From: Clostridia bacterium
GTDB lineage: Bacteria; Bacillota; Clostridia; Christensenellales; UBA1242
NCBI GenBank assembly: GCA_017409005.1
Contig: JAFQTP010000001.1
Location: 88,218-152,217 of the forward strand
Direction of reading: 5' to 3'
DNA: 64,000 nt
Each line of letters starts with the position of its first letter. Position 1 is the stretch's first letter. The translations under genes and the position numbers were made by a program. The notes under the pieces were generated by a model. That model saw only the letters and a program-made list of their open reading frames with translations. It was not told where the DNA came from and ran no database searches. Shown here one piece after another: positions 1 through 64,000 of this stretch.

Positions 1-2689
1 GAATTGCAATTTCTCTTCTAGGATTATCAATAACCACTAATCTATGAGCCCCGGTTTCTGGCACTTGAACTTCAATAATGTCATACGAGTTTTTTGCATT
101 TTCTTTTAATTCAAGAATATTATCCTCAATATCTCTTTGTAGTCCTTGTAAATATTCAACAAAAGTTTTTGCCTTCTTTGCGTGTTTAACAACAATTCCT
201 TTGCTATTTAAAATTTTTTCAAGTTCACTTTTATTAACTAGTTTTTCAATGTCTCCCTTCTTAATTAACTTCTCGTAATCAACTTTGGAAATTCCCGGGA
301 ACATATCTTTACTAAAATATTTACTATAGTCAGTAGATTGTACAACCTCTATAAGTTCCTTTATTTGTGCAAGCAGTGATTCAAGATTCGAAACTTTTTC
401 AATAGTTTCTTGTAATCTTATTTTACTATCAGATAATTGATTATTTCTAACAGATTGTTGGTAAATAACTTTCGCATTATGTAATTCTTGTTCTGCGTTT
501 TGTAAATTTTCCCTATTAACAACTTGGGCATGTAATTTTGCCAATGTCCTAAATTGTGCAACAATAAACTGTCCTTTTGGTCCAAGAGCTTCAGACACTT
601 TATCTATTGAAATTTTCCCAGTGATAAAATTATTAAAAGTTTCATCATTGGCAATAATTTCTTTTAATGCATCCTCAAGTCCTTTTTTATCTAAACCAGC
701 AAATTTTTCTCTTAACTCTTTTAATTTCGCTGTTTCAGCTTCAGCAGCACTTTTTGCAGTGTCCCCAAATGCTTTTACTTCAAAAATTTCGCCAACCTTA
801 AGCATCAACTTTTCATAGACCGACTCAAACTTTGCTTCGAAAGCAGCAAAGTCAAAACTTCCATCTTTTTTTGTTTTACTAAAATCTTCTAAAGATTTAA
901 TAGCGGATAGAAGATAGGCATCAAAGTTTTTAAGCTTTCTAGAAGAAGGATCAAGGGTTGCTCTTTTTTCTTTTGTTAACTCTAAAGCTTTAATTCTTAA
1001 ATTTTCAATAAACATTGCTTTAGTGTTTTGTATAATACTAACATCCGTTGTAGAAATTTCATTTTGAATACTAACAATTCCTCTAGAAATGTCATAGATA
1101 TCTTTAGTTGAAACTTCAGTTTTTTCTCTTTCGCCAAATTGTTTAAATTTAACTTCGTTTGCAACCATAATTAAAGCCGCTGCTTTCTCTCGTTGCTCAA
1201 CCATTTGTAGTAGAGCACTATTAAACTCTAAAATTTCTTTTTCCTTAAGTTTATATGCAGCATAAGCTGTTGAGCCTGATAAAACTCTAGCCTCAGCCGC
1301 CGCTCTTTTTTGCATATTAGCAAGAACTTTAAAGTTATTAATTAACATATCAAGAACTTCATTAAAGTAATCATCATTTCCACGATTAATAAACTTGTTT
1401 ATAATTGAAGCCTTCTCAGCCTCGCGGATATCATTTCGAGTATCTAAATATTCTGTAATAATTGTTCTTCTACGTTTATTTAAATAGTCTCTGAAGTATG
1501 CTAATTTTGCAGCAATTTCAGCAGCTTCATATTCTCTAATAAATTCACCTTCAGCTTCCTTTCCTGCAGTAGTCATATAATTTTGTGTTTCTGTATTTAC
1601 ATAGTTATCACGTGCAGTCTGGTTTGCAATTTGCCTTCTAGAATATTCTTCTTTAAATGCAATTAAATTCATTGTTGCATTTAAAACTTCAGGTTCAACA
1701 CTAATAGCGTCAACAACAGCTTTATTTTTTGCCTGATCAATAAGTAGTGGCAACAGAGGTCCCCTCATGACAGCAAATTTATCATTTGTAGGTTCAACAC
1801 GAGTAATAACCCCACCAACCTTATCAATTCCAATAACAGAAACAATAAGATCAGCCAAAGCTCCCTGCCCTTTACTTCTTAAATCTTCTAAAATTCGTTC
1901 ATATTTAGACTCTTTAGTTAATGAAATCTCTTGTGTTCCATCTTTTTTTGTTTTAATTGTTATACACTCTAATGCACCACTTGCCATCACTGCATGCATT
2001 GCAAGAACAGGCACCGGCACGTTAACATACTCAGAATATTGTTGCAAGCCGGTTCCAAAAGCCTCAGCAATACCTTTCGAATCTAATTCATCAGTCAAGA
2101 ATTTAGTCAATGCCTCATTGCCTTTTGCCGCTTCTACTAATTTAGCATGGAAAGAATCGATATTTGTTCTGTCAACAGTTTTAATTTTACTTTCTACACT
2201 TAAAATTAAATCTTCTAATTTAATTTGTCCTTTTTTAATTTGGTCAGCATTCAAATATTTTCTAGCCCACTCAAATTCAGGTTTCAAATCATATTGTTTA
2301 ACACCATCAACAGTTGCAACCTCAACAAAGATTTCAGCCTCCATCTTATCTGTCATTTCTTCATCGTATATAGCGCCAAAATATCCTCGAACAACTTCTT
2401 CATATCTTACCAATGCTCTACTATGAGACGATAGTCTAAAAATATCTTCAAGTTTCACACCCTCAATTGAACCAGTTGCCAATGTTTCAATTTGAGCATC
2501 AGCTTCAGGAGTTTGAAGTGTTTCAGCACCACTAACAACAGCCTCAGCCATTGCTTCAGCGCTATGAATTTCTGGGTCACATAGTGGTTTTTTCAAAATC
2601 TCAGCCAAAACAGTTTTATTAATAGTTAACTGTGCTTTAGCTGTTCTCACAACCCCATGTGCATCTTTTATAACAACTTTTTTTGCCAT
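1..2689 (-). CDS. Large helical protein of unknown function, 3' end cut by window
   Basis: The minus-strand reading frame is open from an ATG at 2689 to the window edge, giving at least 896 codons; the C-terminus is missing. The start follows a good Shine-Dalgarno site (AAGGTGG, about eight bases upstream) and a promoter at 2721-2749. The protein starts MAKKVVIKDAHG, has no signal peptide or membrane helix in the visible part, and is rich in Ala, Glu, Lys and Gln with long stretches that look like coiled coil. I do not recognise a family. It lies head-to-tail downstream of the virB4-like gene, separated by a terminator, so it is a separate unit beside the secretion locus. It could be a secreted substrate, a structural component or unrelated; the sequence does not decide this. 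Confidence 0.85.
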   Translation of the reverse strand, partial: MAKKVVIKDAHGVVRTAKAQLTINKTVLAEILKKPLCDPEIHSAEAMAEAVVSGAETLQTPEADAQIETLATGSIEGVKLEDIFRLSSHSRALVRYEEVVRGYFGAIYDEEMTDKMEAEIFVEVATVDGVKQYDLKPEFEWARKYLNADQIKKGQIKLEDLILSVESKIKTVDRTNIDSFHAKLVEAAKGNEALTKFLTDELDSKGIAEAFGTGLQQYSEYVNVPVPVLAMHAVMASGALECITIKTKKDGTQEISLTKESKYERILEDLRSKGQGALADLIVSVIGIDKVGGVITRVEPTNDKFAVMRGPLLPLLIDQAKNKAVVDAISVEPEVLNATMNLIAFKEEYSRRQIANQTARDNYVNTETQNYMTTAGKEAEGEFIREYEAAEIAAKLAYFRDYLNKRRRTIITEYLDTRNDIREAEKASIINKFINRGNDDYFNEVLDMLINNFKVLANMQKRAAAEARVLSGSTAYAAYKLKEKEILEFNSALLQMVEQREKAAALIMVANEVKFKQFGEREKTEVSTKDIYDISRGIVSIQNEISTTDVSIIQNTKAMFIENLRIKALELTKEKRATLDPSSRKLKNFDAYLLSAIKSLEDFSKTKKDGSFDFAAFEAKFESVYEKLMLKVGEIFEVKAFGDTAKSAAEAETAKLKELREKFAGLDKKGLEDALKEIIANDETFNNFITGKISIDKVSEALGPKGQFIVAQFRTLAKLHAQVVNRENLQNAEQELHNAKVIYQQSVRNNQLSDSKIRLQETIEKVSNLESLLAQIKELIEVVQSTDYSKYFSKDMFPGISKVDYEKLIKKGDIEKLVNKSELEKILNSKGIVVKHAKKAKTFVEYLQGLQRDIEDNILELKENAKNSYDIIEVQVPETGAHRLVVIDNPRREIAI

Positions 2690-2720
2690 TTATAAATCCA
2701 CCTTTTTCATTATTGCTTTA

Positions 2721-2749
2721 ATTTTATCACATAAATGTTATATTTTCAA
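2721..2749 (-). promoter_or_regulatory. Promoter of the partial helical-protein gene
   Basis: Read on the minus strand, TTGAAA is followed after 17 bases by TAAAAT, about 30 bases before the ATG at 2689. Spacing and -10 match the vegetative sigma factor consensus. Confidence 0.55.
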
Positions 2750-2878
2750 TATAAAATTCCTAAAAATACGTTAAAATAGCGTAAAAATAGTCAAATTTTG
2801 CACATTTTAAGCATAAATATTCACTATTATATTTTTTGCAATTTATAATTACAAATTCGGTTTAATACATTAAAAAAC

Positions 2879-2910
2879 AAAAACGTATGCAATAATTTGC
2901 ACACGTTTTT
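2879..2910 (-). terminator. Rho-independent terminator after virB4-like gene
   Basis: A 14-bp stem with one G-T wobble and a four-base loop ends in a U-run on the minus strand, six bases past the virB4-like stop codon. Confidence 0.8.
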
Positions 2911-2915
2911 AATTA

Positions 2916-5573
2916 TTATGCTCTGTTTTGTTTTTGTTCAAAGATTGTTCTAACAACTGGAAGCGCTTCAATTTGAACACTTGTACGACGCATTGCACTA
3001 GTAATCATGAATGCTTGTCCACGTTTTGCAGTAACAATCTGATCACGTTCCTCATCGTTAATACCACCAGCATTTTTATACAGTTCAAGTAGGTCGGTCA
3101 TATCGTTAGGTGATAATGCAAAAATTAAAGAATATTGGCAGGCATTGATAATAGCTGTTGATTGTTGAGCAATTTCAGGCGAACCAACGAAGTCTTTAAT
3201 ATTTTGGGTAATAATGATTTGCATTCCGTAATATTTACGAATACGTTTAGCCATTTGCAGTAAGAAGTTTAACGCAACTGGGAATTTTTTATTAATGAAT
3301 ACGTGCGCTTCGTCTACACATACAATAACACGGCGGTGTTCTTCTTCTTTAAGTGTTGGATCGTTAAAGTATTTTAAGTTAAAATCACGGTTTTTAATAA
3401 TTTCGTTATTTAAATATTTAAATACAAGTAACATTTGCGCATTTGCAATTAAATCGTTATCGTTTGCAAGAAGAGTACGGAAGTTAAAACAGATAAAGTT
3501 TTCGTTTGTGGAAATTGATGTTGGACCATTCCAAAGGTTCGAGTTTCGGCCACCTGTAGCAAATTTTTCGATATATGTTTTAACTGTTTGTAGGTTACGA
3601 ACAACATATGGTTCTTTTTCGGTTTGAAGCCTTGAATTAACAAGTTTCATAAGGTCATCGAAGATTGGAAAATCTTCAGGTTTTAACTTAATAATTGCAG
3701 TTTCTGGACCAATGTTTTTCTCGCGATATAGGTCAACGATAATTGAGTTTAATGTTTCAAAAGCGTCGGTGTTAATACCTTGCAAAATAACTTTAAAGAA
3801 GTTTTCTAGGAATTGCAAGTGAGCATTAAACGTATCGTCTACTGCACCTTCCTCGGCTTCAAGCGATGGATAAATGTGGAATGGGTTAAAAATACCTAAT
3901 TGCGACGACGCAACGTCAATCATTTTTCCGTTTAAGTTATTACACAAAATTTCATACTCGTTTTCTGGGTCGAGAATAAATACACGAGTGTTGTCGGCAG
4001 CAAAGTTTGTAAGCAATGTTTTTGTTGCGAACGATTTACCACCACCAGATTTACCAATAATCATCATGTTTGAGTTAACACGCTCGTTGTTACGAGTAAA
4101 GAAGTTTACAAACACAGGATATTGGTTATAACCCAAATAGAAACCATTAACGTCTTTAAGTTCAGATGAAATAAATGGGAAACATGCACATAAACTTGAT
4201 GTGTGAATGCCACGTTCATATTCAGAAAGTGCATCCAATCTTGAAATGTTAGCACTAACAAATGCGTTAATTTGACGACCAAAGTTTTCAGCATATTTAA
4301 AGCCATATTGTTTTAAAACCGCTCTAACCTCTTTTTTAACGCCTTCTTCAGCGGTAATATGAATGTTTGTGTTATAAATGTTTTCGTTGTTTGTTTTTAG
4401 GCTTGCAAGCAGTTCACGTAAAGAATCGTAGTGGGTTTGAGCTTCAATTTTTTCTGACTCTCTAAATACCTTACCCATTCTAATTTCCATTTCCATTAAG
4501 GATTTATCTAGGGTTTTTTCCGCCTTAAACTTATCAACTGGTGTAATATTTACCACCACACGACAATTATCCAATTGAAAAATTGGGAATAACCACGCAT
4601 TTGCAACTTCTAACGGATAGTCGGTAATTGTGAAAGTACGATATGCACGATCATCAATGTTTGTTGTGTTAATTTTAAATTTAACTTTGTTTGGTGTTGC
4701 CCATTTAATTTTTTCTTCTGCGTTCATAATGGCAAGTTCACGTTGATCGAAGTTATCGTCAAATGTACTTTTTAAGAAAACTAAAAGTTCGTCACCAGTA
4801 ACAATATCGGTTGCAATTGGTGTTTGCGAACTTAAAAGTGTTGCAACAATACCATTAACAGTACTTTCAAGCAGTTCTCTATCGGTATCATAAATTACCA
4901 TATAGTAGAAATTCATTAAAACCTTATTATCGTTATTAAGCAAGTTAATTGCACGTAATCGTTCTTCAAAAACAGGGCTTCGTGCTTCTAACTCTGCACT
5001 ACCATAAAGCCCACGATCCGCCATATCCATAAGGGTGTTATATTTAGCATCTTCAAAGTTAACCAATTCGTCTAAAACTAGGGGCTTTTTAACCTTTACT
5101 ATGCTTAATTTTTGGTTTTTACCCAAACGAGAAAATGCCTGTGCAAATGTATTCAGAGTCATTTCTTGTTTTTCGTTATCCATCATACCAAATTCCATTG
5201 GATGTACTTGAATAACCATTCCATAATATTCACCAAAACTAATAAATTTATCGGTTGAAACACCCATAAATGGAATAATACGTCTAATGTCGTCATTTTT
5301 GTTTTTAGGGTCTTTAAAATATTCTTTTTTATACGCTAAAAACTTAAACATTAACACAATGGAATAGTATAGTTTAATACCATCAGAAACCGGCACAAAA
5401 AGCATGCACCAAAACGATGCAAAACTAAGGCCAATATACCATTTATATGGCAAGTTACTAATAAAAATTAAGATAGTAGAAATTACACCAAGAATCATTA
5501 AAATAACGTCTAATATTGAAACGCCACGATAGACCTCGGTTTTAACCTTACTCTTTCTAGGAATAAACTTCAT
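2916..5573 (-). CDS. VirB4-like type IV secretion ATPase with fused N-terminal membrane domain
   Basis: This 885-residue protein is a VirB4/TraE-class ATPase, the energising component of type IV secretion at the inner face of the membrane. Two predicted membrane helices lie near residues 18-70. The ATPase domain has Walker A GKSGGGKSF near residue 508 and Walker B VIVCVDEAH near residue 752. The N-terminal two-helix segment resembles the small PrgI/VirB3-type protein that is usually a separate gene, so this looks like a fusion; that part is inferred from layout. The start ATG has SD GAGGTG four bases upstream. The gene is transcribed in the same direction as the VirB6-like and VirB2-like genes but has its own promoter and terminator. 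Confidence 0.9.
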   Translation of the reverse strand: MKFIPRKSKVKTEVYRGVSILDVILMILGVISTILIFISNLPYKWYIGLSFASFWCMLFVPVSDGIKLYYSIVLMFKFLAYKKEYFKDPKNKNDDIRRIIPFMGVSTDKFISFGEYYGMVIQVHPMEFGMMDNEKQEMTLNTFAQAFSRLGKNQKLSIVKVKKPLVLDELVNFEDAKYNTLMDMADRGLYGSAELEARSPVFEERLRAINLLNNDNKVLMNFYYMVIYDTDRELLESTVNGIVATLLSSQTPIATDIVTGDELLVFLKSTFDDNFDQRELAIMNAEEKIKWATPNKVKFKINTTNIDDRAYRTFTITDYPLEVANAWLFPIFQLDNCRVVVNITPVDKFKAEKTLDKSLMEMEIRMGKVFRESEKIEAQTHYDSLRELLASLKTNNENIYNTNIHITAEEGVKKEVRAVLKQYGFKYAENFGRQINAFVSANISRLDALSEYERGIHTSSLCACFPFISSELKDVNGFYLGYNQYPVFVNFFTRNNERVNSNMMIIGKSGGGKSFATKTLLTNFAADNTRVFILDPENEYEILCNNLNGKMIDVASSQLGIFNPFHIYPSLEAEEGAVDDTFNAHLQFLENFFKVILQGINTDAFETLNSIIVDLYREKNIGPETAIIKLKPEDFPIFDDLMKLVNSRLQTEKEPYVVRNLQTVKTYIEKFATGGRNSNLWNGPTSISTNENFICFNFRTLLANDNDLIANAQMLLVFKYLNNEIIKNRDFNLKYFNDPTLKEEEHRRVIVCVDEAHVFINKKFPVALNFLLQMAKRIRKYYGMQIIITQNIKDFVGSPEIAQQSTAIINACQYSLIFALSPNDMTDLLELYKNAGGINDEERDQIVTAKRGQAFMITSAMRRTSVQIEALPVVRTIFEQKQNRA

Positions 5574-5636
5574 GTTTCACCTCTAAATTTTAGTTTAATT
5601 TACATAATAAATAAAATTTATGCTAAATTTTAACTC

Positions 5637-5652
5637 ATATACTATAGTATAT
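5637..5652. promoter_or_regulatory. Perfect 16-bp palindrome over the virB4-like promoter
   Basis: ATATACTATAGTATAT is a perfect inverted repeat. It covers the -10 and the expected start point of the virB4-like promoter, a good place for a repressor. Its AT-only arms make chance occurrence less unlikely than usual. Confidence 0.4.
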
Positions 5653-5673
5653 AATAAATAATAAATTAAACAA
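5646..5673 (-). promoter_or_regulatory. Promoter of virB4-like gene
   Basis: On the minus strand TTGTTT is followed by 16 bases and TATACT, giving a leader of about 65 bases before the ATG at 5573. The same -10 hexamer TATACT heads the divergent virD4-like gene. Confidence 0.45.
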
Positions 5674-5764
5674 AATAAAATAAAAAGGTTTTAATTAATT
5701 ATATCTAATTATTTTTTATGGTTGTTTTATCTATTTATTTTAACCCACTATACCTCTAAACAAC

Positions 5765-5795
5765 AAAAAAGAACTCGAATTTCGAGTTCTTTTTT
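5765..5795 (-). terminator. Terminator after VirB6-like gene
   Basis: A 13-bp stem (AAAAAAGAACTCG with its complement) and a five-base loop ends in a U-run immediately after the VirB6-like stop. Confidence 0.85.
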
Positions 5796-5796
5796 G

Positions 5797-8343
5797 TTAT
5801 TTTATTTCTTCCTTCATCTTTTCAAGCTCAGCTTTTGTAGACTCTTCAAGACGTTTAGCCATTTTCTCAACAAGCAGTTTAAATCCTTCACTTGTTTTAT
5901 CCATTGTTGGGTTCATGGCAGCAACAAGTTTTTCAGCCATATCGTTAACATTTTGTTCAGTTTTAACAGTTCCAGAAACATTAACAGCTATATCTCCTGA
6001 AACCACAGCATTTGCTTCGGTTCTAATACCTTCTATAGCACCTGCTAAATCCACTTTACTATCTCCATATGTTTGTGAACTTAGGTATTCTTGAATTGTA
6101 TTTCCAGATTTTCCATTTGCAGCCAATCCTTTCGCGGAGGTTAATCTATCTAGCAAGTCTTTTTGAACATCAGACTTAGATTCAATACCCTCAAGAGCCC
6201 TAATCATTGCTTCTAATTGTGATAAACTTTGCGTGCTTGTTAATCCACTAAAACCACTATCAAACCCTTTACCACTTAACGCATCTATAATTGCTTGAGA
6301 AGCATCATTAAGTTTTTTAGCTGCATTATCTAAAGCTTGGTTTCCAGCAGCATTTGTTCGCTCTTCTTTCCTTTGACCAGCACCACCATCGCCCATCAGT
6401 TCTCTAACATCAAACAATCCGCCCGTTACTGCACCACTCTTACCACCATTCCAAGCATCTCTAGCATACATTCCGGCCTCGATTTTTGCTTTGTTAATTT
6501 TTGAACCATGATTTCCGGTAATTAAACCATCAACAGCACCAACCGTACCTGCCGCAACAGTACCTGCAACTCTTTGAATAGCATGTCTTCCCTTATTTAC
6601 TGGGTCAACAAACACTTTTTTGTTCCATTGTCCCCATTTACTATTTCCAATAGCTTCTCCGGTTTCTTTTGCTTTTGCGCCTAGATAATCACCCATTGTT
6701 AACTCGCCACTTTCTAGACGTTTTTTCTTTGCTGTTTCTTTTTCATCTTTAGCAGCCATAGCTTTATCGTAGTCAGTTTCTTCACTAAATTTACCTTTAA
6801 TTGCACCACCGGTAATAGATCCAATACCTTTATTTGCAGCAGCACCTAATGTTCCTTTTGCATTTTGGAATAATTTGTTACCCATATTACCAAATGCAGC
6901 ACCCGCATTTGCATGTCCCATTTTTGTAAGCATTGCACCCACACCTTTACCGGCCATACCTGCAACGCCACCAATACCAATAGCGCCAATTTTTCCAACA
7001 GTTGAACCAACTTTTTGAGCCATACCTGCACCAGATGCTGCGGCATCATCGGCCCCTACCATTTCGGAAATCATTTTAGTTATATCTTTAATCATGAATA
7101 AGCCAGTTAATGTGAATAATATTGAAACAAAGCTATTAATTCCATTAAAATCGAAGCCTGCATCAAATGAACCACCAACTCCACCTAAAGGAGCAAATAA
7201 TTTAATACTATCAACAACTGGTAAAATAATAAATAACAAGTTTAATGCAACAATTGTTCCATATGCTGCAAGCACTTGACCAACAAATTTACGTCTCCAA
7301 GAAGTAAATGCATCTGATTTTAAAGGCATTAATGCAACTACTGGAGGTGAAATAACAAACAAGATAACCGCATTAAATAAACGCATTATCATACCAAACG
7401 ATACATTTAACATTGTCATGGCAGCAAGTAATGCAGCACCAATATATGTAATAAAGTTCATTTCCTTAATGTTGTAATACATATCTACAATACCATTGCT
7501 TTGGTAAAAATACTGACCAGGCATAACAATACTACCCTGTGCCTTGGCTAATCCATTTAAAAGGTTTACTGAACTTTCAGCTAAACCTGTTATGGTTCCA
7601 TTTAAAACGCCAGCAAGCAATGTTCCACCTTCCAAGGTGTTATCTTTAAACGCCATATCAATTAAATCAGCAACGGCTTCACGGTTTGTATCATTTACCT
7701 CACCAGTGAACCCAACCGAAGTTAAATAATTTGATCCAGCCGCCCAATTACCACCACTTCGAACTCTGTTGCAGTTTGATGCAGCAGAAACAAATATTGA
7801 TGAACCCAAAGTTGCCTGACCAGTAGAAAGATTTGTAGCCCTATCTATAGTTTTAAGTAAAGCGTTGCTAATTCCTACTCCACCAATACAGCAAACAGGA
7901 ACCAAGAAAAATAGCAATAAGCTTTTTAAAGCTGTGCCAAATATAGCCCCTTTACTATTTTTAGCCCCTTCACTTGAAAATTCTGATTGAATAATTTTAA
8001 TAATAGCAGCAACAATAACCATAACAACAGAAACTAATGTTAAAGTAACCAAAATTTGTATAACATCGTCATTAGTCATCAATGCTAGTAAAGGGTCAAC
8101 CCCCTCATACTTTGTTGAATTGCTTCCTTGAACAACCCAGTATGTATCCAATCCACTTAATTTTCTGAAAATTAATTGAATCATGTCAACAATTTCTAAA
8201 AGTGCTGTACCAACACTAAATAGTAAGTCGGCAAAAAGTAGGAAAATTAAATCAAAAACCCAGCCAATTAACCAAATTAAAAAGGTTGTTAGCCATTCAA
8301 TTAAGAAATCTAAAATTCCTAACGACATTGAAGCAAAATGCAT
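5797..8343 (-). CDS. VirB6/TrbL-like polytopic membrane protein of the type IV secretion system
   Basis: This 848-residue protein has at least six hydrophobic segments in its first 400 residues (for example near residues 10-45, 85-110, 125-150, 275-340 and 365-385). A Gly/Ala-rich stretch follows, then a charged, probably helical C-terminal tail. This architecture fits VirB6/TrbL/PrgH-type channel proteins. I chose the ATG at 8343 because GGGAGGAAAGG lies just upstream. A longer frame could start at a TTG at 8415, but the promoter at 8432-8460 would place that codon about at the transcript start. No lytic transglycosylase or peptidase domain is visible. Family assignment comes from topology and context, not from a diagnostic motif. 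Confidence 0.75.
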   Translation of the reverse strand: MHFASMSLGILDFLIEWLTTFLIWLIGWVFDLIFLLFADLLFSVGTALLEIVDMIQLIFRKLSGLDTYWVVQGSNSTKYEGVDPLLALMTNDDVIQILVTLTLVSVVMVIVAAIIKIIQSEFSSEGAKNSKGAIFGTALKSLLLFFLVPVCCIGGVGISNALLKTIDRATNLSTGQATLGSSIFVSAASNCNRVRSGGNWAAGSNYLTSVGFTGEVNDTNREAVADLIDMAFKDNTLEGGTLLAGVLNGTITGLAESSVNLLNGLAKAQGSIVMPGQYFYQSNGIVDMYYNIKEMNFITYIGAALLAAMTMLNVSFGMIMRLFNAVILFVISPPVVALMPLKSDAFTSWRRKFVGQVLAAYGTIVALNLLFIILPVVDSIKLFAPLGGVGGSFDAGFDFNGINSFVSILFTLTGLFMIKDITKMISEMVGADDAAASGAGMAQKVGSTVGKIGAIGIGGVAGMAGKGVGAMLTKMGHANAGAAFGNMGNKLFQNAKGTLGAAANKGIGSITGGAIKGKFSEETDYDKAMAAKDEKETAKKKRLESGELTMGDYLGAKAKETGEAIGNSKWGQWNKKVFVDPVNKGRHAIQRVAGTVAAGTVGAVDGLITGNHGSKINKAKIEAGMYARDAWNGGKSGAVTGGLFDVRELMGDGGAGQRKEERTNAAGNQALDNAAKKLNDASQAIIDALSGKGFDSGFSGLTSTQSLSQLEAMIRALEGIESKSDVQKDLLDRLTSAKGLAANGKSGNTIQEYLSSQTYGDSKVDLAGAIEGIRTEANAVVSGDIAVNVSGTVKTEQNVNDMAEKLVAAMNPTMDKTSEGFKLLVEKMAKRLEESTKAELEKMKEEIK

Positions 8344-8803
8344 AAATCCTTTCCTCCCAAATAGGTTTTGCTTTTGTTTTAAAGCATATTTGCTTGGCAT
8401 ATACGCTCGCACCAAGCAATTTTATAGTTCAATTTTACAACATAAATTGCCAAAAATCAATAAAATGATATAAATTGTTCAACAATTTTATATTTTATAT
8501 ATATAATTTGCAAATGCAGCAAATTTATTATATCAACTGCATTAAAGTAGAAAACTCAACTAGTTGCTTTATTTTCAAATTTTAAATTAACTAAGTTAAA
8601 CAAAATCCAACCCAACAAACAAACTCTAAAACAACAAAATTAAAACAACAATAACAACAACTTAGTACTCCAAAAATTACTAAAACATTTTAATCTTCAT
8701 AAATAGCAAAATATGCCTTAACAAAGGAATATATTTAAAACACATTTTAAGTTAAATATATTAAAAAAAGAACAAAAAAAGAGGCACCAATGTGCCTCTT
8801 TTT
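8344..8803. other. 460-base intergenic stretch between the VirB6-like and VirB2-like genes
   Basis: No gene is visible here. It contains the VirB6-like promoter, a second possible TG-extended TATAAT near 8530, and a 13-base inverted repeat (TTAACT-A-AGTTAA) at 8587-8599. It also has a run of about 65 bases without G on the plus strand (about 8598-8662), and at its far end the VirB2-like terminator. The strand asymmetry is unlike the other intergenic regions of the window. Confidence 0.6.
8432..8460 (-). promoter_or_regulatory. Promoter of VirB6-like gene
   Basis: Minus-strand TTGATT, 17 bases, TAAAAT. Transcription would begin near 8425, upstream of the ATG at 8343. Confidence 0.6.
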
Positions 8804-8805
8804 TT
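8774..8805 (-). terminator. Terminator after VirB2-like gene
   Basis: GAGGCAC pairs with GTGCCTC around a CAAT loop, flanked by A7 and T7. The hairpin overlaps the last two bases of the VirB2-like stop codon. Confidence 0.9.
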
Positions 8806-9214
8806 ATAGTTTCCATTTAATCGATGTTGTTCCAGCAGCAGCATCTTCAGGACCAAAACTCATAATCCATTGAGCAATTGCTTCAGCATTTGCTGTAAAT
8901 AGTTTTAATAAGATTAATAGTAAGATTGTTACAACCAAACCAATGATTGCATTAATCATACGTTTTTTAGCTTCTTCACGTTTATCTGAACTTTCAGCCT
9001 TACTAAAGTTTACACCAAGAATAATTGCATAAATAGAACCAGCAGTACCAATTAAAATTAAAATTGGAACAAGCATTGCATCTAAAATTTCAACAACTGG
9101 TTCAAAGACACTTCCATAAAATCCTTTAACATCGGTAATCTCTTCCCCTAGCATGCTAACGCCACTAATTAGGCCCATAACTCTTTGTGCAACTTGCAAT
9201 AAAAACATTTGCAT
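8804..9214 (-). CDS. VirB2-like small two-helix membrane protein (pilin-like)
   Basis: This 136-residue protein has two long hydrophobic helices (near residues 45-67 and 88-107). They are joined by a charged loop with the sequence NFSKAESSDKREEAKKR, the layout of VirB2/TrbC-type T4SS pilins and their Gram-positive counterparts. The ATG at 9214 has SD GGAGGG six bases upstream. It has its own promoter and strong terminator, fitting a component needed in higher amounts than the channel. It lies between the VirB6-like and VirD4-like genes. The N-terminus shows no obvious cleavable signal. The family call is by topology, loop and context. Confidence 0.75.
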   Translation of the reverse strand: MQMFLLQVAQRVMGLISGVSMLGEEITDVKGFYGSVFEPVVEILDAMLVPILILIGTAGSIYAIILGVNFSKAESSDKREEAKKRMINAIIGLVVTILLLILLKLFTANAEAIAQWIMSFGPEDAAAGTTSIKWKL

Positions 9215-9249
9215 AATTATCCCTCCACATTTTGTTACATCTTACGTTA

Positions 9250-9279
9250 ATGTTAGCATAATTAATTAAGTTTATCCAA
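9250..9279 (-). promoter_or_regulatory. Promoter of VirB2-like gene
   Basis: Minus-strand TTGGAT, 18 bases, TAACAT, with an extended TGC directly before the -10. Confidence 0.5.
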
Positions 9280-9346
9280 GCGTTTTAAACAAAATTTAAA
9301 AAAAATTATTAATAACATTTTTAGAGTTAAAATGTTTTAAAATTGT

Positions 9347-9375
9347 TTGTAAAAATTGAAATATATTTATATACT
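9347..9375 (+). promoter_or_regulatory. Promoter of virD4-like gene
   Basis: TTGTAA, 17 bases, TATACT. The leader would be about 75 bases. It diverges from the VirB2-like promoter about 70 bases away. Confidence 0.5.
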
Positions 9376-9458
9376 ATTATTGTATGTATGAAAATTTGTT
9401 TTGCATTTAACTTAAAACATGCAATCAAACTTTCAAATAAAAACACAAGGTGAAATTT

Positions 9459-11513
9459 ATGGATGACGACAAAAAGAAAAAATCGCTAGCCGAACGTATT
9501 GTTTCAAAAATGCTAACGGGAATATTTTTAATTATTGCTGTTGTGGCTGTTGCATATATTGCAACTTCAATTATAACCTACAACTCTATAACACTAGACC
9601 CCGGCTTATTTTTTGACTCAACTTTTGTTGCAATTGTTAGCGTTGGCGCATTGCTTGTAGTTTTATTACTACTTTCAAAACTTATGAAAGGCGACTCGGG
9701 CTCAAGTGGTGGTGCAAAAGTTAAAACCAAAAATGGCTTAAAGAAATATTACGATTCGCACTGGGTTACCGAAGAAGAACTTAGAACCAATAAAGACTTT
9801 ATGTATACCACATGGGATAGGTTAAAAACCACCGACAACGTGGGCGTGTTAATTAGAGCTGAAGCAAGTGGTTCGAAAATGCACATTAATATGTATAAAC
9901 CAATTCATACTCTTGTTATTGGTACAACCGGTACAGGTAAAACCACACAATTTGTTAACCCAACAATTCAAGTTTATAGTGAATCTAAAGCTAAACCATG
10001 CTTAGTTATTACCGACCCTAAAGGTGAGTTGTATGACTTTCATAGCAACAAACTTAGAAAATCTGGTTACAGGGTTATTGTTTTTGACTTAAAAGACCCA
10101 TTTAACAGCACATGCTGGAACCCAATGACTCGTCCGTTTGAATTTAACGAACGTGCAAGAAATTTAGAAAAAGAAATTTTAATCCATCGTGGCGACGACC
10201 CTCGCAACTACCCTAATTTGCGTTTAGCAAGCAATGCTTACTATTCGGAATGGTATGAATTTAATGGCGTTGCATTTGCAGATATGGCCACAGTAAAGGC
10301 ACAAATTAGTGGTTTACGCCAACAGCTTAAAACCGAAGCTATGGAAGATTTAAAAGATATTGCAATGACACTTTGCCCAGTTTTAAGTAAATCAGACCCA
10401 ATTTGGGAAAGTGGTGCAAAAGACTTTATTTTAGCAATTATGCTTGCAATGCTTGAGGATAGTGAAAAACCAGAACTTGGCATGACAAAAGAAAAATTTA
10501 ACTTCTATAACCTTGCAAAAATTGCAAACTTAAAGGATAACGACCCATTTAACCCAATGAAAAGTTTAACCGATTATTTTGCTGGCCGTGATCCACTTAG
10601 CCAAGCAACACAGCTTGCAAACCAAGTTATTACTAACGCCGATAACACCAAAAAATCGTATATGGGTATTGTTTCGGATAGATTAAACCTATTTAGCGAC
10701 CTAGGTGTTTGCTATGCAACACACACTAATGAAATGGATTTAAAAACATTTACCGATCAGCCAACTGCCCTATTTATTAAAATTCCAGACGAAAAAGTTA
10801 CTCGACATTCAATTGCAAGTATGTTTATTAGCCAGCTATATAAAATTTTGGTTAACGTTGCAAACAACAATGGCGGTGCACTTAAACGTACCGTTTACTA
10901 CATTCTAGACGAGTTTGCAAATATGCCTGCAATTCAAGGTTTTGACACAATGATTACCGTTGCACGTTCAAGAAAAATTTTCTTCTTGCTTATGCTTCAA
11001 TCATATGCCCAACTTTCTATCAAATACGACGAAAAAGTTGCAGCAACAATTAAAGATAACTGTAACATTCACGTTTACATTGGTTCGAACGACCCACAAA
11101 CTCAAGAAGAGTTTAGTAAACGTTGCGGAACCATTACCGTTGAAACTGAAAGCACAACATCTTCAAAGGGCAAAAAAGACGAACAAAGCACAACAACAAC
11201 TAGCGTTAACTTAGATAGCCGTCCGTTAATTTACCCTAACGAGTTAGGAAGCCTAAAAGATAAAATGATCGTTTCAATTTTACGTCAACATCCAATTAAA
11301 ATTTTAACAACTCCAAGTTACTTACCTGCAGCTCAAAAATTCTACGATATGAGGCCACCAGAGGACGAATTTGTTATTCCTAAATCACTAGACGAAGCTG
11401 CAATTTATTACGACATTAAAGAACGTAACAAAAAAGTTCTTAACGCAGGAACCGCAACCGGAAATGGTGCAGGAACATTTGGAAATTCTGATTTTGGAAA
11501 TTTTGATATTTAA
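9459..11513 (+). CDS. VirD4/TraG-type coupling ATPase
   Basis: The 684-residue product is a type IV coupling protein, which brings substrates to the secretion channel. Two N-terminal membrane helices (near residues 14-36 and 49-70) precede the ATPase domain. That domain has Walker A GTTGTGKTT near residue 155 and Walker B YYILDEFANM near residue 480, the typical TraG/VirD4 signature. I start it at ATG 9459, because AAGGTG sits five bases before it; an in-frame GTG at 9450 has no ribosome site. The gene is transcribed away from the other T4SS genes and ends in a strong terminator. The C-terminal 20 residues are Gly/Asn/Phe-rich. Confidence 0.93.
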   Translation: MDDDKKKKSLAERIVSKMLTGIFLIIAVVAVAYIATSIITYNSITLDPGLFFDSTFVAIVSVGALLVVLLLLSKLMKGDSGSSGGAKVKTKNGLKKYYDSHWVTEEELRTNKDFMYTTWDRLKTTDNVGVLIRAEASGSKMHINMYKPIHTLVIGTTGTGKTTQFVNPTIQVYSESKAKPCLVITDPKGELYDFHSNKLRKSGYRVIVFDLKDPFNSTCWNPMTRPFEFNERARNLEKEILIHRGDDPRNYPNLRLASNAYYSEWYEFNGVAFADMATVKAQISGLRQQLKTEAMEDLKDIAMTLCPVLSKSDPIWESGAKDFILAIMLAMLEDSEKPELGMTKEKFNFYNLAKIANLKDNDPFNPMKSLTDYFAGRDPLSQATQLANQVITNADNTKKSYMGIVSDRLNLFSDLGVCYATHTNEMDLKTFTDQPTALFIKIPDEKVTRHSIASMFISQLYKILVNVANNNGGALKRTVYYILDEFANMPAIQGFDTMITVARSRKIFFLLMLQSYAQLSIKYDEKVAATIKDNCNIHVYIGSNDPQTQEEFSKRCGTITVETESTTSSKGKKDEQSTTTTSVNLDSRPLIYPNELGSLKDKMIVSILRQHPIKILTTPSYLPAAQKFYDMRPPEDEFVIPKSLDEAAIYYDIKERNKKVLNAGTATGNGAGTFGNSDFGNFDI

Positions 11514-11520
11514 TTTAACA

Positions 11521-11557
11521 AAAAAACAGCAATTAACTTTGCTGTTTTTTCTTTTTT
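11521..11557 (+). terminator. Terminator after virD4-like gene
   Basis: AAAAAACAGCAA pairs with TTGCTGTTTTTT, followed by more T residues, eight bases after the stop. Confidence 0.85.
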
Positions 11558-11669
11558 ACTTAAGAACATAAGCATTGTGGCAATTTTTACATATTTTATT
11601 TGTTATTAACTAATTCTAATAGTGTAAGAAAAGTTTAAATAAATTATATTAAATTATAATATATATTAT

Positions 11670-11698
11670 TTGGCAAAAAAATTTTGGTATGCTAAAAT
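11670..11698 (+). promoter_or_regulatory. Promoter of the giant surface-protein gene
   Basis: TTGGCA, 17 bases, TAAAAT with TGC extension. It gives a leader of about 80 bases that contains the hairpin at 11712-11747. Confidence 0.65.
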
Positions 11699-11711
11699 TT
11701 ATTAAGTAATT

Positions 11712-11747
11712 GTAGAATTGTGCTAATTTTATAAATTACACTTCTAC
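11712..11747 (+). promoter_or_regulatory. Leader hairpin upstream of the giant surface-protein gene
   Basis: GTAGAA pairs with TTCTAC, and four further pairs form after one mismatch, around a loop of about 14 bases. It is followed by a seven-codon reading frame (11750-11773, MKNGNTP) whose TAG stop overlaps the AGGAG ribosome site of the main gene. Confidence 0.35.
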
Positions 11748-11782
11748 TTATGAAAAATGGAAACACACCATAGGAGTAACTT

Positions 11783-14700
11783 ATGAAAAAATTGAGTTGG
11801 ACTAAAGTTTTAAACATATCAATCATTATTGCCGCACTTTTAGTGTTGGGCTGTTTTTTTGGAACCGCGTTTTATAAGCGACCAGTTAATGAAACACAAG
11901 CCGAAGCACTTGTTGAAGGCATTCCGTTTAAAGTGGGGGTTGTGAACCGTAACGCTAGTGCGTTTGTTAACGAAAACTTTACATACACAACCACTGAAGA
12001 GTTCTATAACGGCACACTAGAAACAATTACTGCTAACCAACATGTAATGCTTTATAACTATGGAGCAGAAAAGAACTTTATAAGCAACGCCAGTTCACTT
12101 CAGCAAGTTAAAAACCTTTATATAAGTTTTGGTGCATTTAACGAAGAACTTTACCTTACATACTTAGAAGTTTATGTTCGTTTAAACGGAAACCTACTTA
12201 CCAGCGACCATGGCATCAATCAAAAAATTGAATACTATGATGCATCAGATAAACTTCCGGGAACCAACTCCCCTGCTTACTACTGGTTTGATTACTTCGA
12301 TGCAAAACCACTAACTTCAGACAAAACTCAATCTGCCGAGGGGTTATACGAGTTTCAATTTGACTATATGTATGTTAAAGATGGTAAGATTTCTCAAAAA
12401 AATACTTATACATTTAAATTCTATTTGCTAGACCAATCTAAATACAATAACTACCCTCAATTTGAAAACGCAACCGAAGGCAATTTAGATGCAACAAATG
12501 TTAAACAATACTATTACAACTACACAAATGCAAATTTAACAAAACTAAACATTGACGCTGCAAGATTTAATGTTTCTTATACCAGAGAAAAAAATAAAGA
12601 CACTGAATCAGTTACTTCAAGTTTTGCAGTTGACCCTAACACAAAATTAGGAACATTAACTCTAACAAAAACAACAAACTATGGTGGAAATAGTGTTGAA
12701 ACTATTTCAAACATTGTTGGAAATGCAAACGGCGAATACTTTACATCAATTTATTTCGACGACCTTGGTTCTTATTCGTTCACAATAAAATATTTATTAA
12801 AACTTTCTGATGGTTTAACCAATAAATATGAAGTAATAGAAAATATTTTGGCCTACGACGCCAACGAACCTAAATACGAACAAAACTTAATTGCAAAAGG
12901 CCAATATAAGTTACATATTTTTGGTGTTAAGCTTTACTTTAGTAAAAATGGTAGCACCGAGCTAAAACAAAAAGAAAATAATCAAGTTTTAGTTCAAGCC
13001 GACGTAACAAATCAACTTTGTGGCATAAATAATTCTTATGACTACATTACCCATGGTTTTAAAAATGCCGATACATTTACAATTCCTGGCGTAGATGGCG
13101 CAGACCCAACAGAAGTTACAAATCCTTTAAAAACATTTACTAACTACCCTGTTACAAACTTAGCTCCATTATACTTTGATTATTACAGCACATTTACATA
13201 TTCAGGCTCTCAACCTTTGTCAACTTATAAAATTTATAAAGACTCAACTTTTAGCGAAGTTAAACAAAGTGGGTATATTACTAAAGATACAAACCTAGAC
13301 GAAACCGGATATTACGAAGTTATTATTAATTATTCGTTTGAACGTTATTCTCACCCAACACTTACTCAAGTTCAAGGTGCAGAATATGTACATAAACAAG
13401 CATTCATTTTCCAAATTGACAACTCTACACCTGAAATAACAATGTATAAGTCAACCGAACAAACACCTGACAACATTATTAAAAACAATTCGTTTATAAA
13501 CTCGGGCGTAACTGCTAGTTGGCAAGACGGAAACTACTTCCAAGCCCCAATTACAGCAGAATATTTCCAATATAACTTTGATGGCGGATTAATTAGTTCA
13601 AGTGCTTATACCAAGGGTAGCGTAATTGGTAATGGTGGAAACGGAAAATATTTAATTAGACTTTATTACTCAACAACTAGAGATGTTTATGTTGAAACAA
13701 GCTTTACCGTTGACACTACACCAATTAGCGATATTTTAATTCAACCAATTTATCAACGTAAAGACGGTAATGGCAATGCTACTGGCTACGGATTAGTAAC
13801 CGACACAAACGAAGTTAACTTTAATGGATCAACCATTATAAACCAACCATTTACACTAACCTACTCTCAAAAAGATAGTGGCGCAGCAATTACAACAACA
13901 TACTATAAAATTCCATTTGCTTACAACGAAAATGTTGGAAACAGTATTTCGTTTTTATCTGATATTTATGTTGAAACCGATTATATTATAGACCCAACAA
14001 ACATGAGTAGTGGTGTTGATTATTCGTTAGATTATTCATCTATTGCATCAGGAATTATTTCAACCGAAAACGCATTTGTTGAAGACAAAAGTTATATTTA
14101 CCTATTTGAAATTTCAGATGAAGCAGGAAACACTGCAACAAAATATATCATTTACGACCTAACAAAACCTTATGTTATTATTGACTCCGACGCAGAAACA
14201 GAGGGAGTTCAAGAAATTGATAATCCATATAACATTGTTAACAAAAAAGCAACATTAACTTGGGGAAATTATAAAAGCATCAAAGTTGATGCTGTTATAG
14301 AAAATGAATCTATTCAAAACAAAAAATTAGAACACATTATTTTAAATGAACCAAGTTTATTTAAAAGAATTGACCCTAGTAAATATTATCTATGTGTTCC
14401 AATTACAAGATTTACCGCTAATCAAGATGCAAACAACATAACATTAGAAGGTTCTACTTTCCAAAGCGGTGTAACTTTATATCCTACAACAAATGGGCTA
14501 ACAAGCCAAGTTGATTTATTCTTTGCTGGTGACGGAAAAGTTTACACCTACACCATTACCGATGCCTCACACTTAAGAAGTGCAACAAACATTGCAAAAA
14601 GCAACATTAGCGGAAGCTATGTTGAAATGAATTTAGATAACGCGCAAGGAATGGCTTATGGCGTGTTTGGGCAAATAACCGATAACAATGTTGGTAGTTA

Positions 14701-17700
14701 TTTGAAAAACAAAACAACAAGTGCTAAACAATTAAGGTTTACATATTTCCCTGGAGAAGAAGGCAGCGATTATTATGTTAAAAGCGTAACATATTCGTTC
14801 TACGATTTTGCTCCAGAAAGTTACGAAACTGTTAATACAATTTTAACAGGCGAAACAAACTATTTAACCGAATATAACACAAACATTGAAAATGGCATAC
14901 CTTACCCAACCTACCCATTTAGCAAAACTGCAACAATTTTAAATCGCGCCGTAACACTATCTGACGACAAAGTGTCTGAAGCTGGTCAAACTGATAGAGT
15001 TGTTTCAAATATTTTAAATCCTGTTAGCGGTGAAGGCTCACAAACATACTCAAAAGAAGGTATGTATGTAATTAGAAGAGAATATGAGGCAAGCGGAAAC
15101 GAAGAAGCTTATGAATATGATAGTGTTGTAAGATATTATGTTTTCTATGTTGACAGAAACGGAATTATTGAAATTGATACAAATATTGAAGATACTCACA
15201 TCTACCAATCAAGCAGAAGCGAAATGCTTTACGAAACCGGTTCAGGTATTATATTTAACTTTTCAAAAGTTAACCAAATGGGACAATACGACACATACTA
15301 CACCGCCCTACAAATTCAACAATATTTAGCTTATGCAGGTTCTACAATTTTTGATAGTAATAAACTTCCTGTTAATTTCTACTTACCTTTAGATAAATAT
15401 AATTCTAGAGTAACAATTAGCAAAGCCACCGATGGTACAACTGATTTCACATATTTATCTACTATTTCTTCTGACAACTCGTTTAACTTCCAATTAAGAT
15501 ACAACATTTTACATACATTAAACGGAAAAGACACCGTTGTATTTAACAACACAGGATTAGAAGAGGTTATTAACTATAATTATGTAACACTTTCAAATAA
15601 CGATGGATATAGAACTTTAAAATTTGTTAAAGAAGGACAATACACCGTTAAATTATATGACCGCTCAGATAATCGTGGCGATTTGTTAAGCGGAGAAATT
15701 AATGCATCAATTGAAAATCAATATAACAACTCTTACGAATTCAGTTTTGTATTATCACACGAAAGCCCAACCGGCGAATACTTAACAAAATATAACGATG
15801 CAAACCGCACCGACCAATTGTTAACAATTACATCTACTACAAGCGAAAATTTAAAATTTAACAGCTTAAACAACGATTCATTACGCTTTAGATTTAGAAA
15901 GAATGACGATAAATATCGTGCAGAAGTTAATCCAGATGCAATTATTGTTAATAAAACCGTTGGAAATTCTACCTCTACAATATTCTCTGGCGGACAAGAT
16001 TCTAACATTTTAAAATTTGTTCCAGATGGAATTGATAGTTCTAGTGGATTACCAACCACAACCGGATATTATGTTTTAACAATTTTTGATGAACAAGATT
16101 ATCAGAATGATGGAAAAACCTATTTAGGTGGAACAGGTCAGACAAGAGATTATTTACAATCAAAATCGCAAAACATTACCTACACCATAACACTACAATA
16201 TATTGGTGATGAAGGCGATTACTTAATTACTTTAGAAGATGGCAGTCAAGTTAACTACTTTACACGTACATTCACAATTACTTTAGACCGAATTAAACCA
16301 CAATATAACTATCAAAGTTTAATTACACTTGATAATCAAAAATTTGCAGCAAGTTCAAGTTTAGATAGTTCTAGAATGGACAACTACTTCTTTGCTGTTA
16401 ATAACAACTTTAAATTTATTCAAAATCAAACATTAGGCGGTCCATTAGATTCAACTGCACTATTTGTTAGAAAATTAGTGGGCAAAAACGCTGATTGCGA
16501 CTTCCCTGAATACTACAAAACATTTACTCCAGACGACGAAAACTATTATGCCGAGGGAAACACTAATCACCTTCGCTTCTCAGAAAGTAACGCTTCGTTT
16601 GAACAAGTAAGCTATGGTGGACTTACAGGCGAACCAATTGATGCCAACATCGCATTCCGCCAAGGCAGAGGATATTACGAAGTTGTTGAACGCGACGAAG
16701 CTGGAAACTATCAAGTTTATGCAATTTATTATAATCCAGACCCTATTAACGACCGCAACATTATTACATATTGTTATAATCCTGCCCTTGTTGAAGGAAC
16801 AGACAGCATTCAAGCTGAAATTCCATTTGAAAGCAACGATACCATTCAAAATAGCATTGAACTTTTAGGTGATAGTTTAGAATTTATTGCAATTGATTAT
16901 TTAGGAAACGCTAAAAACGACTACTTCTATAAATGTATTATTGAAAGCAGTGCACTAGGCACGCCTAAAACAATTACAAACAACCCTAACGACAGAAATG
17001 ATTCTAACAACTGGACATCATTTTTAAATTTAATTAACGAAACATTAGAATTTACTAAAGCAAACACCCCATCAGGATTTAGAGTAACAATAACATTTGT
17101 TAACCGTTTAAGCGAAAACTATGTTATTACTTATCGAGTTCCTGGTGAACCATTAAAATTGTTGCCACCTACATCGGAATCTGGCACTCAATTTACGGTT
17201 ACAATTCCTGCCGACACCGATAGCACATACATTAAGGAATTCCACGCATGGAAATTTACCGATGGTGCTTGGATTGAACAATCGCAAGACTCACTTGGAA
17301 ATACAATTGTAAAATCATATTCAACCGGTGCAAGCCTACAAGGCAGATCATATACTTTTGGTTTAGGTGAATTTAAATTTAAACTAATTGATATATTTGG
17401 CAGAGAAAGTGTTGAATATAAAGGTCTTGGCGTTAACGATGTTAATTTAGTTTTATTTAATGGTAATTCAGTTGTATATGACTCAGACGTTCCTAACTAC
17501 GACGGAACAACCGGTGCCAATGTTACACACACTGCAAACAATGTAACCGTTCAATATCAAACTAATTTATATTCATTTGTTGTAAAAGAACGCACTGAAG
17601 ATGGTTCATATGTTAAAGTTGAAATGAACAATTATCACAATGTAGGAATTACTGAACAAAGCGTTGTTGATGGAGTTAGAACATTAATTTTCCAAAATAA

Positions 17701-19711
17701 CGCAAAAGACACAATAAAACAATTCCAAGTTACTTTAACTGTTGATAAATTAGCAGGAACCGAAGGATACACTCCAACACAATATAACTTTGCAATTAAC
17801 AAAACTTTACCAGAAATTATTTTACGCAACCTTTCAGGTGGAAGTTTAATAACTTCTAAAAATTCATTAGAACCAACAATTCATACCGAAAACTTTACCG
17901 TTAACTGGGAAAACACTGACGCTTATTCTGGAAATGTTAACTTAATAAGAACATATATTGATGCAAGCGGAAAACAGGTTACAGAAACAATTAACAACAT
18001 TCCTAACGGATATGAAGTTGGATTATCTGGAACCTACACAGCAAGCATCTCAAGCAGCCTAGGATATTCCGATTCAGCATACAACATTTACTTTAAACTT
18101 GTTTCAGGCGAAATTGTTGTTTACGACGTTGTTGCAATTAATAATGGTGTTGAAACAATTTTACGTCCATCTCCTAAAACAAGCACAATAACTATTGACG
18201 ATGTTGAAAAAGTTTTATATAGATACTATGCTCAAGCAAGTTTCAACAACCCACAAGGCTCAGAAAAATATATTGAACTTAGAGCAAACAAAAACAAAGG
18301 TATTGAATATACTTTAATTTCAGATTCAACACCAGATGAAGAACCAGAGGCACAAACCGAGGGCGAAGAAGAAGGTTCTGATGGTGGCGAAAGTGCAGGA
18401 ACTAACACTTTAATTAAGAAAACCTATAAAATTTACGGTTCCAGCAACTATGGTTACGAACGCTATATCGAAATCATATTTGTTAACGAGTTAACCAATG
18501 AGGGTTTAGGATTTACTAATATTAAAGCAACCTACCCTACCGACAACCAAGGAAATATTTCAGAAATAACCCTTAACGGCGGAATTGTTACAACAAATGT
18601 TAGCCAACTAGATTTAACATGGAAAGCTTACAACCTAGGTGCATATAACTACACCGAATTAAGAGGAAATTTAATTTACCTAGACTACTATTTTAATGAT
18701 AATTTTGTTAGAACAATTTACAGTGATTCTGCTGAATTTAACAAATTAACAATTAAAACCGCAGGTATTCATAAGTTTAAACTATATGATTTGGCTGGAA
18801 ACATTCAATATTTTGGCGCTAACAGCGAATTAGTTATTAACTTAGTAAATAATGTGTTATTTACAATAAACAACGCAGAACCTATTAACAATCAAATTTT
18901 TAATAGCGATGTTGTTTTAGAAATTACAAACCGTTACTTATATTTCTCAGACCCAACAATTTCAGCCACCTTAAACGGAGCTCCTATAACACCAGAACGT
19001 GTTGGAACCAGCTTCTATGCTTATAAATTTAACCAACACGGATACTATGAAGTAATTATTTCAACATACATTACACAAAATGAATCGGTAACAACAAAAT
19101 ACTGCTTCACAATTATTAACCAAAGAATTGCTCTGCCATGCTTTAGTGTTCCACAAAACGCAAACTTTAAAGTAGTGTCAATTTTAAAACAAAATTCAGA
19201 TATAACACACACTTTAACAAACTTAAAAGAATTGTGGATTAGTCCTGCAACAGTAGGCGTTGGCAACTACACTATTACACTAAGTCAATTTAACGACGCA
19301 TTAAATCAAGATGTTGAGTTTAGTTTCCAAGTGTGGGTTAATAATGAAATTCCTTACATTTATAGTAGCCAAGAATTTGGAACTTCTACAACAAAAGATA
19401 TAACCATTACTTACAACCCAAAAATTATTTACGACCAAGTTGGTGAAAGTTATATTGCAATTACAGGAAAACCTGTTATTCACATTAATTCTGAAAGTCC
19501 GAATGCAATTTCAACTGTTTTACTAACCGAAAATTTAGAATATTGGATTCAGATATATAGTGCCGACAATAAACTAATAAATTCATATAAAGTTACAAAA
19601 GACGAACCACTTAACACAACCGCAATTATTATTATTGTTGTTGTTTCGGTAGTTGTTGTTGCATTAATTGTTGTATTTATTGTAATACGTCGCCACTTGA
19701 AATTCAGATAA
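11783..19711 (+). CDS. Giant membrane-anchored extracellular protein (2642 residues)
   Basis: The product begins with a membrane helix near residues 10-32 and ends with a second one (AIIIIVVVSVVVVALIVV) followed by a short basic tail RRHLKFR. About 2560 residues therefore lie outside the cell with no LPXTG signal. The extracellular part is rich in Asn, Thr, Tyr and Ser. It shows recurring beta-sandwich motifs such as EISDEAGNTATKYIIYDLTKP and VERDEAGNYQVYAIYY, resembling strings of bacterial Ig-like domains. Residues near 2190-2215 form an acidic Glu/Gly-rich linker. The start has SD AGGAG six bases upstream. It follows the virD4-like gene on the same strand but has its own promoter. An adhesin or contact protein for the secretion system is my inference. 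Confidence 0.85.
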   Translation: MKKLSWTKVLNISIIIAALLVLGCFFGTAFYKRPVNETQAEALVEGIPFKVGVVNRNASAFVNENFTYTTTEEFYNGTLETITANQHVMLYNYGAEKNFISNASSLQQVKNLYISFGAFNEELYLTYLEVYVRLNGNLLTSDHGINQKIEYYDASDKLPGTNSPAYYWFDYFDAKPLTSDKTQSAEGLYEFQFDYMYVKDGKISQKNTYTFKFYLLDQSKYNNYPQFENATEGNLDATNVKQYYYNYTNANLTKLNIDAARFNVSYTREKNKDTESVTSSFAVDPNTKLGTLTLTKTTNYGGNSVETISNIVGNANGEYFTSIYFDDLGSYSFTIKYLLKLSDGLTNKYEVIENILAYDANEPKYEQNLIAKGQYKLHIFGVKLYFSKNGSTELKQKENNQVLVQADVTNQLCGINNSYDYITHGFKNADTFTIPGVDGADPTEVTNPLKTFTNYPVTNLAPLYFDYYSTFTYSGSQPLSTYKIYKDSTFSEVKQSGYITKDTNLDETGYYEVIINYSFERYSHPTLTQVQGAEYVHKQAFIFQIDNSTPEITMYKSTEQTPDNIIKNNSFINSGVTASWQDGNYFQAPITAEYFQYNFDGGLISSSAYTKGSVIGNGGNGKYLIRLYYSTTRDVYVETSFTVDTTPISDILIQPIYQRKDGNGNATGYGLVTDTNEVNFNGSTIINQPFTLTYSQKDSGAAITTTYYKIPFAYNENVGNSISFLSDIYVETDYIIDPTNMSSGVDYSLDYSSIASGIISTENAFVEDKSYIYLFEISDEAGNTATKYIIYDLTKPYVIIDSDAETEGVQEIDNPYNIVNKKATLTWGNYKSIKVDAVIENESIQNKKLEHIILNEPSLFKRIDPSKYYLCVPITRFTANQDANNITLEGSTFQSGVTLYPTTNGLTSQVDLFFAGDGKVYTYTITDASHLRSATNIAKSNISGSYVEMNLDNAQGMAYGVFGQITDNNVGSYLKNKTTSAKQLRFTYFPGEEGSDYYVKSVTYSFYDFAPESYETVNTILTGETNYLTEYNTNIENGIPYPTYPFSKTATILNRAVTLSDDKVSEAGQTDRVVSNILNPVSGEGSQTYSKEGMYVIRREYEASGNEEAYEYDSVVRYYVFYVDRNGIIEIDTNIEDTHIYQSSRSEMLYETGSGIIFNFSKVNQMGQYDTYYTALQIQQYLAYAGSTIFDSNKLPVNFYLPLDKYNSRVTISKATDGTTDFTYLSTISSDNSFNFQLRYNILHTLNGKDTVVFNNTGLEEVINYNYVTLSNNDGYRTLKFVKEGQYTVKLYDRSDNRGDLLSGEINASIENQYNNSYEFSFVLSHESPTGEYLTKYNDANRTDQLLTITSTTSENLKFNSLNNDSLRFRFRKNDDKYRAEVNPDAIIVNKTVGNSTSTIFSGGQDSNILKFVPDGIDSSSGLPTTTGYYVLTIFDEQDYQNDGKTYLGGTGQTRDYLQSKSQNITYTITLQYIGDEGDYLITLEDGSQVNYFTRTFTITLDRIKPQYNYQSLITLDNQKFAASSSLDSSRMDNYFFAVNNNFKFIQNQTLGGPLDSTALFVRKLVGKNADCDFPEYYKTFTPDDENYYAEGNTNHLRFSESNASFEQVSYGGLTGEPIDANIAFRQGRGYYEVVERDEAGNYQVYAIYYNPDPINDRNIITYCYNPALVEGTDSIQAEIPFESNDTIQNSIELLGDSLEFIAIDYLGNAKNDYFYKCIIESSALGTPKTITNNPNDRNDSNNWTSFLNLINETLEFTKANTPSGFRVTITFVNRLSENYVITYRVPGEPLKLLPPTSESGTQFTVTIPADTDSTYIKEFHAWKFTDGAWIEQSQDSLGNTIVKSYSTGASLQGRSYTFGLGEFKFKLIDIFGRESVEYKGLGVNDVNLVLFNGNSVVYDSDVPNYDGTTGANVTHTANNVTVQYQTNLYSFVVKERTEDGSYVKVEMNNYHNVGITEQSVVDGVRTLIFQNNAKDTIKQFQVTLTVDKLAGTEGYTPTQYNFAINKTLPEIILRNLSGGSLITSKNSLEPTIHTENFTVNWENTDAYSGNVNLIRTYIDASGKQVTETINNIPNGYEVGLSGTYTASISSSLGYSDSAYNIYFKLVSGEIVVYDVVAINNGVETILRPSPKTSTITIDDVEKVLYRYYAQASFNNPQGSEKYIELRANKNKGIEYTLISDSTPDEEPEAQTEGEEEGSDGGESAGTNTLIKKTYKIYGSSNYGYERYIEIIFVNELTNEGLGFTNIKATYPTDNQGNISEITLNGGIVTTNVSQLDLTWKAYNLGAYNYTELRGNLIYLDYYFNDNFVRTIYSDSAEFNKLTIKTAGIHKFKLYDLAGNIQYFGANSELVINLVNNVLFTINNAEPINNQIFNSDVVLEITNRYLYFSDPTISATLNGAPITPERVGTSFYAYKFNQHGYYEVIISTYITQNESVTTKYCFTIINQRIALPCFSVPQNANFKVVSILKQNSDITHTLTNLKELWISPATVGVGNYTITLSQFNDALNQDVEFSFQVWVNNEIPYIYSSQEFGTSTTKDITITYNPKIIYDQVGESYIAITGKPVIHINSESPNAISTVLLTENLEYWIQIYSADNKLINSYKVTKDEPLNTTAIIIIVVVSVVVVALIVVFIVIRRHLKFR

Positions 19712-19720
19712 TATCAAACA

Positions 19721-19751
19721 AAAAAAGTTATCCGTTTTGGATAACTTTTTT
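19721..19751. terminator. Bidirectional terminator between giant gene and rho-like gene
   Basis: AAAAAAGTTATCC pairs with GGATAACTTTTTT around a GTTTT loop. A- and T-runs on both sides let it serve both convergent genes. Confidence 0.9.
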
Positions 19752-19811
19752 ATGTTTATTTTATAGTGTATTTAAATATGTTAATTAATTTAAATCTTAT
19801 TATATTAATTA

Positions 19812-20891
19812 TTATATAAACCTAAAATAATCAACAACATTATTAAGCTCAAACTGAACAAAATTTTTAATGTGAGGTTCTAAATTAATTGAATCAAACA
19901 TAATAACAACAATGCCATTTTGTTTAAGTTCGTTTAATGTTTTTAAAATTTCTTCTTTAACCGCATTTGCTAGTTTAACTGCGTTGTCAACTTTGCCGCA
20001 AAGCAAATTTTCAATTGCCCTAAAAAACGCACTAAAATTGTTTATAACCATTGAAACATTGTTTTGTTTTGCCAACAACTTTGCATGGTTAAATGCCATG
20101 TTATAGCAACAATAAATATCCTTATAACCCTTATAAGGATTAACACAAGCATAAATTTTTGTGTCAGAACCAGTTAAAGCCTCTTTTTCGTAGGCAGAAA
20201 CGTAAAATTTAACACCATTTGTTATTTTGTTAAAACTTACCTTGCCCAATTCGTTTTGGCTGTTAGAAGCCAAAATTAAAGCATTTTCGCCCATTTGCAG
20301 TGTTAGGTCGTTAATGTTTACGCTTTTAAACATGTTACCTGTTGGCAAACCTTGGTTTACACTAATAATTTTTGTAACAGCCCTAGGCCTACCAGAAACA
20401 ATTGTTTTTGCATAAGCTTTAACATAATCGCCACTAGAAAGCTTGTTGTTAATTAAAAACATTTCATGAATATACACGTCGTTTTCGCTTGTTTCGTAAC
20501 CACTAACACGTAAAATGCCTACCCCATTAGCAGTTATTTCAACCAACCCTTCAACTTCTTCGTTTTCGCCAGCATTATATTCAACCGCAGGCATTTCAAC
20601 AGCAAAGTTAAAAGTGTCGTCTGCATAATTAACACTAGAATTTAGTTCTAATTTATCAGGCATAAAAAATTCCATTAAAGTGTTCATTTGATTTTCACTT
20701 TTACTTGGACGCCCTTTTTTATCTTTTGCCTTATATGGCTCGGTTTCGCCATTTAATATTTGCATAGATTGTGTAATTAAATCTTCTTTTTTAAGTGCAG
20801 TTGGGCACTTAACACCAATTTTGCGCGCTAAATCCCTAAGTTCGTGTATCCTTAGCGAAGAAAGCGTACTTTCGTCCCACTCTTTATTCAT
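19812..20891 (-). CDS. Rho-like protein lacking the ATPase P-loop
   Basis: The 359-residue protein starts with a Rho N-terminal helix bundle (LRIHELRDLARKIGVKC). A lysine/arginine linker follows, then a region like the Rho RNA-binding domain (EGLVEITANGVGILR, DVYIHEMFL, residues about 105-190). Canonical Rho is over 400 residues with Walker A and B. Here no Walker A is present, and the expected Walker B region reads MVINNFSAFFRAI where Rho has a motif like LLDSITRLARA. It is therefore a degenerate paralogue, perhaps an RNA-binding regulator without helicase activity. SD AAGGAG and a strong promoter show that it is expressed. It lies next to germination genes. Confidence 0.75.
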   Translation of the reverse strand: MNKEWDESTLSSLRIHELRDLARKIGVKCPTALKKEDLITQSMQILNGETEPYKAKDKKGRPSKSENQMNTLMEFFMPDKLELNSSVNYADDTFNFAVEMPAVEYNAGENEEVEGLVEITANGVGILRVSGYETSENDVYIHEMFLINNKLSSGDYVKAYAKTIVSGRPRAVTKIISVNQGLPTGNMFKSVNINDLTLQMGENALILASNSQNELGKVSFNKITNGVKFYVSAYEKEALTGSDTKIYACVNPYKGYKDIYCCYNMAFNHAKLLAKQNNVSMVINNFSAFFRAIENLLCGKVDNAVKLANAVKEEILKTLNELKQNGIVVIMFDSINLEPHIKNFVQFELNNVVDYFRFI

Positions 20892-20910
20892 AACTTACTC
20901 CTTATCGTAA

Positions 20911-20939
20911 ATTATATTAAAATTATGGTTGTTTGGCAA
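20911..20939 (-). promoter_or_regulatory. Promoter of rho-like gene
   Basis: Minus-strand TTGCCA, 17 bases, TATAAT, about 20 bases before the ATG. Confidence 0.75.
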
Positions 20940-20954
20940 CAAAATCGTAAAAAA

Positions 20955-20961
20955 TTCGACA
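20955..20961 (-). promoter_or_regulatory. Candidate Spo0A box upstream of rho-like gene
   Basis: TGTCGAA on the minus strand is a perfect core of the Spo0A-binding site. It lies about 15 bases upstream of the -35 of the rho-like promoter, a position suited to activation. Confidence 0.4.
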
Positions 20962-21005
20962 TTTTTACACCTTTTTGTAAAAATTAGTGTTTAACAGTTT
21001 TTTTA

Positions 21006-22331
21006 TTAAATAATTAAATCACCAGAAGTTGTTTTAATAACACGCAAAATATTAACCTCCTCACCAGTTTCAACATCTACATAAACATAGTAAGTGTAAT
21101 CTTTCCAAGTACAAATAAATTCGTATGTTAAAGTTTCGCCAACAAACTTATTCGGAATTAATGCTAAATTGCGTTCCGTAACATTTAATGCCTTACTTAA
21201 ATTACTTTGTGCAGTATCAAATGTTATTTGTGGGGCGCTTAATTCTCTGGCAGTGTGGTTATAACAATAGTTTTTTCCTTCTAACGCAACAACCAAGCCC
21301 AAAGTTTTATCAACTTTAACTTTTACCAAATCGGAATAATATATAACGCCATTTATTATTGGAGCAAGATTAACATACATAACATTTTCGTTTTCAGCAT
21401 ACCAAATTTGATTTAAGTTTTCATACCCTAAATGTGTGGCAAAATCTTCTGCCAGCATAATTGCCTGTAAACTCGTTAAATTTTTAGTTCCTCCAGCACC
21501 ATAACCAGTAACATCTACAATAACTCCACCAAGTTTTGTAACTTGAACATACATGTTAACATTGCCAAAATTAACAGTAAAATTATAGGTGTAAAAATCA
21601 CCAACGCTTTCACCCTCGTAATTAACACTGCCAATTCCTAAATAACCCATTTTTTCAACAATAATCATTTCGGCATCGGAAGCTGTAATTTCTGTAGTTC
21701 CAAGCCCTTTAATTTCTTTATTTAACACCGAATCGGAAAATGGACCATCGTAAATTAAAGTTGGAACCTTGCTTGCTGTAGACGACGCAAAACCTGCATT
21801 ATAACTTGAATTATCACCATCGGAATAATCTACATCGTTAATAATTTTATAATCAAATTTTAATGTTGAAATATACTGATTATATTCTGCCATTAAAGTT
21901 AAACTAAGTTCGTGCAACTCCTCAATAGTTGCATAGTCATATTCACTAAACTCTTGTTTTTCATTAACCTTAGTAAGCAAACTATAGGCATATCCACCTA
22001 ATGTGTTAATAAAACTATTAACCTTTTCAATTTTGTTATTGCTAACTGGCAAATTAGAAATGTTGCTGTTTGCCATTGTGCAACTATTGTATATGTTTGT
22101 TAAAACCTCTCGTTTAGTGTTATCGTCGTTAACTGCAACTAATTTACTCATGTCAACTTCTAAATCGTTAATATTTGAACTAAGTTCGTAAAAACTACGT
22201 TTATATAAATTTTCTAGTTGTGTTGAATATGTGTTTGTTGTAATTATAAAAACAATTAATGCCGCAAGCATTGAAAGCATGGTTACACCAAGCGTTATCC
22301 ACATTGTTATAATAAGCCCTTTATTTTTCAT
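21006..22331 (-). CDS. ypeB: Germination protein YpeB
   Basis: The 441-residue protein has one N-terminal membrane helix (residues about 7-29), an alpha-helical middle and a C-terminal half with PepSY-type repeats. This is the architecture of YpeB, which stabilises and localises the spore cortex hydrolase SleB. The start ATG has SD AAGGAGG overlapping the end of sleB, only nine bases upstream. The pair is therefore co-transcribed in the sleB-ypeB order known from spore formers. No separate promoter is seen. Confidence 0.92.
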   Translation of the reverse strand: MKNKGLIITMWITLGVTMLSMLAALIVFIITTNTYSTQLENLYKRSFYELSSNINDLEVDMSKLVAVNDDNTKREVLTNIYNSCTMANSNISNLPVSNNKIEKVNSFINTLGGYAYSLLTKVNEKQEFSEYDYATIEELHELSLTLMAEYNQYISTLKFDYKIINDVDYSDGDNSSYNAGFASSTASKVPTLIYDGPFSDSVLNKEIKGLGTTEITASDAEMIIVEKMGYLGIGSVNYEGESVGDFYTYNFTVNFGNVNMYVQVTKLGGVIVDVTGYGAGGTKNLTSLQAIMLAEDFATHLGYENLNQIWYAENENVMYVNLAPIINGVIYYSDLVKVKVDKTLGLVVALEGKNYCYNHTARELSAPQITFDTAQSNLSKALNVTERNLALIPNKFVGETLTYEFICTWKDYTYYVYVDVETGEEVNILRVIKTTSGDLII

Positions 22332-22340
22332 TACGCCTCC

Positions 22341-23009
22341 TTAAACAGCAAACACATGCTTACCAATTGTTACAACCGGAGTTCGAGTCCAAATCCAACT
22401 AGAGGTAGCAACATCTGGATTATAATAATATAAACTGCCATAGCTAGGGTCCCAACCACTTAATGCGTCTTGCGCAGCCTGATAAGCCTCGGCATTGGGT
22501 TCTAAATTAATTTGACCATCGTGCACCGCAGTAAACGCCCACGGCTGATAAATTACACCATAAATCGTGTTAGGAAAATCTGGGCTAGCAACCCTGTTTA
22601 AAATAACAGCACCAACAGCAACTTTGCCCACATACACTTCGCCTCGTGCCTCGGCATGAATACACTTTGCAAGCAAATATAAATCGTTAGAATTTTGCGA
22701 GTTTAAACTAACCCCAATTGCGCTAGCGGTTTCGTAATCAACTTCGCCAGTTTCAGAAATATTATGAACACGCTGAAAATACATTATTGCTTGCTTGGTT
22801 TCATAATCGTTAACACCCGTAATTTCGCCATCGTAGTATCCCCAGTCTTTTAGCCTACGTTGAATTTCTGCATAGTCGGGAGCACTTGCCGAAACAATTA
22901 GCGGTTCAGGCGGAGCCACAAAAAAGTTATAGACACAAGTAAAAACCCCAAACAAAATTAATAAACAAACGCTAATTACAACCGAACTTAAAATTTTTAA
23001 ATTTTTCAT
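22341..23009 (-). CDS. sleB: Spore cortex-lytic enzyme SleB
   Basis: The 222-residue product has an N-terminal membrane or signal helix (residues about 5-27) and a peptidoglycan-binding domain (IQRRLKDWGYYDGEI to about residue 95). A C-terminal Hydrolase_2 domain follows, with the catalytic glutamate context KCIHAEARGEVYVGKVAVG. This is the lytic transglycosylase that degrades cortex during germination. I start it at ATG 23009 because TGGAGGA lies five bases upstream; a longer frame begins 18 bases earlier with no ribosome site. It is followed directly by its partner ypeB. Confidence 0.93.
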   Translation of the reverse strand: MKNLKILSSVVISVCLLILFGVFTCVYNFFVAPPEPLIVSASAPDYAEIQRRLKDWGYYDGEITGVNDYETKQAIMYFQRVHNISETGEVDYETASAIGVSLNSQNSNDLYLLAKCIHAEARGEVYVGKVAVGAVILNRVASPDFPNTIYGVIYQPWAFTAVHDGQINLEPNAEAYQAAQDALSGWDPSYGSLYYYNPDVATSSWIWTRTPVVTIGKHVFAV

Positions 23010-23053
23010 AAATTCCTCCACAAACATTTAAGTGTTAACCAAACTAAAAACAT

Positions 23054-23578
23054 TTAATCAAAAAAGTTATTAACAATTTCAATCAACTTGCTTTTATATT
23101 TAATGTTAGAAGAATTGAGTTCAGTAGCATTTAAAAAACATAATGGAGGATAAATAACACACCACCAATTATCGCCACTAGCATTGCCAAGTTCAATAAT
23201 TAAAGCGTCGTAAAAATCCGACCGTAAAACATGTTGTCCATATGCCCTAGTTGGAAAATATTCGGTAGCAATTTTAGCATTTGCCGTGTAACAAAAACCA
23301 TTATTTTTTAAAACATTGTTACACACACTTTCAATTTCAAGTTTGCTATTTTCAAGCATTTGTTTAACATCTTCAAAACTTGTAGCGTCTGAAATTAATG
23401 GGGCCAAAAAATTAACAACTTCGTCTTTAACCAAATACTTAATGTTTTGGTCAACGCTTAAATTGCTGTTAGCCCTAATATGTATACGCAAATAACTTTG
23501 GTCTTCATTTTTACCACACCCCATAAAACAAGTTAAACCACAAAACAATAACATAACCATGCTTAAAAATTTTTTCAT
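23054..23578 (-). CDS. spoIIR: Stage II sporulation protein R
   Basis: The 174-residue protein is SpoIIR, the forespore-made signal that triggers processing of pro-sigma-E in the mother cell. It has an N-terminal hydrophobic segment and the family motifs LRIHIRANSN, FPTRAYGQ and DNWWCVIYPPLCF. The sequence CFMGC near residue 21 could be a weak lipobox, but the -3 and -2 residues are unusual, so a plain signal peptide is as likely. SD GCGAGG precedes the ATG. It lies 44 bases upstream of sleB on the same strand. Confidence 0.93.
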   Translation of the reverse strand: MKKFLSMVMLLFCGLTCFMGCGKNEDQSYLRIHIRANSNLSVDQNIKYLVKDEVVNFLAPLISDATSFEDVKQMLENSKLEIESVCNNVLKNNGFCYTANAKIATEYFPTRAYGQHVLRSDFYDALIIELGNASGDNWWCVIYPPLCFLNATELNSSNIKYKSKLIEIVNNFFD

Positions 23579-23654
23579 AATTAACCTCGCAAAACCTAGT
23601 TAAATTATTGGTAAAACTTTTAAATTATAGTAATGCGTAATTTATCATAAAACA

Positions 23655-23692
23655 CAAAAAAGACACTTAAAATGTAATTAAGTGTCTAAAAA
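23655..23692 (-). terminator. Terminator after sipL
   Basis: GACACTTA pairs with TAAGTGTC, and a U-run follows on the minus strand. Confidence 0.8.
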
Positions 23693-23715
23693 TAGTGGGT
23701 TATTGGCAATAACTA

Positions 23716-25251
23716 TTAAAATAATGCTTCTTTTTGGCGGTATACAATTAATTTTTCACCACCAATAAGCGGAAGTTGAACATCAGGATTTTGTTCTAAT
23801 AAACTATCGGGACTAATATTTAATTGTTTAGCAATTTCCCAAATAGTTTCGTTTGGTTTAACAACATAAATTGTTAACACACTTTCGTTTTCCGGCTTTT
23901 CTTCCATTACACCAACTTCCGAAATAACTGCTTCAGCTTGAGTATTATAAAAGTCGGCATAAACAAATAGTGTTGCACTAACGTCTAAATCTTTGCCACG
24001 TTTAACTTTTGCGCTAACCTCGCCAAGTGAAAGGTTTACAACCGGAACAAAACTATCTGATAAATCGTTTGTGCTTTCGCTAATTGAAAAAGGCATTTCT
24101 ACAACCATAGAATAGGTGTTGTTGCTTTCTTTATTAAAATACAAAACTGTTGTGCTTGCAACGCCTTCTAAAATTAAATTACCATTATCAATAAAACTTG
24201 TTGCAAGAGTAACTGTGTTACAACATGTGCCAAGCACTTCGTCCATTGTGCGGTCTTCGCTTTCTACGTTTCCTGTAACTTTATTTTCTAAATTTAGGTG
24301 CCCACCACAAACTAAAGTGTTAAACCCTGTTGTGTTAACCTTTAAAAAGTTTTCGGTAGAAAAAATGTCGTCAACCACTTCAATTTCGTTTTCGTTAAAA
24401 GCATAGCCTAAATATTCGTATGGCAAATTTAAGTTAACAATTGCATATTCGGAATCGATGTTAGTTGTAATTTTAATTAGCGAATTATTAATGTTTAAAC
24501 TGCTTTGAATGCAACTTAATTCAGTTAAGTTTTCTAGCGCAACTTCTTCTTGAAAAGTTACTTTTGTTTGATGTGTTCTAAGCATGCTTTGCTCGCCACT
24601 AGTAACATAACAAATATCAATGTTGGCTCCACCCACAACTTTTGCAAATTGGTTTTGAGGCACAACACTTTCAATGTAAGGCGAACAAGTAACTTCTAAA
24701 ACACGTTCAACATTATCTTTAATTTCAATATCGTATGTAGAATCAAACTTGTTAGAAAGCACGCCAACAAAATTAGAAGTTTTTAATGTATCGGTATTAA
24801 AAAACACATTGTTTCCAGTTGCTCCAGTTAAAGCATTAACCTCTGTTGTTTTAATTACTTCTACACAAATTTCAACAATTGCAACAACCTTAATATCTTG
24901 TGCATTTTTACTAGTGTTAACATCAACAACCGAACTAGTTACAATTGGCACCATGCCAGATGCTATTTCGCCGTTTAAAAATTTATCTTTAAAATCGGCA
25001 GTGTAATCTAACCCATTAACATCGGCGCCAACACTTTCGTAAATAACCTGAAAGTTAACATTACCACTAAAATTAATTTCTCCATCTGAAGCCTCGGAGC
25101 TTAAAATAAAACTTTTAGCATTTGCACACAAAATTTTTGCAATTTCGTTTGAATCGTTGGCTGGCAGCCTGCACTCAATAACCGCTTGTGTTACACCAAG
25201 TTTCTTTCGTTCACTGCTAACCACCCTTTCATAATTTGGTTCGATTGCCAT
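23716..25251 (-). CDS. sipL: SipL-type spore coat morphogenetic protein (DUF3794 with LysM)
   Basis: The 511-residue protein has DUF3794 repeats over most of its length and a C-terminal LysM domain (TIYVVKPNETIWEIAKQLNI, last 50 residues). That domain order and size match clostridial SipL, which binds SpoIVA and guides coat assembly around the forespore. I start at ATG 25251, preceded by GGGGGA; the longer frame from a GTG 15 bases upstream has no ribosome site. It lies directly downstream of veg, separated by a terminator, and upstream of spoIIR. Confidence 0.88.
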   Translation of the reverse strand: MAIEPNYERVVSSERKKLGVTQAVIECRLPANDSNEIAKILCANAKSFILSSEASDGEINFSGNVNFQVIYESVGADVNGLDYTADFKDKFLNGEIASGMVPIVTSSVVDVNTSKNAQDIKVVAIVEICVEVIKTTEVNALTGATGNNVFFNTDTLKTSNFVGVLSNKFDSTYDIEIKDNVERVLEVTCSPYIESVVPQNQFAKVVGGANIDICYVTSGEQSMLRTHQTKVTFQEEVALENLTELSCIQSSLNINNSLIKITTNIDSEYAIVNLNLPYEYLGYAFNENEIEVVDDIFSTENFLKVNTTGFNTLVCGGHLNLENKVTGNVESEDRTMDEVLGTCCNTVTLATSFIDNGNLILEGVASTTVLYFNKESNNTYSMVVEMPFSISESTNDLSDSFVPVVNLSLGEVSAKVKRGKDLDVSATLFVYADFYNTQAEAVISEVGVMEEKPENESVLTIYVVKPNETIWEIAKQLNISPDSLLEQNPDVQLPLIGGEKLIVYRQKEALF

Positions 25252-25301
25252 AAAAAATTCCCCCACAAATTTAATTTACGTTATTAGTGTACTGGCGAAC
25301 C

Positions 25302-25336
25302 AAAAAAAATATGACAATTAAATTAAAATTGCCATA
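25302..25336 (-). terminator. Terminator after veg
   Basis: TATGGCAATT pairs with AATTGTCATA (one G-T wobble) and is followed by eight U on the minus strand. Confidence 0.75.
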
Positions 25337-25338
25337 CT

Positions 25339-25572
25339 TTAAATTTTGTAACTTATGTCGCCACACAACACATCATTATAAGAATAACTTGTGCGGTCTA
25401 AATCCACATTCTCATGCGGTTTAATTATAAACATGCTAGGATAAACGCTTTCAATAATTCCAGTAAACTTAATAATTTTTTTACGCCCTTTATTTACAAC
25501 CAGTTTTAAATTTTTACCTTTTAAATTAAAAATTTCATCTTTAACATTTTGTAACTTTTCAGCATTAGTCAT
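25339..25572 (-). CDS. veg: Veg protein
   Basis: This 77-residue protein matches Veg of Bacillus. It has the basic start of the fold (LKLVVNKGRKKIIKFTG), the core IESVYPSMFIIKP and the ending SYSYNDVL. Veg is a small protein linked to biofilm regulation and produced in large amounts in growing cells; its biochemistry is unclear. SD AAAGAGG lies seven bases before the ATG. In Bacillus veg lies near ksgA and spoVG; here it lies next to sipL. Confidence 0.92.
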   Translation of the reverse strand: MTNAEKLQNVKDEIFNLKGKNLKLVVNKGRKKIIKFTGIIESVYPSMFIIKPHENVDLDRTSYSYNDVLCGDISYKI

Positions 25573-25635
25573 TATAAACCTCTTTATTTTTAGTTACTAA
25601 TATTATTAACAAATTTTACCTTTTTTATTCTAAAC

Positions 25636-25663
25636 AAAAAAAGGCGCTAATAAAACGCCTTTT
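25636..25663 (-). terminator. Terminator after zinc-ribbon gene
   Basis: AAAAGGCG pairs with CGCCTTTT, with a seven-base U-run on the minus strand. Confidence 0.85.
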
Positions 25664-25675
25664 GTTTTTTATTTA

Positions 25676-26209
25676 TTAATCTTCGTCGTCCTCGTCGTCA
25701 GCATCGTCATCTTCATAATCGTCTTCGTCGTCCTCGTCGTCAGCATCGTCGTCGTCAAGGTCTAAATCTAAATCGTCTAACTCATCAGCCAAGTCATCGT
25801 CTAAATCTTCAACATCGTCAAAGTCGTCTTTGAAGTCGGCATCTAGGTCTTTAGCAAATGTAGAATCAAGCTCTTCGTCAATTTCGTCATCGGCATCGGC
25901 AGTTGGAAGAAGGTCTAAATCATCATCTTCATCGTCCTTGTCAACATATTCACGCCAATCTGGGTCTTCGTCGTCTTTATTAATAGCCAAACTTTCTTCT
26001 AAGCAAGAAGAACACATTGTTTCGCCCTCGTTAATATAGTTAACACGGCAAACAGGACAAAGTTCAAGTTCGTCGTAAACTTCAAGTTCGTCGTCATCTA
26101 TTGCGCCTGCTTTCATTTCTTGTTTGCAAACTTCACAATATTTATCTTTTTTTAAGATGTAGTTTAGTTCACATCTTGGGCACTTAACGTAGGTTTGTTT
26201 TTTTACCAT
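25676..26209 (-). CDS. Double zinc-ribbon protein with a long Asp/Glu tail
   Basis: The 177-residue protein has two zinc-ribbon-like pairs in its first 75 residues (CPRC with CEVC, then CPVC with CSSC). A tail of about 100 residues, nearly all Asp, Glu, Leu and Ala, follows. The tail recalls the RNA polymerase delta subunit, and an acidic nucleic-acid mimic is possible, but I know no family with this exact layout. The ATG has SD AGGAG with a long 12-base spacer. Two identical 28-base segments in the tail mark recent slippage. It lies between veg and spo0A with its own promoter and terminator. Confidence 0.8.
   Translation of the reverse strand: MVKKQTYVKCPRCELNYILKKDKYCEVCKQEMKAGAIDDDELEVYDELELCPVCRVNYINEGETMCSSCLEESLAINKDDEDPDWREYVDKDDEDDDLDLLPTADADDEIDEELDSTFAKDLDADFKDDFDDVEDLDDDLADELDDLDLDLDDDDADDEDDEDDYEDDDADDEDDED
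25681..25750 (-). repeat. Pair of identical 28-base direct repeats, period 42
   Basis: Positions 25681-25708 and 25723-25750 are identical and encode the acidic peptide DDADDEDDED twice. The 14-codon period keeps the frame, as expected for replication slippage in a low-complexity tail. Confidence 0.9.
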
Positions 26210-26281
26210 GTTTTAAATTTTCTCCTAACTAATTAGTTGTATTAAACCTAGTGTATGTATTAGCTCGGCTTAACGTTAACT

Positions 26282-26310
26282 ATTATAGTTAGATATTATA
26301 GTCTTGTAAA
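26282..26310 (-). promoter_or_regulatory. Promoter of zinc-ribbon gene
   Basis: Minus-strand TTTACA, 17 bases, TATAAT, with a leader of about 70 bases that contains the palindrome TTAACGTTAA. Confidence 0.7.
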
Positions 26311-26361
26311 TCATTTTTATACATTATTTTTTGTAAGTTTTTAAAATTTTTATGCTATAAA

Positions 26362-27138
26362 TTATGCACCTTCAATAAGCATTTTGTCGGCAACTAAAGC
26401 AATAAATTCGCCATTTGTTGGTTTTTCGTTATTTGAATAAACTCTAATGCCAAACAACGCATTAATATTTTCAATTTTGCCCCTATTCCAAGCAACTTCA
26501 ATGGCGTGCCTAATTGCACGTTCAACCTTAGAAGCCGTGGTTTCGAAACGCTCGGCAATGCTAGGATATAGTTTTTTAGTAATACTGTTAATAATTTCGG
26601 GGTTATCAATAGCCATTTTAATGGCTTCACGCAAAAATTGATAGCCTTTAATGTGCGCAGGAATGCCTACTGTTATAAAAATATTTGTAATTTTTTCTTC
26701 TAATTGTTTATTACGTGGTTTAACAGTTTTAATGTTTGTAACAATGTTTTGGTCAGGCACTTTTTGTGTAAGCTCTAAAATTCTAGTTTTTAAAAGGTTT
26801 ACATCGCATGGTTTAACCATGTAATAATCCGCTCCATAATTTAGTGCTTTATTAACAAAATTATCATTACTAAGTGCCGACAATATTAAAATTTTAGGTT
26901 TGTTAATTAAACCTAGTTTGTTAATTGCTTCTAAAAATTCGTAACCATCAATGTTGGGTAAAACAATATCGGTTACAATAACATCAACTTCATTTTCCTT
27001 AATATAGTTAATTGCCTTAACTGCCTCCGAAAAATCAGCCACAATTTCAATTTTATCGTTAGTAATTTGCTTTTTAATGCTTTCACGCATGGCTTCGTTG
27101 TTATCTACTAAAACAACTTTTTTTAGTGTGGTTTCCAT
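26362..27138 (-). CDS. spo0A: Sporulation master regulator Spo0A
   Basis: The 258-residue protein has an N-terminal receiver domain with phospho-acceptor Asp57 ([15 protein letters not shown]). Its C-terminal Spo0A DNA-binding domain includes [19 protein letters not shown] and WNRGK. It controls entry into sporulation. The acidic pocket reads VDNNE at residues 11-15: the first Asp is kept, but the second, normally the magnesium ligand, is Asn. A GAGG site lies about ten bases before the ATG. Two perfect 0A-box cores lie in the upstream region, as expected for an autoregulated gene. No spoIVB neighbour is seen, although that gene usually precedes spo0A. Confidence 0.95.
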
Positions 27139-27335
27139 AAAATATTAATCCTCGTTTTTAAATTTATTGTGCACATAAGCAAACCATTAAATTTTTAATT
27201 TACTTAATTCGTTTCGCACCAAAGTGCAAAGCGAGTGAACAAAGCCAGTATAACATTAAACAACATTCAACTCATTTTAAATTAAGATAAAATTATGACA
27301 CTTAAAAGCATAAAAAACAAAAACTATTATAAAAA

Positions 27336-27342
27336 TGTCGAA
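27336..27342 (+). promoter_or_regulatory. Candidate Spo0A box 1
   Basis: TGTCGAA, a perfect core of the Spo0A-binding consensus, about 200 bases upstream of spo0A. Confidence 0.5.
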
Positions 27343-27525
27343 AATATTTTAATTTTAATTTTAAAACTTAAAAAACATAAAATAATTGATATTTTTTAGT
27401 TTTATTAAACCTTTATAAATTTCCGCGTAAAAACCTAGTTAAAAACTAAAGTTTATTGCAATTTTTAATGCAAAACCATCGAAATAAAGGCGTTTTAAAC
27501 TTATTTTAACTTTAAAACAAACTTG

Positions 27526-27532
27526 TTCGACA
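27526..27532 (-). promoter_or_regulatory. Candidate Spo0A box 2
   Basis: TTGTCGAA read on the minus strand extends the core by one consensus base. It lies about 50 bases upstream of the -35 of the divergent gene. Confidence 0.55.
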
Positions 27533-27578
27533 ATATTCTATTATACTCGAGCAAAATTTGCATTTGTTATTAAACTTC

Positions 27579-27606
27579 TTGCTTACAAAATAATATATAT
27601 TATAAG
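27579..27606 (+). promoter_or_regulatory. Promoter of the gene divergent from spo0A
   Basis: TTGCTT, 16 bases, TATAAG, about 25 bases before the ATG. Confidence 0.5.
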
Positions 27607-27631
27607 TAACATTTTTACTTTGGGAGGCAAT

Positions 27632-28624
27632 ATGTCAACTTATAAAAAAACCATTGTTTTAAACAACTCTAAAAGTTCTAATTTTAATGGCAGTGCAATT
27701 TTAACTCTAACAAACATAGATGGTGGCGTTTTTGGTTCATTGAAAACTTTTAACGTTTCAAACTCGCCCAACCTAGTGCTTGGGTTGGCACAAAATAAAA
27801 AACAAGTTTTTAAACAAAACATTAATCTAATTAACAACAGCACCTACAATTTTAAACTAAACGCCCTAAATTTAAACGAACCAATTAGTTGCGTGTTGGT
27901 TTTAGACAAACCAGACAAAGTTATTCCGTTAATTTGGGGTAGCGACAACCGAAACGAACTAAAAGAAGAAATTATTGAAAATTTATCAATATTAAAAAAT
28001 CAAGTTAGCAAAACAGAAATTAATAAAAAAGAAATTAATTTAGACGAAATGTTTGATTTATCTGATGCAGACGAAGTTGTTGATAAATTTATTGCTGAAA
28101 CCGAACACGAAAACTCAGATAACAACATATCAAACACCATAACTAATGCCACCCAAAACTTAAATTTCGATTCGGAAACACTCGATAGCCACAACGCATA
28201 TGATGTTTGTAATAGTATTTCTAAAGTGTTAAATCACAAAACTATTATGGAAGAAGAACTTGAAAACTTAGAACTTGAACCAAACGAAACATTTTTTGAA
28301 ACAATAGCAGAACAAGTTGAAAATTTGTTTAGTTCTTACCCTGCAGAATCTAGTTTAGAAGAACTAATACCAAACAGCAAATGGGTTAAAATTGATTACG
28401 AAAACGATGGAAACTTTTATGTTTTAGGGCTAATTTACGAAGATATAACTCTAAAATATATTTGTTATGGCGTACCTGGCACATATGCAAACACTGCACC
28501 AAATGGCCTAGATAGTTACAGCCAGTGGTTGCCAACCGATATAAATAATCCGCAAGATGGTGGATATTGGGTTATGTATCAGGACGCACTAACTGGCGAA
28601 AGCGTTTTAATTGATGCAATTTAA
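27632..28624 (+). CDS. Unknown protein divergent from spo0A
   Basis: I do not recognise this 330-residue protein. The N-terminal 100 residues are a predicted beta-rich domain. A Glu/Asn-rich, likely disordered middle follows (about residues 110-245). The C-terminal domain of about 85 residues has a conserved look (YICYGVPGTY, QWLPTDIN, GGYWVMYQDALTGE). There is no signal peptide or membrane helix. ATG 27632 is chosen because GGGAGG lies four bases before it. The gene shares a control region containing Spo0A boxes with spo0A, which suggests a role connected with the start of sporulation. It ends in a clear terminator. Confidence 0.85.
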   Translation: MSTYKKTIVLNNSKSSNFNGSAILTLTNIDGGVFGSLKTFNVSNSPNLVLGLAQNKKQVFKQNINLINNSTYNFKLNALNLNEPISCVLVLDKPDKVIPLIWGSDNRNELKEEIIENLSILKNQVSKTEINKKEINLDEMFDLSDADEVVDKFIAETEHENSDNNISNTITNATQNLNFDSETLDSHNAYDVCNSISKVLNHKTIMEEELENLELEPNETFFETIAEQVENLFSSYPAESSLEELIPNSKWVKIDYENDGNFYVLGLIYEDITLKYICYGVPGTYANTAPNGLDSYSQWLPTDINNPQDGGYWVMYQDALTGESVLIDAI

Positions 28625-28660
28625 CTTAAAAAATAATTAACTCAAAGTTAAATAAAAGCA

Positions 28661-28693
28661 AAAAACAAAGCAAATAAACCCTGCTTTGTTTTT
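28661..28693 (+). terminator. Terminator after the unknown gene
   Basis: AAAAACAAAGCA pairs with TGCTTTGTTTTT around a nine-base loop. Confidence 0.85.
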
Positions 28694-28820
28694 GTTGTGT
28701 TAATGTTTATAACAAATTTATGTGTAAATAATTAAAATAAACACTAAAATTTGAATGCAAAAAATTGTAAATATTGTTAAAATAATAACGCTTAGTTTAT
28801 TTATATATTTAAATATATAA

Positions 28821-28849
28821 TTGACTATATAACTTAATTTTGATAATAT
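28821..28849 (+). promoter_or_regulatory. Promoter of lipoprotein gene
   Basis: TTGACT, 17 bases, TAATAT, giving a short leader of about 30 bases. Confidence 0.75.
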
Positions 28850-28886
28850 GTTATGTAGCATAATTTTTATTTATCTTGGAGAAGAA

Positions 28887-30377
28887 ATGAAAAAGTTTTT
28901 ATTATTAATTGTAGCACTTTTTATTTCAACAACCTTTATTTTAACAGGTTGTGGGGATAAGGGTTTAAAAGATTCCCCATCAGCAGAATCTGCAACAATA
29001 TCAAATGGCGGACTTGCTGTAACCAAAGGCGATTATTTATATTACGTAAATGGATTTAAATCGTACGAAGGTTTAGTTAAAGACAAAGATAATGTTTGGG
29101 GAAACCAAGTAATTGGTTCGATTTATCGTGTTAAACTTTCTAACAATGCAATTGCTCACAATTCAGATGGATTCCTAGAAAAATCTGAAGTTGTAATTCC
29201 TCAAATTGTTGGAACCGAAAATGCATGTTTTTATATTTTTGGAAGTTACATTTATTACGCAACACCAAACATGCAAGTAGACGAATATGGCAACCTTCTT
29301 AATGTTAGAAGCAATATTTGCCGTGCAAACATTAACGGAACCGACAATAAAGTTCTTTACACAACAGACCAAACATTATTAAGTTTAAACTGGACAATGT
29401 TTGAATTAGACGGAAAAGTTTATGTTGTTATGTTAGACGGAACAAAATTAATTAGCATTAATGCCGATGCTAAAAAGCCAGAAACAACAGTTATGGCTAA
29501 CAATGTTACATCTGCAGGACTAATTAAAACCGACAAACACATTCCTACCGACAACTATTACAATTCAACATCAACAATTGACGGCGTTAACAACTATGTT
29601 TACTACACCAGAGACATTACTGCCGACGATAATCTTGGCGGACTTGGTGGAAACTATTTTGCAAGAGTTAAACTTGGAACAAGCAAAGAAGAAAAAGTGG
29701 CAACCAATGGTAACACATATGCCATTACCGAAGCAAAAAATGGTTGCTTATATTACAACCGCACAAGAAGTGGTTCAAGCATTGCAACCCTTTGCAAATA
29801 CACTTTAGCAAGCGAAAGATCTCACAATGCTACTAGAGAAACCGAAATTTCTAATGTGAGCTACACATATTCATACATGTTAAACGCTAACAGCGAAAAT
29901 TATGTTGGTGCCGACATGGTTGCAGTTGATAGTTCAAATAACATTATTTTAATTTCTGTTGTAAATAACACAAAAACAACAAAAACAATTTACACTGGTT
30001 CAACTGCAGTTGTTCCTGTTGGACTTTATGGTTCAACCCTATTCTTCTTTGAAGGAACAGTTATTAACTACATTGATGTAACTGCAATAACCCCTCAAGT
30101 TAAAACAGTTGAAACAAACGAAAAAACTTTAAAAGTAAATAGTTCTGAAACTAAAACTAACATCGTGTTTGACTACGACGGACGAAATGTTTATTACTTT
30201 GCACAATATACTCCAAATGGCGGAGGCGAAGCTAACTACTATTTAAACCGCACCGACTTACAAGCTAGCGAACAAAAATCGGAATTTGTTGGAGTTTTTG
30301 CTGATGGACACGTTCCTGCTGAGCCAGAAGAAGATGGCGACACCGACCCAGAAAACGATGTTCCTTGGATTAGCTAA
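28887..30377 (+). CDS. Lipoprotein with predicted beta-propeller
   Basis: The 496-residue protein begins with a lipoprotein signal peptide whose lipobox is LTGC (Cys near residue 22). It should be anchored outside the membrane. The mature part repeats short blocks ending in YYV, IYYA or VYYF with Gly-Asp and Asn-Gly turns, as in DUF5050-like propeller proteins of clostridia; this fold is inferred. The C-terminus is acidic. The true start is ATG 28887, with GGAG five bases before it. A reading frame starting 39 bases upstream lacks a ribosome site and would spoil the signal peptide. It is a single-gene unit. Confidence 0.85.
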   Translation: MKKFLLLIVALFISTTFILTGCGDKGLKDSPSAESATISNGGLAVTKGDYLYYVNGFKSYEGLVKDKDNVWGNQVIGSIYRVKLSNNAIAHNSDGFLEKSEVVIPQIVGTENACFYIFGSYIYYATPNMQVDEYGNLLNVRSNICRANINGTDNKVLYTTDQTLLSLNWTMFELDGKVYVVMLDGTKLISINADAKKPETTVMANNVTSAGLIKTDKHIPTDNYYNSTSTIDGVNNYVYYTRDITADDNLGGLGGNYFARVKLGTSKEEKVATNGNTYAITEAKNGCLYYNRTRSGSSIATLCKYTLASERSHNATRETEISNVSYTYSYMLNANSENYVGADMVAVDSSNNIILISVVNNTKTTKTIYTGSTAVVPVGLYGSTLFFFEGTVINYIDVTAITPQVKTVETNEKTLKVNSSETKTNIVFDYDGRNVYYFAQYTPNGGGEANYYLNRTDLQASEQKSEFVGVFADGHVPAEPEEDGDTDPENDVPWIS

Positions 30378-30390
30378 TTAAGTAAAAAAT

Positions 30391-30420
30391 AAAAAGAACG
30401 GAAAATTCCGTTCTTTTTTT
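30391..30420. terminator. Bidirectional terminator between lipoprotein gene and ksgA
   Basis: AAAAAGAACGGAA pairs with TTCCGTTCTTTTT, with A- and T-runs on both sides between convergent genes. Confidence 0.9.
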
Positions 30421-30447
30421 ATTTTGTTCATCTGTTTTTACATTCTT

Positions 30448-31257
30448 TTAATTAAACAATAAATTAGATAGCAAAACAAATTGTTCTGGGCTTAACGCCT
30501 CGCCTCTAACCGATGGCGATAGGTTTAACTTAATAAACGCTTCGTCAATTTTGGTTTTATCTAAATTAAAACTGCTTTTTAAATTATTAACCAGCGTTTT
30601 ACGGCGCATATGAAAGGCTGCCTTAATTAGTTTACTTAAATTGTTATAATTGTTTATTTCATATTTTTGTTTATTAAAATCAATTCTAACAACAGCACTA
30701 TCAACATTTGGTGCTGGAATAAACATATTTCGTTTAACTATTCTGGTTATTTTAGTATCGGCAATGGCGTTTATAACCGCCGTAATTGCCCCATATTCCT
30801 CGGTGTTATGTTTTGCAACTAAACGCTCGGCAACTTCTTTTTGAACCATTATAACCATAGTTTTAAGCCTAGTCGCATTTTCCAGGAATTTAAAAATTAT
30901 TGGGGTTGTAATGTAATATGGCAAATTAGCAACCATAACATATTCACCCTCAAAATTATTTTCAATGTTTTCAATGCTTTCTTTCATTATATCTTGAAAC
31001 ACAACTTTAACATTTGTGCTATTTGCAAGCGTATTTAAAATTGTTGGTTCTAAATTTTTATCAATTTCGTAGCTAACAACCTTTTTTGCTTGCAACCCAA
31101 TTTCCTTGGTTAATGTTGCGGCACCAGTGCCAATTTCTAAAACTTCGGTTTGCTTATTAACACCACCATCTGCAACAATGGCTTTAAGTAAATTTGTGTC
31201 AAAAATAAAGTTTTGTCCAAAACTTTTATTAAATTTTATGTTTAACTTTTCTTCCAT
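30448..31257 (-). CDS. ksgA: 16S rRNA A1518/A1519 dimethyltransferase
   Basis: The 269-residue enzyme dimethylates two adjacent adenosines near the 3' end of 16S rRNA. It has the SAM motif LEIGTGAATLTKEI (about residue 40) and the catalytic NLPYYITTP (about residue 110). Its start ATG overlaps the tatD stop by one base (TAATG), a sign of translational coupling. It is the last gene of metG-tatD-ksgA; rnmV, which lies between tatD and ksgA in Bacillus, is missing here. Confidence 0.96.
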   Translation of the reverse strand: MEEKLNIKFNKSFGQNFIFDTNLLKAIVADGGVNKQTEVLEIGTGAATLTKEIGLQAKKVVSYEIDKNLEPTILNTLANSTNVKVVFQDIMKESIENIENNFEGEYVMVANLPYYITTPIIFKFLENATRLKTMVIMVQKEVAERLVAKHNTEEYGAITAVINAIADTKITRIVKRNMFIPAPNVDSAVVRIDFNKQKYEINNYNNLSKLIKAAFHMRRKTLVNNLKSSFNLDKTKIDEAFIKLNLSPSVRGEALSPEQFVLLSNLLFN

Positions 31258-32045
31258 TAAATTTCCTTTAATTTTGTAAACACACTAAGCACATTTTTAT
31301 TTGTTTGTTTAATTAATTCGTTTAAATCCATATTTTTAATTTCAGCAATCTTTTTTGCAACCAAAAACACGTTTTTAGGTTGATTTCGCTCTTTCCCCCT
31401 AAGAGGTTCAGGAGTTAAATATGGGCAATCGGTTTCAAGCAAGATATCTTTTACATCAACTTCAGCTAACAGCTTTGGTGCATTTTTCGAATTTTTAAAG
31501 GTTATTGCTCCACCAAACGAAAATTTTAAACCAAAACCTTTATAAATTTTGTATGTTTCAACACTTTCGTTAAAGCAATGAACCACACCGCCATTATTAA
31601 TTAAATGTTTATTTTGCCTTAAAATATCAACAACATCGCCAACAGCATCGCGTTCGTGAATAACAATTGGAACACCCAGTTTGTTTGCAATTTCAAGTTG
31701 TTTTATAAACACTTGTTTTTGAGTTTGTTTACTAAAGTTTTCGTAATGATAATCCAACCCAATTTCGCCTAACGCCAAAACTTTTTTATTTGGTAAATTA
31801 TTAGTTAAAAACTCCTCAAACTCAACATTCCATTTTTCGGCGTCTGATGGATGCATACCAATTATTGCATAAACATTTTCATGCTTTTCGGCAAGTTCTA
31901 AAGCACGCTTGCTTGAAACAAAATCATAACCCACAACAAAAGCATATTGTAGGTTATCATTTTCAAAATTATTAATATATTCTTCGGCATTGCCCCAAAA
32001 ATAATCGTCGTTTAAGTGGCAATGTGTGTCAATAAGTTTTTCCAT
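31257..32045 (-). CDS. tatD: TatD-family metal-dependent DNase
   Basis: The 262-residue TIM-barrel protein has the TatD signatures DTHCHLND at the N-terminus, ALGEIGLDYH near residue 90 and LETDCPYLTPEPLRGK near residue 205. These carry the two-metal site. The family acts as a 3'-5' nuclease or deaminase-like hydrolase; the exact substrate here is unknown. Both ends overlap the neighbouring genes by one base (TAATG), so it is coupled to metG upstream and ksgA downstream. Confidence 0.95.
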   Translation of the reverse strand: MEKLIDTHCHLNDDYFWGNAEEYINNFENDNLQYAFVVGYDFVSSKRALELAEKHENVYAIIGMHPSDAEKWNVEFEEFLTNNLPNKKVLALGEIGLDYHYENFSKQTQKQVFIKQLEIANKLGVPIVIHERDAVGDVVDILRQNKHLINNGGVVHCFNESVETYKIYKGFGLKFSFGGAITFKNSKNAPKLLAEVDVKDILLETDCPYLTPEPLRGKERNQPKNVFLVAKKIAEIKNMDLNELIKQTNKNVLSVFTKLKEI

Positions 32046-34009
32046 TAGCTAACTTCACAACCATCTTTAAAGTTTGAAATTGGGCTAACTAAAGCTAAAT
32101 CGCCAGTGTTATCGTCGTAAGCACACAAAATCATGCCCTCGCTTAAAATACCTTTTAATTTGCGTGGAGCAAGGTTTGTTACAACAACAACTTGTTTACC
32201 AATAATATCTTCTGGTTTATAGGTTTTTGCAATACCACTAACAATGGTTCGAACTTCGTTTCCTAGTTTAACAGTGTTTTTAAGAAGTTTATCGCTTCCC
32301 TCAACCTTAACACTATCGGTAATTGTTCCAACTTTTAATTCAACTTTTTCGAAAGCATCAAATTCAATTGTTGGTTTACTTTCTTTTTTCTCTTCAACTT
32401 TTACGCCATTTTCTTTATTGAACTCTTTAATTTGTTCAGCTTTAATTTCTTCAGCCTTCTTTAAAACTTCTTTTAAATCGAACCTTGGGAATAAAACTTC
32501 TGGTTTTTCGGTTACATGATATTCTTTTTCAACACCAAACTCGCAAATTTGTTCAACTGTGCGTAGTTTTGTGTTAAACATATCGGCAACTTTTTGAGCT
32601 GTTTCAGGCATAAATGGTTCAAGTAAACTTGTTCCAATAATAATTGTTTCACACAAATTATATAAAACATTTTCTAAATATTTTTCGTTTTCTGGGTTTT
32701 TAGCAAGCACCCAAGGGCAAGTTTCGTCGATGTATTTATTTGCACGTTTAAACAATGCCAAAACTTCACTGGTTGCATCGGCAATTTTTAGGTTGTCCAT
32801 GTGTTTTTTAACTTTTTCGTAAGTTTGTTTAGCAGTTTCTTTTAAACTAGCATCGGCTTCTGGTGTTAAAGTTACAACTCTATTTTCAACTTCGCCTTTA
32901 AAATATTTGTTAACCATTGCAATGGTTCGGCTAACAAGGTTTCCATAAACATTTGCCAAATCCGAATTAATGCGGTCGGTCATAAGTTCCCAACCAACAA
33001 GACCATCGTTTTCCATACCCATTTCGTTTAAAACATAGTATCTAACAGCGTCAGCACCAAAAACATCTGCCAAATCGTCGAAGTACAACACATTTCCTTT
33101 CGATTTACTCATTTTTTCGCCATCTTGAAGTAGCCAACCATGGCCATAAACCTTTTTAGGAAGAGGTAAACCTAGAGCCATTAAGAAAATTGGCCAATAA
33201 ATAACGTGGAATCTAACAATATCTTTACCAATAACATGTAAATCAGCAGGCCAGAATTTTTCAAAGTTTTCTTTATTATTTCCATCAACATCGTAGCCAA
33301 GACCTGTAATGTAGTTTGTTAAAGCATCTAACCAAACATAAACAACGTGTTTTGTGTTAAAGTTAACAGGAACGCCCCATTTAAAGCTTGTGCGTGAAAC
33401 ACACAAATCTTGAAGTCCTTTACTTAAAAAGTTGTTAACCATTTCATTTTTTCTTGAAACAGGGGCAATAAAATCTGGGTGTTCGTTATAATACTGAATA
33501 AGTTTATCGGCATATTTACTCATTTTAAAGAAATATGCTTCTTCTTTTGCCTTTTTAACTTCACGTCCGCAATCTGGGCATTTACCATCAACTAATTGTG
33601 ATTCTGTCCAAAACGATTCGCATGGTGTGCAATAAAGTCCCTCGTAACTACCCAAATAAATATCACCTTGGTCAAAAAGTTTATTAAATATTTTTTGAAC
33701 TTGTTTTTCGTGGTCATCGTCGGTGGTTCTAATAAATTTATCGTATGAAATATTTGCTTTATCCCACAAACGTTTAATAACACCTGCAACATCGTCAACA
33801 AATTGTTTTGGGGTTAAACCTTTAGCAGTTGCTTTTTCTTCAATTTTTTGACCATGCTCGTCGGTTCCAGTTTGAAAAAACACGTTGTAGCCTTCAAAGC
33901 GTTTAAAACGTGCAATACTATCACTTAAAATAATTTCGTAAATGTTGCCAATGTGTGGCTTACCAGATGTGTAAGCAATGGCTGTTGTAATATAATAATT
34001 TTTATTCAT
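32045..34009 (-). CDS. metG: Methionyl-tRNA synthetase
   Basis: The 654-residue enzyme charges tRNA-Met. It has the class I signatures GKPHIGNIYE near residue 15 and KMSKSKGN near residue 300. A zinc knuckle, CTPC with CPDC, lies near residues 125-145. A C-terminal EMAP-II-like tRNA-binding domain starts near residue 545 after a Lys/Glu linker. The start ATG has only a distant AAGGA. It heads the metG-tatD-ksgA operon. No T-box leader is seen in the 145 bases before it. Confidence 0.97.
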   Translation of the reverse strand: MNKNYYITTAIAYTSGKPHIGNIYEIILSDSIARFKRFEGYNVFFQTGTDEHGQKIEEKATAKGLTPKQFVDDVAGVIKRLWDKANISYDKFIRTTDDDHEKQVQKIFNKLFDQGDIYLGSYEGLYCTPCESFWTESQLVDGKCPDCGREVKKAKEEAYFFKMSKYADKLIQYYNEHPDFIAPVSRKNEMVNNFLSKGLQDLCVSRTSFKWGVPVNFNTKHVVYVWLDALTNYITGLGYDVDGNNKENFEKFWPADLHVIGKDIVRFHVIYWPIFLMALGLPLPKKVYGHGWLLQDGEKMSKSKGNVLYFDDLADVFGADAVRYYVLNEMGMENDGLVGWELMTDRINSDLANVYGNLVSRTIAMVNKYFKGEVENRVVTLTPEADASLKETAKQTYEKVKKHMDNLKIADATSEVLALFKRANKYIDETCPWVLAKNPENEKYLENVLYNLCETIIIGTSLLEPFMPETAQKVADMFNTKLRTVEQICEFGVEKEYHVTEKPEVLFPRFDLKEVLKKAEEIKAEQIKEFNKENGVKVEEKKESKPTIEFDAFEKVELKVGTITDSVKVEGSDKLLKNTVKLGNEVRTIVSGIAKTYKPEDIIGKQVVVVTNLAPRKLKGILSEGMILCAYDDNTGDLALVSPISNFKDGCEVS

Positions 34010-34045
34010 ATTTACGCACTTTTCCTTAAAAGTTTTTACCTAATT

Positions 34046-34074
34046 ATGATAACACACAATTTAAATGTTGTAAA
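34046..34074 (-). promoter_or_regulatory. Promoter of metG operon
   Basis: Minus-strand TTTACA, 17 bases, TATCAT with a TGT extension. The leader would be about 30 bases. Confidence 0.65.
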
Positions 34075-34153
34075 TCCAAATTAGTGCAACTGCATTAAGC
34101 ATAATTAAAAAAAAGACCTCATATTATTTATAAAATTAAAAAAGGACAAGTTT

Positions 34154-34777
34154 ATGAATGCAGTTTGGATTAGTTTTATGATTGTTGGCTTGGGCATTAT
34201 GCTTTTTAATAATGTCGATATTGCATTTTCAACCATTTTAACAGGTTCGGAAAAAGCAATTAGTTTAGCCCTTAAACTTTGGGCTATTTACGCTGTGTGG
34301 CTAGGCATTTTAAAAATTGTTGAAGATACAGGCTTAAATAATAAAATTGCCAAACTTTTAAGCCCAATAATTAACAAATTGTTTGGCAAAACCAACCCAG
34401 AAGTTAAAAACCAAATTGCAGTTAACCTAACCAGCAACATGCTTGGCATGGGCAACGCTTGCACACCTAGTGCAATAAACGCCATTAATGGCATGGATAA
34501 AGGAAGCGATGTTGCAACCGCTGGCATGCTTATGCTTATGATTTTAAACACCTCTAGCCTCGAAATTTTACCAACAACGGTAATTGGACTTAGGGTTGCT
34601 GCCGGAAGTTTAAACCCAAACGACATAATTTTTCCAACACTTATTGCAACCACTGTTAGCACGGTTAGCGGTGTTGTTATGTGCAAGTTGTGTGAAAAAC
34701 TTAAAAGCAAATTAAAACAACGTAAAAATACAACCGAACTATCAAAGCAAACACCAGTGTTTAAAAAGGTGAAATAA
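34154..34777 (+). CDS. spmA: Spore maturation protein A
   Basis: The 207-residue membrane protein has several helices and the SpmA core LTSNMLGMGNACTPSAINA with ILNTSSLEILPTT. SpmA and SpmB are needed for spore core dehydration. The gene overlaps spmB by one base (TAATG). It is divergent from metG. SD AAAGGA precedes the ATG. In several clostridia spmA and spmB are fused or adjacent; here they are separate. Confidence 0.94.
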   Translation: MNAVWISFMIVGLGIMLFNNVDIAFSTILTGSEKAISLALKLWAIYAVWLGILKIVEDTGLNNKIAKLLSPIINKLFGKTNPEVKNQIAVNLTSNMLGMGNACTPSAINAINGMDKGSDVATAGMLMLMILNTSSLEILPTTVIGLRVAAGSLNPNDIIFPTLIATTVSTVSGVVMCKLCEKLKSKLKQRKNTTELSKQTPVFKKVK

Positions 34778-35286
34778 TGATAAGTTCTTACATTATTCCA
34801 ATTTTAATAATTTTGTTAATAATCTATTCAGTAATAAAACGAAAAAATGCTTATTCAAGTTTTGTTTACGGAGCAAAAACCAGTTTTGATTTAGTTTTAA
34901 CAAGTTTTCCTTACATTGTTGCAATTTTTATTGCAATAGAACTTTTTTCAGTTAGTGGTTTAAGCACAATAATGGGAAAACTTCTTGCACCACTATTTAA
35001 CATACTAGGCATTCCAACCGAACTTAGCGAACTTATTTTATTAAAGCCATTTTCAGGGTGTGGTAGTTTGGCTGTGCTTGAAAACATTTTTTCAACTTAT
35101 GGCGTAGATTCATATTTGGCTCGTGCAGGTTGTGCTATTGTCGGAAGTAGCGAAGCAATTTTTTATATTACTGCTGTTTATTTTTCTGGCACTAAAGTTA
35201 AAAAATTTTCTTATGGTATACCAGTTGCAATAATAAGCAATTTATTAGGAGTTGTAGCAGCGTGTTTAATTTGTAAAGTAATTTAA
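34777..35286 (+). CDS. spmB: Spore maturation protein B
   Basis: The 169-residue membrane protein is SpmB. It has hydrophobic segments throughout and the conserved stretch LKPFSGCGSLAVLENIF followed by GSSEAIFYITAVYF. Its ATG overlaps the spmA stop, so the two are translated together. It works with SpmA in spore core dehydration. Confidence 0.93.
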   Translation: MISSYIIPILIILLIIYSVIKRKNAYSSFVYGAKTSFDLVLTSFPYIVAIFIAIELFSVSGLSTIMGKLLAPLFNILGIPTELSELILLKPFSGCGSLAVLENIFSTYGVDSYLARAGCAIVGSSEAIFYITAVYFSGTKVKKFSYGIPVAIISNLLGVVAACLICKVI

Positions 35287-35320
35287 AAAATAGCATCTTT
35301 ATTTTTAGTAAAAAGTGTGT

Positions 35321-35326
35321 TACAAT
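35321..35326 (+). promoter_or_regulatory. TG-extended -10 directly before the HAD gene
   Basis: TGT-TACAAT ends six bases before the ATG, so transcription would begin at about the A of the start codon. A -35 match is poor (TTTATT at 17-base spacing). No ribosome site lies between the -10 and the ATG. Confidence 0.5.
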
Positions 35327-35332
35327 GATTAC

Positions 35333-36118
35333 ATGAAAATTGCAATTGACATTGACAACACAGTGTTTACAAACAACTCAATAATTTACAGATTTTTAAA
35401 CAATCGCCAACATTTAGGTAGTTTAGAAGATACTGAATTGAAATATGATAAGGTTGAAAAACACCCAACAAAGCCAAGCATTAAAAACCTTTTCCCATTT
35501 TTAAACCCATCAAAATATGTTGCATTTAAAGATTCTATAGATGTTATTAACTCGTTTTTTAATCAGGGGCACGAAATTGTGTTTTTATCAAACAGACCAA
35601 CCATGTTAAAAGGTTCAACACTTGAACTTTTAGATAAATTTGGTGTAATGTATGATTCGCTAATTTTAGGTTGTAAAAACAAACATTTATTCTGCCAAAA
35701 ATATGGTGTAGATGTTTTAATTGACGACCAAGAAAAAACTTGCTTAAACACTGCAAAATTGGGCACACGAGCAATATGTTTTAATCCCAACCATAATTAC
35801 ATTACAAGTTCAAACAAAAATTTTCCACCAAACCTATATCATGCCAGAACATGGAAAACAATTGAACACATGGTTTCATATATGGACGTGTTTCAGTTAT
35901 TTACCGACGGATATAATGTTTTAAACGACCATGTTCGCGAAAGCAGACTGGTTGAATTTTTTAAAGCGGCACGCCCACTATATCGTGAGCTTATTATTTC
36001 TAAATATGCCGACAAACACAGTTTAAAAACCTATGTAACACCGCGAACAACATTTTTAACACCAGAAGATATTTTAAGAAAATTAGAAAAACAAGATAAT
36101 GAACTAAACAAAAAATAA
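35333..36118 (+). CDS. HAD-superfamily 5'-nucleotidase-like protein
   Basis: The 261-residue protein has the HAD motifs in order: MKIAIDIDNTVF at the N-terminus, FLSNRP near residue 90, a lysine in GCKNKHLFCQKYG near residue 118 and VLIDDQ near residue 130. This resembles the NT5C-type deoxynucleotidase or phosphatase group; the substrate is not known. I use ATG 35333. The longer frame from a GTG 18 bases upstream would lie inside the promoter. The mRNA is probably leaderless. It sits between spmB and a terminator shared with rsmI. Confidence 0.8.
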   Translation: MKIAIDIDNTVFTNNSIIYRFLNNRQHLGSLEDTELKYDKVEKHPTKPSIKNLFPFLNPSKYVAFKDSIDVINSFFNQGHEIVFLSNRPTMLKGSTLELLDKFGVMYDSLILGCKNKHLFCQKYGVDVLIDDQEKTCLNTAKLGTRAICFNPNHNYITSSNKNFPPNLYHARTWKTIEHMVSYMDVFQLFTDGYNVLNDHVRESRLVEFFKAARPLYRELIISKYADKHSLKTYVTPRTTFLTPEDILRKLEKQDNELNKK

Positions 36119-36144
36119 AAAACACCTAGTTTTAGGTGTTTTTT
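36117..36144. terminator. Terminator between HAD gene and rsmI
   Basis: AACACCTA pairs with TAGGTGTT around GTTT, with A- and T-runs on both sides, between convergent genes. Confidence 0.88.
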
Positions 36145-36148
36145 GTTG

Positions 36149-36946
36149 TTATAAATCGATTGCAACTTTATATACTTCCGATTTTTTTAAACCACGATCG
36201 GCACAAACAAATTTAATTGCATCTTGCTTAGAAAAACCTTGATTAATGTAGTGTAATAAATGTTCTTTAACCGAAAGAGTGTTAAGTTCGTTATCCTGAA
36301 TATTATTATTTAAAACCAACACAAATTCGCCACGCTTATCGCCACTATAACCTTGTTTTAAAGTTGTAAAAGTTTTTTCTTCAAACATTTTGGTTATTTC
36401 CCTAACCACACACACTTCCCTATCACCAAAAACATTTAAAAGTGTGTTAAAATCCTTTTCAATATTATGGCAAGAAACATAAAAAATTAATGTTGATTGC
36501 ACATTTTTATATTGCATTAGCAAATTTGTTACATCTTTATTTTTTTCAGGCAAAAACCCAATAAAAGTAAATGGCGCACTATATCCGCTTAAAATGAAAG
36601 CATTAATTAGCGCACATGGACCAGAAACAACTGTGTATTCTAAATTTTGTTGTTTTACTTCGTTAACCAAAATATTGCCGGGGTCGGAAACTGCCGGCAT
36701 GCCTGCATCAGAAATAAGTGCAACATCTTTACCACTTTTTAAATCGTCCACAATTTTGTTAAGCATTTCGCGTTCGTTAAATTTATGATAGCTTTTTAGC
36801 GGTTTTTTTATTTGGTAGTGGTTAAGTAGCACACTGCTAGTTCTGGTATCTTCACACAAAATATAATCAACTTTGTTTAAAATTTCTACCGCATAGTTAT
36901 TAAATTCTTTTAAATTGCCAATTGGCGTTCCTACTAAATAAAGCAT
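36149..36946 (-). CDS. rsmI: 16S rRNA C1402 2'-O-methyltransferase
   Basis: The 265-residue tetrapyrrole-methylase-fold enzyme is RsmI. Motifs are MLYLVGTPIGNLKEF at the N-terminus, ILCEDTRTSSVLL near residue 35, LISDAGMPAVSDPG near residue 78 and a C-terminal helical domain. It methylates the ribose of C1402 in 16S rRNA. Its ATG lies one base after the stop of the upstream methyltransferase, so they are coupled. Last gene of the holB operon. Confidence 0.96.
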   Translation of the reverse strand: MLYLVGTPIGNLKEFNNYAVEILNKVDYILCEDTRTSSVLLNHYQIKKPLKSYHKFNEREMLNKIVDDLKSGKDVALISDAGMPAVSDPGNILVNEVKQQNLEYTVVSGPCALINAFILSGYSAPFTFIGFLPEKNKDVTNLLMQYKNVQSTLIFYVSCHNIEKDFNTLLNVFGDREVCVVREITKMFEEKTFTTLKQGYSGDKRGEFVLVLNNNIQDNELNTLSVKEHLLHYINQGFSKQDAIKFVCADRGLKKSEVYKVAIDL

Positions 36947-36947
36947 G

Positions 36948-37601
36948 TTATACTTGGATTTTTAATCCGCTTTTTGCTCCTTTTTTTCCTTCAACTAAAA
37001 TTATGTTAGCACCCTTTGTGCTTTTTCTTATTTTTAAAACTTTTGGCTCTATGCCATATTTACGCATTAAACAAAACAGGTCGGTTAAACGTTCTTCTTT
37101 GTTAACTGTGTAAAACTTTCCGCCAAATTTAAGCAGTTTACTTGCTTCACACACAATTTCTTCTAGCGTAACCGTTATTTCGTGTTTACAAATTGCAATT
37201 TCACGCTTTTCTGAAATTTCGCCGCCATTGTTTATTTTATATGGCGGATTGCACACAACAACTTCAAAACCATCACCAATTTGTTTATGTATGTTTTGAA
37301 GTGGTGCATTTATAACCTCAACATTTGTTAGTTTATTATAGTTAACACTACGTTTGCTCATGGAAGCAAGTTCTTCTTGCAATTCAACTAAATAAACTTG
37401 TTTTGCTTTAGTTTTAGCTTGAGCCAAAATACCAATAACTCCACTGCCACTACACAAATCTACAATGCGGTCTTTAGCCCCACATTTAATAAAATTACAT
37501 AGTTCAACAGCATCGGAAGTAAAGCAATATAAATTAGGGTTTTGAATTATAAATAAGTTATTAAATTGCAAATCGTCTAAACGTTCGTTTGGTTTAAGCA
37601 T
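36948..37601 (-). CDS. TrmN6/YabB-like SAM-dependent methyltransferase
   Basis: The 217-residue protein resembles YabB/TrmN6, which methylates adenine 37 of a valine tRNA. It has a SAM site IVDLCSGSGVIGILAQ (about residue 50) and the N6-adenine motif VVCNPPYKIN (about residue 115). I start it at ATG 37601 (MLKPNERLDDLQF), which overlaps the ricT end by eight bases; a longer frame only reads ricT out of phase. The order holB-ricT-yabB-rsmI is like Bacillus, minus yabA and yazA. Confidence 0.88.
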   Translation of the reverse strand: MLKPNERLDDLQFNNLFIIQNPNLYCFTSDAVELCNFIKCGAKDRIVDLCSGSGVIGILAQAKTKAKQVYLVELQEELASMSKRSVNYNKLTNVEVINAPLQNIHKQIGDGFEVVVCNPPYKINNGGEISEKREIAICKHEITVTLEEIVCEASKLLKFGGKFYTVNKEERLTDLFCLMRKYGIEPKVLKIRKSTKGANIILVEGKKGAKSGLKIQV

Positions 37602-38637
37602 TTTGTTTGTTATTATTCTTTTTAAAATGTTTTTTAAATTTTTTCTTTTTGTTTGGTTTAAAGTTTTTATCTTTATTTTCGCTTTGTTCTGGTTTTTTAT
37701 TTTCAACATTAACATTTTCTAATTTTTCGTTAGTTTGTTCGGTTTTAGCTTCAAAATCAAGCCTAAAATCGGAACTTGAATCAGATTCCATAACAAAGTT
37801 AACGTTAGTGTAATCAGGCTCAATTTCTTCAATTTTGCCATCAAATTTAATATCTTTTAAAGCATATGTTTTAATAACAGCATCGTCGCCATCCATTTTA
37901 ACATCGCTCATCTTTTTTAAAATATTATTGTAAACAACAGTTCCATTACCATCAGGTGTTTTAACTTTAGAATTAATTTTTGGCATTTGTTTTGCTAAAT
38001 CGGCATACCCCTCGTTTTCGTAACTTAGGCAACACATTAATCTACCACAAACACCACTAATTTTTGTTGGATTCAAACTTAAGTTTTGTGTTTTTGCCAT
38101 TTTAATTGAAACTTTATCGAAGTTGTTTAAATACCTAGCACAGCAGCAAACTTCGCCACAATTGCCAATGCCACCAACAACTTTAGCTTGGTCTCTAATA
38201 CCAATTTGTTTAAGTTCAATGCGACTTTTTAGTTTGCTTGCCAAATCTTTAACAAGTTCTCTAAAATCAACCCTATCCTCGCACACATAGGTAATAACAA
38301 TTTTTTGACCATCTAAAGTAAACTCGCAATCAACAAGTTTCATATCTAGTTCATGCTTTAAAATAAGTTCTTTTGTGGTTTTTAAAACTTCTTCACGCCT
38401 AGATTCTAGTTTTTCCATGGTTTTAATATCTGAATTTGTTGCACGCCTAACAACGTTTGCAAGTGGTGCAACAAGTGTTTCTGGGTTAATTTGTTTGTTA
38501 GCCTCGCTAACTTCTGCCAAAGTGTTTCCGTTTGGTGTTTCAACCACCACTTTATCGCCAACATTAAGTTTAAGTCCGTTTGGCGAAAAATAATATGTTT
38601 TACAATTATTTTTAAATTTAATTCCTACTACTTCCAT
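37594..38637 (-). CDS. ricT: RicT (PSP1-domain) protein
   Basis: The 347-residue protein has the PSP1 domain (EVVGIKFKN to about residue 270). Cysteine motifs GNCGEVCCCARYL and GVCGRLMCCLSYE match those that bind an iron-sulfur cluster in the Y complex (RicA, RicF, RicT). In Bacillus this complex promotes RNase Y-dependent RNA maturation. The C-terminal 80 residues are a Lys/Asn-rich tail with no fold I can name. The start overlaps the end of holB by ten bases, and GGAGGTT lies inside holB. Confidence 0.93.
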   Translation of the reverse strand: MEVVGIKFKNNCKTYYFSPNGLKLNVGDKVVVETPNGNTLAEVSEANKQINPETLVAPLANVVRRATNSDIKTMEKLESRREEVLKTTKELILKHELDMKLVDCEFTLDGQKIVITYVCEDRVDFRELVKDLASKLKSRIELKQIGIRDQAKVVGGIGNCGEVCCCARYLNNFDKVSIKMAKTQNLSLNPTKISGVCGRLMCCLSYENEGYADLAKQMPKINSKVKTPDGNGTVVYNNILKKMSDVKMDGDDAVIKTYALKDIKFDGKIEEIEPDYTNVNFVMESDSSSDFRLDFEAKTEQTNEKLENVNVENKKPEQSENKDKNFKPNKKKKFKKHFKKNNNKQNA

Positions 38638-39602
38638 TTATGTTTAACCTCCAACATACCAATTAAAAATCCGTCAACAACAGCATTTATGTTGCAGTTA
38701 CTTTTTAGTTTATTTTGTGCTTCTAACACCTTGCCATAAACAAGTTTTAGTGCTTTAACACTAAAGTTAGAAGCGTTATAATCGTTAATTTTATCGGTGT
38801 TTAATACACGATTAGGCAAGTTTGATTTTACATATAAAATATCAAGTAAAATTAAACTTAATTCGTCTAAAATTTCCTGAACTCTATCTTTATATTCAAT
38901 AACTTTGCTTGAATAACGCAAAATTTCGCCACTAGAATTAAGTTTTAGTGCAATGTTAAAACATAGTTCCTTAATTTTAATAAAATCGGAATCGTTAACA
39001 ATTTTAAGTGCTTTTGTTAAATTACCCTGACTAGACGAAACATAAAGTTTTGCTTCCCTAAGTTTTAAATTTGAATTATGTAAAATAAATGTTTCAACTT
39101 GGTTTCCATCTAACAGCGGAATATTAACTGTTTTAGACCTGCTTTTTATTGTGTTTAAAATATTTGATGGATTTGTTGAAGTTAAAATAAACATGCTTGA
39201 AACCGGAGGTTCTTCTAATGTTTTTAAAAGTTTGTTTTGTGCTTGTGATGTTGAAATATCGAAATTATTTAAAATAAATATTTTTTTATGAGCTTCCATT
39301 GGTTGAACATAGGCTTTTTCAACAATTTCGGAAACGTCTTCAACAACTAAACCCTTTTTTATATCTTTAGGGTAAACAAGAACATCGCTATGAACACCTT
39401 TTTCAATTTTATTGCATGTTGGGCAAGCACCACAACCGCCACCAGAGCATAAAACATGTTTGGCAAATTGTTTTGCCAAGTAGTTAAGCAGCACCTCGTC
39501 TTGCCCACAAAGCAAGTAAGCATGATTAAGCATATTTTCAAACAAATCGTTATTAACAATATGTTTTAATTCTGTTTTAGAATATAAATTATCAAATTCC
39601 AT
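38628..39602 (-). CDS. holB: DNA polymerase III delta' subunit
   Basis: The 324-residue protein is the delta' clamp-loader subunit. It has the zinc module CGACPTC (near residues 58-64), the arginine-finger region SRSKTVNIPLL, and no working P-loop (GQDEVLLNYL replaces it), as usual for delta'. I start at ATG 39602 (MEFDNLYSK), not at the frame start 36 bases upstream. The promoter puts the transcript start next to this ATG and there is no ribosome site. It heads holB-ricT-methyltransferase-rsmI and stops with TAG. Confidence 0.9.
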   Translation of the reverse strand: MEFDNLYSKTELKHIVNNDLFENMLNHAYLLCGQDEVLLNYLAKQFAKHVLCSGGGCGACPTCNKIEKGVHSDVLVYPKDIKKGLVVEDVSEIVEKAYVQPMEAHKKIFILNNFDISTSQAQNKLLKTLEEPPVSSMFILTSTNPSNILNTIKSRSKTVNIPLLDGNQVETFILHNSNLKLREAKLYVSSSQGNLTKALKIVNDSDFIKIKELCFNIALKLNSSGEILRYSSKVIEYKDRVQEILDELSLILLDILYVKSNLPNRVLNTDKINDYNASNFSVKALKLVYGKVLEAQNKLKSNCNINAVVDGFLIGMLEVKHKWK

Positions 39603-39609
39603 CTTAATT

Positions 39610-39638
39610 ATTTTAGCACAATAATTTTTAATTACCAA
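39610..39638 (-). promoter_or_regulatory. Promoter of holB operon, leaderless
   Basis: Minus-strand TTGGTA, 17 bases, TAAAAT with TGC extension. Seven bases separate the -10 from the ATG, which predicts a leaderless mRNA. Confidence 0.7.
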
Positions 39639-39710
39639 ATAATAATGTTTTCTAACACTAACAAATTAAATACTAACGTTTATATATTTCAATTTTTTTG
39701 GATATTTGTT

Positions 39711-39738
39711 TTGTCAAAATTTTACAAAATGTTACAAT
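39711..39738 (+). promoter_or_regulatory. Promoter of MFS transporter gene
   Basis: TTGTCA, 16 bases, TACAAT with TGT extension, about 30 bases before the ATG. Confidence 0.65.
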
Positions 39739-39770
39739 GTTTTTGTAAACAAATTTAGTTTGGAGGAGTT

Positions 39771-41099
39771 ATGTTAAAACTTAACAAAAAACGCACCTTC
39801 TACCTAGGTTTTGCATTCTTCACAATTTTAATGTTGTGGCAAGTTTACAATTACTATTGCCCAATGTTTTTAGAAGAATTGCTAAAATCCACTTACGGAG
39901 ATGGCGATTATAATTATTTAATTGGAATTATTATGGCACTAGATAATATTTTAGCATTATTTATGTTGCCACTTTTCGGCACAATTTCCGACCGAACAAA
40001 CACAAAAATTGGAAAGCGCATGCCATACATTATTGTGGGTACCGTTTTTGCTTTAATTGCATTCCCTTTCATTCCTTTCCTATACATTAAAAATAGTTTG
40101 GTCGGCGTTGCAATTATGATGGGCTTAATTTTAATTGCTATGAACATTTATCGTAGTCCAAGTGTTGCTTTAATGCCAGATATTACACCAAAACCACTTC
40201 GTTCACGCGCAAACGCAATTGTTAACTTTGTTGGTTATGTGGGCGCAATTATTGGCGCACTTCTAACCATGGTGTTTACTAAAAAACTTGAAGATGGTGT
40301 TAGTTTACAACGCGATTTAACACTTTGGCCATTTTTAATTGTTAGCTTTTTAATGATTGTTGCTTTAGTTGTTTTGGTATTAAAAATCAACGAAGCAAAA
40401 CTTGCTAAAGACCCTGTTCTTCAAGCCGAACTTGCCGAGGGCGAACTTTTAACCGAAACAGAAAATGTTGTAACCGACGATGCTCCACTTTCAAAACGTG
40501 ATAAAAGCAACCTTTGGATTTTAATTTTTAGCGTGTTCTTATGGTATTTTGCATTTAATGCTGTTGAAACATTTGGTAGTTTATATGCTAAAAACGTACT
40601 TCAAACAAACAGTTGGGGGCTTGCAACCAGCGTGCTTGCAATAGCAAGTTTAATTGCATTTATTCCTTCTGGTTGGTTATGTGATAAAATTGGCCGCAAA
40701 TATAGCATTGTTTTAGGTTTAGGACTTATGATTGTTAGTTTGTTTGCTGCAACATTTGTTAAAAGTTTTGGAATTGTTTTAATTTTATTATTTGCAGTTG
40801 CTGGTGTTGGCTGGGCAATTATAAATGTAAACTCTTACCCAATGTTTGTTGAGCTTAGTTCAAACAAAAACCTAGGTAAATTTACTGGTTATTACTATGC
40901 TGCAAGCCAAATTGCACAAAGCATTACACCAATTATTATTGGATTTGTTATGGACTGGTTAGGTTACAACGCTTACTTCCCATACGCTTGTGTGTTTATG
41001 GCAATTGCACTACTTGTTTTCATTTTTGTTAAACCAACAAAAATCAAACAATCAACAACCACTGCAAACGCAGAAGAAACTAAAGAAGAACAAAAATAA
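39771..41099 (+). CDS. MFS transporter, sugar-type
   Basis: The 442-residue protein has about 12 membrane helices in two halves. The first inter-helix loop GTISDRTNTKIGKRMPY and its second-half counterpart CDKIGRKYSIV are the MFS motif A copies. The cytoplasmic central loop (about residues 205-245) is acidic and ends SKRDKSN. The motif A form resembles the disaccharide or glycoside carriers (SLC45/GPH-like), but the substrate cannot be read from sequence. SD GGAGG precedes the ATG. Single-gene unit with its own promoter and terminator. Confidence 0.85.
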   Translation: MLKLNKKRTFYLGFAFFTILMLWQVYNYYCPMFLEELLKSTYGDGDYNYLIGIIMALDNILALFMLPLFGTISDRTNTKIGKRMPYIIVGTVFALIAFPFIPFLYIKNSLVGVAIMMGLILIAMNIYRSPSVALMPDITPKPLRSRANAIVNFVGYVGAIIGALLTMVFTKKLEDGVSLQRDLTLWPFLIVSFLMIVALVVLVLKINEAKLAKDPVLQAELAEGELLTETENVVTDDAPLSKRDKSNLWILIFSVFLWYFAFNAVETFGSLYAKNVLQTNSWGLATSVLAIASLIAFIPSGWLCDKIGRKYSIVLGLGLMIVSLFAATFVKSFGIVLILLFAVAGVGWAIINVNSYPMFVELSSNKNLGKFTGYYYAASQIAQSITPIIIGFVMDWLGYNAYFPYACVFMAIALLVFIFVKPTKIKQSTTTANAEETKEEQK

Positions 41100-41114
41100 A
41101 CTAATAAACAAAAC

Positions 41115-41144
41115 AAAAAACACTTGGTTTTTCCAAGTGTTTTT
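41115..41144. terminator. Terminator between MFS gene and greA
   Basis: AAAAAACACTTGG pairs with CCAAGTGTTTTT around TTTTT; it can serve both convergent genes. Confidence 0.9.
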
Positions 41145-41158
41145 ATTTTTAACTTTAA

Positions 41159-41632
41159 TTAAGCTTTAATTGCTTTAATTTTATATCTTGCTTTTCCAGC
41201 AGGAGTAACAACTTCAACTGTGTCGCCTTTTTTAGCGCCTAATAAAGCATTTCCAAGTGGGCTTTCGTTTGAAATTAAACCTTTTGTTGGGTCTGCTTCG
41301 AAACTACCCATAATTTTAAATGTTAGTTCTTCATTAAATTCAAGGTCGTCTACAACAACTGTGTTACCAACACCAATTGTGCTTGTGTCGATTTTAAGTT
41401 TGTTAATGATTTTAGCGTTTCTTAAAGTTTCTTCAATATCTAAAATTTCTTGAGCAACTAATGCTTCTTCTTCTCTAGCAGCATCGTATTCAGAGTTTTC
41501 GCTAATATCACCAAAACTACGAGCAACTTCAATTTTGTTTGCAACTTCTACCCTTGCAACTCTTTTTAGGTAATCAAGTCTTTCTTCAAGTTCCTTATAA
41601 CCTTCTTTAGTTAAAAATTCTTCGTTTGCCAT
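41159..41632 (-). CDS. greA: Transcription elongation factor GreA
   Basis: The 157-residue protein has the GreA coiled coil with acidic tip (SFGDISENSEYDAAREE near residue 45) and the C-terminal domain with SPLGNALLGAKKGD. It rescues backtracked RNA polymerase by stimulating transcript cleavage. SD TAGGAGG lies eight bases before the ATG, behind a TG-extended promoter. Length is normal for the family. Confidence 0.97.
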   Translation of the reverse strand: MANEEFLTKEGYKELEERLDYLKRVARVEVANKIEVARSFGDISENSEYDAAREEEALVAQEILDIEETLRNAKIINKLKIDTSTIGVGNTVVVDDLEFNEELTFKIMGSFEADPTKGLISNESPLGNALLGAKKGDTVEVVTPAGKARYKIKAIKA

Positions 41633-41650
41633 AATTTTTTCCTCCTAAAC

Positions 41651-41679
41651 ATACTAGCAAAATTTTGTTTTATTTACAA
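41651..41679 (-). promoter_or_regulatory. Promoter of greA
   Basis: Minus-strand TTGTAA, 17 bases, TAGTAT with TGC extension. Confidence 0.65.
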
Positions 41680-41741
41680 AAGTAATATATATTTGCACAA
41701 GCCATATTTTATGTTAAAAGCCTAAATTTTATTAAAAAAAA

Positions 41742-41798
41742 TAAGCCGGCTGGCAAATCATAAATTTTAAAGACAACCCATAATTTGGCTGTCCCTTA
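41742..41798. repeat. Inverted repeats between greA and a small gene
   Basis: The stretch contains the palindrome AGCCGGCT and, about 20 bases further, GACA.CC pairing with GG.TGTC around an eight-base spacer. It is GC-richer than its surroundings. On the minus strand the first hairpin is followed by U8, so it could be a weak terminator. Confidence 0.4.
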
Positions 41799-41845
41799 TT
41801 TATTACCGCATAATTATATATAATTTAATCTTGTTTGTCAAACAG

Positions 41846-41874
41846 TTGATTAATAATTTTTTTTGATGTATATT
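41846..41874 (+). promoter_or_regulatory. Promoter of small conserved gene
   Basis: TTGATT, 17 bases, TATATT, about 35 bases before the ATG. Confidence 0.6.
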
Positions 41875-41908
41875 TTAATTATTCAAAAACAAAAAGGTAG
41901 AAAAAACA

Positions 41909-42160
41909 ATGCGTATTTGGGCAAAATTAGTAACCGAAAGCAAAACATTAAAATCAACTGAAATAAGAGTTGAAAACTATGATTATCATATTTTTGAAGA
42001 ATATGTTAGAGAAATTGCTTACAAACTAGATATTCCAACCCCTGTGGTGTTAGATAAACACATTATTGATTTTACTGTTTACAAAAGTACACGCTTTTTC
42101 ACAGAAGATTTTGTTGAAAGTGTAAATTTTGAAAAATTAGTTTTAGAAAACATTGGTTAA
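41909..42160 (+). CDS. Small conserved clostridial protein of unknown function
   Basis: The 83-residue protein starts MRIWAKLV and ends with a segment STRFFTEDFVESVNFEKL. From memory it resembles small uncharacterised clostridial proteins that share the IWAK start and a TRFT..NFIE..DF pattern. It is soluble and mixed alpha-beta with no signal peptide. SD AAGGTAG precedes the ATG, and a good promoter lies upstream. It is 73 bases from the DUF378 gene, with no terminator between them, so they may be co-transcribed. Confidence 0.8.
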   Translation: MRIWAKLVTESKTLKSTEIRVENYDYHIFEEYVREIAYKLDIPTPVVLDKHIIDFTVYKSTRFFTEDFVESVNFEKLVLENIG

Positions 42161-42233
42161 TTCCAGTGTTTTTATTTTTTTGAATAAACAAAACTTAATT
42201 AACAAATAATAATTAAAAAAGGATTTTTTAGTT

Positions 42234-42686
42234 ATGATTTCGTTAATTTGTTTTTTACTTACTTTAGCCGGTTCAATAAACTGGTTTTGCATTGGCGTTT
42301 TACAATACGACTATGTTGCAGGTTTGTTTGGTTCACAAGCAAATGTGTTTAGCCGAATTGTTTATGCTTTAATTGGACTTAGTTCTATTTGGCTTGTGTT
42401 TGCTTTAATTAAAGGACATGGCAAACTAAAAATTGATGGCAAGCGTTCAACTGATAAAAATTTATTGCTTAGCAAGAAAAAACAAGCCTCAAGCGCCGAA
42501 GTTAGCCAAATGGCAAACCCAACTTTTAATGGCATTAGCAATCACCCAAATTTAAATAGCGAAACGCAAATGCCAAATTACTATCAAGCTAACCATGTTC
42601 CACCACAAAACATGGCATACCCACCACAAAGCCAAATGGAAAACTATTCTAACGCACAAAACCAACCCAGCGAATTTGACGAATAG
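42234..42686 (+). CDS. DUF378 membrane protein with Asn/Gln-rich tail
   Basis: The first 62 residues are a two-helix DUF378 domain (LAGSINWFCIGVLQYDYVAGLFG, then YALIGLSSIWLVF), as in YuzA of Bacillus; the function is unknown. The remaining 88 residues form a polar tail rich in Asn, Gln, Pro and Ser (for example NHPNLNSETQMPNYYQ), longer than in most family members and probably disordered on the cytoplasmic side. AAGGA lies ten bases before the ATG. The stop is TAG. Confidence 0.85.
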   Translation: MISLICFLLTLAGSINWFCIGVLQYDYVAGLFGSQANVFSRIVYALIGLSSIWLVFALIKGHGKLKIDGKRSTDKNLLLSKKKQASSAEVSQMANPTFNGISNHPNLNSETQMPNYYQANHVPPQNMAYPPQSQMENYSNAQNQPSEFDE

Positions 42687-42712
42687 CCTTAGTTATAATT
42701 AATGTTTTTAAT

Positions 42713-42746
42713 AAAAAAAGATATAACCTAAAAAGTTATATCTTTT
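42713..42746. terminator. Terminator between DUF378 gene and pfk
   Basis: AAAAGATATAAC pairs with GTTATATCTTTT around seven bases. A- and T-runs suit both convergent genes. Confidence 0.88.
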
Positions 42747-42751
42747 GTTTT

Positions 42752-43720
42752 TTATTTTAAGTTGTGCAAGTTGCGTAATTGCCTATATAAAACCTTATTA
42801 AATTCGTTATCAAGTTCATAAACTTCATCAAGTTTCATATAAAAAACATTATTATTTCTAATGCCTAACGCAACATTATAAATGCCCTTATAAATAAGTT
42901 CAATTGCCATAACTCCACTTTGAATTGCAAGCAACCTATCCATAACACTAGGGGCTCCACCACGTTGAACATATCCAACAACACTTGAACGACATTCAAT
43001 GCCACATTCTTTTTCAATAGCCTCTTTAACATCGTTTGCGGTAAACTCGCACGCTTCCGAAATTACAACCACTGGGCTTTTAATGCCTTTGCTTAAACAT
43101 TGTTTTACATCGGAAACCACATCTGAAATTTCAACCGGAACTTCTTTAACTGCACAAGAGTGTGCACCAACTGCAGCTGCAACATTTAATGCAATGTGCC
43201 CGCATTCGCGTCCCATAACCTCAGCAATAAAACCACGGTCGTTTGCCTCCATTGTTTGCCTAATGTTATCAATTGTTGAAACGGCATTGTTTACTGCTGT
43301 GTCAAAACCTAAAGTGCGGTCGGTATAAAACAAATCGTTGTCAATGGTGCCTGGAATTGCAATAACTTTAGTTCCAAGTTCACTTAGTTCAATTGCTCCA
43401 CGATAACTTCCATTTCCGCCAATAACAATTAAATAATCAATTCTGTTTTTAACTAAGTTATCGTGCCCTAGTTTAACACCTTCTGGCTTTTTAAACTCCT
43501 CGGAACGAGCAACCTTTAAAAAGCAACCACCCAAGTGCCCAATGTTTGCAACACTCTCGCGTGTTAATTCAACAAAATCGTTTTCCATTAATCCTTGGTA
43601 GCCACGCCTTACGCCCATAACCATTATTCCATGAACACTTGCCATGTTAACAATGGTTTGAATGCAGGCATTCATGCCTTGGCAATCGCCACCACTACAT
43701 AAAACTGCAATTTTAATCAT
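42752..43720 (-). CDS. pfkA: 6-phosphofructokinase-family protein with altered active-site residues
   Basis: The 322-residue protein aligns over its whole length with bacterial PfkA. Catalytic PGTIDND (Asp127) and Gly104 and Gly124, the ATP-type signature, are present. Three normally constant sites differ: Asp103 is Asn (GGNGS), the A-P of GGDAPG is C-Q (GGDCQG), and His249 of the fructose-6-phosphate site is Tyr (GYVQRGG). The enzyme may have changed kinetics or substrate, so the pfkA name is provisional. I start at ATG 43720 with AGAGGA upstream. It is last in the PHP-whiA-dnaE-pfk operon, where pfkA is common in clostridia. Confidence 0.85.
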   Translation of the reverse strand: MIKIAVLCSGGDCQGMNACIQTIVNMASVHGIMVMGVRRGYQGLMENDFVELTRESVANIGHLGGCFLKVARSEEFKKPEGVKLGHDNLVKNRIDYLIVIGGNGSYRGAIELSELGTKVIAIPGTIDNDLFYTDRTLGFDTAVNNAVSTIDNIRQTMEANDRGFIAEVMGRECGHIALNVAAAVGAHSCAVKEVPVEISDVVSDVKQCLSKGIKSPVVVISEACEFTANDVKEAIEKECGIECRSSVVGYVQRGGAPSVMDRLLAIQSGVMAIELIYKGIYNVALGIRNNNVFYMKLDEVYELDNEFNKVLYRQLRNLHNLK

Positions 43721-43784
43721 AATTAATTCCTCTAACAAATTTTAACATATAAATAATATTTAACAAATTATTTTATGTGCTTAA

Positions 43785-46700
43785 TTATTTTAGTTTAATA
43801 AATTCGTCTGAAATAAACGCATGAAGTTCGTTAATTAAAAAACTATTTGCGTTAACTTTTAAGTTAAGTTTAAATGGCTTATTGTTTAAATCTACAACCA
43901 CAACTGGGCTAAAACCTGGGTAGTTAGATAGTGTTTTGTAAATATCGTCATGAAGCGAAATGTTGCTAACATCATATTTTAAATATAATGTTTTAATTTT
44001 AACCTCTTCAGTTTTTTCTTTGCTTAAATCCCAAGGTGTAACATTATCTACCATAACAACTGGTTTCTCACCACTTCTAATGCTTAGTTTTCCATGAATG
44101 GTTACAAGCGAATCTGGGTTAAGTTGATTTTTAAATTTAGTGTAAGCTTGTGGGAAGAACATTAATTCAACCACACCATATAAATCCTCTATTTTGACAA
44201 AAGCCATCTCTTTTTTGTCGCGTTTAGATAGTAATTTTTTAATTTCAACAATAATTCCACCACAAGTAACTTCCATTCCATCGGTTAAGCCTTCGTAGGC
44301 AGCCTCTTCTTCTTCCGAATCTTCTGGCATACCCTCTTCCTCAGTTTCAATTTGAAGCATATCGGCTGTTAAATTATATTCGGCAAACTTATTTGTGTAG
44401 TTGCTTAGTGGGTGCCCAGAAATATAAACACCAACCACTTCTTTTTCTAATTTAAGTTTTGTTTGCTCATCAAACTCTGGAATGTTTGGATATGTAATAT
44501 CGTTAACAACATCGGTTTTAAGTAAATCGTCGAACAAACTAAATTGACCACTTGCACGTGTTTTGCGGTCGGAGTTTGCTCTATCTAAAAGCGTGGTGTA
44601 AACTTGCATTAATTGCGAACGTTTAACTTTAAAGCAATCGAATGCTCCACTTAAAATTAAACTTTCCATACAGCGTTTGTTTAACACTGTTCCATCAAAG
44701 CGGTTAACAAAATCTACAATATTTTTAAATTCGCCATTAGCTTCACGCTCGGCAATAATAGTGTCAATTACGTTAATGCCAACACCTTTAAGTGCTGCCA
44801 AACCAAACCTAATTGCTCCAGACTTATCGCAACTAAACATTGTTTTCGATTTGTTAATGTCTGGTGGCAAAATTTCAATTTTTTCTTCTTTAGCATATGT
44901 TACATAGTTTTTAATTTCTTCAATGTTTGTAATGCGGTTATTTAAAACTGCTGTTAAAAACTCTGATTCGTAATATGTTTTTAAATATGCTGTTTGGTAA
45001 GTTACGTGTGCATAAGCTGCCGCGTGCGATTTGTTAAACGCATAGGAACCAAACTTTTCCATTTCGTCCCAAAGTTTGTTTGCAACATCTTTATCTACGC
45101 CACGTTTTAAAACACCATCTACGGCAGGCTTTCCTTTAATTGATGGGCAACCATTCAAGAAAACTTCACGTTCGGCTTGAAGGTCTTTTAATTTTTTCTT
45201 ACCCATCATTTTTCTAACGCTATCTGCACGACCTAAAGTGTATCCGGCAAGGTCTTGAACTATTTTCATAACTTGCTCTTGATAAACAATACAGCCATAG
45301 GTAACGCTTAAAATTGGTTCCATAACTGGGCTAATGTAGGTAATACCCTCTGGGTTGTGTTTGTTTTTAACGAACATAGGAATACTATCCATTGGACCAG
45401 GCCTATATAGCGACACACCCGCAATAATATCTTCTAGGCAGGTTGGTTGAAGTTCGCGCATGAACTTTTGAAATCCGGAACTTTCAATTTGGAAAATAGC
45501 TTTTGTGTTACCTGTTGAAATAAGTTTAAAAACTTCTGGGTCGTCTGTGCCAATTTCGGCAAAGTCGATTGTTACCCCATGGTTTTCTTTAATCATTTCA
45601 ACGGCTTGCTTAATATCGGATAAGTTTCTTAGTCCTAAAAAGTCCATTTTTAAAAGGCCTAAGTGTTCAAGCTCACCACCAACATATTGACTAGTTATAA
45701 TATCTCCGTTTTTTGCAAGTGGAATATGTTTATCTAAAACATCGCCACCAATAATAACACCACAAGCATGAATACCTGTTTGACGTGGCATATCTTCTAG
45801 TTTATATGCAACATCGGCAACCTTTTTAATATCTGGGTTGGTGTTATACATTTCAACAATTTCCGGAACACTTTCGTCTGGTTCGCCTTCTTTGCGTCCA
45901 ATGCCAAACACTTTTGCAATAATGTTAGGCCTACGCACACTATTAGGAATTGCTTTTGTAACCCTATCTATTTCGGCATAAGGCACTCTTAAAACTCTGG
46001 CAACATCTTTAAGCGCGTTTTTTGCAGCCATAGTTCCAAAGGTTATAATTTTACAAATTTTTTCTACACCATATTTTTCTTTAACATATTCAAAAACTTC
46101 GCCACGGCGAGAATCTTCGAAGTCGATATCAAAGTCGGGTGCACTAACACGTTCTGGGTTTAAGAAACGCTCAAAGAACAAGCCATATCTAATTGGGTCT
46201 ACGTCGGTAATGCCCATAAGATAGGCAACAATGCTACCAACACCCGAACCACGACCAGGGCCTACTGAAATGCCACGTTCACGTGCAGCATTAATATAAT
46301 CCCACACAATTAAATAATATTCAACATAACCAAGCCTTGAAATTGTTTCAATTTCGTATTCAATACGGTCTCTAATTTCTTTGGTTTCTTGTTTATATTT
46401 TTTCTTTAAACCAGCCTCAATTAAATCCCTAAAATAGTCCTTAGGTTCTTGTCCAGTAACTGGTTTATATTTAGGATACATATAGTTACCATAGGTTAAC
46501 TTAAAATTACATTTATCTGCAATTTCTAAAGTGGTTTCTAAGGCTTCTGGGTCGTTAGGGAAAATTTGCGCCATTTCCTCGGCAGTTTTAAAATAAAACT
46601 CGTCGTTAGGAAATTTCATGCGATCGGGGTCGTCTAAAGTTTTTTGCATTTGAACGCACATTAAAACGTCTTGCACCTCAGCATCGTCTTTATAAATATA

Positions 46701-47312
46701 ATGTACGTCGTTAGTTGCAACGGTTTTAATGCCATGTTTTTTAGAAAACTCACGTAATTTTTCGTTAACAATAATTTGTTCTTCTAGGTTATGGTTTTGA
46801 AGTTCTAAATAAAAATCGTCTTTAAACAAATTTTTATACCATAAAACTAGTTCTTCTGCTTCGTCGTAGCGACGTTGCAAAATTAGTTGAGGAATATCGC
46901 CAGCAAGGCAGGCACTTAAACAAACCAACCCTTCGCTGTGTGCCTCTAATGCTTTTTGGTCGATACGTGGTTTATAATAGTAGCCCTCTTCAAAAGCAAT
47001 GGTGTTTAGTTTACAAAGGTTATGATAACCAACTTCGTCTTTAGCAAGAAGCACTAAGTGGTTAAGTTTTGTTTTTCCTTGTTTAACGGTTAAATCGTCG
47101 CACATGTAAAACTCGCAACCAAAAATTGCTTTAATTTCGTTTGCTTCGCAGGCGTCAAAAAAGGCAACTGAGCCATACATGTTTCCGTGGTCGGTAATAG
47201 CAACAGCTGGCATGCCATACTCTTTTGCTACTTTTGCAAGTTTTTTAATTCTGGCTGCACCATCTAACAAACTATATTCGGTGTGAACATGTAAATGCAC
47301 AAAATTGCCCAT
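43785..47312 (-). CDS. dnaE: DNA polymerase III alpha subunit
   Basis: The 1175-residue DnaE-type replicative polymerase has an N-terminal PHP domain (FVHLHVHTEYSLLDGA). The catalytic palm follows, with GPGRGSGVGSIVAYL near residue 350 and PDFDIDF near residue 393. Next come the finger and helix-hairpin-helix regions and a C-terminal OB fold (about residue 1000 onward). Length is normal. It starts three bases after the whiA stop and is probably coupled to it, with SD AAGGAG inside the whiA end. Confidence 0.97.
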   Translation of the reverse strand: MGNFVHLHVHTEYSLLDGAARIKKLAKVAKEYGMPAVAITDHGNMYGSVAFFDACEANEIKAIFGCEFYMCDDLTVKQGKTKLNHLVLLAKDEVGYHNLCKLNTIAFEEGYYYKPRIDQKALEAHSEGLVCLSACLAGDIPQLILQRRYDEAEELVLWYKNLFKDDFYLELQNHNLEEQIIVNEKLREFSKKHGIKTVATNDVHYIYKDDAEVQDVLMCVQMQKTLDDPDRMKFPNDEFYFKTAEEMAQIFPNDPEALETTLEIADKCNFKLTYGNYMYPKYKPVTGQEPKDYFRDLIEAGLKKKYKQETKEIRDRIEYEIETISRLGYVEYYLIVWDYINAARERGISVGPGRGSGVGSIVAYLMGITDVDPIRYGLFFERFLNPERVSAPDFDIDFEDSRRGEVFEYVKEKYGVEKICKIITFGTMAAKNALKDVARVLRVPYAEIDRVTKAIPNSVRRPNIIAKVFGIGRKEGEPDESVPEIVEMYNTNPDIKKVADVAYKLEDMPRQTGIHACGVIIGGDVLDKHIPLAKNGDIITSQYVGGELEHLGLLKMDFLGLRNLSDIKQAVEMIKENHGVTIDFAEIGTDDPEVFKLISTGNTKAIFQIESSGFQKFMRELQPTCLEDIIAGVSLYRPGPMDSIPMFVKNKHNPEGITYISPVMEPILSVTYGCIVYQEQVMKIVQDLAGYTLGRADSVRKMMGKKKLKDLQAEREVFLNGCPSIKGKPAVDGVLKRGVDKDVANKLWDEMEKFGSYAFNKSHAAAYAHVTYQTAYLKTYYESEFLTAVLNNRITNIEEIKNYVTYAKEEKIEILPPDINKSKTMFSCDKSGAIRFGLAALKGVGINVIDTIIAEREANGEFKNIVDFVNRFDGTVLNKRCMESLILSGAFDCFKVKRSQLMQVYTTLLDRANSDRKTRASGQFSLFDDLLKTDVVNDITYPNIPEFDEQTKLKLEKEVVGVYISGHPLSNYTNKFAEYNLTADMLQIETEEEGMPEDSEEEEAAYEGLTDGMEVTCGGIIVEIKKLLSKRDKKEMAFVKIEDLYGVVELMFFPQAYTKFKNQLNPDSLVTIHGKLSIRSGEKPVVMVDNVTPWDLSKEKTEEVKIKTLYLKYDVSNISLHDDIYKTLSNYPGFSPVVVVDLNNKPFKLNLKVNANSFLINELHAFISDEFIKLK

Positions 47313-47315
47313 TAA

Positions 47316-48296
47316 TTACTCCTTGTTATTTTTAATTTGTTCTGCAATTTTTAAAATTTTGCTAAATCTGTGGTTAATTCCACTTTTAGAAACCGGCTCG
47401 GAATATAACTGACGTAGTTTTTCAAGCGGTTCTTCTGGGTTTGCAAGCCTAATTAAGCAAAGTTCTTGCAAACTTTCTTCTAAACTTTCAAGCCCAATTG
47501 TTTCTTTAATTAAATTAATTGCCGCAAGTTGCTTAACGCTTGCTTGAACCATTTTGTTTAGGTTTGCATTTAAGCAATTTGTTTGGCGGTTAACATTGTT
47601 TCGTAAATCTCTAATAGCAGCTTCGTTTTGAAGTTCTAAAACCGCTTTGTTAGCACCAACAAGTGCCAAAATATCGCAAATAACCTGATATTCTTTAATG
47701 TACACCAACGGATTATTTTTTCTTACTGTGGTTTTGGCATTAATACCAAAACTTTCAAGTAATTTACAAAAGTCGTATGCTGTTTGTTCGAAATTAAACA
47801 CAAACTCTAAATGATATCCGCTGTTACTTTTTGTTTCGTTATCGTATTTTTTTATTACAATATTAGAAGTTGCACAACTAAGAAATGCACCTCTAATATA
47901 ACTGATTTTGCAGCATTCGTCGGCAATAACAAAAGGTTTTATTCCGTTAACAAATGTTACGCTGTTTTGATTATCTACTTCCATAATTCCGCAATCAAAC
48001 AACACGCGTTCGGCAACCGAACTAGGAATGGTTATTTTATATTTAATAATTTTAAAACCTAAGTTTTCTTCAGCCAAACACAGCGAACACTCTTCGCCAT
48101 AATATTGTTTAATAATTGCGTTAACAACATCAAATAGTTCAGGAGTGTCGGTATGAATTGCAATGGCATGTTTTCCGTTTGAAAGCGACAACTGCCCTGC
48201 GCCTTTAATAACAGCACTTAAATAAGCAATAGCACAACAATCGCTTTTAATTTGAACTTTTAAAACTTCGCGTTTAGCATCAAGTGCAAAAGACAT
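47316..48296 (-). CDS. whiA: WhiA, sporulation and cell-division regulator
   Basis: The 326-residue protein has the degenerate LAGLIDADG-like N-terminal half (CCKISYIRGAFLSCAT) and the C-terminal helix-turn-helix of WhiA (AAINLIKETIGLESL, ISKSGINHRF-type ending). In Bacillus whiA follows rapZ (yvcJ) and yvcK; here neither is present and a PHP protein gene precedes it. SD AAGGAGG lies before the ATG. Confidence 0.95.
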   Translation of the reverse strand: MSFALDAKREVLKVQIKSDCCAIAYLSAVIKGAGQLSLSNGKHAIAIHTDTPELFDVVNAIIKQYYGEECSLCLAEENLGFKIIKYKITIPSSVAERVLFDCGIMEVDNQNSVTFVNGIKPFVIADECCKISYIRGAFLSCATSNIVIKKYDNETKSNSGYHLEFVFNFEQTAYDFCKLLESFGINAKTTVRKNNPLVYIKEYQVICDILALVGANKAVLELQNEAAIRDLRNNVNRQTNCLNANLNKMVQASVKQLAAINLIKETIGLESLEESLQELCLIRLANPEEPLEKLRQLYSEPVSKSGINHRFSKILKIAEQIKNNKE

Positions 48297-48306
48297 AACA
48301 ACCTCC

Positions 48307-49065
48307 TTAATATTTTTGGTTTAAATTATAATTTTTAAATTTTGGAACATCGTTTAAATTTACCACTTGGTTATGTGGAATGTTAAGCCTTTCAATTAAA
48401 GCAAAGGCAACATTGTTTTTACCTACATTTGTGTAGTGATGTGCATCGGAACTAATAATAAACTTAACACCTGTTTTAACCATTTGGTTAATTTGCTCAT
48501 CAGAAAATAGCATGTGCTTTAAATTAAGTTCAATATATGTTTCGTGTTTAGCAGCCACTTCAGCAATTTTAACAGGGTCAACCTTAATGCCATAGTTTAA
48601 ATGTGCAATAATATCTACCTTATTATTTTCAATGGCTTTAATATATGCTTCGGTATTTTTTTGAATTTTGTTTTTAGTGTTTAAATGAAGCACACTTGGA
48701 AGCCAAAAACCAAAAAAGTTTTTAAGTCCATTTGGTTTATAGGTGTAGTGATACCCCACCACCAACACATCAAACTCGGAACGCTTTTCTGGGCTAACAT
48801 CAATAGTTCCATCTAAACCACACAAATTACTTTCAACACCATGCAAAATTTCGATTTGTGGATATTTAACTTTAAGTTCCTCAATAATTTTACGTTGTTC
48901 GGCATAAGATTTTAAGGTTATTCCGTGCGCCATATGCGAAAAAGAATGGTCGGTTATGGCCACCTGTTTTAAACCTTTATTAATTGCACTAACCACATTT
49001 TCTTCAATAGAACTAACGCCATCGGAATAATGTGTGTGTGTATGATAATCGCCAATTAGTTTCAT
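48307..49065 (-). CDS. PHP-domain phosphoesterase
   Basis: The 252-residue protein is a stand-alone PHP domain. It has the metal ligands DYHTHTHYSDG at the start, TDHSFSH near residue 40, HGVESNL near residue 75, DIIAHLNYG near residue 152 and SSDAHHY near residue 205. The family includes histidinol-phosphatase-like and YcdX-like enzymes; the substrate is unknown. It is first in the operon with whiA, dnaE and pfk. Confidence 0.88.
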   Translation of the reverse strand: MKLIGDYHTHTHYSDGVSSIEENVVSAINKGLKQVAITDHSFSHMAHGITLKSYAEQRKIIEELKVKYPQIEILHGVESNLCGLDGTIDVSPEKRSEFDVLVVGYHYTYKPNGLKNFFGFWLPSVLHLNTKNKIQKNTEAYIKAIENNKVDIIAHLNYGIKVDPVKIAEVAAKHETYIELNLKHMLFSDEQINQMVKTGVKFIISSDAHHYTNVGKNNVAFALIERLNIPHNQVVNLNDVPKFKNYNLNQKY

Positions 49066-49096
49066 TAAAAATCCTTAAACAACTAAAACAAACTTA

Positions 49097-49127
49097 AAAA
49101 AATACATAAAATATAATTTTATGTAAA
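49097..49127 (-). promoter_or_regulatory. AT-only leader hairpin with U-run before PHP gene
   Basis: ACATAAAA pairs with TTTTATGT on the minus strand and is followed by ATTTTTTT, between the promoter and the PHP gene. It has the shape of an attenuator, but with no G-C core it may be weak. Confidence 0.35.
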
Positions 49128-49143
49128 TTTTAATGTTTCAACA

Positions 49144-49172
49144 ATTATAACATATTAACTTTTATTTTAAAA
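49144..49172 (-). promoter_or_regulatory. Promoter of PHP-whiA-dnaE-pfk operon
   Basis: Minus-strand TTTTAA, 17 bases, TATAAT with TGT extension. The -35 is weak. Confidence 0.5.
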
Positions 49173-49223
49173 TTGAATTATAACCAAATTTGCAATTAAA
49201 AAATTGGTAAAATTAGTTTTTTA

Positions 49224-50102
49224 CTAGTTTTCAATAAATTTAATTTCTTCTTCTAAAACAATTTTATGTTTTAAATAAACTTCTTTTTTAATTATTTCAA
49301 TTAATTTTTTTACATCTTTAGCTGTGGCATTATTGCAATTAACAATAAAACCCGCGTGTTTTTCACTAACTTTTGCGCCACCAACATTAAACCCTTTTAA
49401 ACCAAGTTCGTCAATAATTTTGCTAACTGGCTCACCCAAATTTCGTTTAAAAACACTACCAGCACTTGGCATGTTTAATGGCTGAAATGTTTTACGCAAA
49501 TTTAAAATGTAGTGCATACGCTCGTGGTTGCATGGCATTGTTGTTTTAATTAAATCTACACTAATAATAATTGCATTATTAAACGCACTATTCCTATACT
49601 TAAACTTGCACTCTTCGTTTGTAAAATAACTAATTTTTCCATTAACCAAAGCAAACACGCCAGCAACCATTTTACCCATTTCAAATTGGTAGGCACTGGC
49701 ATTCATTCTAACTGCGCCACCCACACTGCCCGGAATGCCAAACGCATCTTCAAACCCTGCCATGTTATGGTCGGAATAAAATTTGCAAACCTCGTTTAAT
49801 GTTGCACCACAAAACGCCTGAACATAGTCGGAATTAAGCCTAACTGAGTTTAATTGTTTTGTGCTTACAATAACACCATTAAACCCCTCGTCGCAAACTA
49901 AAACATTTGTGCCATTACCCAGAACATAATGTTTTATATTTTTAGCATTTAAATATTCCATTAAATCAATAAGTTCGGCAATGTCTGCAGGTTCAACAAA
50001 AAACTTTGCCTTTCCGCCAATTTTGAAACTTGTGTGTTTTTTTAAACTTTCATTTTTTAACACTTTACCATTTTTAACAATTCGCTTTAACTTAAAAAAC
50101 AT
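49224..50102 (-). CDS. murB: UDP-N-acetylenolpyruvoylglucosamine reductase
   Basis: The 292-residue flavoenzyme reduces the enolpyruvyl group in peptidoglycan precursor synthesis. It has the FAD motifs KIGGKAKFFVEPAD and YVLGNGTNVLVCDEG, then GAVRMNASAYQFEMG. The C-terminal part has PSAGSVFKRN and GAKVSEKHAGFIVN. It is a type II MurB by length. The stop is TAG. Its ribosome site lies inside a 12-bp hairpin (see 50105-50134), so translation may be controlled. Confidence 0.96.
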   Translation of the reverse strand: MFFKLKRIVKNGKVLKNESLKKHTSFKIGGKAKFFVEPADIAELIDLMEYLNAKNIKHYVLGNGTNVLVCDEGFNGVIVSTKQLNSVRLNSDYVQAFCGATLNEVCKFYSDHNMAGFEDAFGIPGSVGGAVRMNASAYQFEMGKMVAGVFALVNGKISYFTNEECKFKYRNSAFNNAIIISVDLIKTTMPCNHERMHYILNLRKTFQPLNMPSAGSVFKRNLGEPVSKIIDELGLKGFNVGGAKVSEKHAGFIVNCNNATAKDVKKLIEIIKKEVYLKHKIVLEEEIKFIEN

Positions 50103-50104
50103 AA

Positions 50105-50134
50105 AAACCTCTGAATATATTTATTCAAAGGTTT
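50105..50134 (-). promoter_or_regulatory. 12-bp hairpin that covers the murB ribosome site
   Basis: Read on the minus strand, AAACCTTTGAAT and ATTCAGAGGTTT form 12 pairs (one U-G) around a six-base loop. The AGAGG ribosome site is in the 3' arm and the ATG starts two bases after the stem. A short U-run follows, so it could also act as a terminator for uvrC. Confidence 0.6.
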
Positions 50135-50143
50135 AATTATTTG

Positions 50144-51970
50144 TTAATTTTTATGAAAATAATCGTAAATGTTTTGTGCAAGTTTTTTACTTATACCATC
50201 AACTTCCATAAGTTCTTCTATGCTTGCATTTTTAATTTTATTAATATCTCTAAAGTGGCTAAGCAAAGCCATTTCTTTGGTTTTACCAATTAAATTAATT
50301 TTGCTTAGTTCGCTAACCAACATATTTTTGTTTCGCAAGTTTCGATGGAATGTTATGGCAAAACGGTGGCTTTCGTCTCTAACACGTTGCAAAAGCTTTA
50401 AAGCATAGTCGTCGCGGCTTAAAACAACGCTTTCCGACACCCCTGGTTTAAACACTTCTTCAAACTTTTCGGCAAGCGAAATCATTGGAATATTTATGCC
50501 ACTATCGGTTAACACCGAATAAGCAAAACTTAACTGCCCTTTTCCACCATCAATTAAAATTAAGTTTGGACGTGTAGAAAAACTTACATCGCTAGAAGTT
50601 TTTAATTCGTTAATTCTACGCGTTAAAACTTCACGCATACACTCAAAATCGTTGTTCTGCCCCACAACCGTTTTAATTTTAAATTTGCGGTAATGTGCAT
50701 AGTTTGGGCTACCATTTGTAAACACAACCATGCTTGCAACCATGTTGGTTCCGCTTATGTTTGAAATATCAAACCCCTCAATTCGCATTGGAAGTTCTGG
50801 CAAGTTTAAATGTTTTTGTAATAGTTTTACAGCACCAATGGTTTTAAGTTCGTTTAACTTTTCTTTTTCAATGTTTTTTTCTAAATATTCGTGAGCATTA
50901 ACTTCTGCCATGGTTAAAAGTTTTTTTCGAACGCCAATTTTAGGAATTGTTATTTTAACCTTTTTGCCAAACTGGTTAACAAAATTCTCTACAACTTCAC
51001 CCAAATTAACTGGCAACACAATCTCGGCAGGCGGATATGAATTTGACGGATAATATTGCGAAATAAAGTTAGTTAAGTTTTCTTCCATGTTGTTTGTTAA
51101 ATCAACCACATTAAAGTTGTTTAGCCCCATAATTTTGCCAGCACGAACAACCAACACCGAAATAACTGTTGCAACACCATTTGTAAAATATCCAAACACA
51201 TCAATATCGGCAAAACTATTAAGTTCGGTTATAAGTTTGCTTGATAGGTTGTTAACTAAATTTAAGTTGTTGCGGTAAACAATGGCTTTTTCAAAATTTT
51301 CGGTTTCGGCACAAAGTTGCATTTTTTCTTGCAACATTTGCTTAGCATAACTAACATCACCATTTAAAAAAGCAATAACTTTATCTATTTCTTTTCTGTA
51401 ATTTTGTTTGCTAATTTTGCCTACGCATGGTGCATAACACAAGCCCATATGATAATTTAAACATTCACGTTTTGCCTGCTTCCCGTTATTTAAATTTAGG
51501 TGGCAAGTTTTAAGCGAGAAAGTTGTGTTAATTAAATGAAGTAAATCTTTAGCATTAACTGCCCCAAAATATGGTCCAAAATATTTAGCACCATCTTTTT
51601 TTAGTTTTCTAGTTATTTCAACAACTGGAAAATCTTGTTTTAAATCAATTTTTAAAAATGGGTGTGCCTTGCCGTCTTTCAACAAAATGTTGTAAAATGG
51701 CTGATGCTTTTTAATTAGGTTGGCTTCTAGGTTTAAAGCCTCGAGTTCGGAATTAGTAATAATATAATCAAAAGTTTTAACACTATCGGCCATTAACTGC
51801 ACTTTGTGTTGTTTTTGGGTGTTCAAAAAATACTGGCTAACTCGGTTTTTTAAATGTTTAGCCTTTCCTATATAAATTATTGTGCCCGCCTCGTCCCTCA
51901 TAATGTAAACGCCAGGGTTTAACGGCAAGTTTTTAACACGTTGTTTAATTGATTCAATATATTTATTCAT
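50144..51970 (-). CDS. uvrC: Excinuclease ABC subunit C
   Basis: The 608-residue nucleotide-excision nuclease has the GIY-YIG domain (GVYIMRDEAGTIIYIGKAKH), a UVR motif (LQEKMQLCAETENFEKAIVY) near residue 205, the RNase H-like C-terminal nuclease (GFDISNISG) and an ending helix-hairpin-helix (EELMEVDGISKKLAQNIYDY). The Cys-containing segment CHLNLNNGKQAKRECLNY matches the iron-sulfur site of UvrC. It has its own promoter and a probable leaderless transcript. Confidence 0.96.
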   Translation of the reverse strand: MNKYIESIKQRVKNLPLNPGVYIMRDEAGTIIYIGKAKHLKNRVSQYFLNTQKQHKVQLMADSVKTFDYIITNSELEALNLEANLIKKHQPFYNILLKDGKAHPFLKIDLKQDFPVVEITRKLKKDGAKYFGPYFGAVNAKDLLHLINTTFSLKTCHLNLNNGKQAKRECLNYHMGLCYAPCVGKISKQNYRKEIDKVIAFLNGDVSYAKQMLQEKMQLCAETENFEKAIVYRNNLNLVNNLSSKLITELNSFADIDVFGYFTNGVATVISVLVVRAGKIMGLNNFNVVDLTNNMEENLTNFISQYYPSNSYPPAEIVLPVNLGEVVENFVNQFGKKVKITIPKIGVRKKLLTMAEVNAHEYLEKNIEKEKLNELKTIGAVKLLQKHLNLPELPMRIEGFDISNISGTNMVASMVVFTNGSPNYAHYRKFKIKTVVGQNNDFECMREVLTRRINELKTSSDVSFSTRPNLILIDGGKGQLSFAYSVLTDSGINIPMISLAEKFEEVFKPGVSESVVLSRDDYALKLLQRVRDESHRFAITFHRNLRNKNMLVSELSKINLIGKTKEMALLSHFRDINKIKNASIEELMEVDGISKKLAQNIYDYFHKN

Positions 51971-51977
51971 TGGTTTT

Positions 51978-52005
51978 ATTATATCACAACAAATTAATTT
52001 TTCAA
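51978..52005 (-). promoter_or_regulatory. Promoter of uvrC, leaderless
   Basis: Minus-strand TTGAAA, 16 bases, TATAAT with TGA extension. Only seven bases (AAAACCA) lie between the -10 and the ATG, with no ribosome site. Confidence 0.75.
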
Positions 52006-52012
52006 TTTAGTT

Positions 52013-52354
52013 TTACGCTTGCAGCAAATAATTAACACCATTTAGCATAACATCGTTGATGGTGTCGTTTTTTATTGAATAGTAAATAAGTTTTCCATCG
52101 CGCTCAGAACTAACAGCACCAAAGGTTTTTAAAAACTTTAACTGATGGCTAACTGTTGTTTGATTAATGTTTAGAGTAACCGACAAATCGTTAACACACA
52201 TTTTGCCTAAACAAAGTGCAGTAATAATTTTAACGCGCGTAGAATCGGAAAACATTGTAAAAAAATCTGCCAATTTTTTAATAGTTGCATCGTTGGGCAT
52301 ATATTCACTTAACACTTCTTTTTGTTTTTGCTCAAGCATAATAACATTTTTCAT
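52013..52354 (-). CDS. ArsR-family transcriptional regulator
   Basis: The 113-residue protein is a winged-helix ArsR/SmtB regulator. It has the HTH KMCVNDLSVTLNINQTTVSHQL, LKFLKTFGAVSSERDGK for the wing and YYSIKN. The motif around CLGKMCVNDL has two Cys, as in metal sensors of the ELCVCDL type, but not the exact pattern; the inducer is unknown. It lies downstream of its own operator-like palindrome and has no efflux or resistance gene next to it, only uvrC on one side and the Cys-rich gene on the other. Confidence 0.9.
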   Translation of the reverse strand: MKNVIMLEQKQKEVLSEYMPNDATIKKLADFFTMFSDSTRVKIITALCLGKMCVNDLSVTLNINQTTVSHQLKFLKTFGAVSSERDGKLIYYSIKNDTINDVMLNGVNYLLQA

Positions 52355-52375
52355 AACTAATAATTTCCTTCAAAC

Positions 52376-52391
52376 TTTAATGATTATTAAA
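52376..52391. promoter_or_regulatory. Operator-like inverted repeat of the ArsR regulator
   Basis: TTTAAT and ATTAAA flank GATT, placed between the -10 and the start codon of the regulator, overlapping the expected transcription start. Confidence 0.45.
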
Positions 52392-52421
52392 ATTGTATAA
52401 CCTTTTAAAGTTATTTAACAA
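52392..52421 (-). promoter_or_regulatory. Promoter of ArsR-family gene
   Basis: Minus-strand TTGTTA, 18 bases, TACAAT. Confidence 0.5.
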
Positions 52422-52480
52422 AAAAATTAAACGTAACATATTAGTTAATAATATCAAATTTTGTAAAATGGAGGGAAAAA

Positions 52481-52690
52481 ATGAATTTTTCAAACAACGT
52501 GCTACTTGTGTTACTACTTTCAATTTTTGCTGGAGCAACCAACACCGAACTTAACAACAACACAAACTTTTTATTGCTTCTACTTTTAACACTTTCTAAT
52601 GGTAATTTAATTAGCAACAGCAGTTGCGGCTGCAATAATAGTTGCGGTTGTAATAGTTGTGGTTGCAGCAGCTGCGGTTGTGGTCGTTAA
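52481..52690 (+). CDS. Small Leu/Asn-rich protein with Cys-Gly-Cys tail
   Basis: The 69-residue protein has a hydrophobic Leu-rich N-terminal 40 residues and a tail with five CGC units separated by one to three Asn or Ser residues. GGAGGG lies five bases before the ATG and a terminator follows, so this is a real gene. It resembles the many small clostridial proteins rich in Asn, Leu and Cys, some of which belong to spores, but I cannot name a family. A metal-binding or disulfide-linked coat protein is a guess. It is divergent from the ArsR gene. Confidence 0.8.
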   Translation: MNFSNNVLLVLLLSIFAGATNTELNNNTNFLLLLLLTLSNGNLISNSSCGCNNSCGCNSCGCSSCGCGR

Positions 52691-52700
52691 AAATAACAAT

Positions 52701-52728
52701 AAAAAAGATAGGCAATAGCCTATCTTTT
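52701..52728. terminator. Terminator between Cys-rich gene and trpS
   Basis: AAAAGATAGGC pairs with GCCTATCTTTT around AATA, with A- and T-runs on both sides. Confidence 0.9.
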
Positions 52729-52733
52729 AATTT

Positions 52734-53789
52734 TTATTTCTTTAAAATTTCGCGGTAGTTAATACCCATTGCTTTTTTAACTTTTTCTAAAGTTTTTTGT
52801 GCAGTCTTGCGTGCTTTATCGCTTCCATTAAACAACGCATCGTAAACTTCGTTTTTGTGTTCTTCAAGATATGCACGACGTTCTCTAATTGGAGCAAGTT
52901 CTTCGTTTAAAATTGCAGCAAGTAGGCATTTAACTTTAACATCGCCAAGTCCGCCACGAGTGTAATGGTCTTTAATTTCTTGTAGGTTATTATATTCTGG
53001 CGCATACTTTTTAATTTGTTCTTCAGTTGAAAATGCATCTAAATAGGTAAACACAACGTTGCCCTCAACCTTGCCTGGGTCGGAAACCTTAATGTGGTTA
53101 GGGTCGGTATACATGCTCATAACCTTTTGATTAACTGTTTTTTCGTCGTCGGCAAGGTAAATGCAGTTGCCCAAACTTTTGCTCATTTTAGCATTGCCAT
53201 CGGTGCCCGGAAGCCTACGGCAAACTTCGTTTTTAGGAAGTACTGCAGTTGGTTCAACCAAAGTTTCGCCATATAAATTGTTAAAACTTCTAACAATTTC
53301 ACGTGTTTGTTCAATCATTGGAAGTTGGTCGTCGCCAACAGGAACAACATTTGCACCAAAAGCAGTAATATCGGCTGCTTGGCTAATTGGATATGTTACA
53401 AACCCAACTGGCAAACTTGTTTCAAAATTGCGAAGTTTAATTTCTTCTTTAACAGTTGGATTACGTGTTAGCCTACTTAAAGTTACTAAGTTCATGTAGT
53501 AAAATGTTAGTTCGGTTAGTTCCGGAACTTCACTTTGAATAAACAATGTAATTTTGTTTGGGTCAAGGCCGCAAGACATATAGTCCATTGCAACCTCAAC
53601 AATATTATCTCTAATTTTTTGAATATTATCGTGGTTATCGCCCAAAGCCTGAGCGTCGGCAATCATAACATACATTTCGTCAAAATCGCCAGCATTTTGC
53701 ATTTGAACACGGTTTTTTAAACTTCCAACATAGTGGCCAATGTGTAGCCTGCCTGTTGGACGATCGCCGGTTAAAATAATTTTTTTCAT
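52734..53789 (-). CDS. trpS: Tryptophanyl-tRNA synthetase
   Basis: The 351-residue class I synthetase charges tRNA-Trp. It has TGRLHIGHYVGSL at the N-terminus and KMSKSLGN near residue 198. The start is two bases after the trmH-type stop; its ribosome site (AGGAG) is inside the end of that gene, so they are coupled. No T-box leader is seen before the pair. Confidence 0.97.
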   Translation of the reverse strand: MKKIILTGDRPTGRLHIGHYVGSLKNRVQMQNAGDFDEMYVMIADAQALGDNHDNIQKIRDNIVEVAMDYMSCGLDPNKITLFIQSEVPELTELTFYYMNLVTLSRLTRNPTVKEEIKLRNFETSLPVGFVTYPISQAADITAFGANVVPVGDDQLPMIEQTREIVRSFNNLYGETLVEPTAVLPKNEVCRRLPGTDGNAKMSKSLGNCIYLADDEKTVNQKVMSMYTDPNHIKVSDPGKVEGNVVFTYLDAFSTEEQIKKYAPEYNNLQEIKDHYTRGGLGDVKVKCLLAAILNEELAPIRERRAYLEEHKNEVYDALFNGSDKARKTAQKTLEKVKKAMGINYREILKK

Positions 53790-53790
53790 T

Positions 53791-54636
53791 TTATTCTCCT
53801 AATTGTTTCATTTTAATGTCGTAAAGTAAAACGCTTGTTGCAACGCCCACATTAAGGCTATCGCACTGACCAAGCATTTTTAATTTTAATAACTTATTAT
53901 TTCCCTCATACCAATCATTACTAATTCCATAACGTTCACTACCCATAACTAGGGCAACTTTGTTATCGTATTTAAAATTAAAATAGTCGGTTTCGGCACG
54001 AGTGTCGGCTAAATAAATTGTGTAGCCATTGTTGGTTAACTCTCGCCAACAATCTTTAACACTAGCATAAGTTTTAATTGGAACATTAAAAATTCCGCCC
54101 ATGCTACCCTTAACACAAAGTGTGTTAGTAACTTTTGCACGTCTGTTAACAACCATAACAAGGTCAATTTGAGTTGCATCGGCAGTACGCAAAATGGTGC
54201 CAATGTTGCCCGGTTTTTCAATTCCGTCAAGAACACAAACAACACTTTTAGGTTTGCTTAAAATTTCGTTAACATCATATTCTGGCATTTTAACAATGCA
54301 ATAAATTCCGTTATCGTCGTTTCGTTTAGTAAGCCTATTTAAAACTTTTTGGCTAATAACATAAACTTTGGTTTTATTAATAAAAGTTTTAACCGCTTCC
54401 AGCCCGCTTTCGCTTTTAATGCACTCTGGGCAAAAAATAAAGGCTTCAACCTTGCATTTATTAAACAAAATTTTAGGAATTGCCCACATCCCTTCAGTTA
54501 TAAAAAGTTCTGAATTTTGGCATTTATCGTTAAGAAGTTCGTGTGCTAACACAATTGTTTCGTCGTTAAAATTAGCAAACTTAACTTTTGCTTTATTTTT
54601 TTCTATTAAGTTGTTAACACTTTCTAAAATTTCCAT
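53791..54636 (-). CDS. TrmH/SpoU-family RNA 2'-O-methyltransferase
   Basis: The 281-residue protein has an N-terminal substrate-binding domain (EGMWAIPKILFNKCKV) and a SPOUT catalytic domain with VLDGIEKPGNIGTILRTAD, KGSMGGIFNVPI and LVMGSERYGIS near the C-terminus. It methylates rRNA or tRNA at an unknown site. AGGG lies before the ATG, behind a strong promoter. It is coupled to trpS. Confidence 0.9.
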   Translation of the reverse strand: MEILESVNNLIEKNKAKVKFANFNDETIVLAHELLNDKCQNSELFITEGMWAIPKILFNKCKVEAFIFCPECIKSESGLEAVKTFINKTKVYVISQKVLNRLTKRNDDNGIYCIVKMPEYDVNEILSKPKSVVCVLDGIEKPGNIGTILRTADATQIDLVMVVNRRAKVTNTLCVKGSMGGIFNVPIKTYASVKDCWRELTNNGYTIYLADTRAETDYFNFKYDNKVALVMGSERYGISNDWYEGNNKLLKLKMLGQCDSLNVGVATSVLLYDIKMKQLGE

Positions 54637-54666
54637 AACTTAAATTAAACCCTCGTTTAATAATTT

Positions 54667-54696
54667 ATTATACAACACCCACCAAGCTAATTGCAA
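54667..54696 (-). promoter_or_regulatory. Promoter of trmH-trpS operon
   Basis: Minus-strand TTGCAA, 18 bases, TATAAT. Confidence 0.65.
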
Positions 54697-54716
54697 GTTT
54701 TAGCCCACTTTAAAAC

Positions 54717-54745
54717 AAAAAGAACGATTAAAAATCGTTCTTTTT
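54717..54745 (-). terminator. Terminator after prfA
   Basis: AAAAAGAACGAT pairs with ATCGTTCTTTTT directly after the prfA stop. Confidence 0.9.
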
Positions 54746-54746
54746 A

Positions 54747-55817
54747 TTAATTTCCTTGATTTTCTAGTTTTGCTTTTTGGTCTGCAAGAGTTAGGTTATC
54801 AATAAGGTCTTGAATGTCGCCATCTAAAAACGCATCTAGGTTATAAACTGTGTAGTTAATGCGGTGGTCGGTAAGCCTACCTTGTGGATAGTTATAAGTT
54901 CTAATACGCTCGCTTCTATCACCTGTTCCTACTTGTGTACGGCGGTTTTTAGCATATTCTTCGTCGGCTTGCGATTGATAAAAGTCGTAAAGTTTGCTTT
55001 TTAAAACACTCATTGCACGTTCGCGGTTTTTAATTTGGCTACGTTCGTCTTGACACGAAACAACAATTCCTGTTGGTAAGTGTGTAATTCTAATAGCGCT
55101 TTCGGTTTTGTTAACGTGTTGTCCGCCAGCACCCGAACTACGATATGTGTCAATTTTTAAATCTTTTTCGTCGATGTTAATATCAACGTCTTCCTGCTCT
55201 GGAAGCACTGCAACAGTTGTGGTTGAAGTGTGAATGCGGCCTTGGCTTTCGGTTTCAGGAACACGTTGAACACGATGCACTCCACTTTCAAATTTAAGTT
55301 TGCGGTAAGCGCCATTACCTTTAATTAAAAAGCTTGCTTCTTTAACTCCGCCAAGTTCGGTTTCGTTCATATCAATAACTTCAACTTTCCAACGATTACG
55401 CTCAGCAAAACGTGTATACATTCTGAATAGCACGGCACCAAACAAACTTGCCTCTTCTCCACCAGCGCCACCACGAATTTCCATAATAACGTTTTTATCG
55501 TCGTTTTCATCAACTGGAAGTAGCATAATTTTTGCTTCTTCTGTTAGTTTGTTTAATTTATCTTTATTTTCGTAAACTTCTTCATGAAGCATTGTTAGCA
55601 TTTCTGGGTCAGACTCAACCGAAATTAGTTCCTCGGCAAGTTTAATGTCGTTAACAGTTTTGTTATACACTTCATAAAGTTCAACAATTGGTGATAGGTG
55701 TGTATATTCTTGTGTTAATTTTTTATATAACTTATTGTCAGATATAACTTCTGGTTTAACAATTTCTTTATTAATTTCGTCATATCTGATTTTATATGCT
55801 TTTAACTTATCTAACAT
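54747..55817 (-). CDS. prfA: Peptide chain release factor 1
   Basis: The 356-residue RF1 has the GGQ peptidyl-hydrolysis loop in RSSGAGGQHVNKTESA near residue 230 and normal length. RF1 reads UAA and UAG, the only two stop codons found in this window. It lies four bases downstream of prmC, the enzyme that methylates the GGQ glutamine. It ends in a terminator. Confidence 0.97.
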   Translation of the reverse strand: MLDKLKAYKIRYDEINKEIVKPEVISDNKLYKKLTQEYTHLSPIVELYEVYNKTVNDIKLAEELISVESDPEMLTMLHEEVYENKDKLNKLTEEAKIMLLPVDENDDKNVIMEIRGGAGGEEASLFGAVLFRMYTRFAERNRWKVEVIDMNETELGGVKEASFLIKGNGAYRKLKFESGVHRVQRVPETESQGRIHTSTTTVAVLPEQEDVDINIDEKDLKIDTYRSSGAGGQHVNKTESAIRITHLPTGIVVSCQDERSQIKNRERAMSVLKSKLYDFYQSQADEEYAKNRRTQVGTGDRSERIRTYNYPQGRLTDHRINYTVYNLDAFLDGDIQDLIDNLTLADQKAKLENQGN

Positions 55818-55821
55818 AAAT

Positions 55822-56637
55822 TTATCCTTTTAATTTTGCACAAACAATTCTTTCTTTATTGTAATAATCCTTAACTATTCTAATACACTCGAAGTGTTTT
55901 GACAATAGTTTTGCAATGGTTTTAGCCTGCCCAACACCCACTTCAAAATATATTTCGCCAAACTTATTTAAAAACTTTGGTGCTTCCTCAATAATCTTTT
56001 TATAAAAATAATATCCGTCGGCCATGCCATCAAGTGCAAGTTCTGGCTCAAACTTAACTTCAGGTTGTAATGAAATTAAATCTTTGGTTTTAATATATGG
56101 TGGATTTGATACAATAATATCAAATTTGCCCTTAATGTTTAAAAACAAATCCGACTTAACAATTTTAACGTTTAACCCATTTAGTTTTGCGTTTTTTCTG
56201 GCAACCTTTAGTGCCTTTTCGCTAACATCGCTTAGTGTAACTTCGGCTGTAGAATTTGCCTTTATTCCTAGCCCAATGCAGCCACTGCCTGTGCATAAAT
56301 CAAGCACTTGTTTATCATTTGCAACGCTTGCAACCATTTGAGCAAGTTGTTCGGTTTCGTTACGCGGTATTAACACATTTTTATTAACTGTAATTGTGTT
56401 ACCTAAAAACTCAACTTGTTTAATAATGTATTGAAGCGGATAGCGTAAAGCACGCTTTTTGACTAATCTTTTAACCTTGCTATACTCCTCAAAAGTCAAC
56501 TCAGTTTTTAAAATTAGTTGTGTCCTTGTTAAATTAAGTGCATGCAAAAAAAGTTGTGTAACATTGTTATTAACATCTTCTACACCATTTTGTTTTAATA
56601 TATCATTAAACTCTTTTTTTGCATCAATTAACTTCAT
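55822..56637 (-). CDS. prmC: Release factor glutamine methyltransferase
   Basis: The 271-residue protein has a SAM motif VLDLCTGSGCIGLGI near residue 115 and the glutamine-methylase motif IVSNPPYIKT near residue 180. It methylates the GGQ glutamine of release factors. It precedes prfA by four bases and lies after rpmE and its terminator. No own promoter is visible, so transcription may come by read-through from rpmE. Confidence 0.96.
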   Translation of the reverse strand: MKLIDAKKEFNDILKQNGVEDVNNNVTQLFLHALNLTRTQLILKTELTFEEYSKVKRLVKKRALRYPLQYIIKQVEFLGNTITVNKNVLIPRNETEQLAQMVASVANDKQVLDLCTGSGCIGLGIKANSTAEVTLSDVSEKALKVARKNAKLNGLNVKIVKSDLFLNIKGKFDIIVSNPPYIKTKDLISLQPEVKFEPELALDGMADGYYFYKKIIEEAPKFLNKFGEIYFEVGVGQAKTIAKLLSKHFECIRIVKDYYNKERIVCAKLKG

Positions 56638-56657
56638 TATTAACCTTTAAATTAACC

Positions 56658-56689
56658 AAAAAAAATATAGGGGCTGCCTATATTTTTTT
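56658..56689 (-). terminator. Terminator after rpmE
   Basis: AAAAATATAGG pairs with CCTATATTTTT. Since prmC has no clear promoter, some read-through is likely. Confidence 0.8.
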
Positions 56690-56698
56690 GATATCAAA

Positions 56699-56905
56699 TT
56701 AATCCAAGTTGTAACGTTTTTTGAATTTTTCTACTCTACCAGCGGTGTCAACTACTTTAGATTTTCCAGTGTAATATGGATGGCATTTGCTGCAAATATC
56801 AACTTTTACAACATTGCCGTTATAAGTAGATTTAGTTTTGAATTTTTCACCACAAGCACATACAACTTCTACTTCATGATAATTTGGATGTGTGTTTTGT
56901 TTCAT
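56699..56905 (-). CDS. rpmE: 50S ribosomal protein L31, zinc type
   Basis: The 68-residue L31 begins with [19 protein letters not shown] and has the zinc ligands CAC and CSKC with CHPYYTGK. This is the zinc-containing form used in zinc-replete cells. It has a perfect consensus promoter, SD AGAGG and a terminator. Confidence 0.97.
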
Positions 56906-56943
56906 GACTATATACCTCTATATTTTTTAATAATTGCCTTTCT

Positions 56944-56972
56944 ATTATATATTTAAATATAGCCTATGTCAA
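56944..56972 (-). promoter_or_regulatory. Consensus promoter of rpmE
   Basis: TTGACA, 17 bases, TATAAT on the minus strand; both hexamers are exact. Confidence 0.9.
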
Positions 56973-57033
56973 CACAATTTTTTTAATTTTAACTTAAAGT
57001 AAGTAATAATTTAACACATTAAAAATAAAATAA

Positions 57034-58380
57034 TTAATCAAACTTTAAGCCATTTTTTATTATCCAATAAACATCGCCTGCACCAAGCACAATTATAGCA
57101 TTATAATTTAAACTTTCGGCGTGTATAAGTTTTATTAACTCTTCCTTTATTAAAACAACACATTTATTTTTGTTTTTAACCTTTTTAAACATTGACGTTT
57201 CAGTTGCGTTGGGGTCAAACTCCTCCCTTGCTGCATAGGTTTTAAACAAAACCAATTTTTTTACACCTTTAAAACAAGTTGAAAACTCGGTCATTAAAGT
57301 TTTTGTGCGAGAATAAGTATGAGGTTGAAACACACATAAAATATTTTTATAGTGTTGCTTAAACGCCATAATCGAATTTTTAATTTCGGTTGGGTGGTGG
57401 CAATAATCGGCATAAACAATTGTTCCATTAACTTTACCTAATTTTTCGTTACGACGCATAACTCCTTTAAAATTGTAAAGAGCATCGTAAATAATGGTTG
57501 GTTTTATATTAAAATGCCTTGCCACAGCAATTGCAAATAATGCATTTGTTATATTATATTTTCCCATAACGTTAATTTTAAAATTGCCTAAATAAACGCC
57601 ATGTTCAAACACATCAAACCTAAACCCAACTCCACACTTTTTAATGTTTTTTATATTGTATCCATTAACGGAGTTTATCAAAGTTATATTTTTTGTTTGT
57701 ATAGTTTCTATAACATTATTATCATAATTTATAACACATGTTTTAGAATTATTTATAAAATTTACAAACGAGTTTTGTAAGTCTGAAAAACCAGAATAAC
57801 AATCCATGTGGTCGGCTTCTATGTTGGTAACAACAGCCACCTTACTTTTAATGTGCTCGAAACTTTTTTTATATTCGCACGCTTCAGTAATAAAAAACTG
57901 ACTTCCACCAACAACTAAATTTCCACCCAAATTAACAACATCACCGCCAACATGAACTGTTGGGTTTAGGTTGGCTTTAATAAATATTTCAGCAATCATG
58001 GAAGTTGTGGTGGTTTTGCCATGAGTTCCGGCAACAGCAATAACATTTTTATAGTGCTTGCACACCTCACCCAAAAACTTAGAACGTTCCATAATTCTTA
58101 TGCCATGTTGGGTGGCAAATTTAAGTTCAGGATTATCTAATTTAATAGCACCAGTATAAACAACCAAATTTGGTTTAAAATTAATTATGTTAGTTTTATT
58201 GTGCTCATAATACACATTAAATAACTTTTCAAGTTTTATGGTTTCGGGCGTTTTAATAATATCGCTACCAGCAACTTTAATGCCAAGGCTATTACAAAGT
58301 GTTGCAAGTGCGCTCATACTAACGCCACCAACGCCCACAAAAAACACCCTATTTTCAATAATTTTTAAATGTTTATCCAT
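57034..58380 (-). CDS. murC: UDP-N-acetylmuramate-L-alanine ligase
   Basis: The 448-residue Mur ligase adds L-alanine in peptidoglycan synthesis. It has VFFVGVGGVSMSALA at the N-terminus, the ATP loop AVAGTHGKTTTTSMIAE, TNIEADHMDCY and DYCHHPTEIKNSI. I start it at ATG 58380 (MDKHLKI). An upstream frame extension of 26 codons lies in the promoter region and would add an odd hydrophobic stretch. No ribosome site is evident; a TATATT lies five bases before the ATG, so a leaderless start is possible. Divergent from spoVG. Confidence 0.94.
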   Translation of the reverse strand: MDKHLKIIENRVFFVGVGGVSMSALATLCNSLGIKVAGSDIIKTPETIKLEKLFNVYYEHNKTNIINFKPNLVVYTGAIKLDNPELKFATQHGIRIMERSKFLGEVCKHYKNVIAVAGTHGKTTTTSMIAEIFIKANLNPTVHVGGDVVNLGGNLVVGGSQFFITEACEYKKSFEHIKSKVAVVTNIEADHMDCYSGFSDLQNSFVNFINNSKTCVINYDNNVIETIQTKNITLINSVNGYNIKNIKKCGVGFRFDVFEHGVYLGNFKINVMGKYNITNALFAIAVARHFNIKPTIIYDALYNFKGVMRRNEKLGKVNGTIVYADYCHHPTEIKNSIMAFKQHYKNILCVFQPHTYSRTKTLMTEFSTCFKGVKKLVLFKTYAAREEFDPNATETSMFKKVKNKNKCVVLIKEELIKLIHAESLNYNAIIVLGAGDVYWIIKNGLKFD

Positions 58381-58411
58381 AAAATAATATATGAAAACAA
58401 TATAAAAAAAG

Positions 58412-58440
58412 TTGTGCAAAGTTATAATACATGCTAAAAT
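58412..58440 (+). promoter_or_regulatory. Promoter of spoVG
   Basis: TTGTGC, 17 bases, TAAAAT with TGC extension, about 30 bases before the start codon. Confidence 0.65.
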
Positions 58441-58473
58441 TTGAGTAATTACAAACAAGGATGGTACACAAAA

Positions 58474-58746
58474 TTGAAAATTAATGACATTCGTATTCGC
58501 TTAATCCAAAAAGATGATAGCAAACTAAAAGCAGTTGCTTCAATTGTTATTGACGATTGCTTTGTAATTCACGACATCAAAGTTTTAGAAGGCAACCAAG
58601 GTTATTTTGTTGCAATGCCTAGCCGCAAAACTCCAGATGGTCAATATAAAGACGTTGCTCACCCACTAAACACTCCAACTCGTGAAGAATTAAACAAAGC
58701 TGTTTTAGCAGAATTTGAAAAAGCTAAAAACGCTCCTCAAGAATAA
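58474..58746 (+). CDS. spoVG: SpoVG RNA-binding regulator, TTG start
   Basis: The 90-residue protein has the SpoVG fold: KINDIRIRLIQ at the N-terminus, VIDDCFVIHDIKV and GYFVAMPSRKTPDGQYKDVAHP. SpoVG binds RNA and influences sporulation, division and envelope genes. The family start maps to a TTG at 58474, 11 bases after an AAGGATGG ribosome site. A longer frame from 58441 would begin at the transcript start. TTG starts usually lower translation. Confidence 0.88.
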   Translation: MKINDIRIRLIQKDDSKLKAVASIVIDDCFVIHDIKVLEGNQGYFVAMPSRKTPDGQYKDVAHPLNTPTREELNKAVLAEFEKAKNAPQE

Positions 58747-58837
58747 TTTTTAATTTTTTACTAACTTAATAGCACTAAACAACACTAGTTTATAACCCAC
58801 ACATATAATTTGTTATAAACAATATGTTTTAGGCACT

Positions 58838-58869
58838 AAAAGCGGTTTTAAGGTTTTAAACCGCTTTTT
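58838..58869 (+). terminator. Terminator after spoVG
   Basis: AAAAGCGGTTT pairs with AAACCGCTTTT and a T-run follows. The 90 bases between spoVG and this hairpin hold nothing else. Confidence 0.85.
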
Positions 58870-58939
58870 CTTTCAAAATTAAGCTTTATATTATTACTTT
58901 ACTTTTGTCTACAACAAATCTATATGTGCAAACAGCACA

Positions 58940-58971
58940 AAAAAAAGACCAGCATTTTGCTAGTCTTTTTT
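58940..58971 (-). terminator. Terminator after the 1550-residue surface protein
   Basis: AAAAAGAC.AGC pairs with GCT.GTCTTTTT (one mismatch) and a U-run follows on the minus strand. Confidence 0.75.
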
Positions 58972-58982
58972 ATTAGTTTTAA

Positions 58983-61900
58983 TTATTCAGTAACCGCTTC
59001 ATCTAATTCTTGTTCGAAAACAATTACAACATCACCACTAACTGTGAACTTATTATCAATAATTGAACCACCATTAACAGTAAATGTTTTTAGTTTGTAG
59101 CCATCGGTAAGTTCATAAGTGATGGTAAGTTCGTCGCCAGCAACAACTCTGTCGGTTGCAGTTAAGGTTGTTTCGCCTTTTTTAACTGTAACCCCAGCAG
59201 GAATTGTTAAAGCGTAAGTTTGTGTGTATGAAACCGAAATTGTAATATCTTCGTCTGGCATTGTAAATGTGCCATCTTCATTTACAACAACTGAAGCACC
59301 GCTTGGAGTTGTTGAAATTGTAATTGTATCAACAATATAGTTTGTTTCTGGAGTAACTTCAATTTTAACTAGTGTACCCTCTAAAATTGTTCCGGAAATA
59401 ACTTCGTTTGTTTCGTTATAAAGTGTAACATTTTCTGCTTTTGTTGCAGTTCCGTTACGTAAGAAACTAACTTCAATTACAACATCTTTTTCAGGCATTG
59501 TAAATTTGTTATCGGTAAGTGCAACTTCTTGAGGGGTATCTTCAACAGTTTTAACTGTTAGTGTATTTAACACATAACCTTCTTCTGGGGTTGCTACAAC
59601 TGTAAATTCTGCACCTGCAGTAACTCTGGTTCCAGCTGTAACAGCGTCGCCGTTTGCGTTTGTAACAGTAACGCGTTCAGGAATGGTTAATGTGTATGTT
59701 AATTTAAATGTAGCCTCAATAACAACTTTTTTGCTTGGCATAACAAATGTGTTATCGGCGTTAACTGTAACAGCTTTACCATCTGCATCGGTAACCTTTA
59801 ATGTGTTAAGCACATAGTTTTCAGCTGGTGCAACAATAATTTGAACAGTTGTGTTTTCTTTAATGTAAGGAGCACCAACGCTTACTGAACCATTTTGTGT
59901 TTCTTTAACTTCAACATCGTAGTGTGTAAGTTTTTCAGCATATTCAATAACAACATCTGTGTCGCCAACAACATATTTACATTCGTTTTCTTGAGCAACA
60001 TCGTCAATTGTGAATTTAGTTACAGAATATTTTTCGGTTGTTGTGTAAGTAACAATTAACACGTCGCCTTCTGTAACTTCAGCGTTATTAACTAATTCAA
60101 TACCATTTCTTGTAACTTTTACATGGTCTGGAATAATTACTCTTCTAATTCTTGAGAATTTGTTGTTAATTGCATTTTGTAAATCATCTAAAGTTGACCT
60201 TGTTGGTAAGTTTCCAGAATTGTGTTTCCAACCATTTCCAGTTGTAATACCTCTGTTAACTAAGTGATCAGCAATTTTATCTGAACCTTTTAGAGTGCTT
60301 TCTTTGTTTACGCCATTTGGATCGATTAATGCATTGTTTTCGCTATCTTTATCAAAGAATCCAACAATACCATTCCAAACTTTACCAACACCATTTAGGA
60401 ACACGTCGTCTAGAACTGGGTCTTTAGCGCCATCTTTTTCTCTTAAATAAGCATAGTTAAAGCAATAACCAGCTGTTCTTGAAATATCAACGCCAAACAC
60501 TTTGTCTTTTCCAAATGCTGGGTCTTGTAAAATTTCTTTTTCAGTAATTGAGTAATTTGTGCCGTTTCCGTCGAATGAGCAGAATGTGTAGCAAGAAATA
60601 ATAATTCCAACTTGACCAGAATTGTTATTTAAGTTTAAGTCTGCTGCAAATCCGCCTTTAACAGCTCCGCTTTCGCTTCCTTGTAAAGAAGCTTGTGTAT
60701 AAGAATGACTAATAATACCATTGTTAATAACTGCAGCAAGTCCGCCAACTCTAACACCTTTAACAGGCACTCCGCTTGAAACTCCGCAGCCATAAATTGT
60801 GTCTACATCGTCAGCACCTAAAGAATATCCAGGAGCTTCTTGAGTAATTTTTAAATCATAAACGCTTTCAGCACCTTTAGAATAGCTAACATAACCAGCA
60901 ATACCACCAGCATTTTTACCAGTAACATTTCCGCCGCCAACTAAGCAGTTATCAATATCAGATTGTCCTGTAACAGAACCAACAATTCCACCAGCATTGG
61001 TATCTTTATCGGTTGGGGCATAAACTTCAACTTGTGATAAACCGCTTGAAATTATTCCGCTGTTATCACCAACAAGTCCACCAGCATTTCCTTTTAAGCC
61101 ATCAATTGTTGCAGATGTGCTAATTTCAGAACCAACAGCCATAGCACTAATAATTGATCCACTGTTATAACCAGCAATTCCACCAACATTAACTAAGCCA
61201 TTACTTCCTGTTGCAAGAACGGTTGTTCCGTCTAAAACTTTAACGGTTGTAATTGTGTTTATGTTTTTACCAGCAATACCACCAGCACTTCCGCCAGATG
61301 GTGTGCTTAATGTAATTTGAACAGCATTAATTGATTCGTCGGTTAATGCTTGAAGTGAAACTGAGCAGTTATCAATTGAACCATAGTTATCACCAGCAAT
61401 TCCACCTACGCTTAAGGTTGCCCTTAAAGTTCCACCAATAATGTGGCAATTTTCAATTGAACCACCAATGGTTGTTGTTCCAGCACCTGTTGCTGAAGAT
61501 GTGAAACCGTTTGTTGCAGCAATTCCGCCAACAACTGTTCCGTTTGCAAATAGTGGATTTACTAAAGTAATGTTTTCAACTGCCGAGCCACTACCCATAA
61601 CACCAAACAAACCAGCATATGAAAGTTGTTCTTCTTTTTCAATTTCAGTTAAATCACGAGACTCTGATGTTTTAATGTTTGTAATTTTATAATAGTGTTT
61701 AATATTGTTTTCGTCGTAGTAAGCACCCGATTTTAAACTTCCGGTAAATGGATTTTTAATTGTTCCAATTGGGGTCCAAATATCACTATCGGCAAAAGTT
61801 AAATCGTTTGCAAGCATGTAGTGGCCATCTAATTTCATGTTTTGTAATTCTGCAATAGTTTTAATTGTTGTTCCATCAGTAATTGTGAATAAATCGTCAG

Positions 61901-63635
61901 AAACTTCAATATTAGCAAAATTTAAAATTGGATAACCATTATTTAAATCGTTATCAAAACTCCAAATTGTATCGAATTTCCAAGAAACAACTCTTGAAAC
62001 ACTTGTGTAAACGCCTGTGTTTTGTTGTTGAACAAGTTCGTTTTCAACGTGTGATTTAAATGTTGTTTTCTTTTTTAACTCGTCTGAAGTTTTGCCTTGA
62101 ATAACATAGGCTGTATCTTCATAATCGGTGTCGGTGCCATCAAATTGATATCTGCCACAACCAACAAAGTTTGTTGTAATAATTTCAGAAGAATTTGTAT
62201 CTGGATCTACAACCGATGTGTTAGCTTCAACATAGTTTAATGAATCTGCCAAATAGTAGTTACCAATAACTTTATTAACAAAACCAGCATCGTCTGAACC
62301 AGTTCCTTCGTTAATGTCTAGGTCTAAAGGAGCTTTATCTTGGTTAAAACCAACAATTCCACCAACTTTTGCTGTGTCTGGAATGGTATTAACCTTTCTA
62401 AGTCTCATAACAGAATAAGTATCTTTAATGTGTGCCCCAACATAATCATATTGGTAAGCATTGCTAGATTGTGTAAATGTTTTATATGTGTTATAACCAA
62501 CAATTCCACCATAGTAGGTTGTGTTATCGTTTAAGTAAACATCGCCAGTAGCATAAGAATAAATTACAATTCCACCATGGTTTATTCCTGTTAGTCCACC
62601 AACAATATCTGATGCACCTGCAATTGTGCCTTCGGTGTAGTTAGCAACAATGCCTAAGTTAACATTTGCTGCAACTCTATCAATTCTTGCTGTGTATCTT
62701 ACATATTCGTTTGTTTCTTGTCCGCCTTCGTCTACGCCAGTGTAAGAATATTCAGTAGAATTATTTGAACCAACAACACCACCAACTGTAGAAACGTTTG
62801 TAGCACTGATGTTTCCAGAAATAATTTCAACACGTTCAATTGTTCCTTCGTTAACACCTGCAACAACACCAACATTTCCTAAAACAGCATTGTGTGTGTA
62901 ACTTCCTTCTAAGTTAAAGTTGTTAATTTTTAAATTGCAAACACGGCCACCTTGACCAATTTTGCTAAATAAACCAGCATTAATATAATCTGCATAACCA
63001 GTAACTTCTGCTTCAAAGTTTTCTAGTTTATTAACCTCATTAACATATTCAGCTTTATTTACATTGATGTTGCTAATTGTGTAACCATTACCATCAAAGT
63101 TTCCGGTAAAGCCATCGGCCGAACTAACACCAATAGGAATCCAATAACCTGTTCCAGTGTAACCTTCAGCAAGGTTAATGTTGTTAATTAGTTTATAGCA
63201 CTTATCTAGTTCGTATTTATATTTTTGTCCGTCTTTTTGAACTGCACCAATTTCTCTAAGGTCTTGTGCACTACGAATATAATAAGGGCTTGTAATGCTA
63301 CCATCACCAACATAAACTTGACAAGATAAGTTACGGAATTTTTCGTTAGATGTTCTGAAAGTGATTGTTGCAATACCACCAGAATTTGCAGTAAGCAAAC
63401 CAGTTTCTTTATCGTATGACGCAATGCTTTCGTCGCTAGAAATTACTTCATAGTCAGAAAACGACTTTTTGTTTTCATACAAAATTTCTAAGTCGTCAAT
63501 ACTTTCGCCATCACGCATGTAGATGTTTGAAGTAGATATTGAGATTGTTTCGTTGTCGCGAACCAAGTAGAACACTGTAAAGCCAACGCTTACAGCTACA
63601 AGGATAACAACTAAATAAATTAAAAACTTCTTCAT
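58983..63635 (-). CDS. Surface protein with GLUG-like and InlB-B-like repeats
   Basis: The 1550-residue protein has a single N-terminal membrane helix (LIYLVVILVAVSVGFTVFYL). A BIG2-like domain follows (residues about 30-108). Next is a long beta-helix region of GLUG-type repeats with many copies of GGIAGYN, GGIVGYN and GGLVGDN (about residues 110-930). Five InlB-B-like repeats make up the C-terminus. There is no LPXTG motif or C-terminal helix, so it stays attached by its N-terminal helix or is released after cleavage. SD AAGGGAG/AAGGA precedes the ATG. It is expressed from a perfect consensus promoter. Adhesion is inferred from the repeats. Confidence 0.88.
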   Translation of the reverse strand: MKKFLIYLVVILVAVSVGFTVFYLVRDNETISISTSNIYMRDGESIDDLEILYENKKSFSDYEVISSDESIASYDKETGLLTANSGGIATITFRTSNEKFRNLSCQVYVGDGSITSPYYIRSAQDLREIGAVQKDGQKYKYELDKCYKLINNINLAEGYTGTGYWIPIGVSSADGFTGNFDGNGYTISNINVNKAEYVNEVNKLENFEAEVTGYADYINAGLFSKIGQGGRVCNLKINNFNLEGSYTHNAVLGNVGVVAGVNEGTIERVEIISGNISATNVSTVGGVVGSNNSTEYSYTGVDEGGQETNEYVRYTARIDRVAANVNLGIVANYTEGTIAGASDIVGGLTGINHGGIVIYSYATGDVYLNDNTTYYGGIVGYNTYKTFTQSSNAYQYDYVGAHIKDTYSVMRLRKVNTIPDTAKVGGIVGFNQDKAPLDLDINEGTGSDDAGFVNKVIGNYYLADSLNYVEANTSVVDPDTNSSEIITTNFVGCGRYQFDGTDTDYEDTAYVIQGKTSDELKKKTTFKSHVENELVQQQNTGVYTSVSRVVSWKFDTIWSFDNDLNNGYPILNFANIEVSDDLFTITDGTTIKTIAELQNMKLDGHYMLANDLTFADSDIWTPIGTIKNPFTGSLKSGAYYDENNIKHYYKITNIKTSESRDLTEIEKEEQLSYAGLFGVMGSGSAVENITLVNPLFANGTVVGGIAATNGFTSSATGAGTTTIGGSIENCHIIGGTLRATLSVGGIAGDNYGSIDNCSVSLQALTDESINAVQITLSTPSGGSAGGIAGKNINTITTVKVLDGTTVLATGSNGLVNVGGIAGYNSGSIISAMAVGSEISTSATIDGLKGNAGGLVGDNSGIISSGLSQVEVYAPTDKDTNAGGIVGSVTGQSDIDNCLVGGGNVTGKNAGGIAGYVSYSKGAESVYDLKITQEAPGYSLGADDVDTIYGCGVSSGVPVKGVRVGGLAAVINNGIISHSYTQASLQGSESGAVKGGFAADLNLNNNSGQVGIIISCYTFCSFDGNGTNYSITEKEILQDPAFGKDKVFGVDISRTAGYCFNYAYLREKDGAKDPVLDDVFLNGVGKVWNGIVGFFDKDSENNALIDPNGVNKESTLKGSDKIADHLVNRGITTGNGWKHNSGNLPTRSTLDDLQNAINNKFSRIRRVIIPDHVKVTRNGIELVNNAEVTEGDVLIVTYTTTEKYSVTKFTIDDVAQENECKYVVGDTDVVIEYAEKLTHYDVEVKETQNGSVSVGAPYIKENTTVQIIVAPAENYVLNTLKVTDADGKAVTVNADNTFVMPSKKVVIEATFKLTYTLTIPERVTVTNANGDAVTAGTRVTAGAEFTVVATPEEGYVLNTLTVKTVEDTPQEVALTDNKFTMPEKDVVIEVSFLRNGTATKAENVTLYNETNEVISGTILEGTLVKIEVTPETNYIVDTITISTTPSGASVVVNEDGTFTMPDEDITISVSYTQTYALTIPAGVTVKKGETTLTATDRVVAGDELTITYELTDGYKLKTFTVNGGSIIDNKFTVSGDVVIVFEQELDEAVTE
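58995..60150 (-). repeat. Five tandem InlB-B-like repeats in the surface protein
   Basis: The last about 385 residues split into five blocks of about 75 residues. Each has pieces like LTIP..VTV, GDELTITYE or TVQIIVAP, NYVLNTLKV and FTMP..DVVIEV. The blocks are diverged, not identical at DNA level. Confidence 0.75.
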
Positions 63636-63694
63636 ATTCCTTATCTCCCTTTTATTTTGGGTAAATCAATGCACGTAATAATTATTATACAAGA

Positions 63695-63723
63695 ATTATA
63701 GCAGTTTTTCGCAATTTTGTCAA
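63695..63723 (-). promoter_or_regulatory. Consensus promoter of the surface-protein gene
   Basis: TTGACA, 17 bases, TATAAT with TGC extension on the minus strand. All elements are exact. Confidence 0.92.
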
Positions 63724-63837
63724 TATTAGCCTAATTTGACAAAGTTCAACAAAAAACACCATATTTCTATTATATATTTAGTATATAACAAATAAACAAC
63801 AATATCAATAGCAGTAAATAAAAATCTTCGCAAAAAA

Positions 63838-63867
63838 GGAAAAAAAAGAAGAACCTTGCGGTTCTTC
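63838..63867 (-). terminator. Terminator of the rRNA operon
   Basis: GAAGAACC pairs with GGTTCTTC around a four-base loop and is followed by seven or more U on the minus strand, ten bases after the 5S end. Confidence 0.9.
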
Positions 63868-63877
63868 AATAATGGAA

Positions 63878-63996
63878 AGCTGGCAGCTACCTATATTTCC
63901 AGTTCGTTACCAAACTAGTATTCTTGGCGTTAGAGGTCTTCACTTCTGTGTTCGGAATGGGAACAGGTGTTTCCCCTCTGCTATTGCCACCAGCAA
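63878..63996 (-). rRNA. rrf: 5S ribosomal RNA
   Basis: Read on the minus strand, the sequence has GCTGGTGGC at its 5' end pairing with GCTGCCAGC at its 3' end. It also has the universal core CCCATTCCGAACACAGAAG and the usual size of about 118 bases. A 23S gene should lie beyond the right edge of the window; the exact ends are accurate to two or three bases. Confidence 0.95.
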
Positions 63997-64000
63997 TGGT

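Follow-up and report, generated by a model that had tools for sequence, protein, structure and literature searches.

The window, i.e., the whole stretch of 64,000 nucleotides that was analysed, carries in its first 19,711 positions a set of type IV secretion system (T4SS) genes together with a very large surface protein. The genes and the hairpins at their ends are as follows.

1 to 2689, minus strand: about 896 aa from the N-terminus of the helical protein, matching no informative Pfam or NCBIfam family
2878 to 2911, minus strand: terminator-like hairpin, 3' of the VirB4 gene
2916 to 5573, minus strand: VirB4 ATPase, 885 aa, Mbov_0397-like, Walker A GKSGGGKS at residue 507
5762 to 5798, strand undefined: 17-bp hairpin flanked on either side by T/A tracts, in the gap between the VirB6 and VirB4 genes
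5797 to 8415, minus strand: VirB6-like polytopic membrane protein, 872 aa, long C-terminal extension, NCBIfam NF045848
8772 to 8807, minus strand: terminator-like hairpin, 3' of the pilin gene
8804 to 9214, minus strand: VirB2-like pilin, 136 aa, PF18895, Mbov_0395 family
9450 to 11513, plus strand: VirD4 coupling ATPase, 687 aa, CD1115 family, Walker A GTTGTGKT at residue 158
11521 to 11550, plus strand: terminator-like hairpin, 3' of the VirD4 gene
11783 to 19711, plus strand: giant protein, 2642 aa, predicted extracellular, hydrophobic anchors at the N- and C-terminus
19721 to 19751, strand undefined: bidirectional terminator-like hairpin, 3' of the giant gene

The original prediction, that VirB2-, VirB6-, VirB4- and VirD4-like genes lie together with a 2642-aa surface protein and a helical protein, and that the left part of the locus is outside the window, is borne out; the helical gene is complete beyond the edge, where it encodes 1575 aa with 35 GPTT repeats (L002:7962-12689). 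The Pfam scan returned T4SS_pilin (E 5.6e-9), T4SS-DNA_transf (1.3e-49) and TraG P-loop (1.2e-19), and the NCBIfam families of CD1115-family VirD4, MMCAP2_0566 VirB6-type and Mbov_0395 pilin were matched above cut-off. The VirB6-like protein, which has seven hydrophobic windows, scored 102 bits against NF045848 (cut-off 90), and VirB4 scored 581.7 bits against the mycoplasma ICE family Mbov_0397, below its cut-off of 590. The locus thus holds by Pfam and NCBIfam the VirB4, VirD4 and VirB6 homologues by which a FATA-type T4SS is recognised, while VirB8- or VirB1-like parts were not recognised among its proteins by the same libraries, which distant forms would escape. The short N-terminal hydrophobic part of VirB4 may be a fused VirB3-like piece. 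The giant has exactly two hydrophobic windows, starting at residues 3 and 2607.

Each gene had been thought to have its own promoter and terminator, of which the second half is the better supported. Terminator-like hairpins lie at the 3' ends of all five T4SS and giant genes and have the longest stems of all those detected, even though their total over 20 kb, 15 as compared to 10.6 (sd 3.5) in shuffled sequence, is not far above chance; promoter-like sites number 79, whereas shuffling predicts 86.5. On the right, at 21006 to 23027, are two genes that we take to be YpeB- and SleB-like, and a nearby gene is presumably SpoIIR, all three named by reading the sequence, without a family match. The claim that the locus abuts sporulation genes holds for the window but not as a conserved position, and as only part of the family has the same neighbourhood we treat the adjacency as an accident and reject a link between the locus and sporulation. 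A gene that adjoins the locus, presumably encoding an aldolase, has relatives in many neighbourhoods of the family, and the 20 kb to the left of the window consist of housekeeping and surface genes.

None of the marks of an ICE, namely a linked relaxase, an integrase with an attachment site and patchy presence, was found at this locus. Relaxases and integrases were absent from the 11 scanned proteins of the locus and its flanks, relatives of MobL and of three recombinase queries were absent among ORFs of at least 60 aa in 60 kb (20 kb to the left plus positions 1 to 40000), and the window has no tRNA genes. A relaxase and integrase just to the left, with patchy presence among relatives, had been named as what would overturn the idea of a fixed machine; the 20 kb searched there shows neither, and instead of patchiness both VirB4 and VirD4 occur in all 35 genomes sampled from the host's family. 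MobL is likewise missing from all 34 fixed neighbourhoods (stretches of 4 to 60 kb), and a recombinase relative is present in two of the 33 other than our own (G008 and G007a). Universal presence and the lack of MobL in these neighbourhoods support the notion of a fixed, chromosomal, relaxase-free machine. Its description as minimal needs care, since in relatives components occur in more than one copy or lie dispersed around the chromosome.

In a wider sample of the order, VirB4 was found in 12 further genomes of the family and was patchy in other families; it matched 73 of 257 genomes, 18 of them from the family, and as the 164 genomes without a match are not itemised, this sample alone is compatible with a family genome that lacks VirB4. 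The C-terminal profile of the giant matched 33 of the 35 genomes, 27 of which have giant ORFs of 2303 to 3277 aa. In G010 the giant is cut by the contig end and was detected through its N-terminal part, G017 gave no match to the C-terminal profile, and in four genomes the C-terminus was found only in short frames (G023, 560 aa; G024, 855 aa; G027, 602 aa; G034, 706 aa), the matches of G027 and G034 being weak. The pilin was checked in the fetched neighbourhoods, a subset of the genomes.

In the VirB4 tree a branch (SH-aLRT 90) separates the 34 fixed copies from 22 ICE-type copies, four of them from the family; in the VirD4 tree 20 fixed copies form one group apart from the ICE-type (SH-aLRT 91). 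VirB4 and VirD4 distances are correlated (r 0.88, as high in none of 9999 permutations), even though the two genes lie far apart in six of the 20 genomes compared. VirB4 distances also follow those of mnmA (r 0.52 in 22 genomes, as high in 0 of 9999 permutations), a gene whose tree is weak as a species tree, being poorly resolved and not recovering the family as one group. The dN/dS values are 0.07 to 0.09 for VirB4, 0.10 to 0.14 for VirD4 and 0.17 to 0.23 for the giant. VirB4 and VirD4 share common descent, have descended together and are under purifying selection, and the T4SS is almost certainly a fixed, vertically inherited machine. The N-terminal part of the helical protein has a dN/dS of 0.53 to 0.78 within the genus; its relatives are confined to the genus, and other genes take the downstream place elsewhere in the family, so that a family-wide effector is unsupported. 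Predicted to be cytosolic and evolving fast, it is a candidate substrate or scaffold.

That an ordinary ICE or its remnant was simply caught without its relaxase is hardly credible. All parts do descend from the layout of MobL-type ICEs, and ICE-type loci exist within the family, with MobL seen in G014 and G028 and without it in G007 and G184. (The label was given from layout: MobL adjoins VirD4 in 8 of the 22 ICE-type loci, and 14 have no MobL in the stretch examined.) Yet a remnant is contradicted by the presence of the system in every sampled genome of the family as a separate single group, by open frames under strong purifying selection, by the lack of a linked integrase, relaxase or tRNA gene at the locus in the window, and by scattered genes that still co-evolve. 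The MobL-type ICEs of the order (G014b, G028b, G036, G039, G223, G259, G270 and G281) have VirB4, VirB6 and VirD4 homologous to those of the fixed system and mostly a recognisable pilin; four of them (G014b, G028b, G036 and G039) encode a surface-type protein of 1486 to 1956 aa directly before VirD4, and G036 and G039 give a weak match to the C-terminal profile of the giant. Unlike the fixed T4SS, they carry MobL beside VirD4 and their T4SS genes on one strand, are patchily distributed and stand apart in the VirB4 and VirD4 trees.

The lack of a visible relaxase, true of the locus, does not extend to the genome. On another contig (L114) MobL lies within a 13.6-kb element integrated at tRNA-Thr and bounded by this tRNA gene and a 45-nt direct repeat (96% identical); the element encodes an integrase, an xis-like protein, MobL and an RHH-like protein, and neither VirB4 nor VirD4. 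With integrase, relaxase, repeats and no pore genes it is an integrative mobilizable element, and in integrase, relaxase, tRNA target and repeat it resembles those described in the available portions of PMC5704250 and PMC5357655, the difference being that its presumed helper is a permanent system of the cell rather than a co-resident conjugative element. As the genome has one VirB4 and one VirD4, the T4SS of the window being the only one found, we infer that this T4SS mobilizes the element. MobL relaxases occur in nine of the 35 genomes of the family and had no match in the other 26, and 13 element loci from the MobL-bearing genomes have no VirB4 or VirD4 alongside. Mobilizable elements probably use the fixed machine in trans, which suggests that it is still able to move DNA.

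Could moving DNA among kin be its main native job? Chromosomal segments would then be exchanged by means of borrowed or unrecognised relaxases, as in mycoplasma ICEs, for which chromosomal transfer is reported in the accessible part of PMC12857230. The MobL-bearing genomes and the 13 element loci fit this, as do the universality of VirD4 in our sample and the closeness of VirB4 and VirB6 to the mycoplasma ICE families. We nevertheless consider it rather unlikely, as the fixed locus has no linked relaxase, most genomes have no MobL, Mob_Pre and MobA_MobL were found in none of 22 family genomes searched for these two, and a large contact protein, together with VirB6 and helical proteins that evolve fast, fits a system that interacts with other cells. 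As the main native role, delivery to partner cells or exchange with them has close to an even chance.

Transport might also run inwards. Helicobacter ComB is a DNA-uptake system, and a similar device could feed ComEC, whose Competence domain is present in all 35 genomes of the family (interrupted by stops in G008, partial in G020). However, ComEC is widespread throughout the order, with 20 of 24 genomes from outside the family having it, where no fixed T4SS was found, and VirD4, not obviously needed for uptake, is universal in the sample and strongly constrained. We regard uptake as very improbable.

The mobilizable elements display a C-terminal tail, a new observation: 12 of 15 of their MobL relaxases and 11 of 12 of their integrases end in [DE]M-COOH, as compared to none of 26 upstream neighbours and 3 of 649 ORFs around fixed loci, these being a gene downstream in G019 (GMEM, which may be chance) and the VirB4s of G026 and G032. 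(G102 was dropped from the MobL list because a VirB4 had been falsely picked up.) The MobL of our own genome ends in IEL. A survey of 306 ORFs (384 kb of the genome) gave just two that end in [DE]M, a presumably RecR-like protein and the integrase of the element, so that this census identified no native substrate. In the family the DNA word for DFEM-stop occurs 32 times and its reversed form 3 times, and within the proteins concerned [DE]M accounts for 0.46% of internal positions; chance was rejected as the origin of the tail. The counts are not independent, with six of the 32 words and five of the 15 relaxases coming from the single genome G028. Thirty loci were fetched for this word and 19 gave a readable ORF. 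An overlapping Shine-Dalgarno sequence was rejected as the cause, since codons and stops vary and the distance to the next gene differs widely in most cases; four of the 28, namely the short XerC-like genes of L118, L119, L121 and L125, do have a gene that starts at the tail stop. Nor is the tail a general habit of the family's tyrosine recombinases, several shorter ones in tail-bearing loci being without it. In the proposed signal, basic residues often precede the acidic-hydrophobic [DE]M end.

That the tail marks mobile-element proteins for stability, degradation or assembly, rather than for export, has nearly even odds: it is very short, no receptor is known for it, and in two ICEs of the family that have their own VirD4 it is found on other, small proteins, so that the fixed machine need not be its only reader. 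Eight of the 26 family genomes without a MobL match also contain DFEM-stop words, indicating that the tail is not exclusive to MobL. Against such a tag, it sits on relaxase and integrase, both useful in a recipient, and not on their upstream neighbours; it is missing from all eight MobLs that adjoin their own VirD4 and from both serine recombinases of L116; and DFEM-stop is rare outside the family, with two words in 24 genomes. Viral contigs yielded no MobL relatives and two integrase relatives, both without the tail, and outside the order one MobP2 relaxase and three phage integrases, four of the matches listed, lack it as well. An export signal shared by relaxase and integrase is a tentative reading of these sequences. 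Among the mobilizable elements known from the available parts of the literature, those of the family differ in bearing such tails on most of their relaxases and integrases. No published title or abstract that we found describes the family's locus or the tail, the latter not queried by itself.

The families of mycoplasma ICEs (ICEA/ICEB; Mbov_0395/0396/0397) match VirB4, VirB6 and the pilin best or nearly so, and according to the accessible part of PMC12857230 these ICEs also lack VirB1- and VirB8-like parts. A surface lipoprotein of these ICEs, CDS14, is essential, as stated in the portion of PMC6030558 available. They are mobile and use a DDE recombinase, whereas the T4SS described here is fixed in an apparently spore-forming lineage. 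Another comparable system is that of Patescibacteria, whose T4SS, as far as the available parts of PMC12102498 and PMC12857230 describe it, is also chromosomal and widespread in a reduced-genome lineage, has VirB4, VirB6 and VirB2-like pilins (PF18895 among the profiles), mostly no linked relaxase, and sometimes tandem pilins and scattered parts; one strain needs it to grow on its host. The family's T4SS is likewise chromosomal, lineage-wide, unlinked to a relaxase and equipped with a VirB2-like pilin. By the same portions of those papers, Patescibacteria belong to another phylum, their VirD4 mostly lies far away from virB4 and proved non-essential in the one strain tested, and no PrgB-type adhesin was found, whereas a surface protein of about 2600 aa is near-universal in the family; essentiality of other T4SS genes has been shown in Patescibacteria.

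We propose, with a probability of roughly 0.6, that the cell owns a vertically inherited T4SS which mobilizable elements use, with tail-marked export. The ancestor would have been a MobL-type ICE with the layout VirB4-VirB6-pilin-large surface protein-VirD4-MobL, which lost its link to relaxase and recombinase and left the T4SS as a permanent trait of one reduced-genome, mostly gut family of Clostridia. VirD4 would recruit substrates, VirB4 and VirB6 would act as inner-membrane motor and channel, the pilin would form a short extracellular conduit, and the doubly anchored giant of about 2600 residues would reach outward and hold the partner cell. Int-Xis-MobL-RHH elements without mating-pore genes, present in some genomes of the family, would borrow this T4SS in trans, their relaxase and integrase being marked by the [DE]M tail for export into the recipient. 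What is inferred here is the contact with a partner, the use of the machine by the elements, the export function of the tail and the native cargo. A bolder version, in which a permanent family-wide contact machine serves as a public carrier, admission is granted by the C-terminal [DE]M signal on relaxase and integrase, the integrase is injected as protein with the DNA, and the giant adhesin supports living off partner cells in convergence on the strategy of Patescibacteria, we hold to be unlikely as a whole.

UBA1242 of the Christensenellales has been described as gut Clostridia that have reduced genomes and sporulation genes and are predicted to depend on partners, in a paper that makes no mention of 'type iv secretion' (PMC12306168); it reports no fructose-bisphosphate aldolase, whereas a putative aldolase gene lies beside our locus, and the family studied here may therefore be a different one. 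A single paper was found to mention both type IV secretion and Christensenellales in its accessible part (PMC10266427). If the tail is indeed an export signal, it would provide a one-line sequence test for cargo and would predict that the integrase is delivered together with the DNA. The family's T4SS is best read as a translocation machine that depends on contact, is inherited vertically and resembles the relaxase-free T4SS of Patescibacteria, where, to judge from the available parts of the literature, such a system is already lineage-wide. These reduced-genome, apparently spore-forming Clostridia would be the second case, to which the giant adds a candidate contact protein, and would make partner contact through a T4SS a recurrent route to dependence.

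The type IV secretion locus of this genome (G000; 1.21 Mb in 8 contigs) is a fixed machine of its family, a reading to which we assign a probability of about 0.95. VirB4 and VirD4 were each found in all 35 sampled genomes of the family (f1), VirB4 at 41-100% identity where a single alignment covers most of the protein and as two pieces in four genomes; among 24 other genomes of the order, eight gave any VirB4 match, three of these strong. The giant surface protein as a single-sequence query matched in 20 of 59 genomes, every one of f1, and a profile of its C-terminus matched in 33 of the 35, with weak matches also in G036, G039 and G047. Its open frame spans 2303-3277 aa in 27 of these 33 and is short in G015 (1763 aa), G022 (925), G023 (560), G024 (855), G027 (602) and G034 (706); in G015 and G022 a second piece sits on another contig. 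The 15 named relatives in the sample are 'Clostridia' or 'Clostridiales' MAGs, several apparently from rumen or gut. In the window (G000:C1:88218-152217) the genes diverge from a point at ~9.3 kb:

(-) pilin, PF18895
(-) VirB6, MMCAP2_0566 family
(-) VirB4, TraG P-loop; mycoplasma ICE family Mbov_0397 just below cut-off
(-) helical protein
(+) VirD4, PF02534 / CD1115 family
(+) giant, no domain above cut-off in Pfam or NCBIfam; a hydrophobic stretch at each of its two ends

The original prediction gave each gene its own promoter and terminator; a terminator-like hairpin does lie at the end of each of the five T4SS/giant genes, and promoter-like sites at the locus were not above their frequency in shuffled sequence. 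The helical gene extends 2 kb beyond the left window edge to its stop. Its product (L002:7962-12689, next to VirB4) carries 35 GPTT repeats in an array at residues 1032-1171, which was seen in none of the helical proteins of three other genus members, the G002 copy being cut at a contig end.

Common descent is also seen in trees, built by a quick method without bootstrap. In that of VirB4 (56 rows) all fixed copies lie on one side of a branch with SH-aLRT 90 and the ICE-type copies, labelled from layout, lie outside, the second copies of G007, G014, G028 and G184 falling among the latter; the VirD4 tree (30 rows) shows the same split with support 91. VirB4 distances correlate with those of VirD4 at r 0.88 (20 genomes) and with those of mnmA at r 0.52 (22 genomes). 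Among genus members the two ATPases and the giant have low dN/dS; VirB6 (0.38-0.44) and the N-terminal portion of the helical protein (0.53-0.78) have higher values. These figures are rough, since most dS values fall at 0.7-2.5 and three comparisons gave a dS too high to measure. The neighbourhood is conserved at genus level, on both sides in G001 and G003 and on the single side present in G002, and both flanks are partly common to G019, G026 and G032. Left of the helical gene lie, in order, genes for a WG-repeat protein, an aldolase, a membrane protein and an LRR surface protein, then GAPDH, a papain-like surface protease, mnmA and metK (names without a Pfam match were read from sequence by the analyst), and no relaxase or integrase was seen in the 20 kb left of the window. 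At L001:7839-10652, ~10 kb left of the window, is a papain-family surface protease of 937 aa with a lectin-like domain.

VirB4 is separated from VirD4 in many f1 genomes, including six of the 20 in the VirD4 tree (G009, G012, G014, G021, G028, G033); in G021 it adjoins ribosomal-protein genes, and the run of gene sizes around it in G012 is the same. VirD4, the giant and a pilin-like gene are kept together in G014, G021, G028 and G033, and VirB6 or pilin is sometimes duplicated. The VirB4 matches of G005, G012 and G018 break at residue ~575-580 within a single open frame, pointing to a putative short divergent insertion, and the same break occurs in five species of genus g57. Directly downstream of VirB4 in G034 (L106), beside a VirB6-like gene, a 3607-aa ORF with membrane segments is perhaps an extreme extended VirB6-type protein.

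Eight of the 22 ICE-type VirB4 loci have VirD4 with an adjoining MobL relaxase (those of G014 and G028, named G014b and G028b, and G036, G039, G223, G259, G270, G281), a layout from which the fixed machine is proposed to descend. The L076 relaxase matches Pfam MobL at 5.1e-23. Those of G036 and G039 gave no Pfam match in the protein-level scan and both are inside the model used for MobL; since only that of G036 was above the PF18555 cut-off in the genome search, the G039 assignment is the weaker. Large proteins preceding VirD4 in the MobL-type ICE loci match the giant weakly, at its C-terminal end only. Near the ICE-type VirB4 of G042 (L064, L105) are a Cas9-like ORF of 1344 aa, by the analyst's reading, and a 132-aa frame of repeated peptide, as from a CRISPR array.

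Integrative mobilizable elements, found without VirB4 and VirD4, probably use the fixed machine. That of G000 (L114) includes:

L114:5580-5655, tRNA-Thr
upstream of MobL, RHH-like gene
L114:9270-10502, MobL, the one copy in G000
downstream of MobL, xis-like and integrase genes, the integrase a Pfam match above cut-off
L114:19234-19278, 45-nt repeat

PF03432, Mob_Pre and MobA_MobL had no matches in G000, and MobL was found in 9 of the 35 f1 genomes (12 of 59 overall). As the only VirB4 and VirD4 found in G000 are those of the window, its machine is the obvious helper; a helper residing in a different cell, or one that escaped detection, could also fill this role. Similar pairs of genes, by the analyst's reading encoding a protein of ~249 aa together with one that resembles an HTH-methylase, lie in this element (L114:12506-14481) and in the relative G012 (L132:6142-8096), there flanked by the giant gene and VirD4.

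The 13 element loci, which come from nine f1 genomes, hold 174 ORFs of at least 120 aa, and 28 of these end in D or E then M ([DE]M), as compared to 3/649 in fixed T4SS surroundings, 11/301 in ICE-type loci, 0/40 in the window, 2/306 in 384 kb of G000 and 1/80 in seven VirD4 loci. The tail is found on 12 of 15 MobL (exceptions L114, EL; L120, SM; L122, VF) and 11 of 12 integrases longer than 380 aa (exception L122), and on none of the 15 genes directly upstream of MobL or the 11 directly upstream of an integrase (chosen by position and length, uncertainly for L120 and L124), nor on the eight MobL that adjoin their own VirD4. Because the integrases form two groups of about 27% mutual identity, at least three distinct protein groups carry it. 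The DFEM-stop DNA word occurs 32 times in 16 of the 35 f1 genomes and twice in the 24 others, its reverse three times and twice; all 19 ORFs read at its loci were, by mutual similarity, tyrosine-recombinase-like (17) or MobL (2). Across L114:7286-10743 and L115-L126, apart from the exceptions named, MobL and tyrosine integrases, unrelated in sequence, both end in [DE]M, with the C-terminus often made up of basic residues followed by DFEM. C-terminal signals on translocated proteins are established for conjugation systems elsewhere (PMC11288057), and from the proteins that carry it we tentatively regard the tail as a candidate export signal.

The weakest step is the proposed contact with partner cells. 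The giant protein, the reduced genome, the parallel of the Patescibacteria T4SS (PMC12102498, PMC12857230) and the partner dependence predicted for a similar family (PMC12306168) together suggest that the fixed machine may serve contact with a partner.
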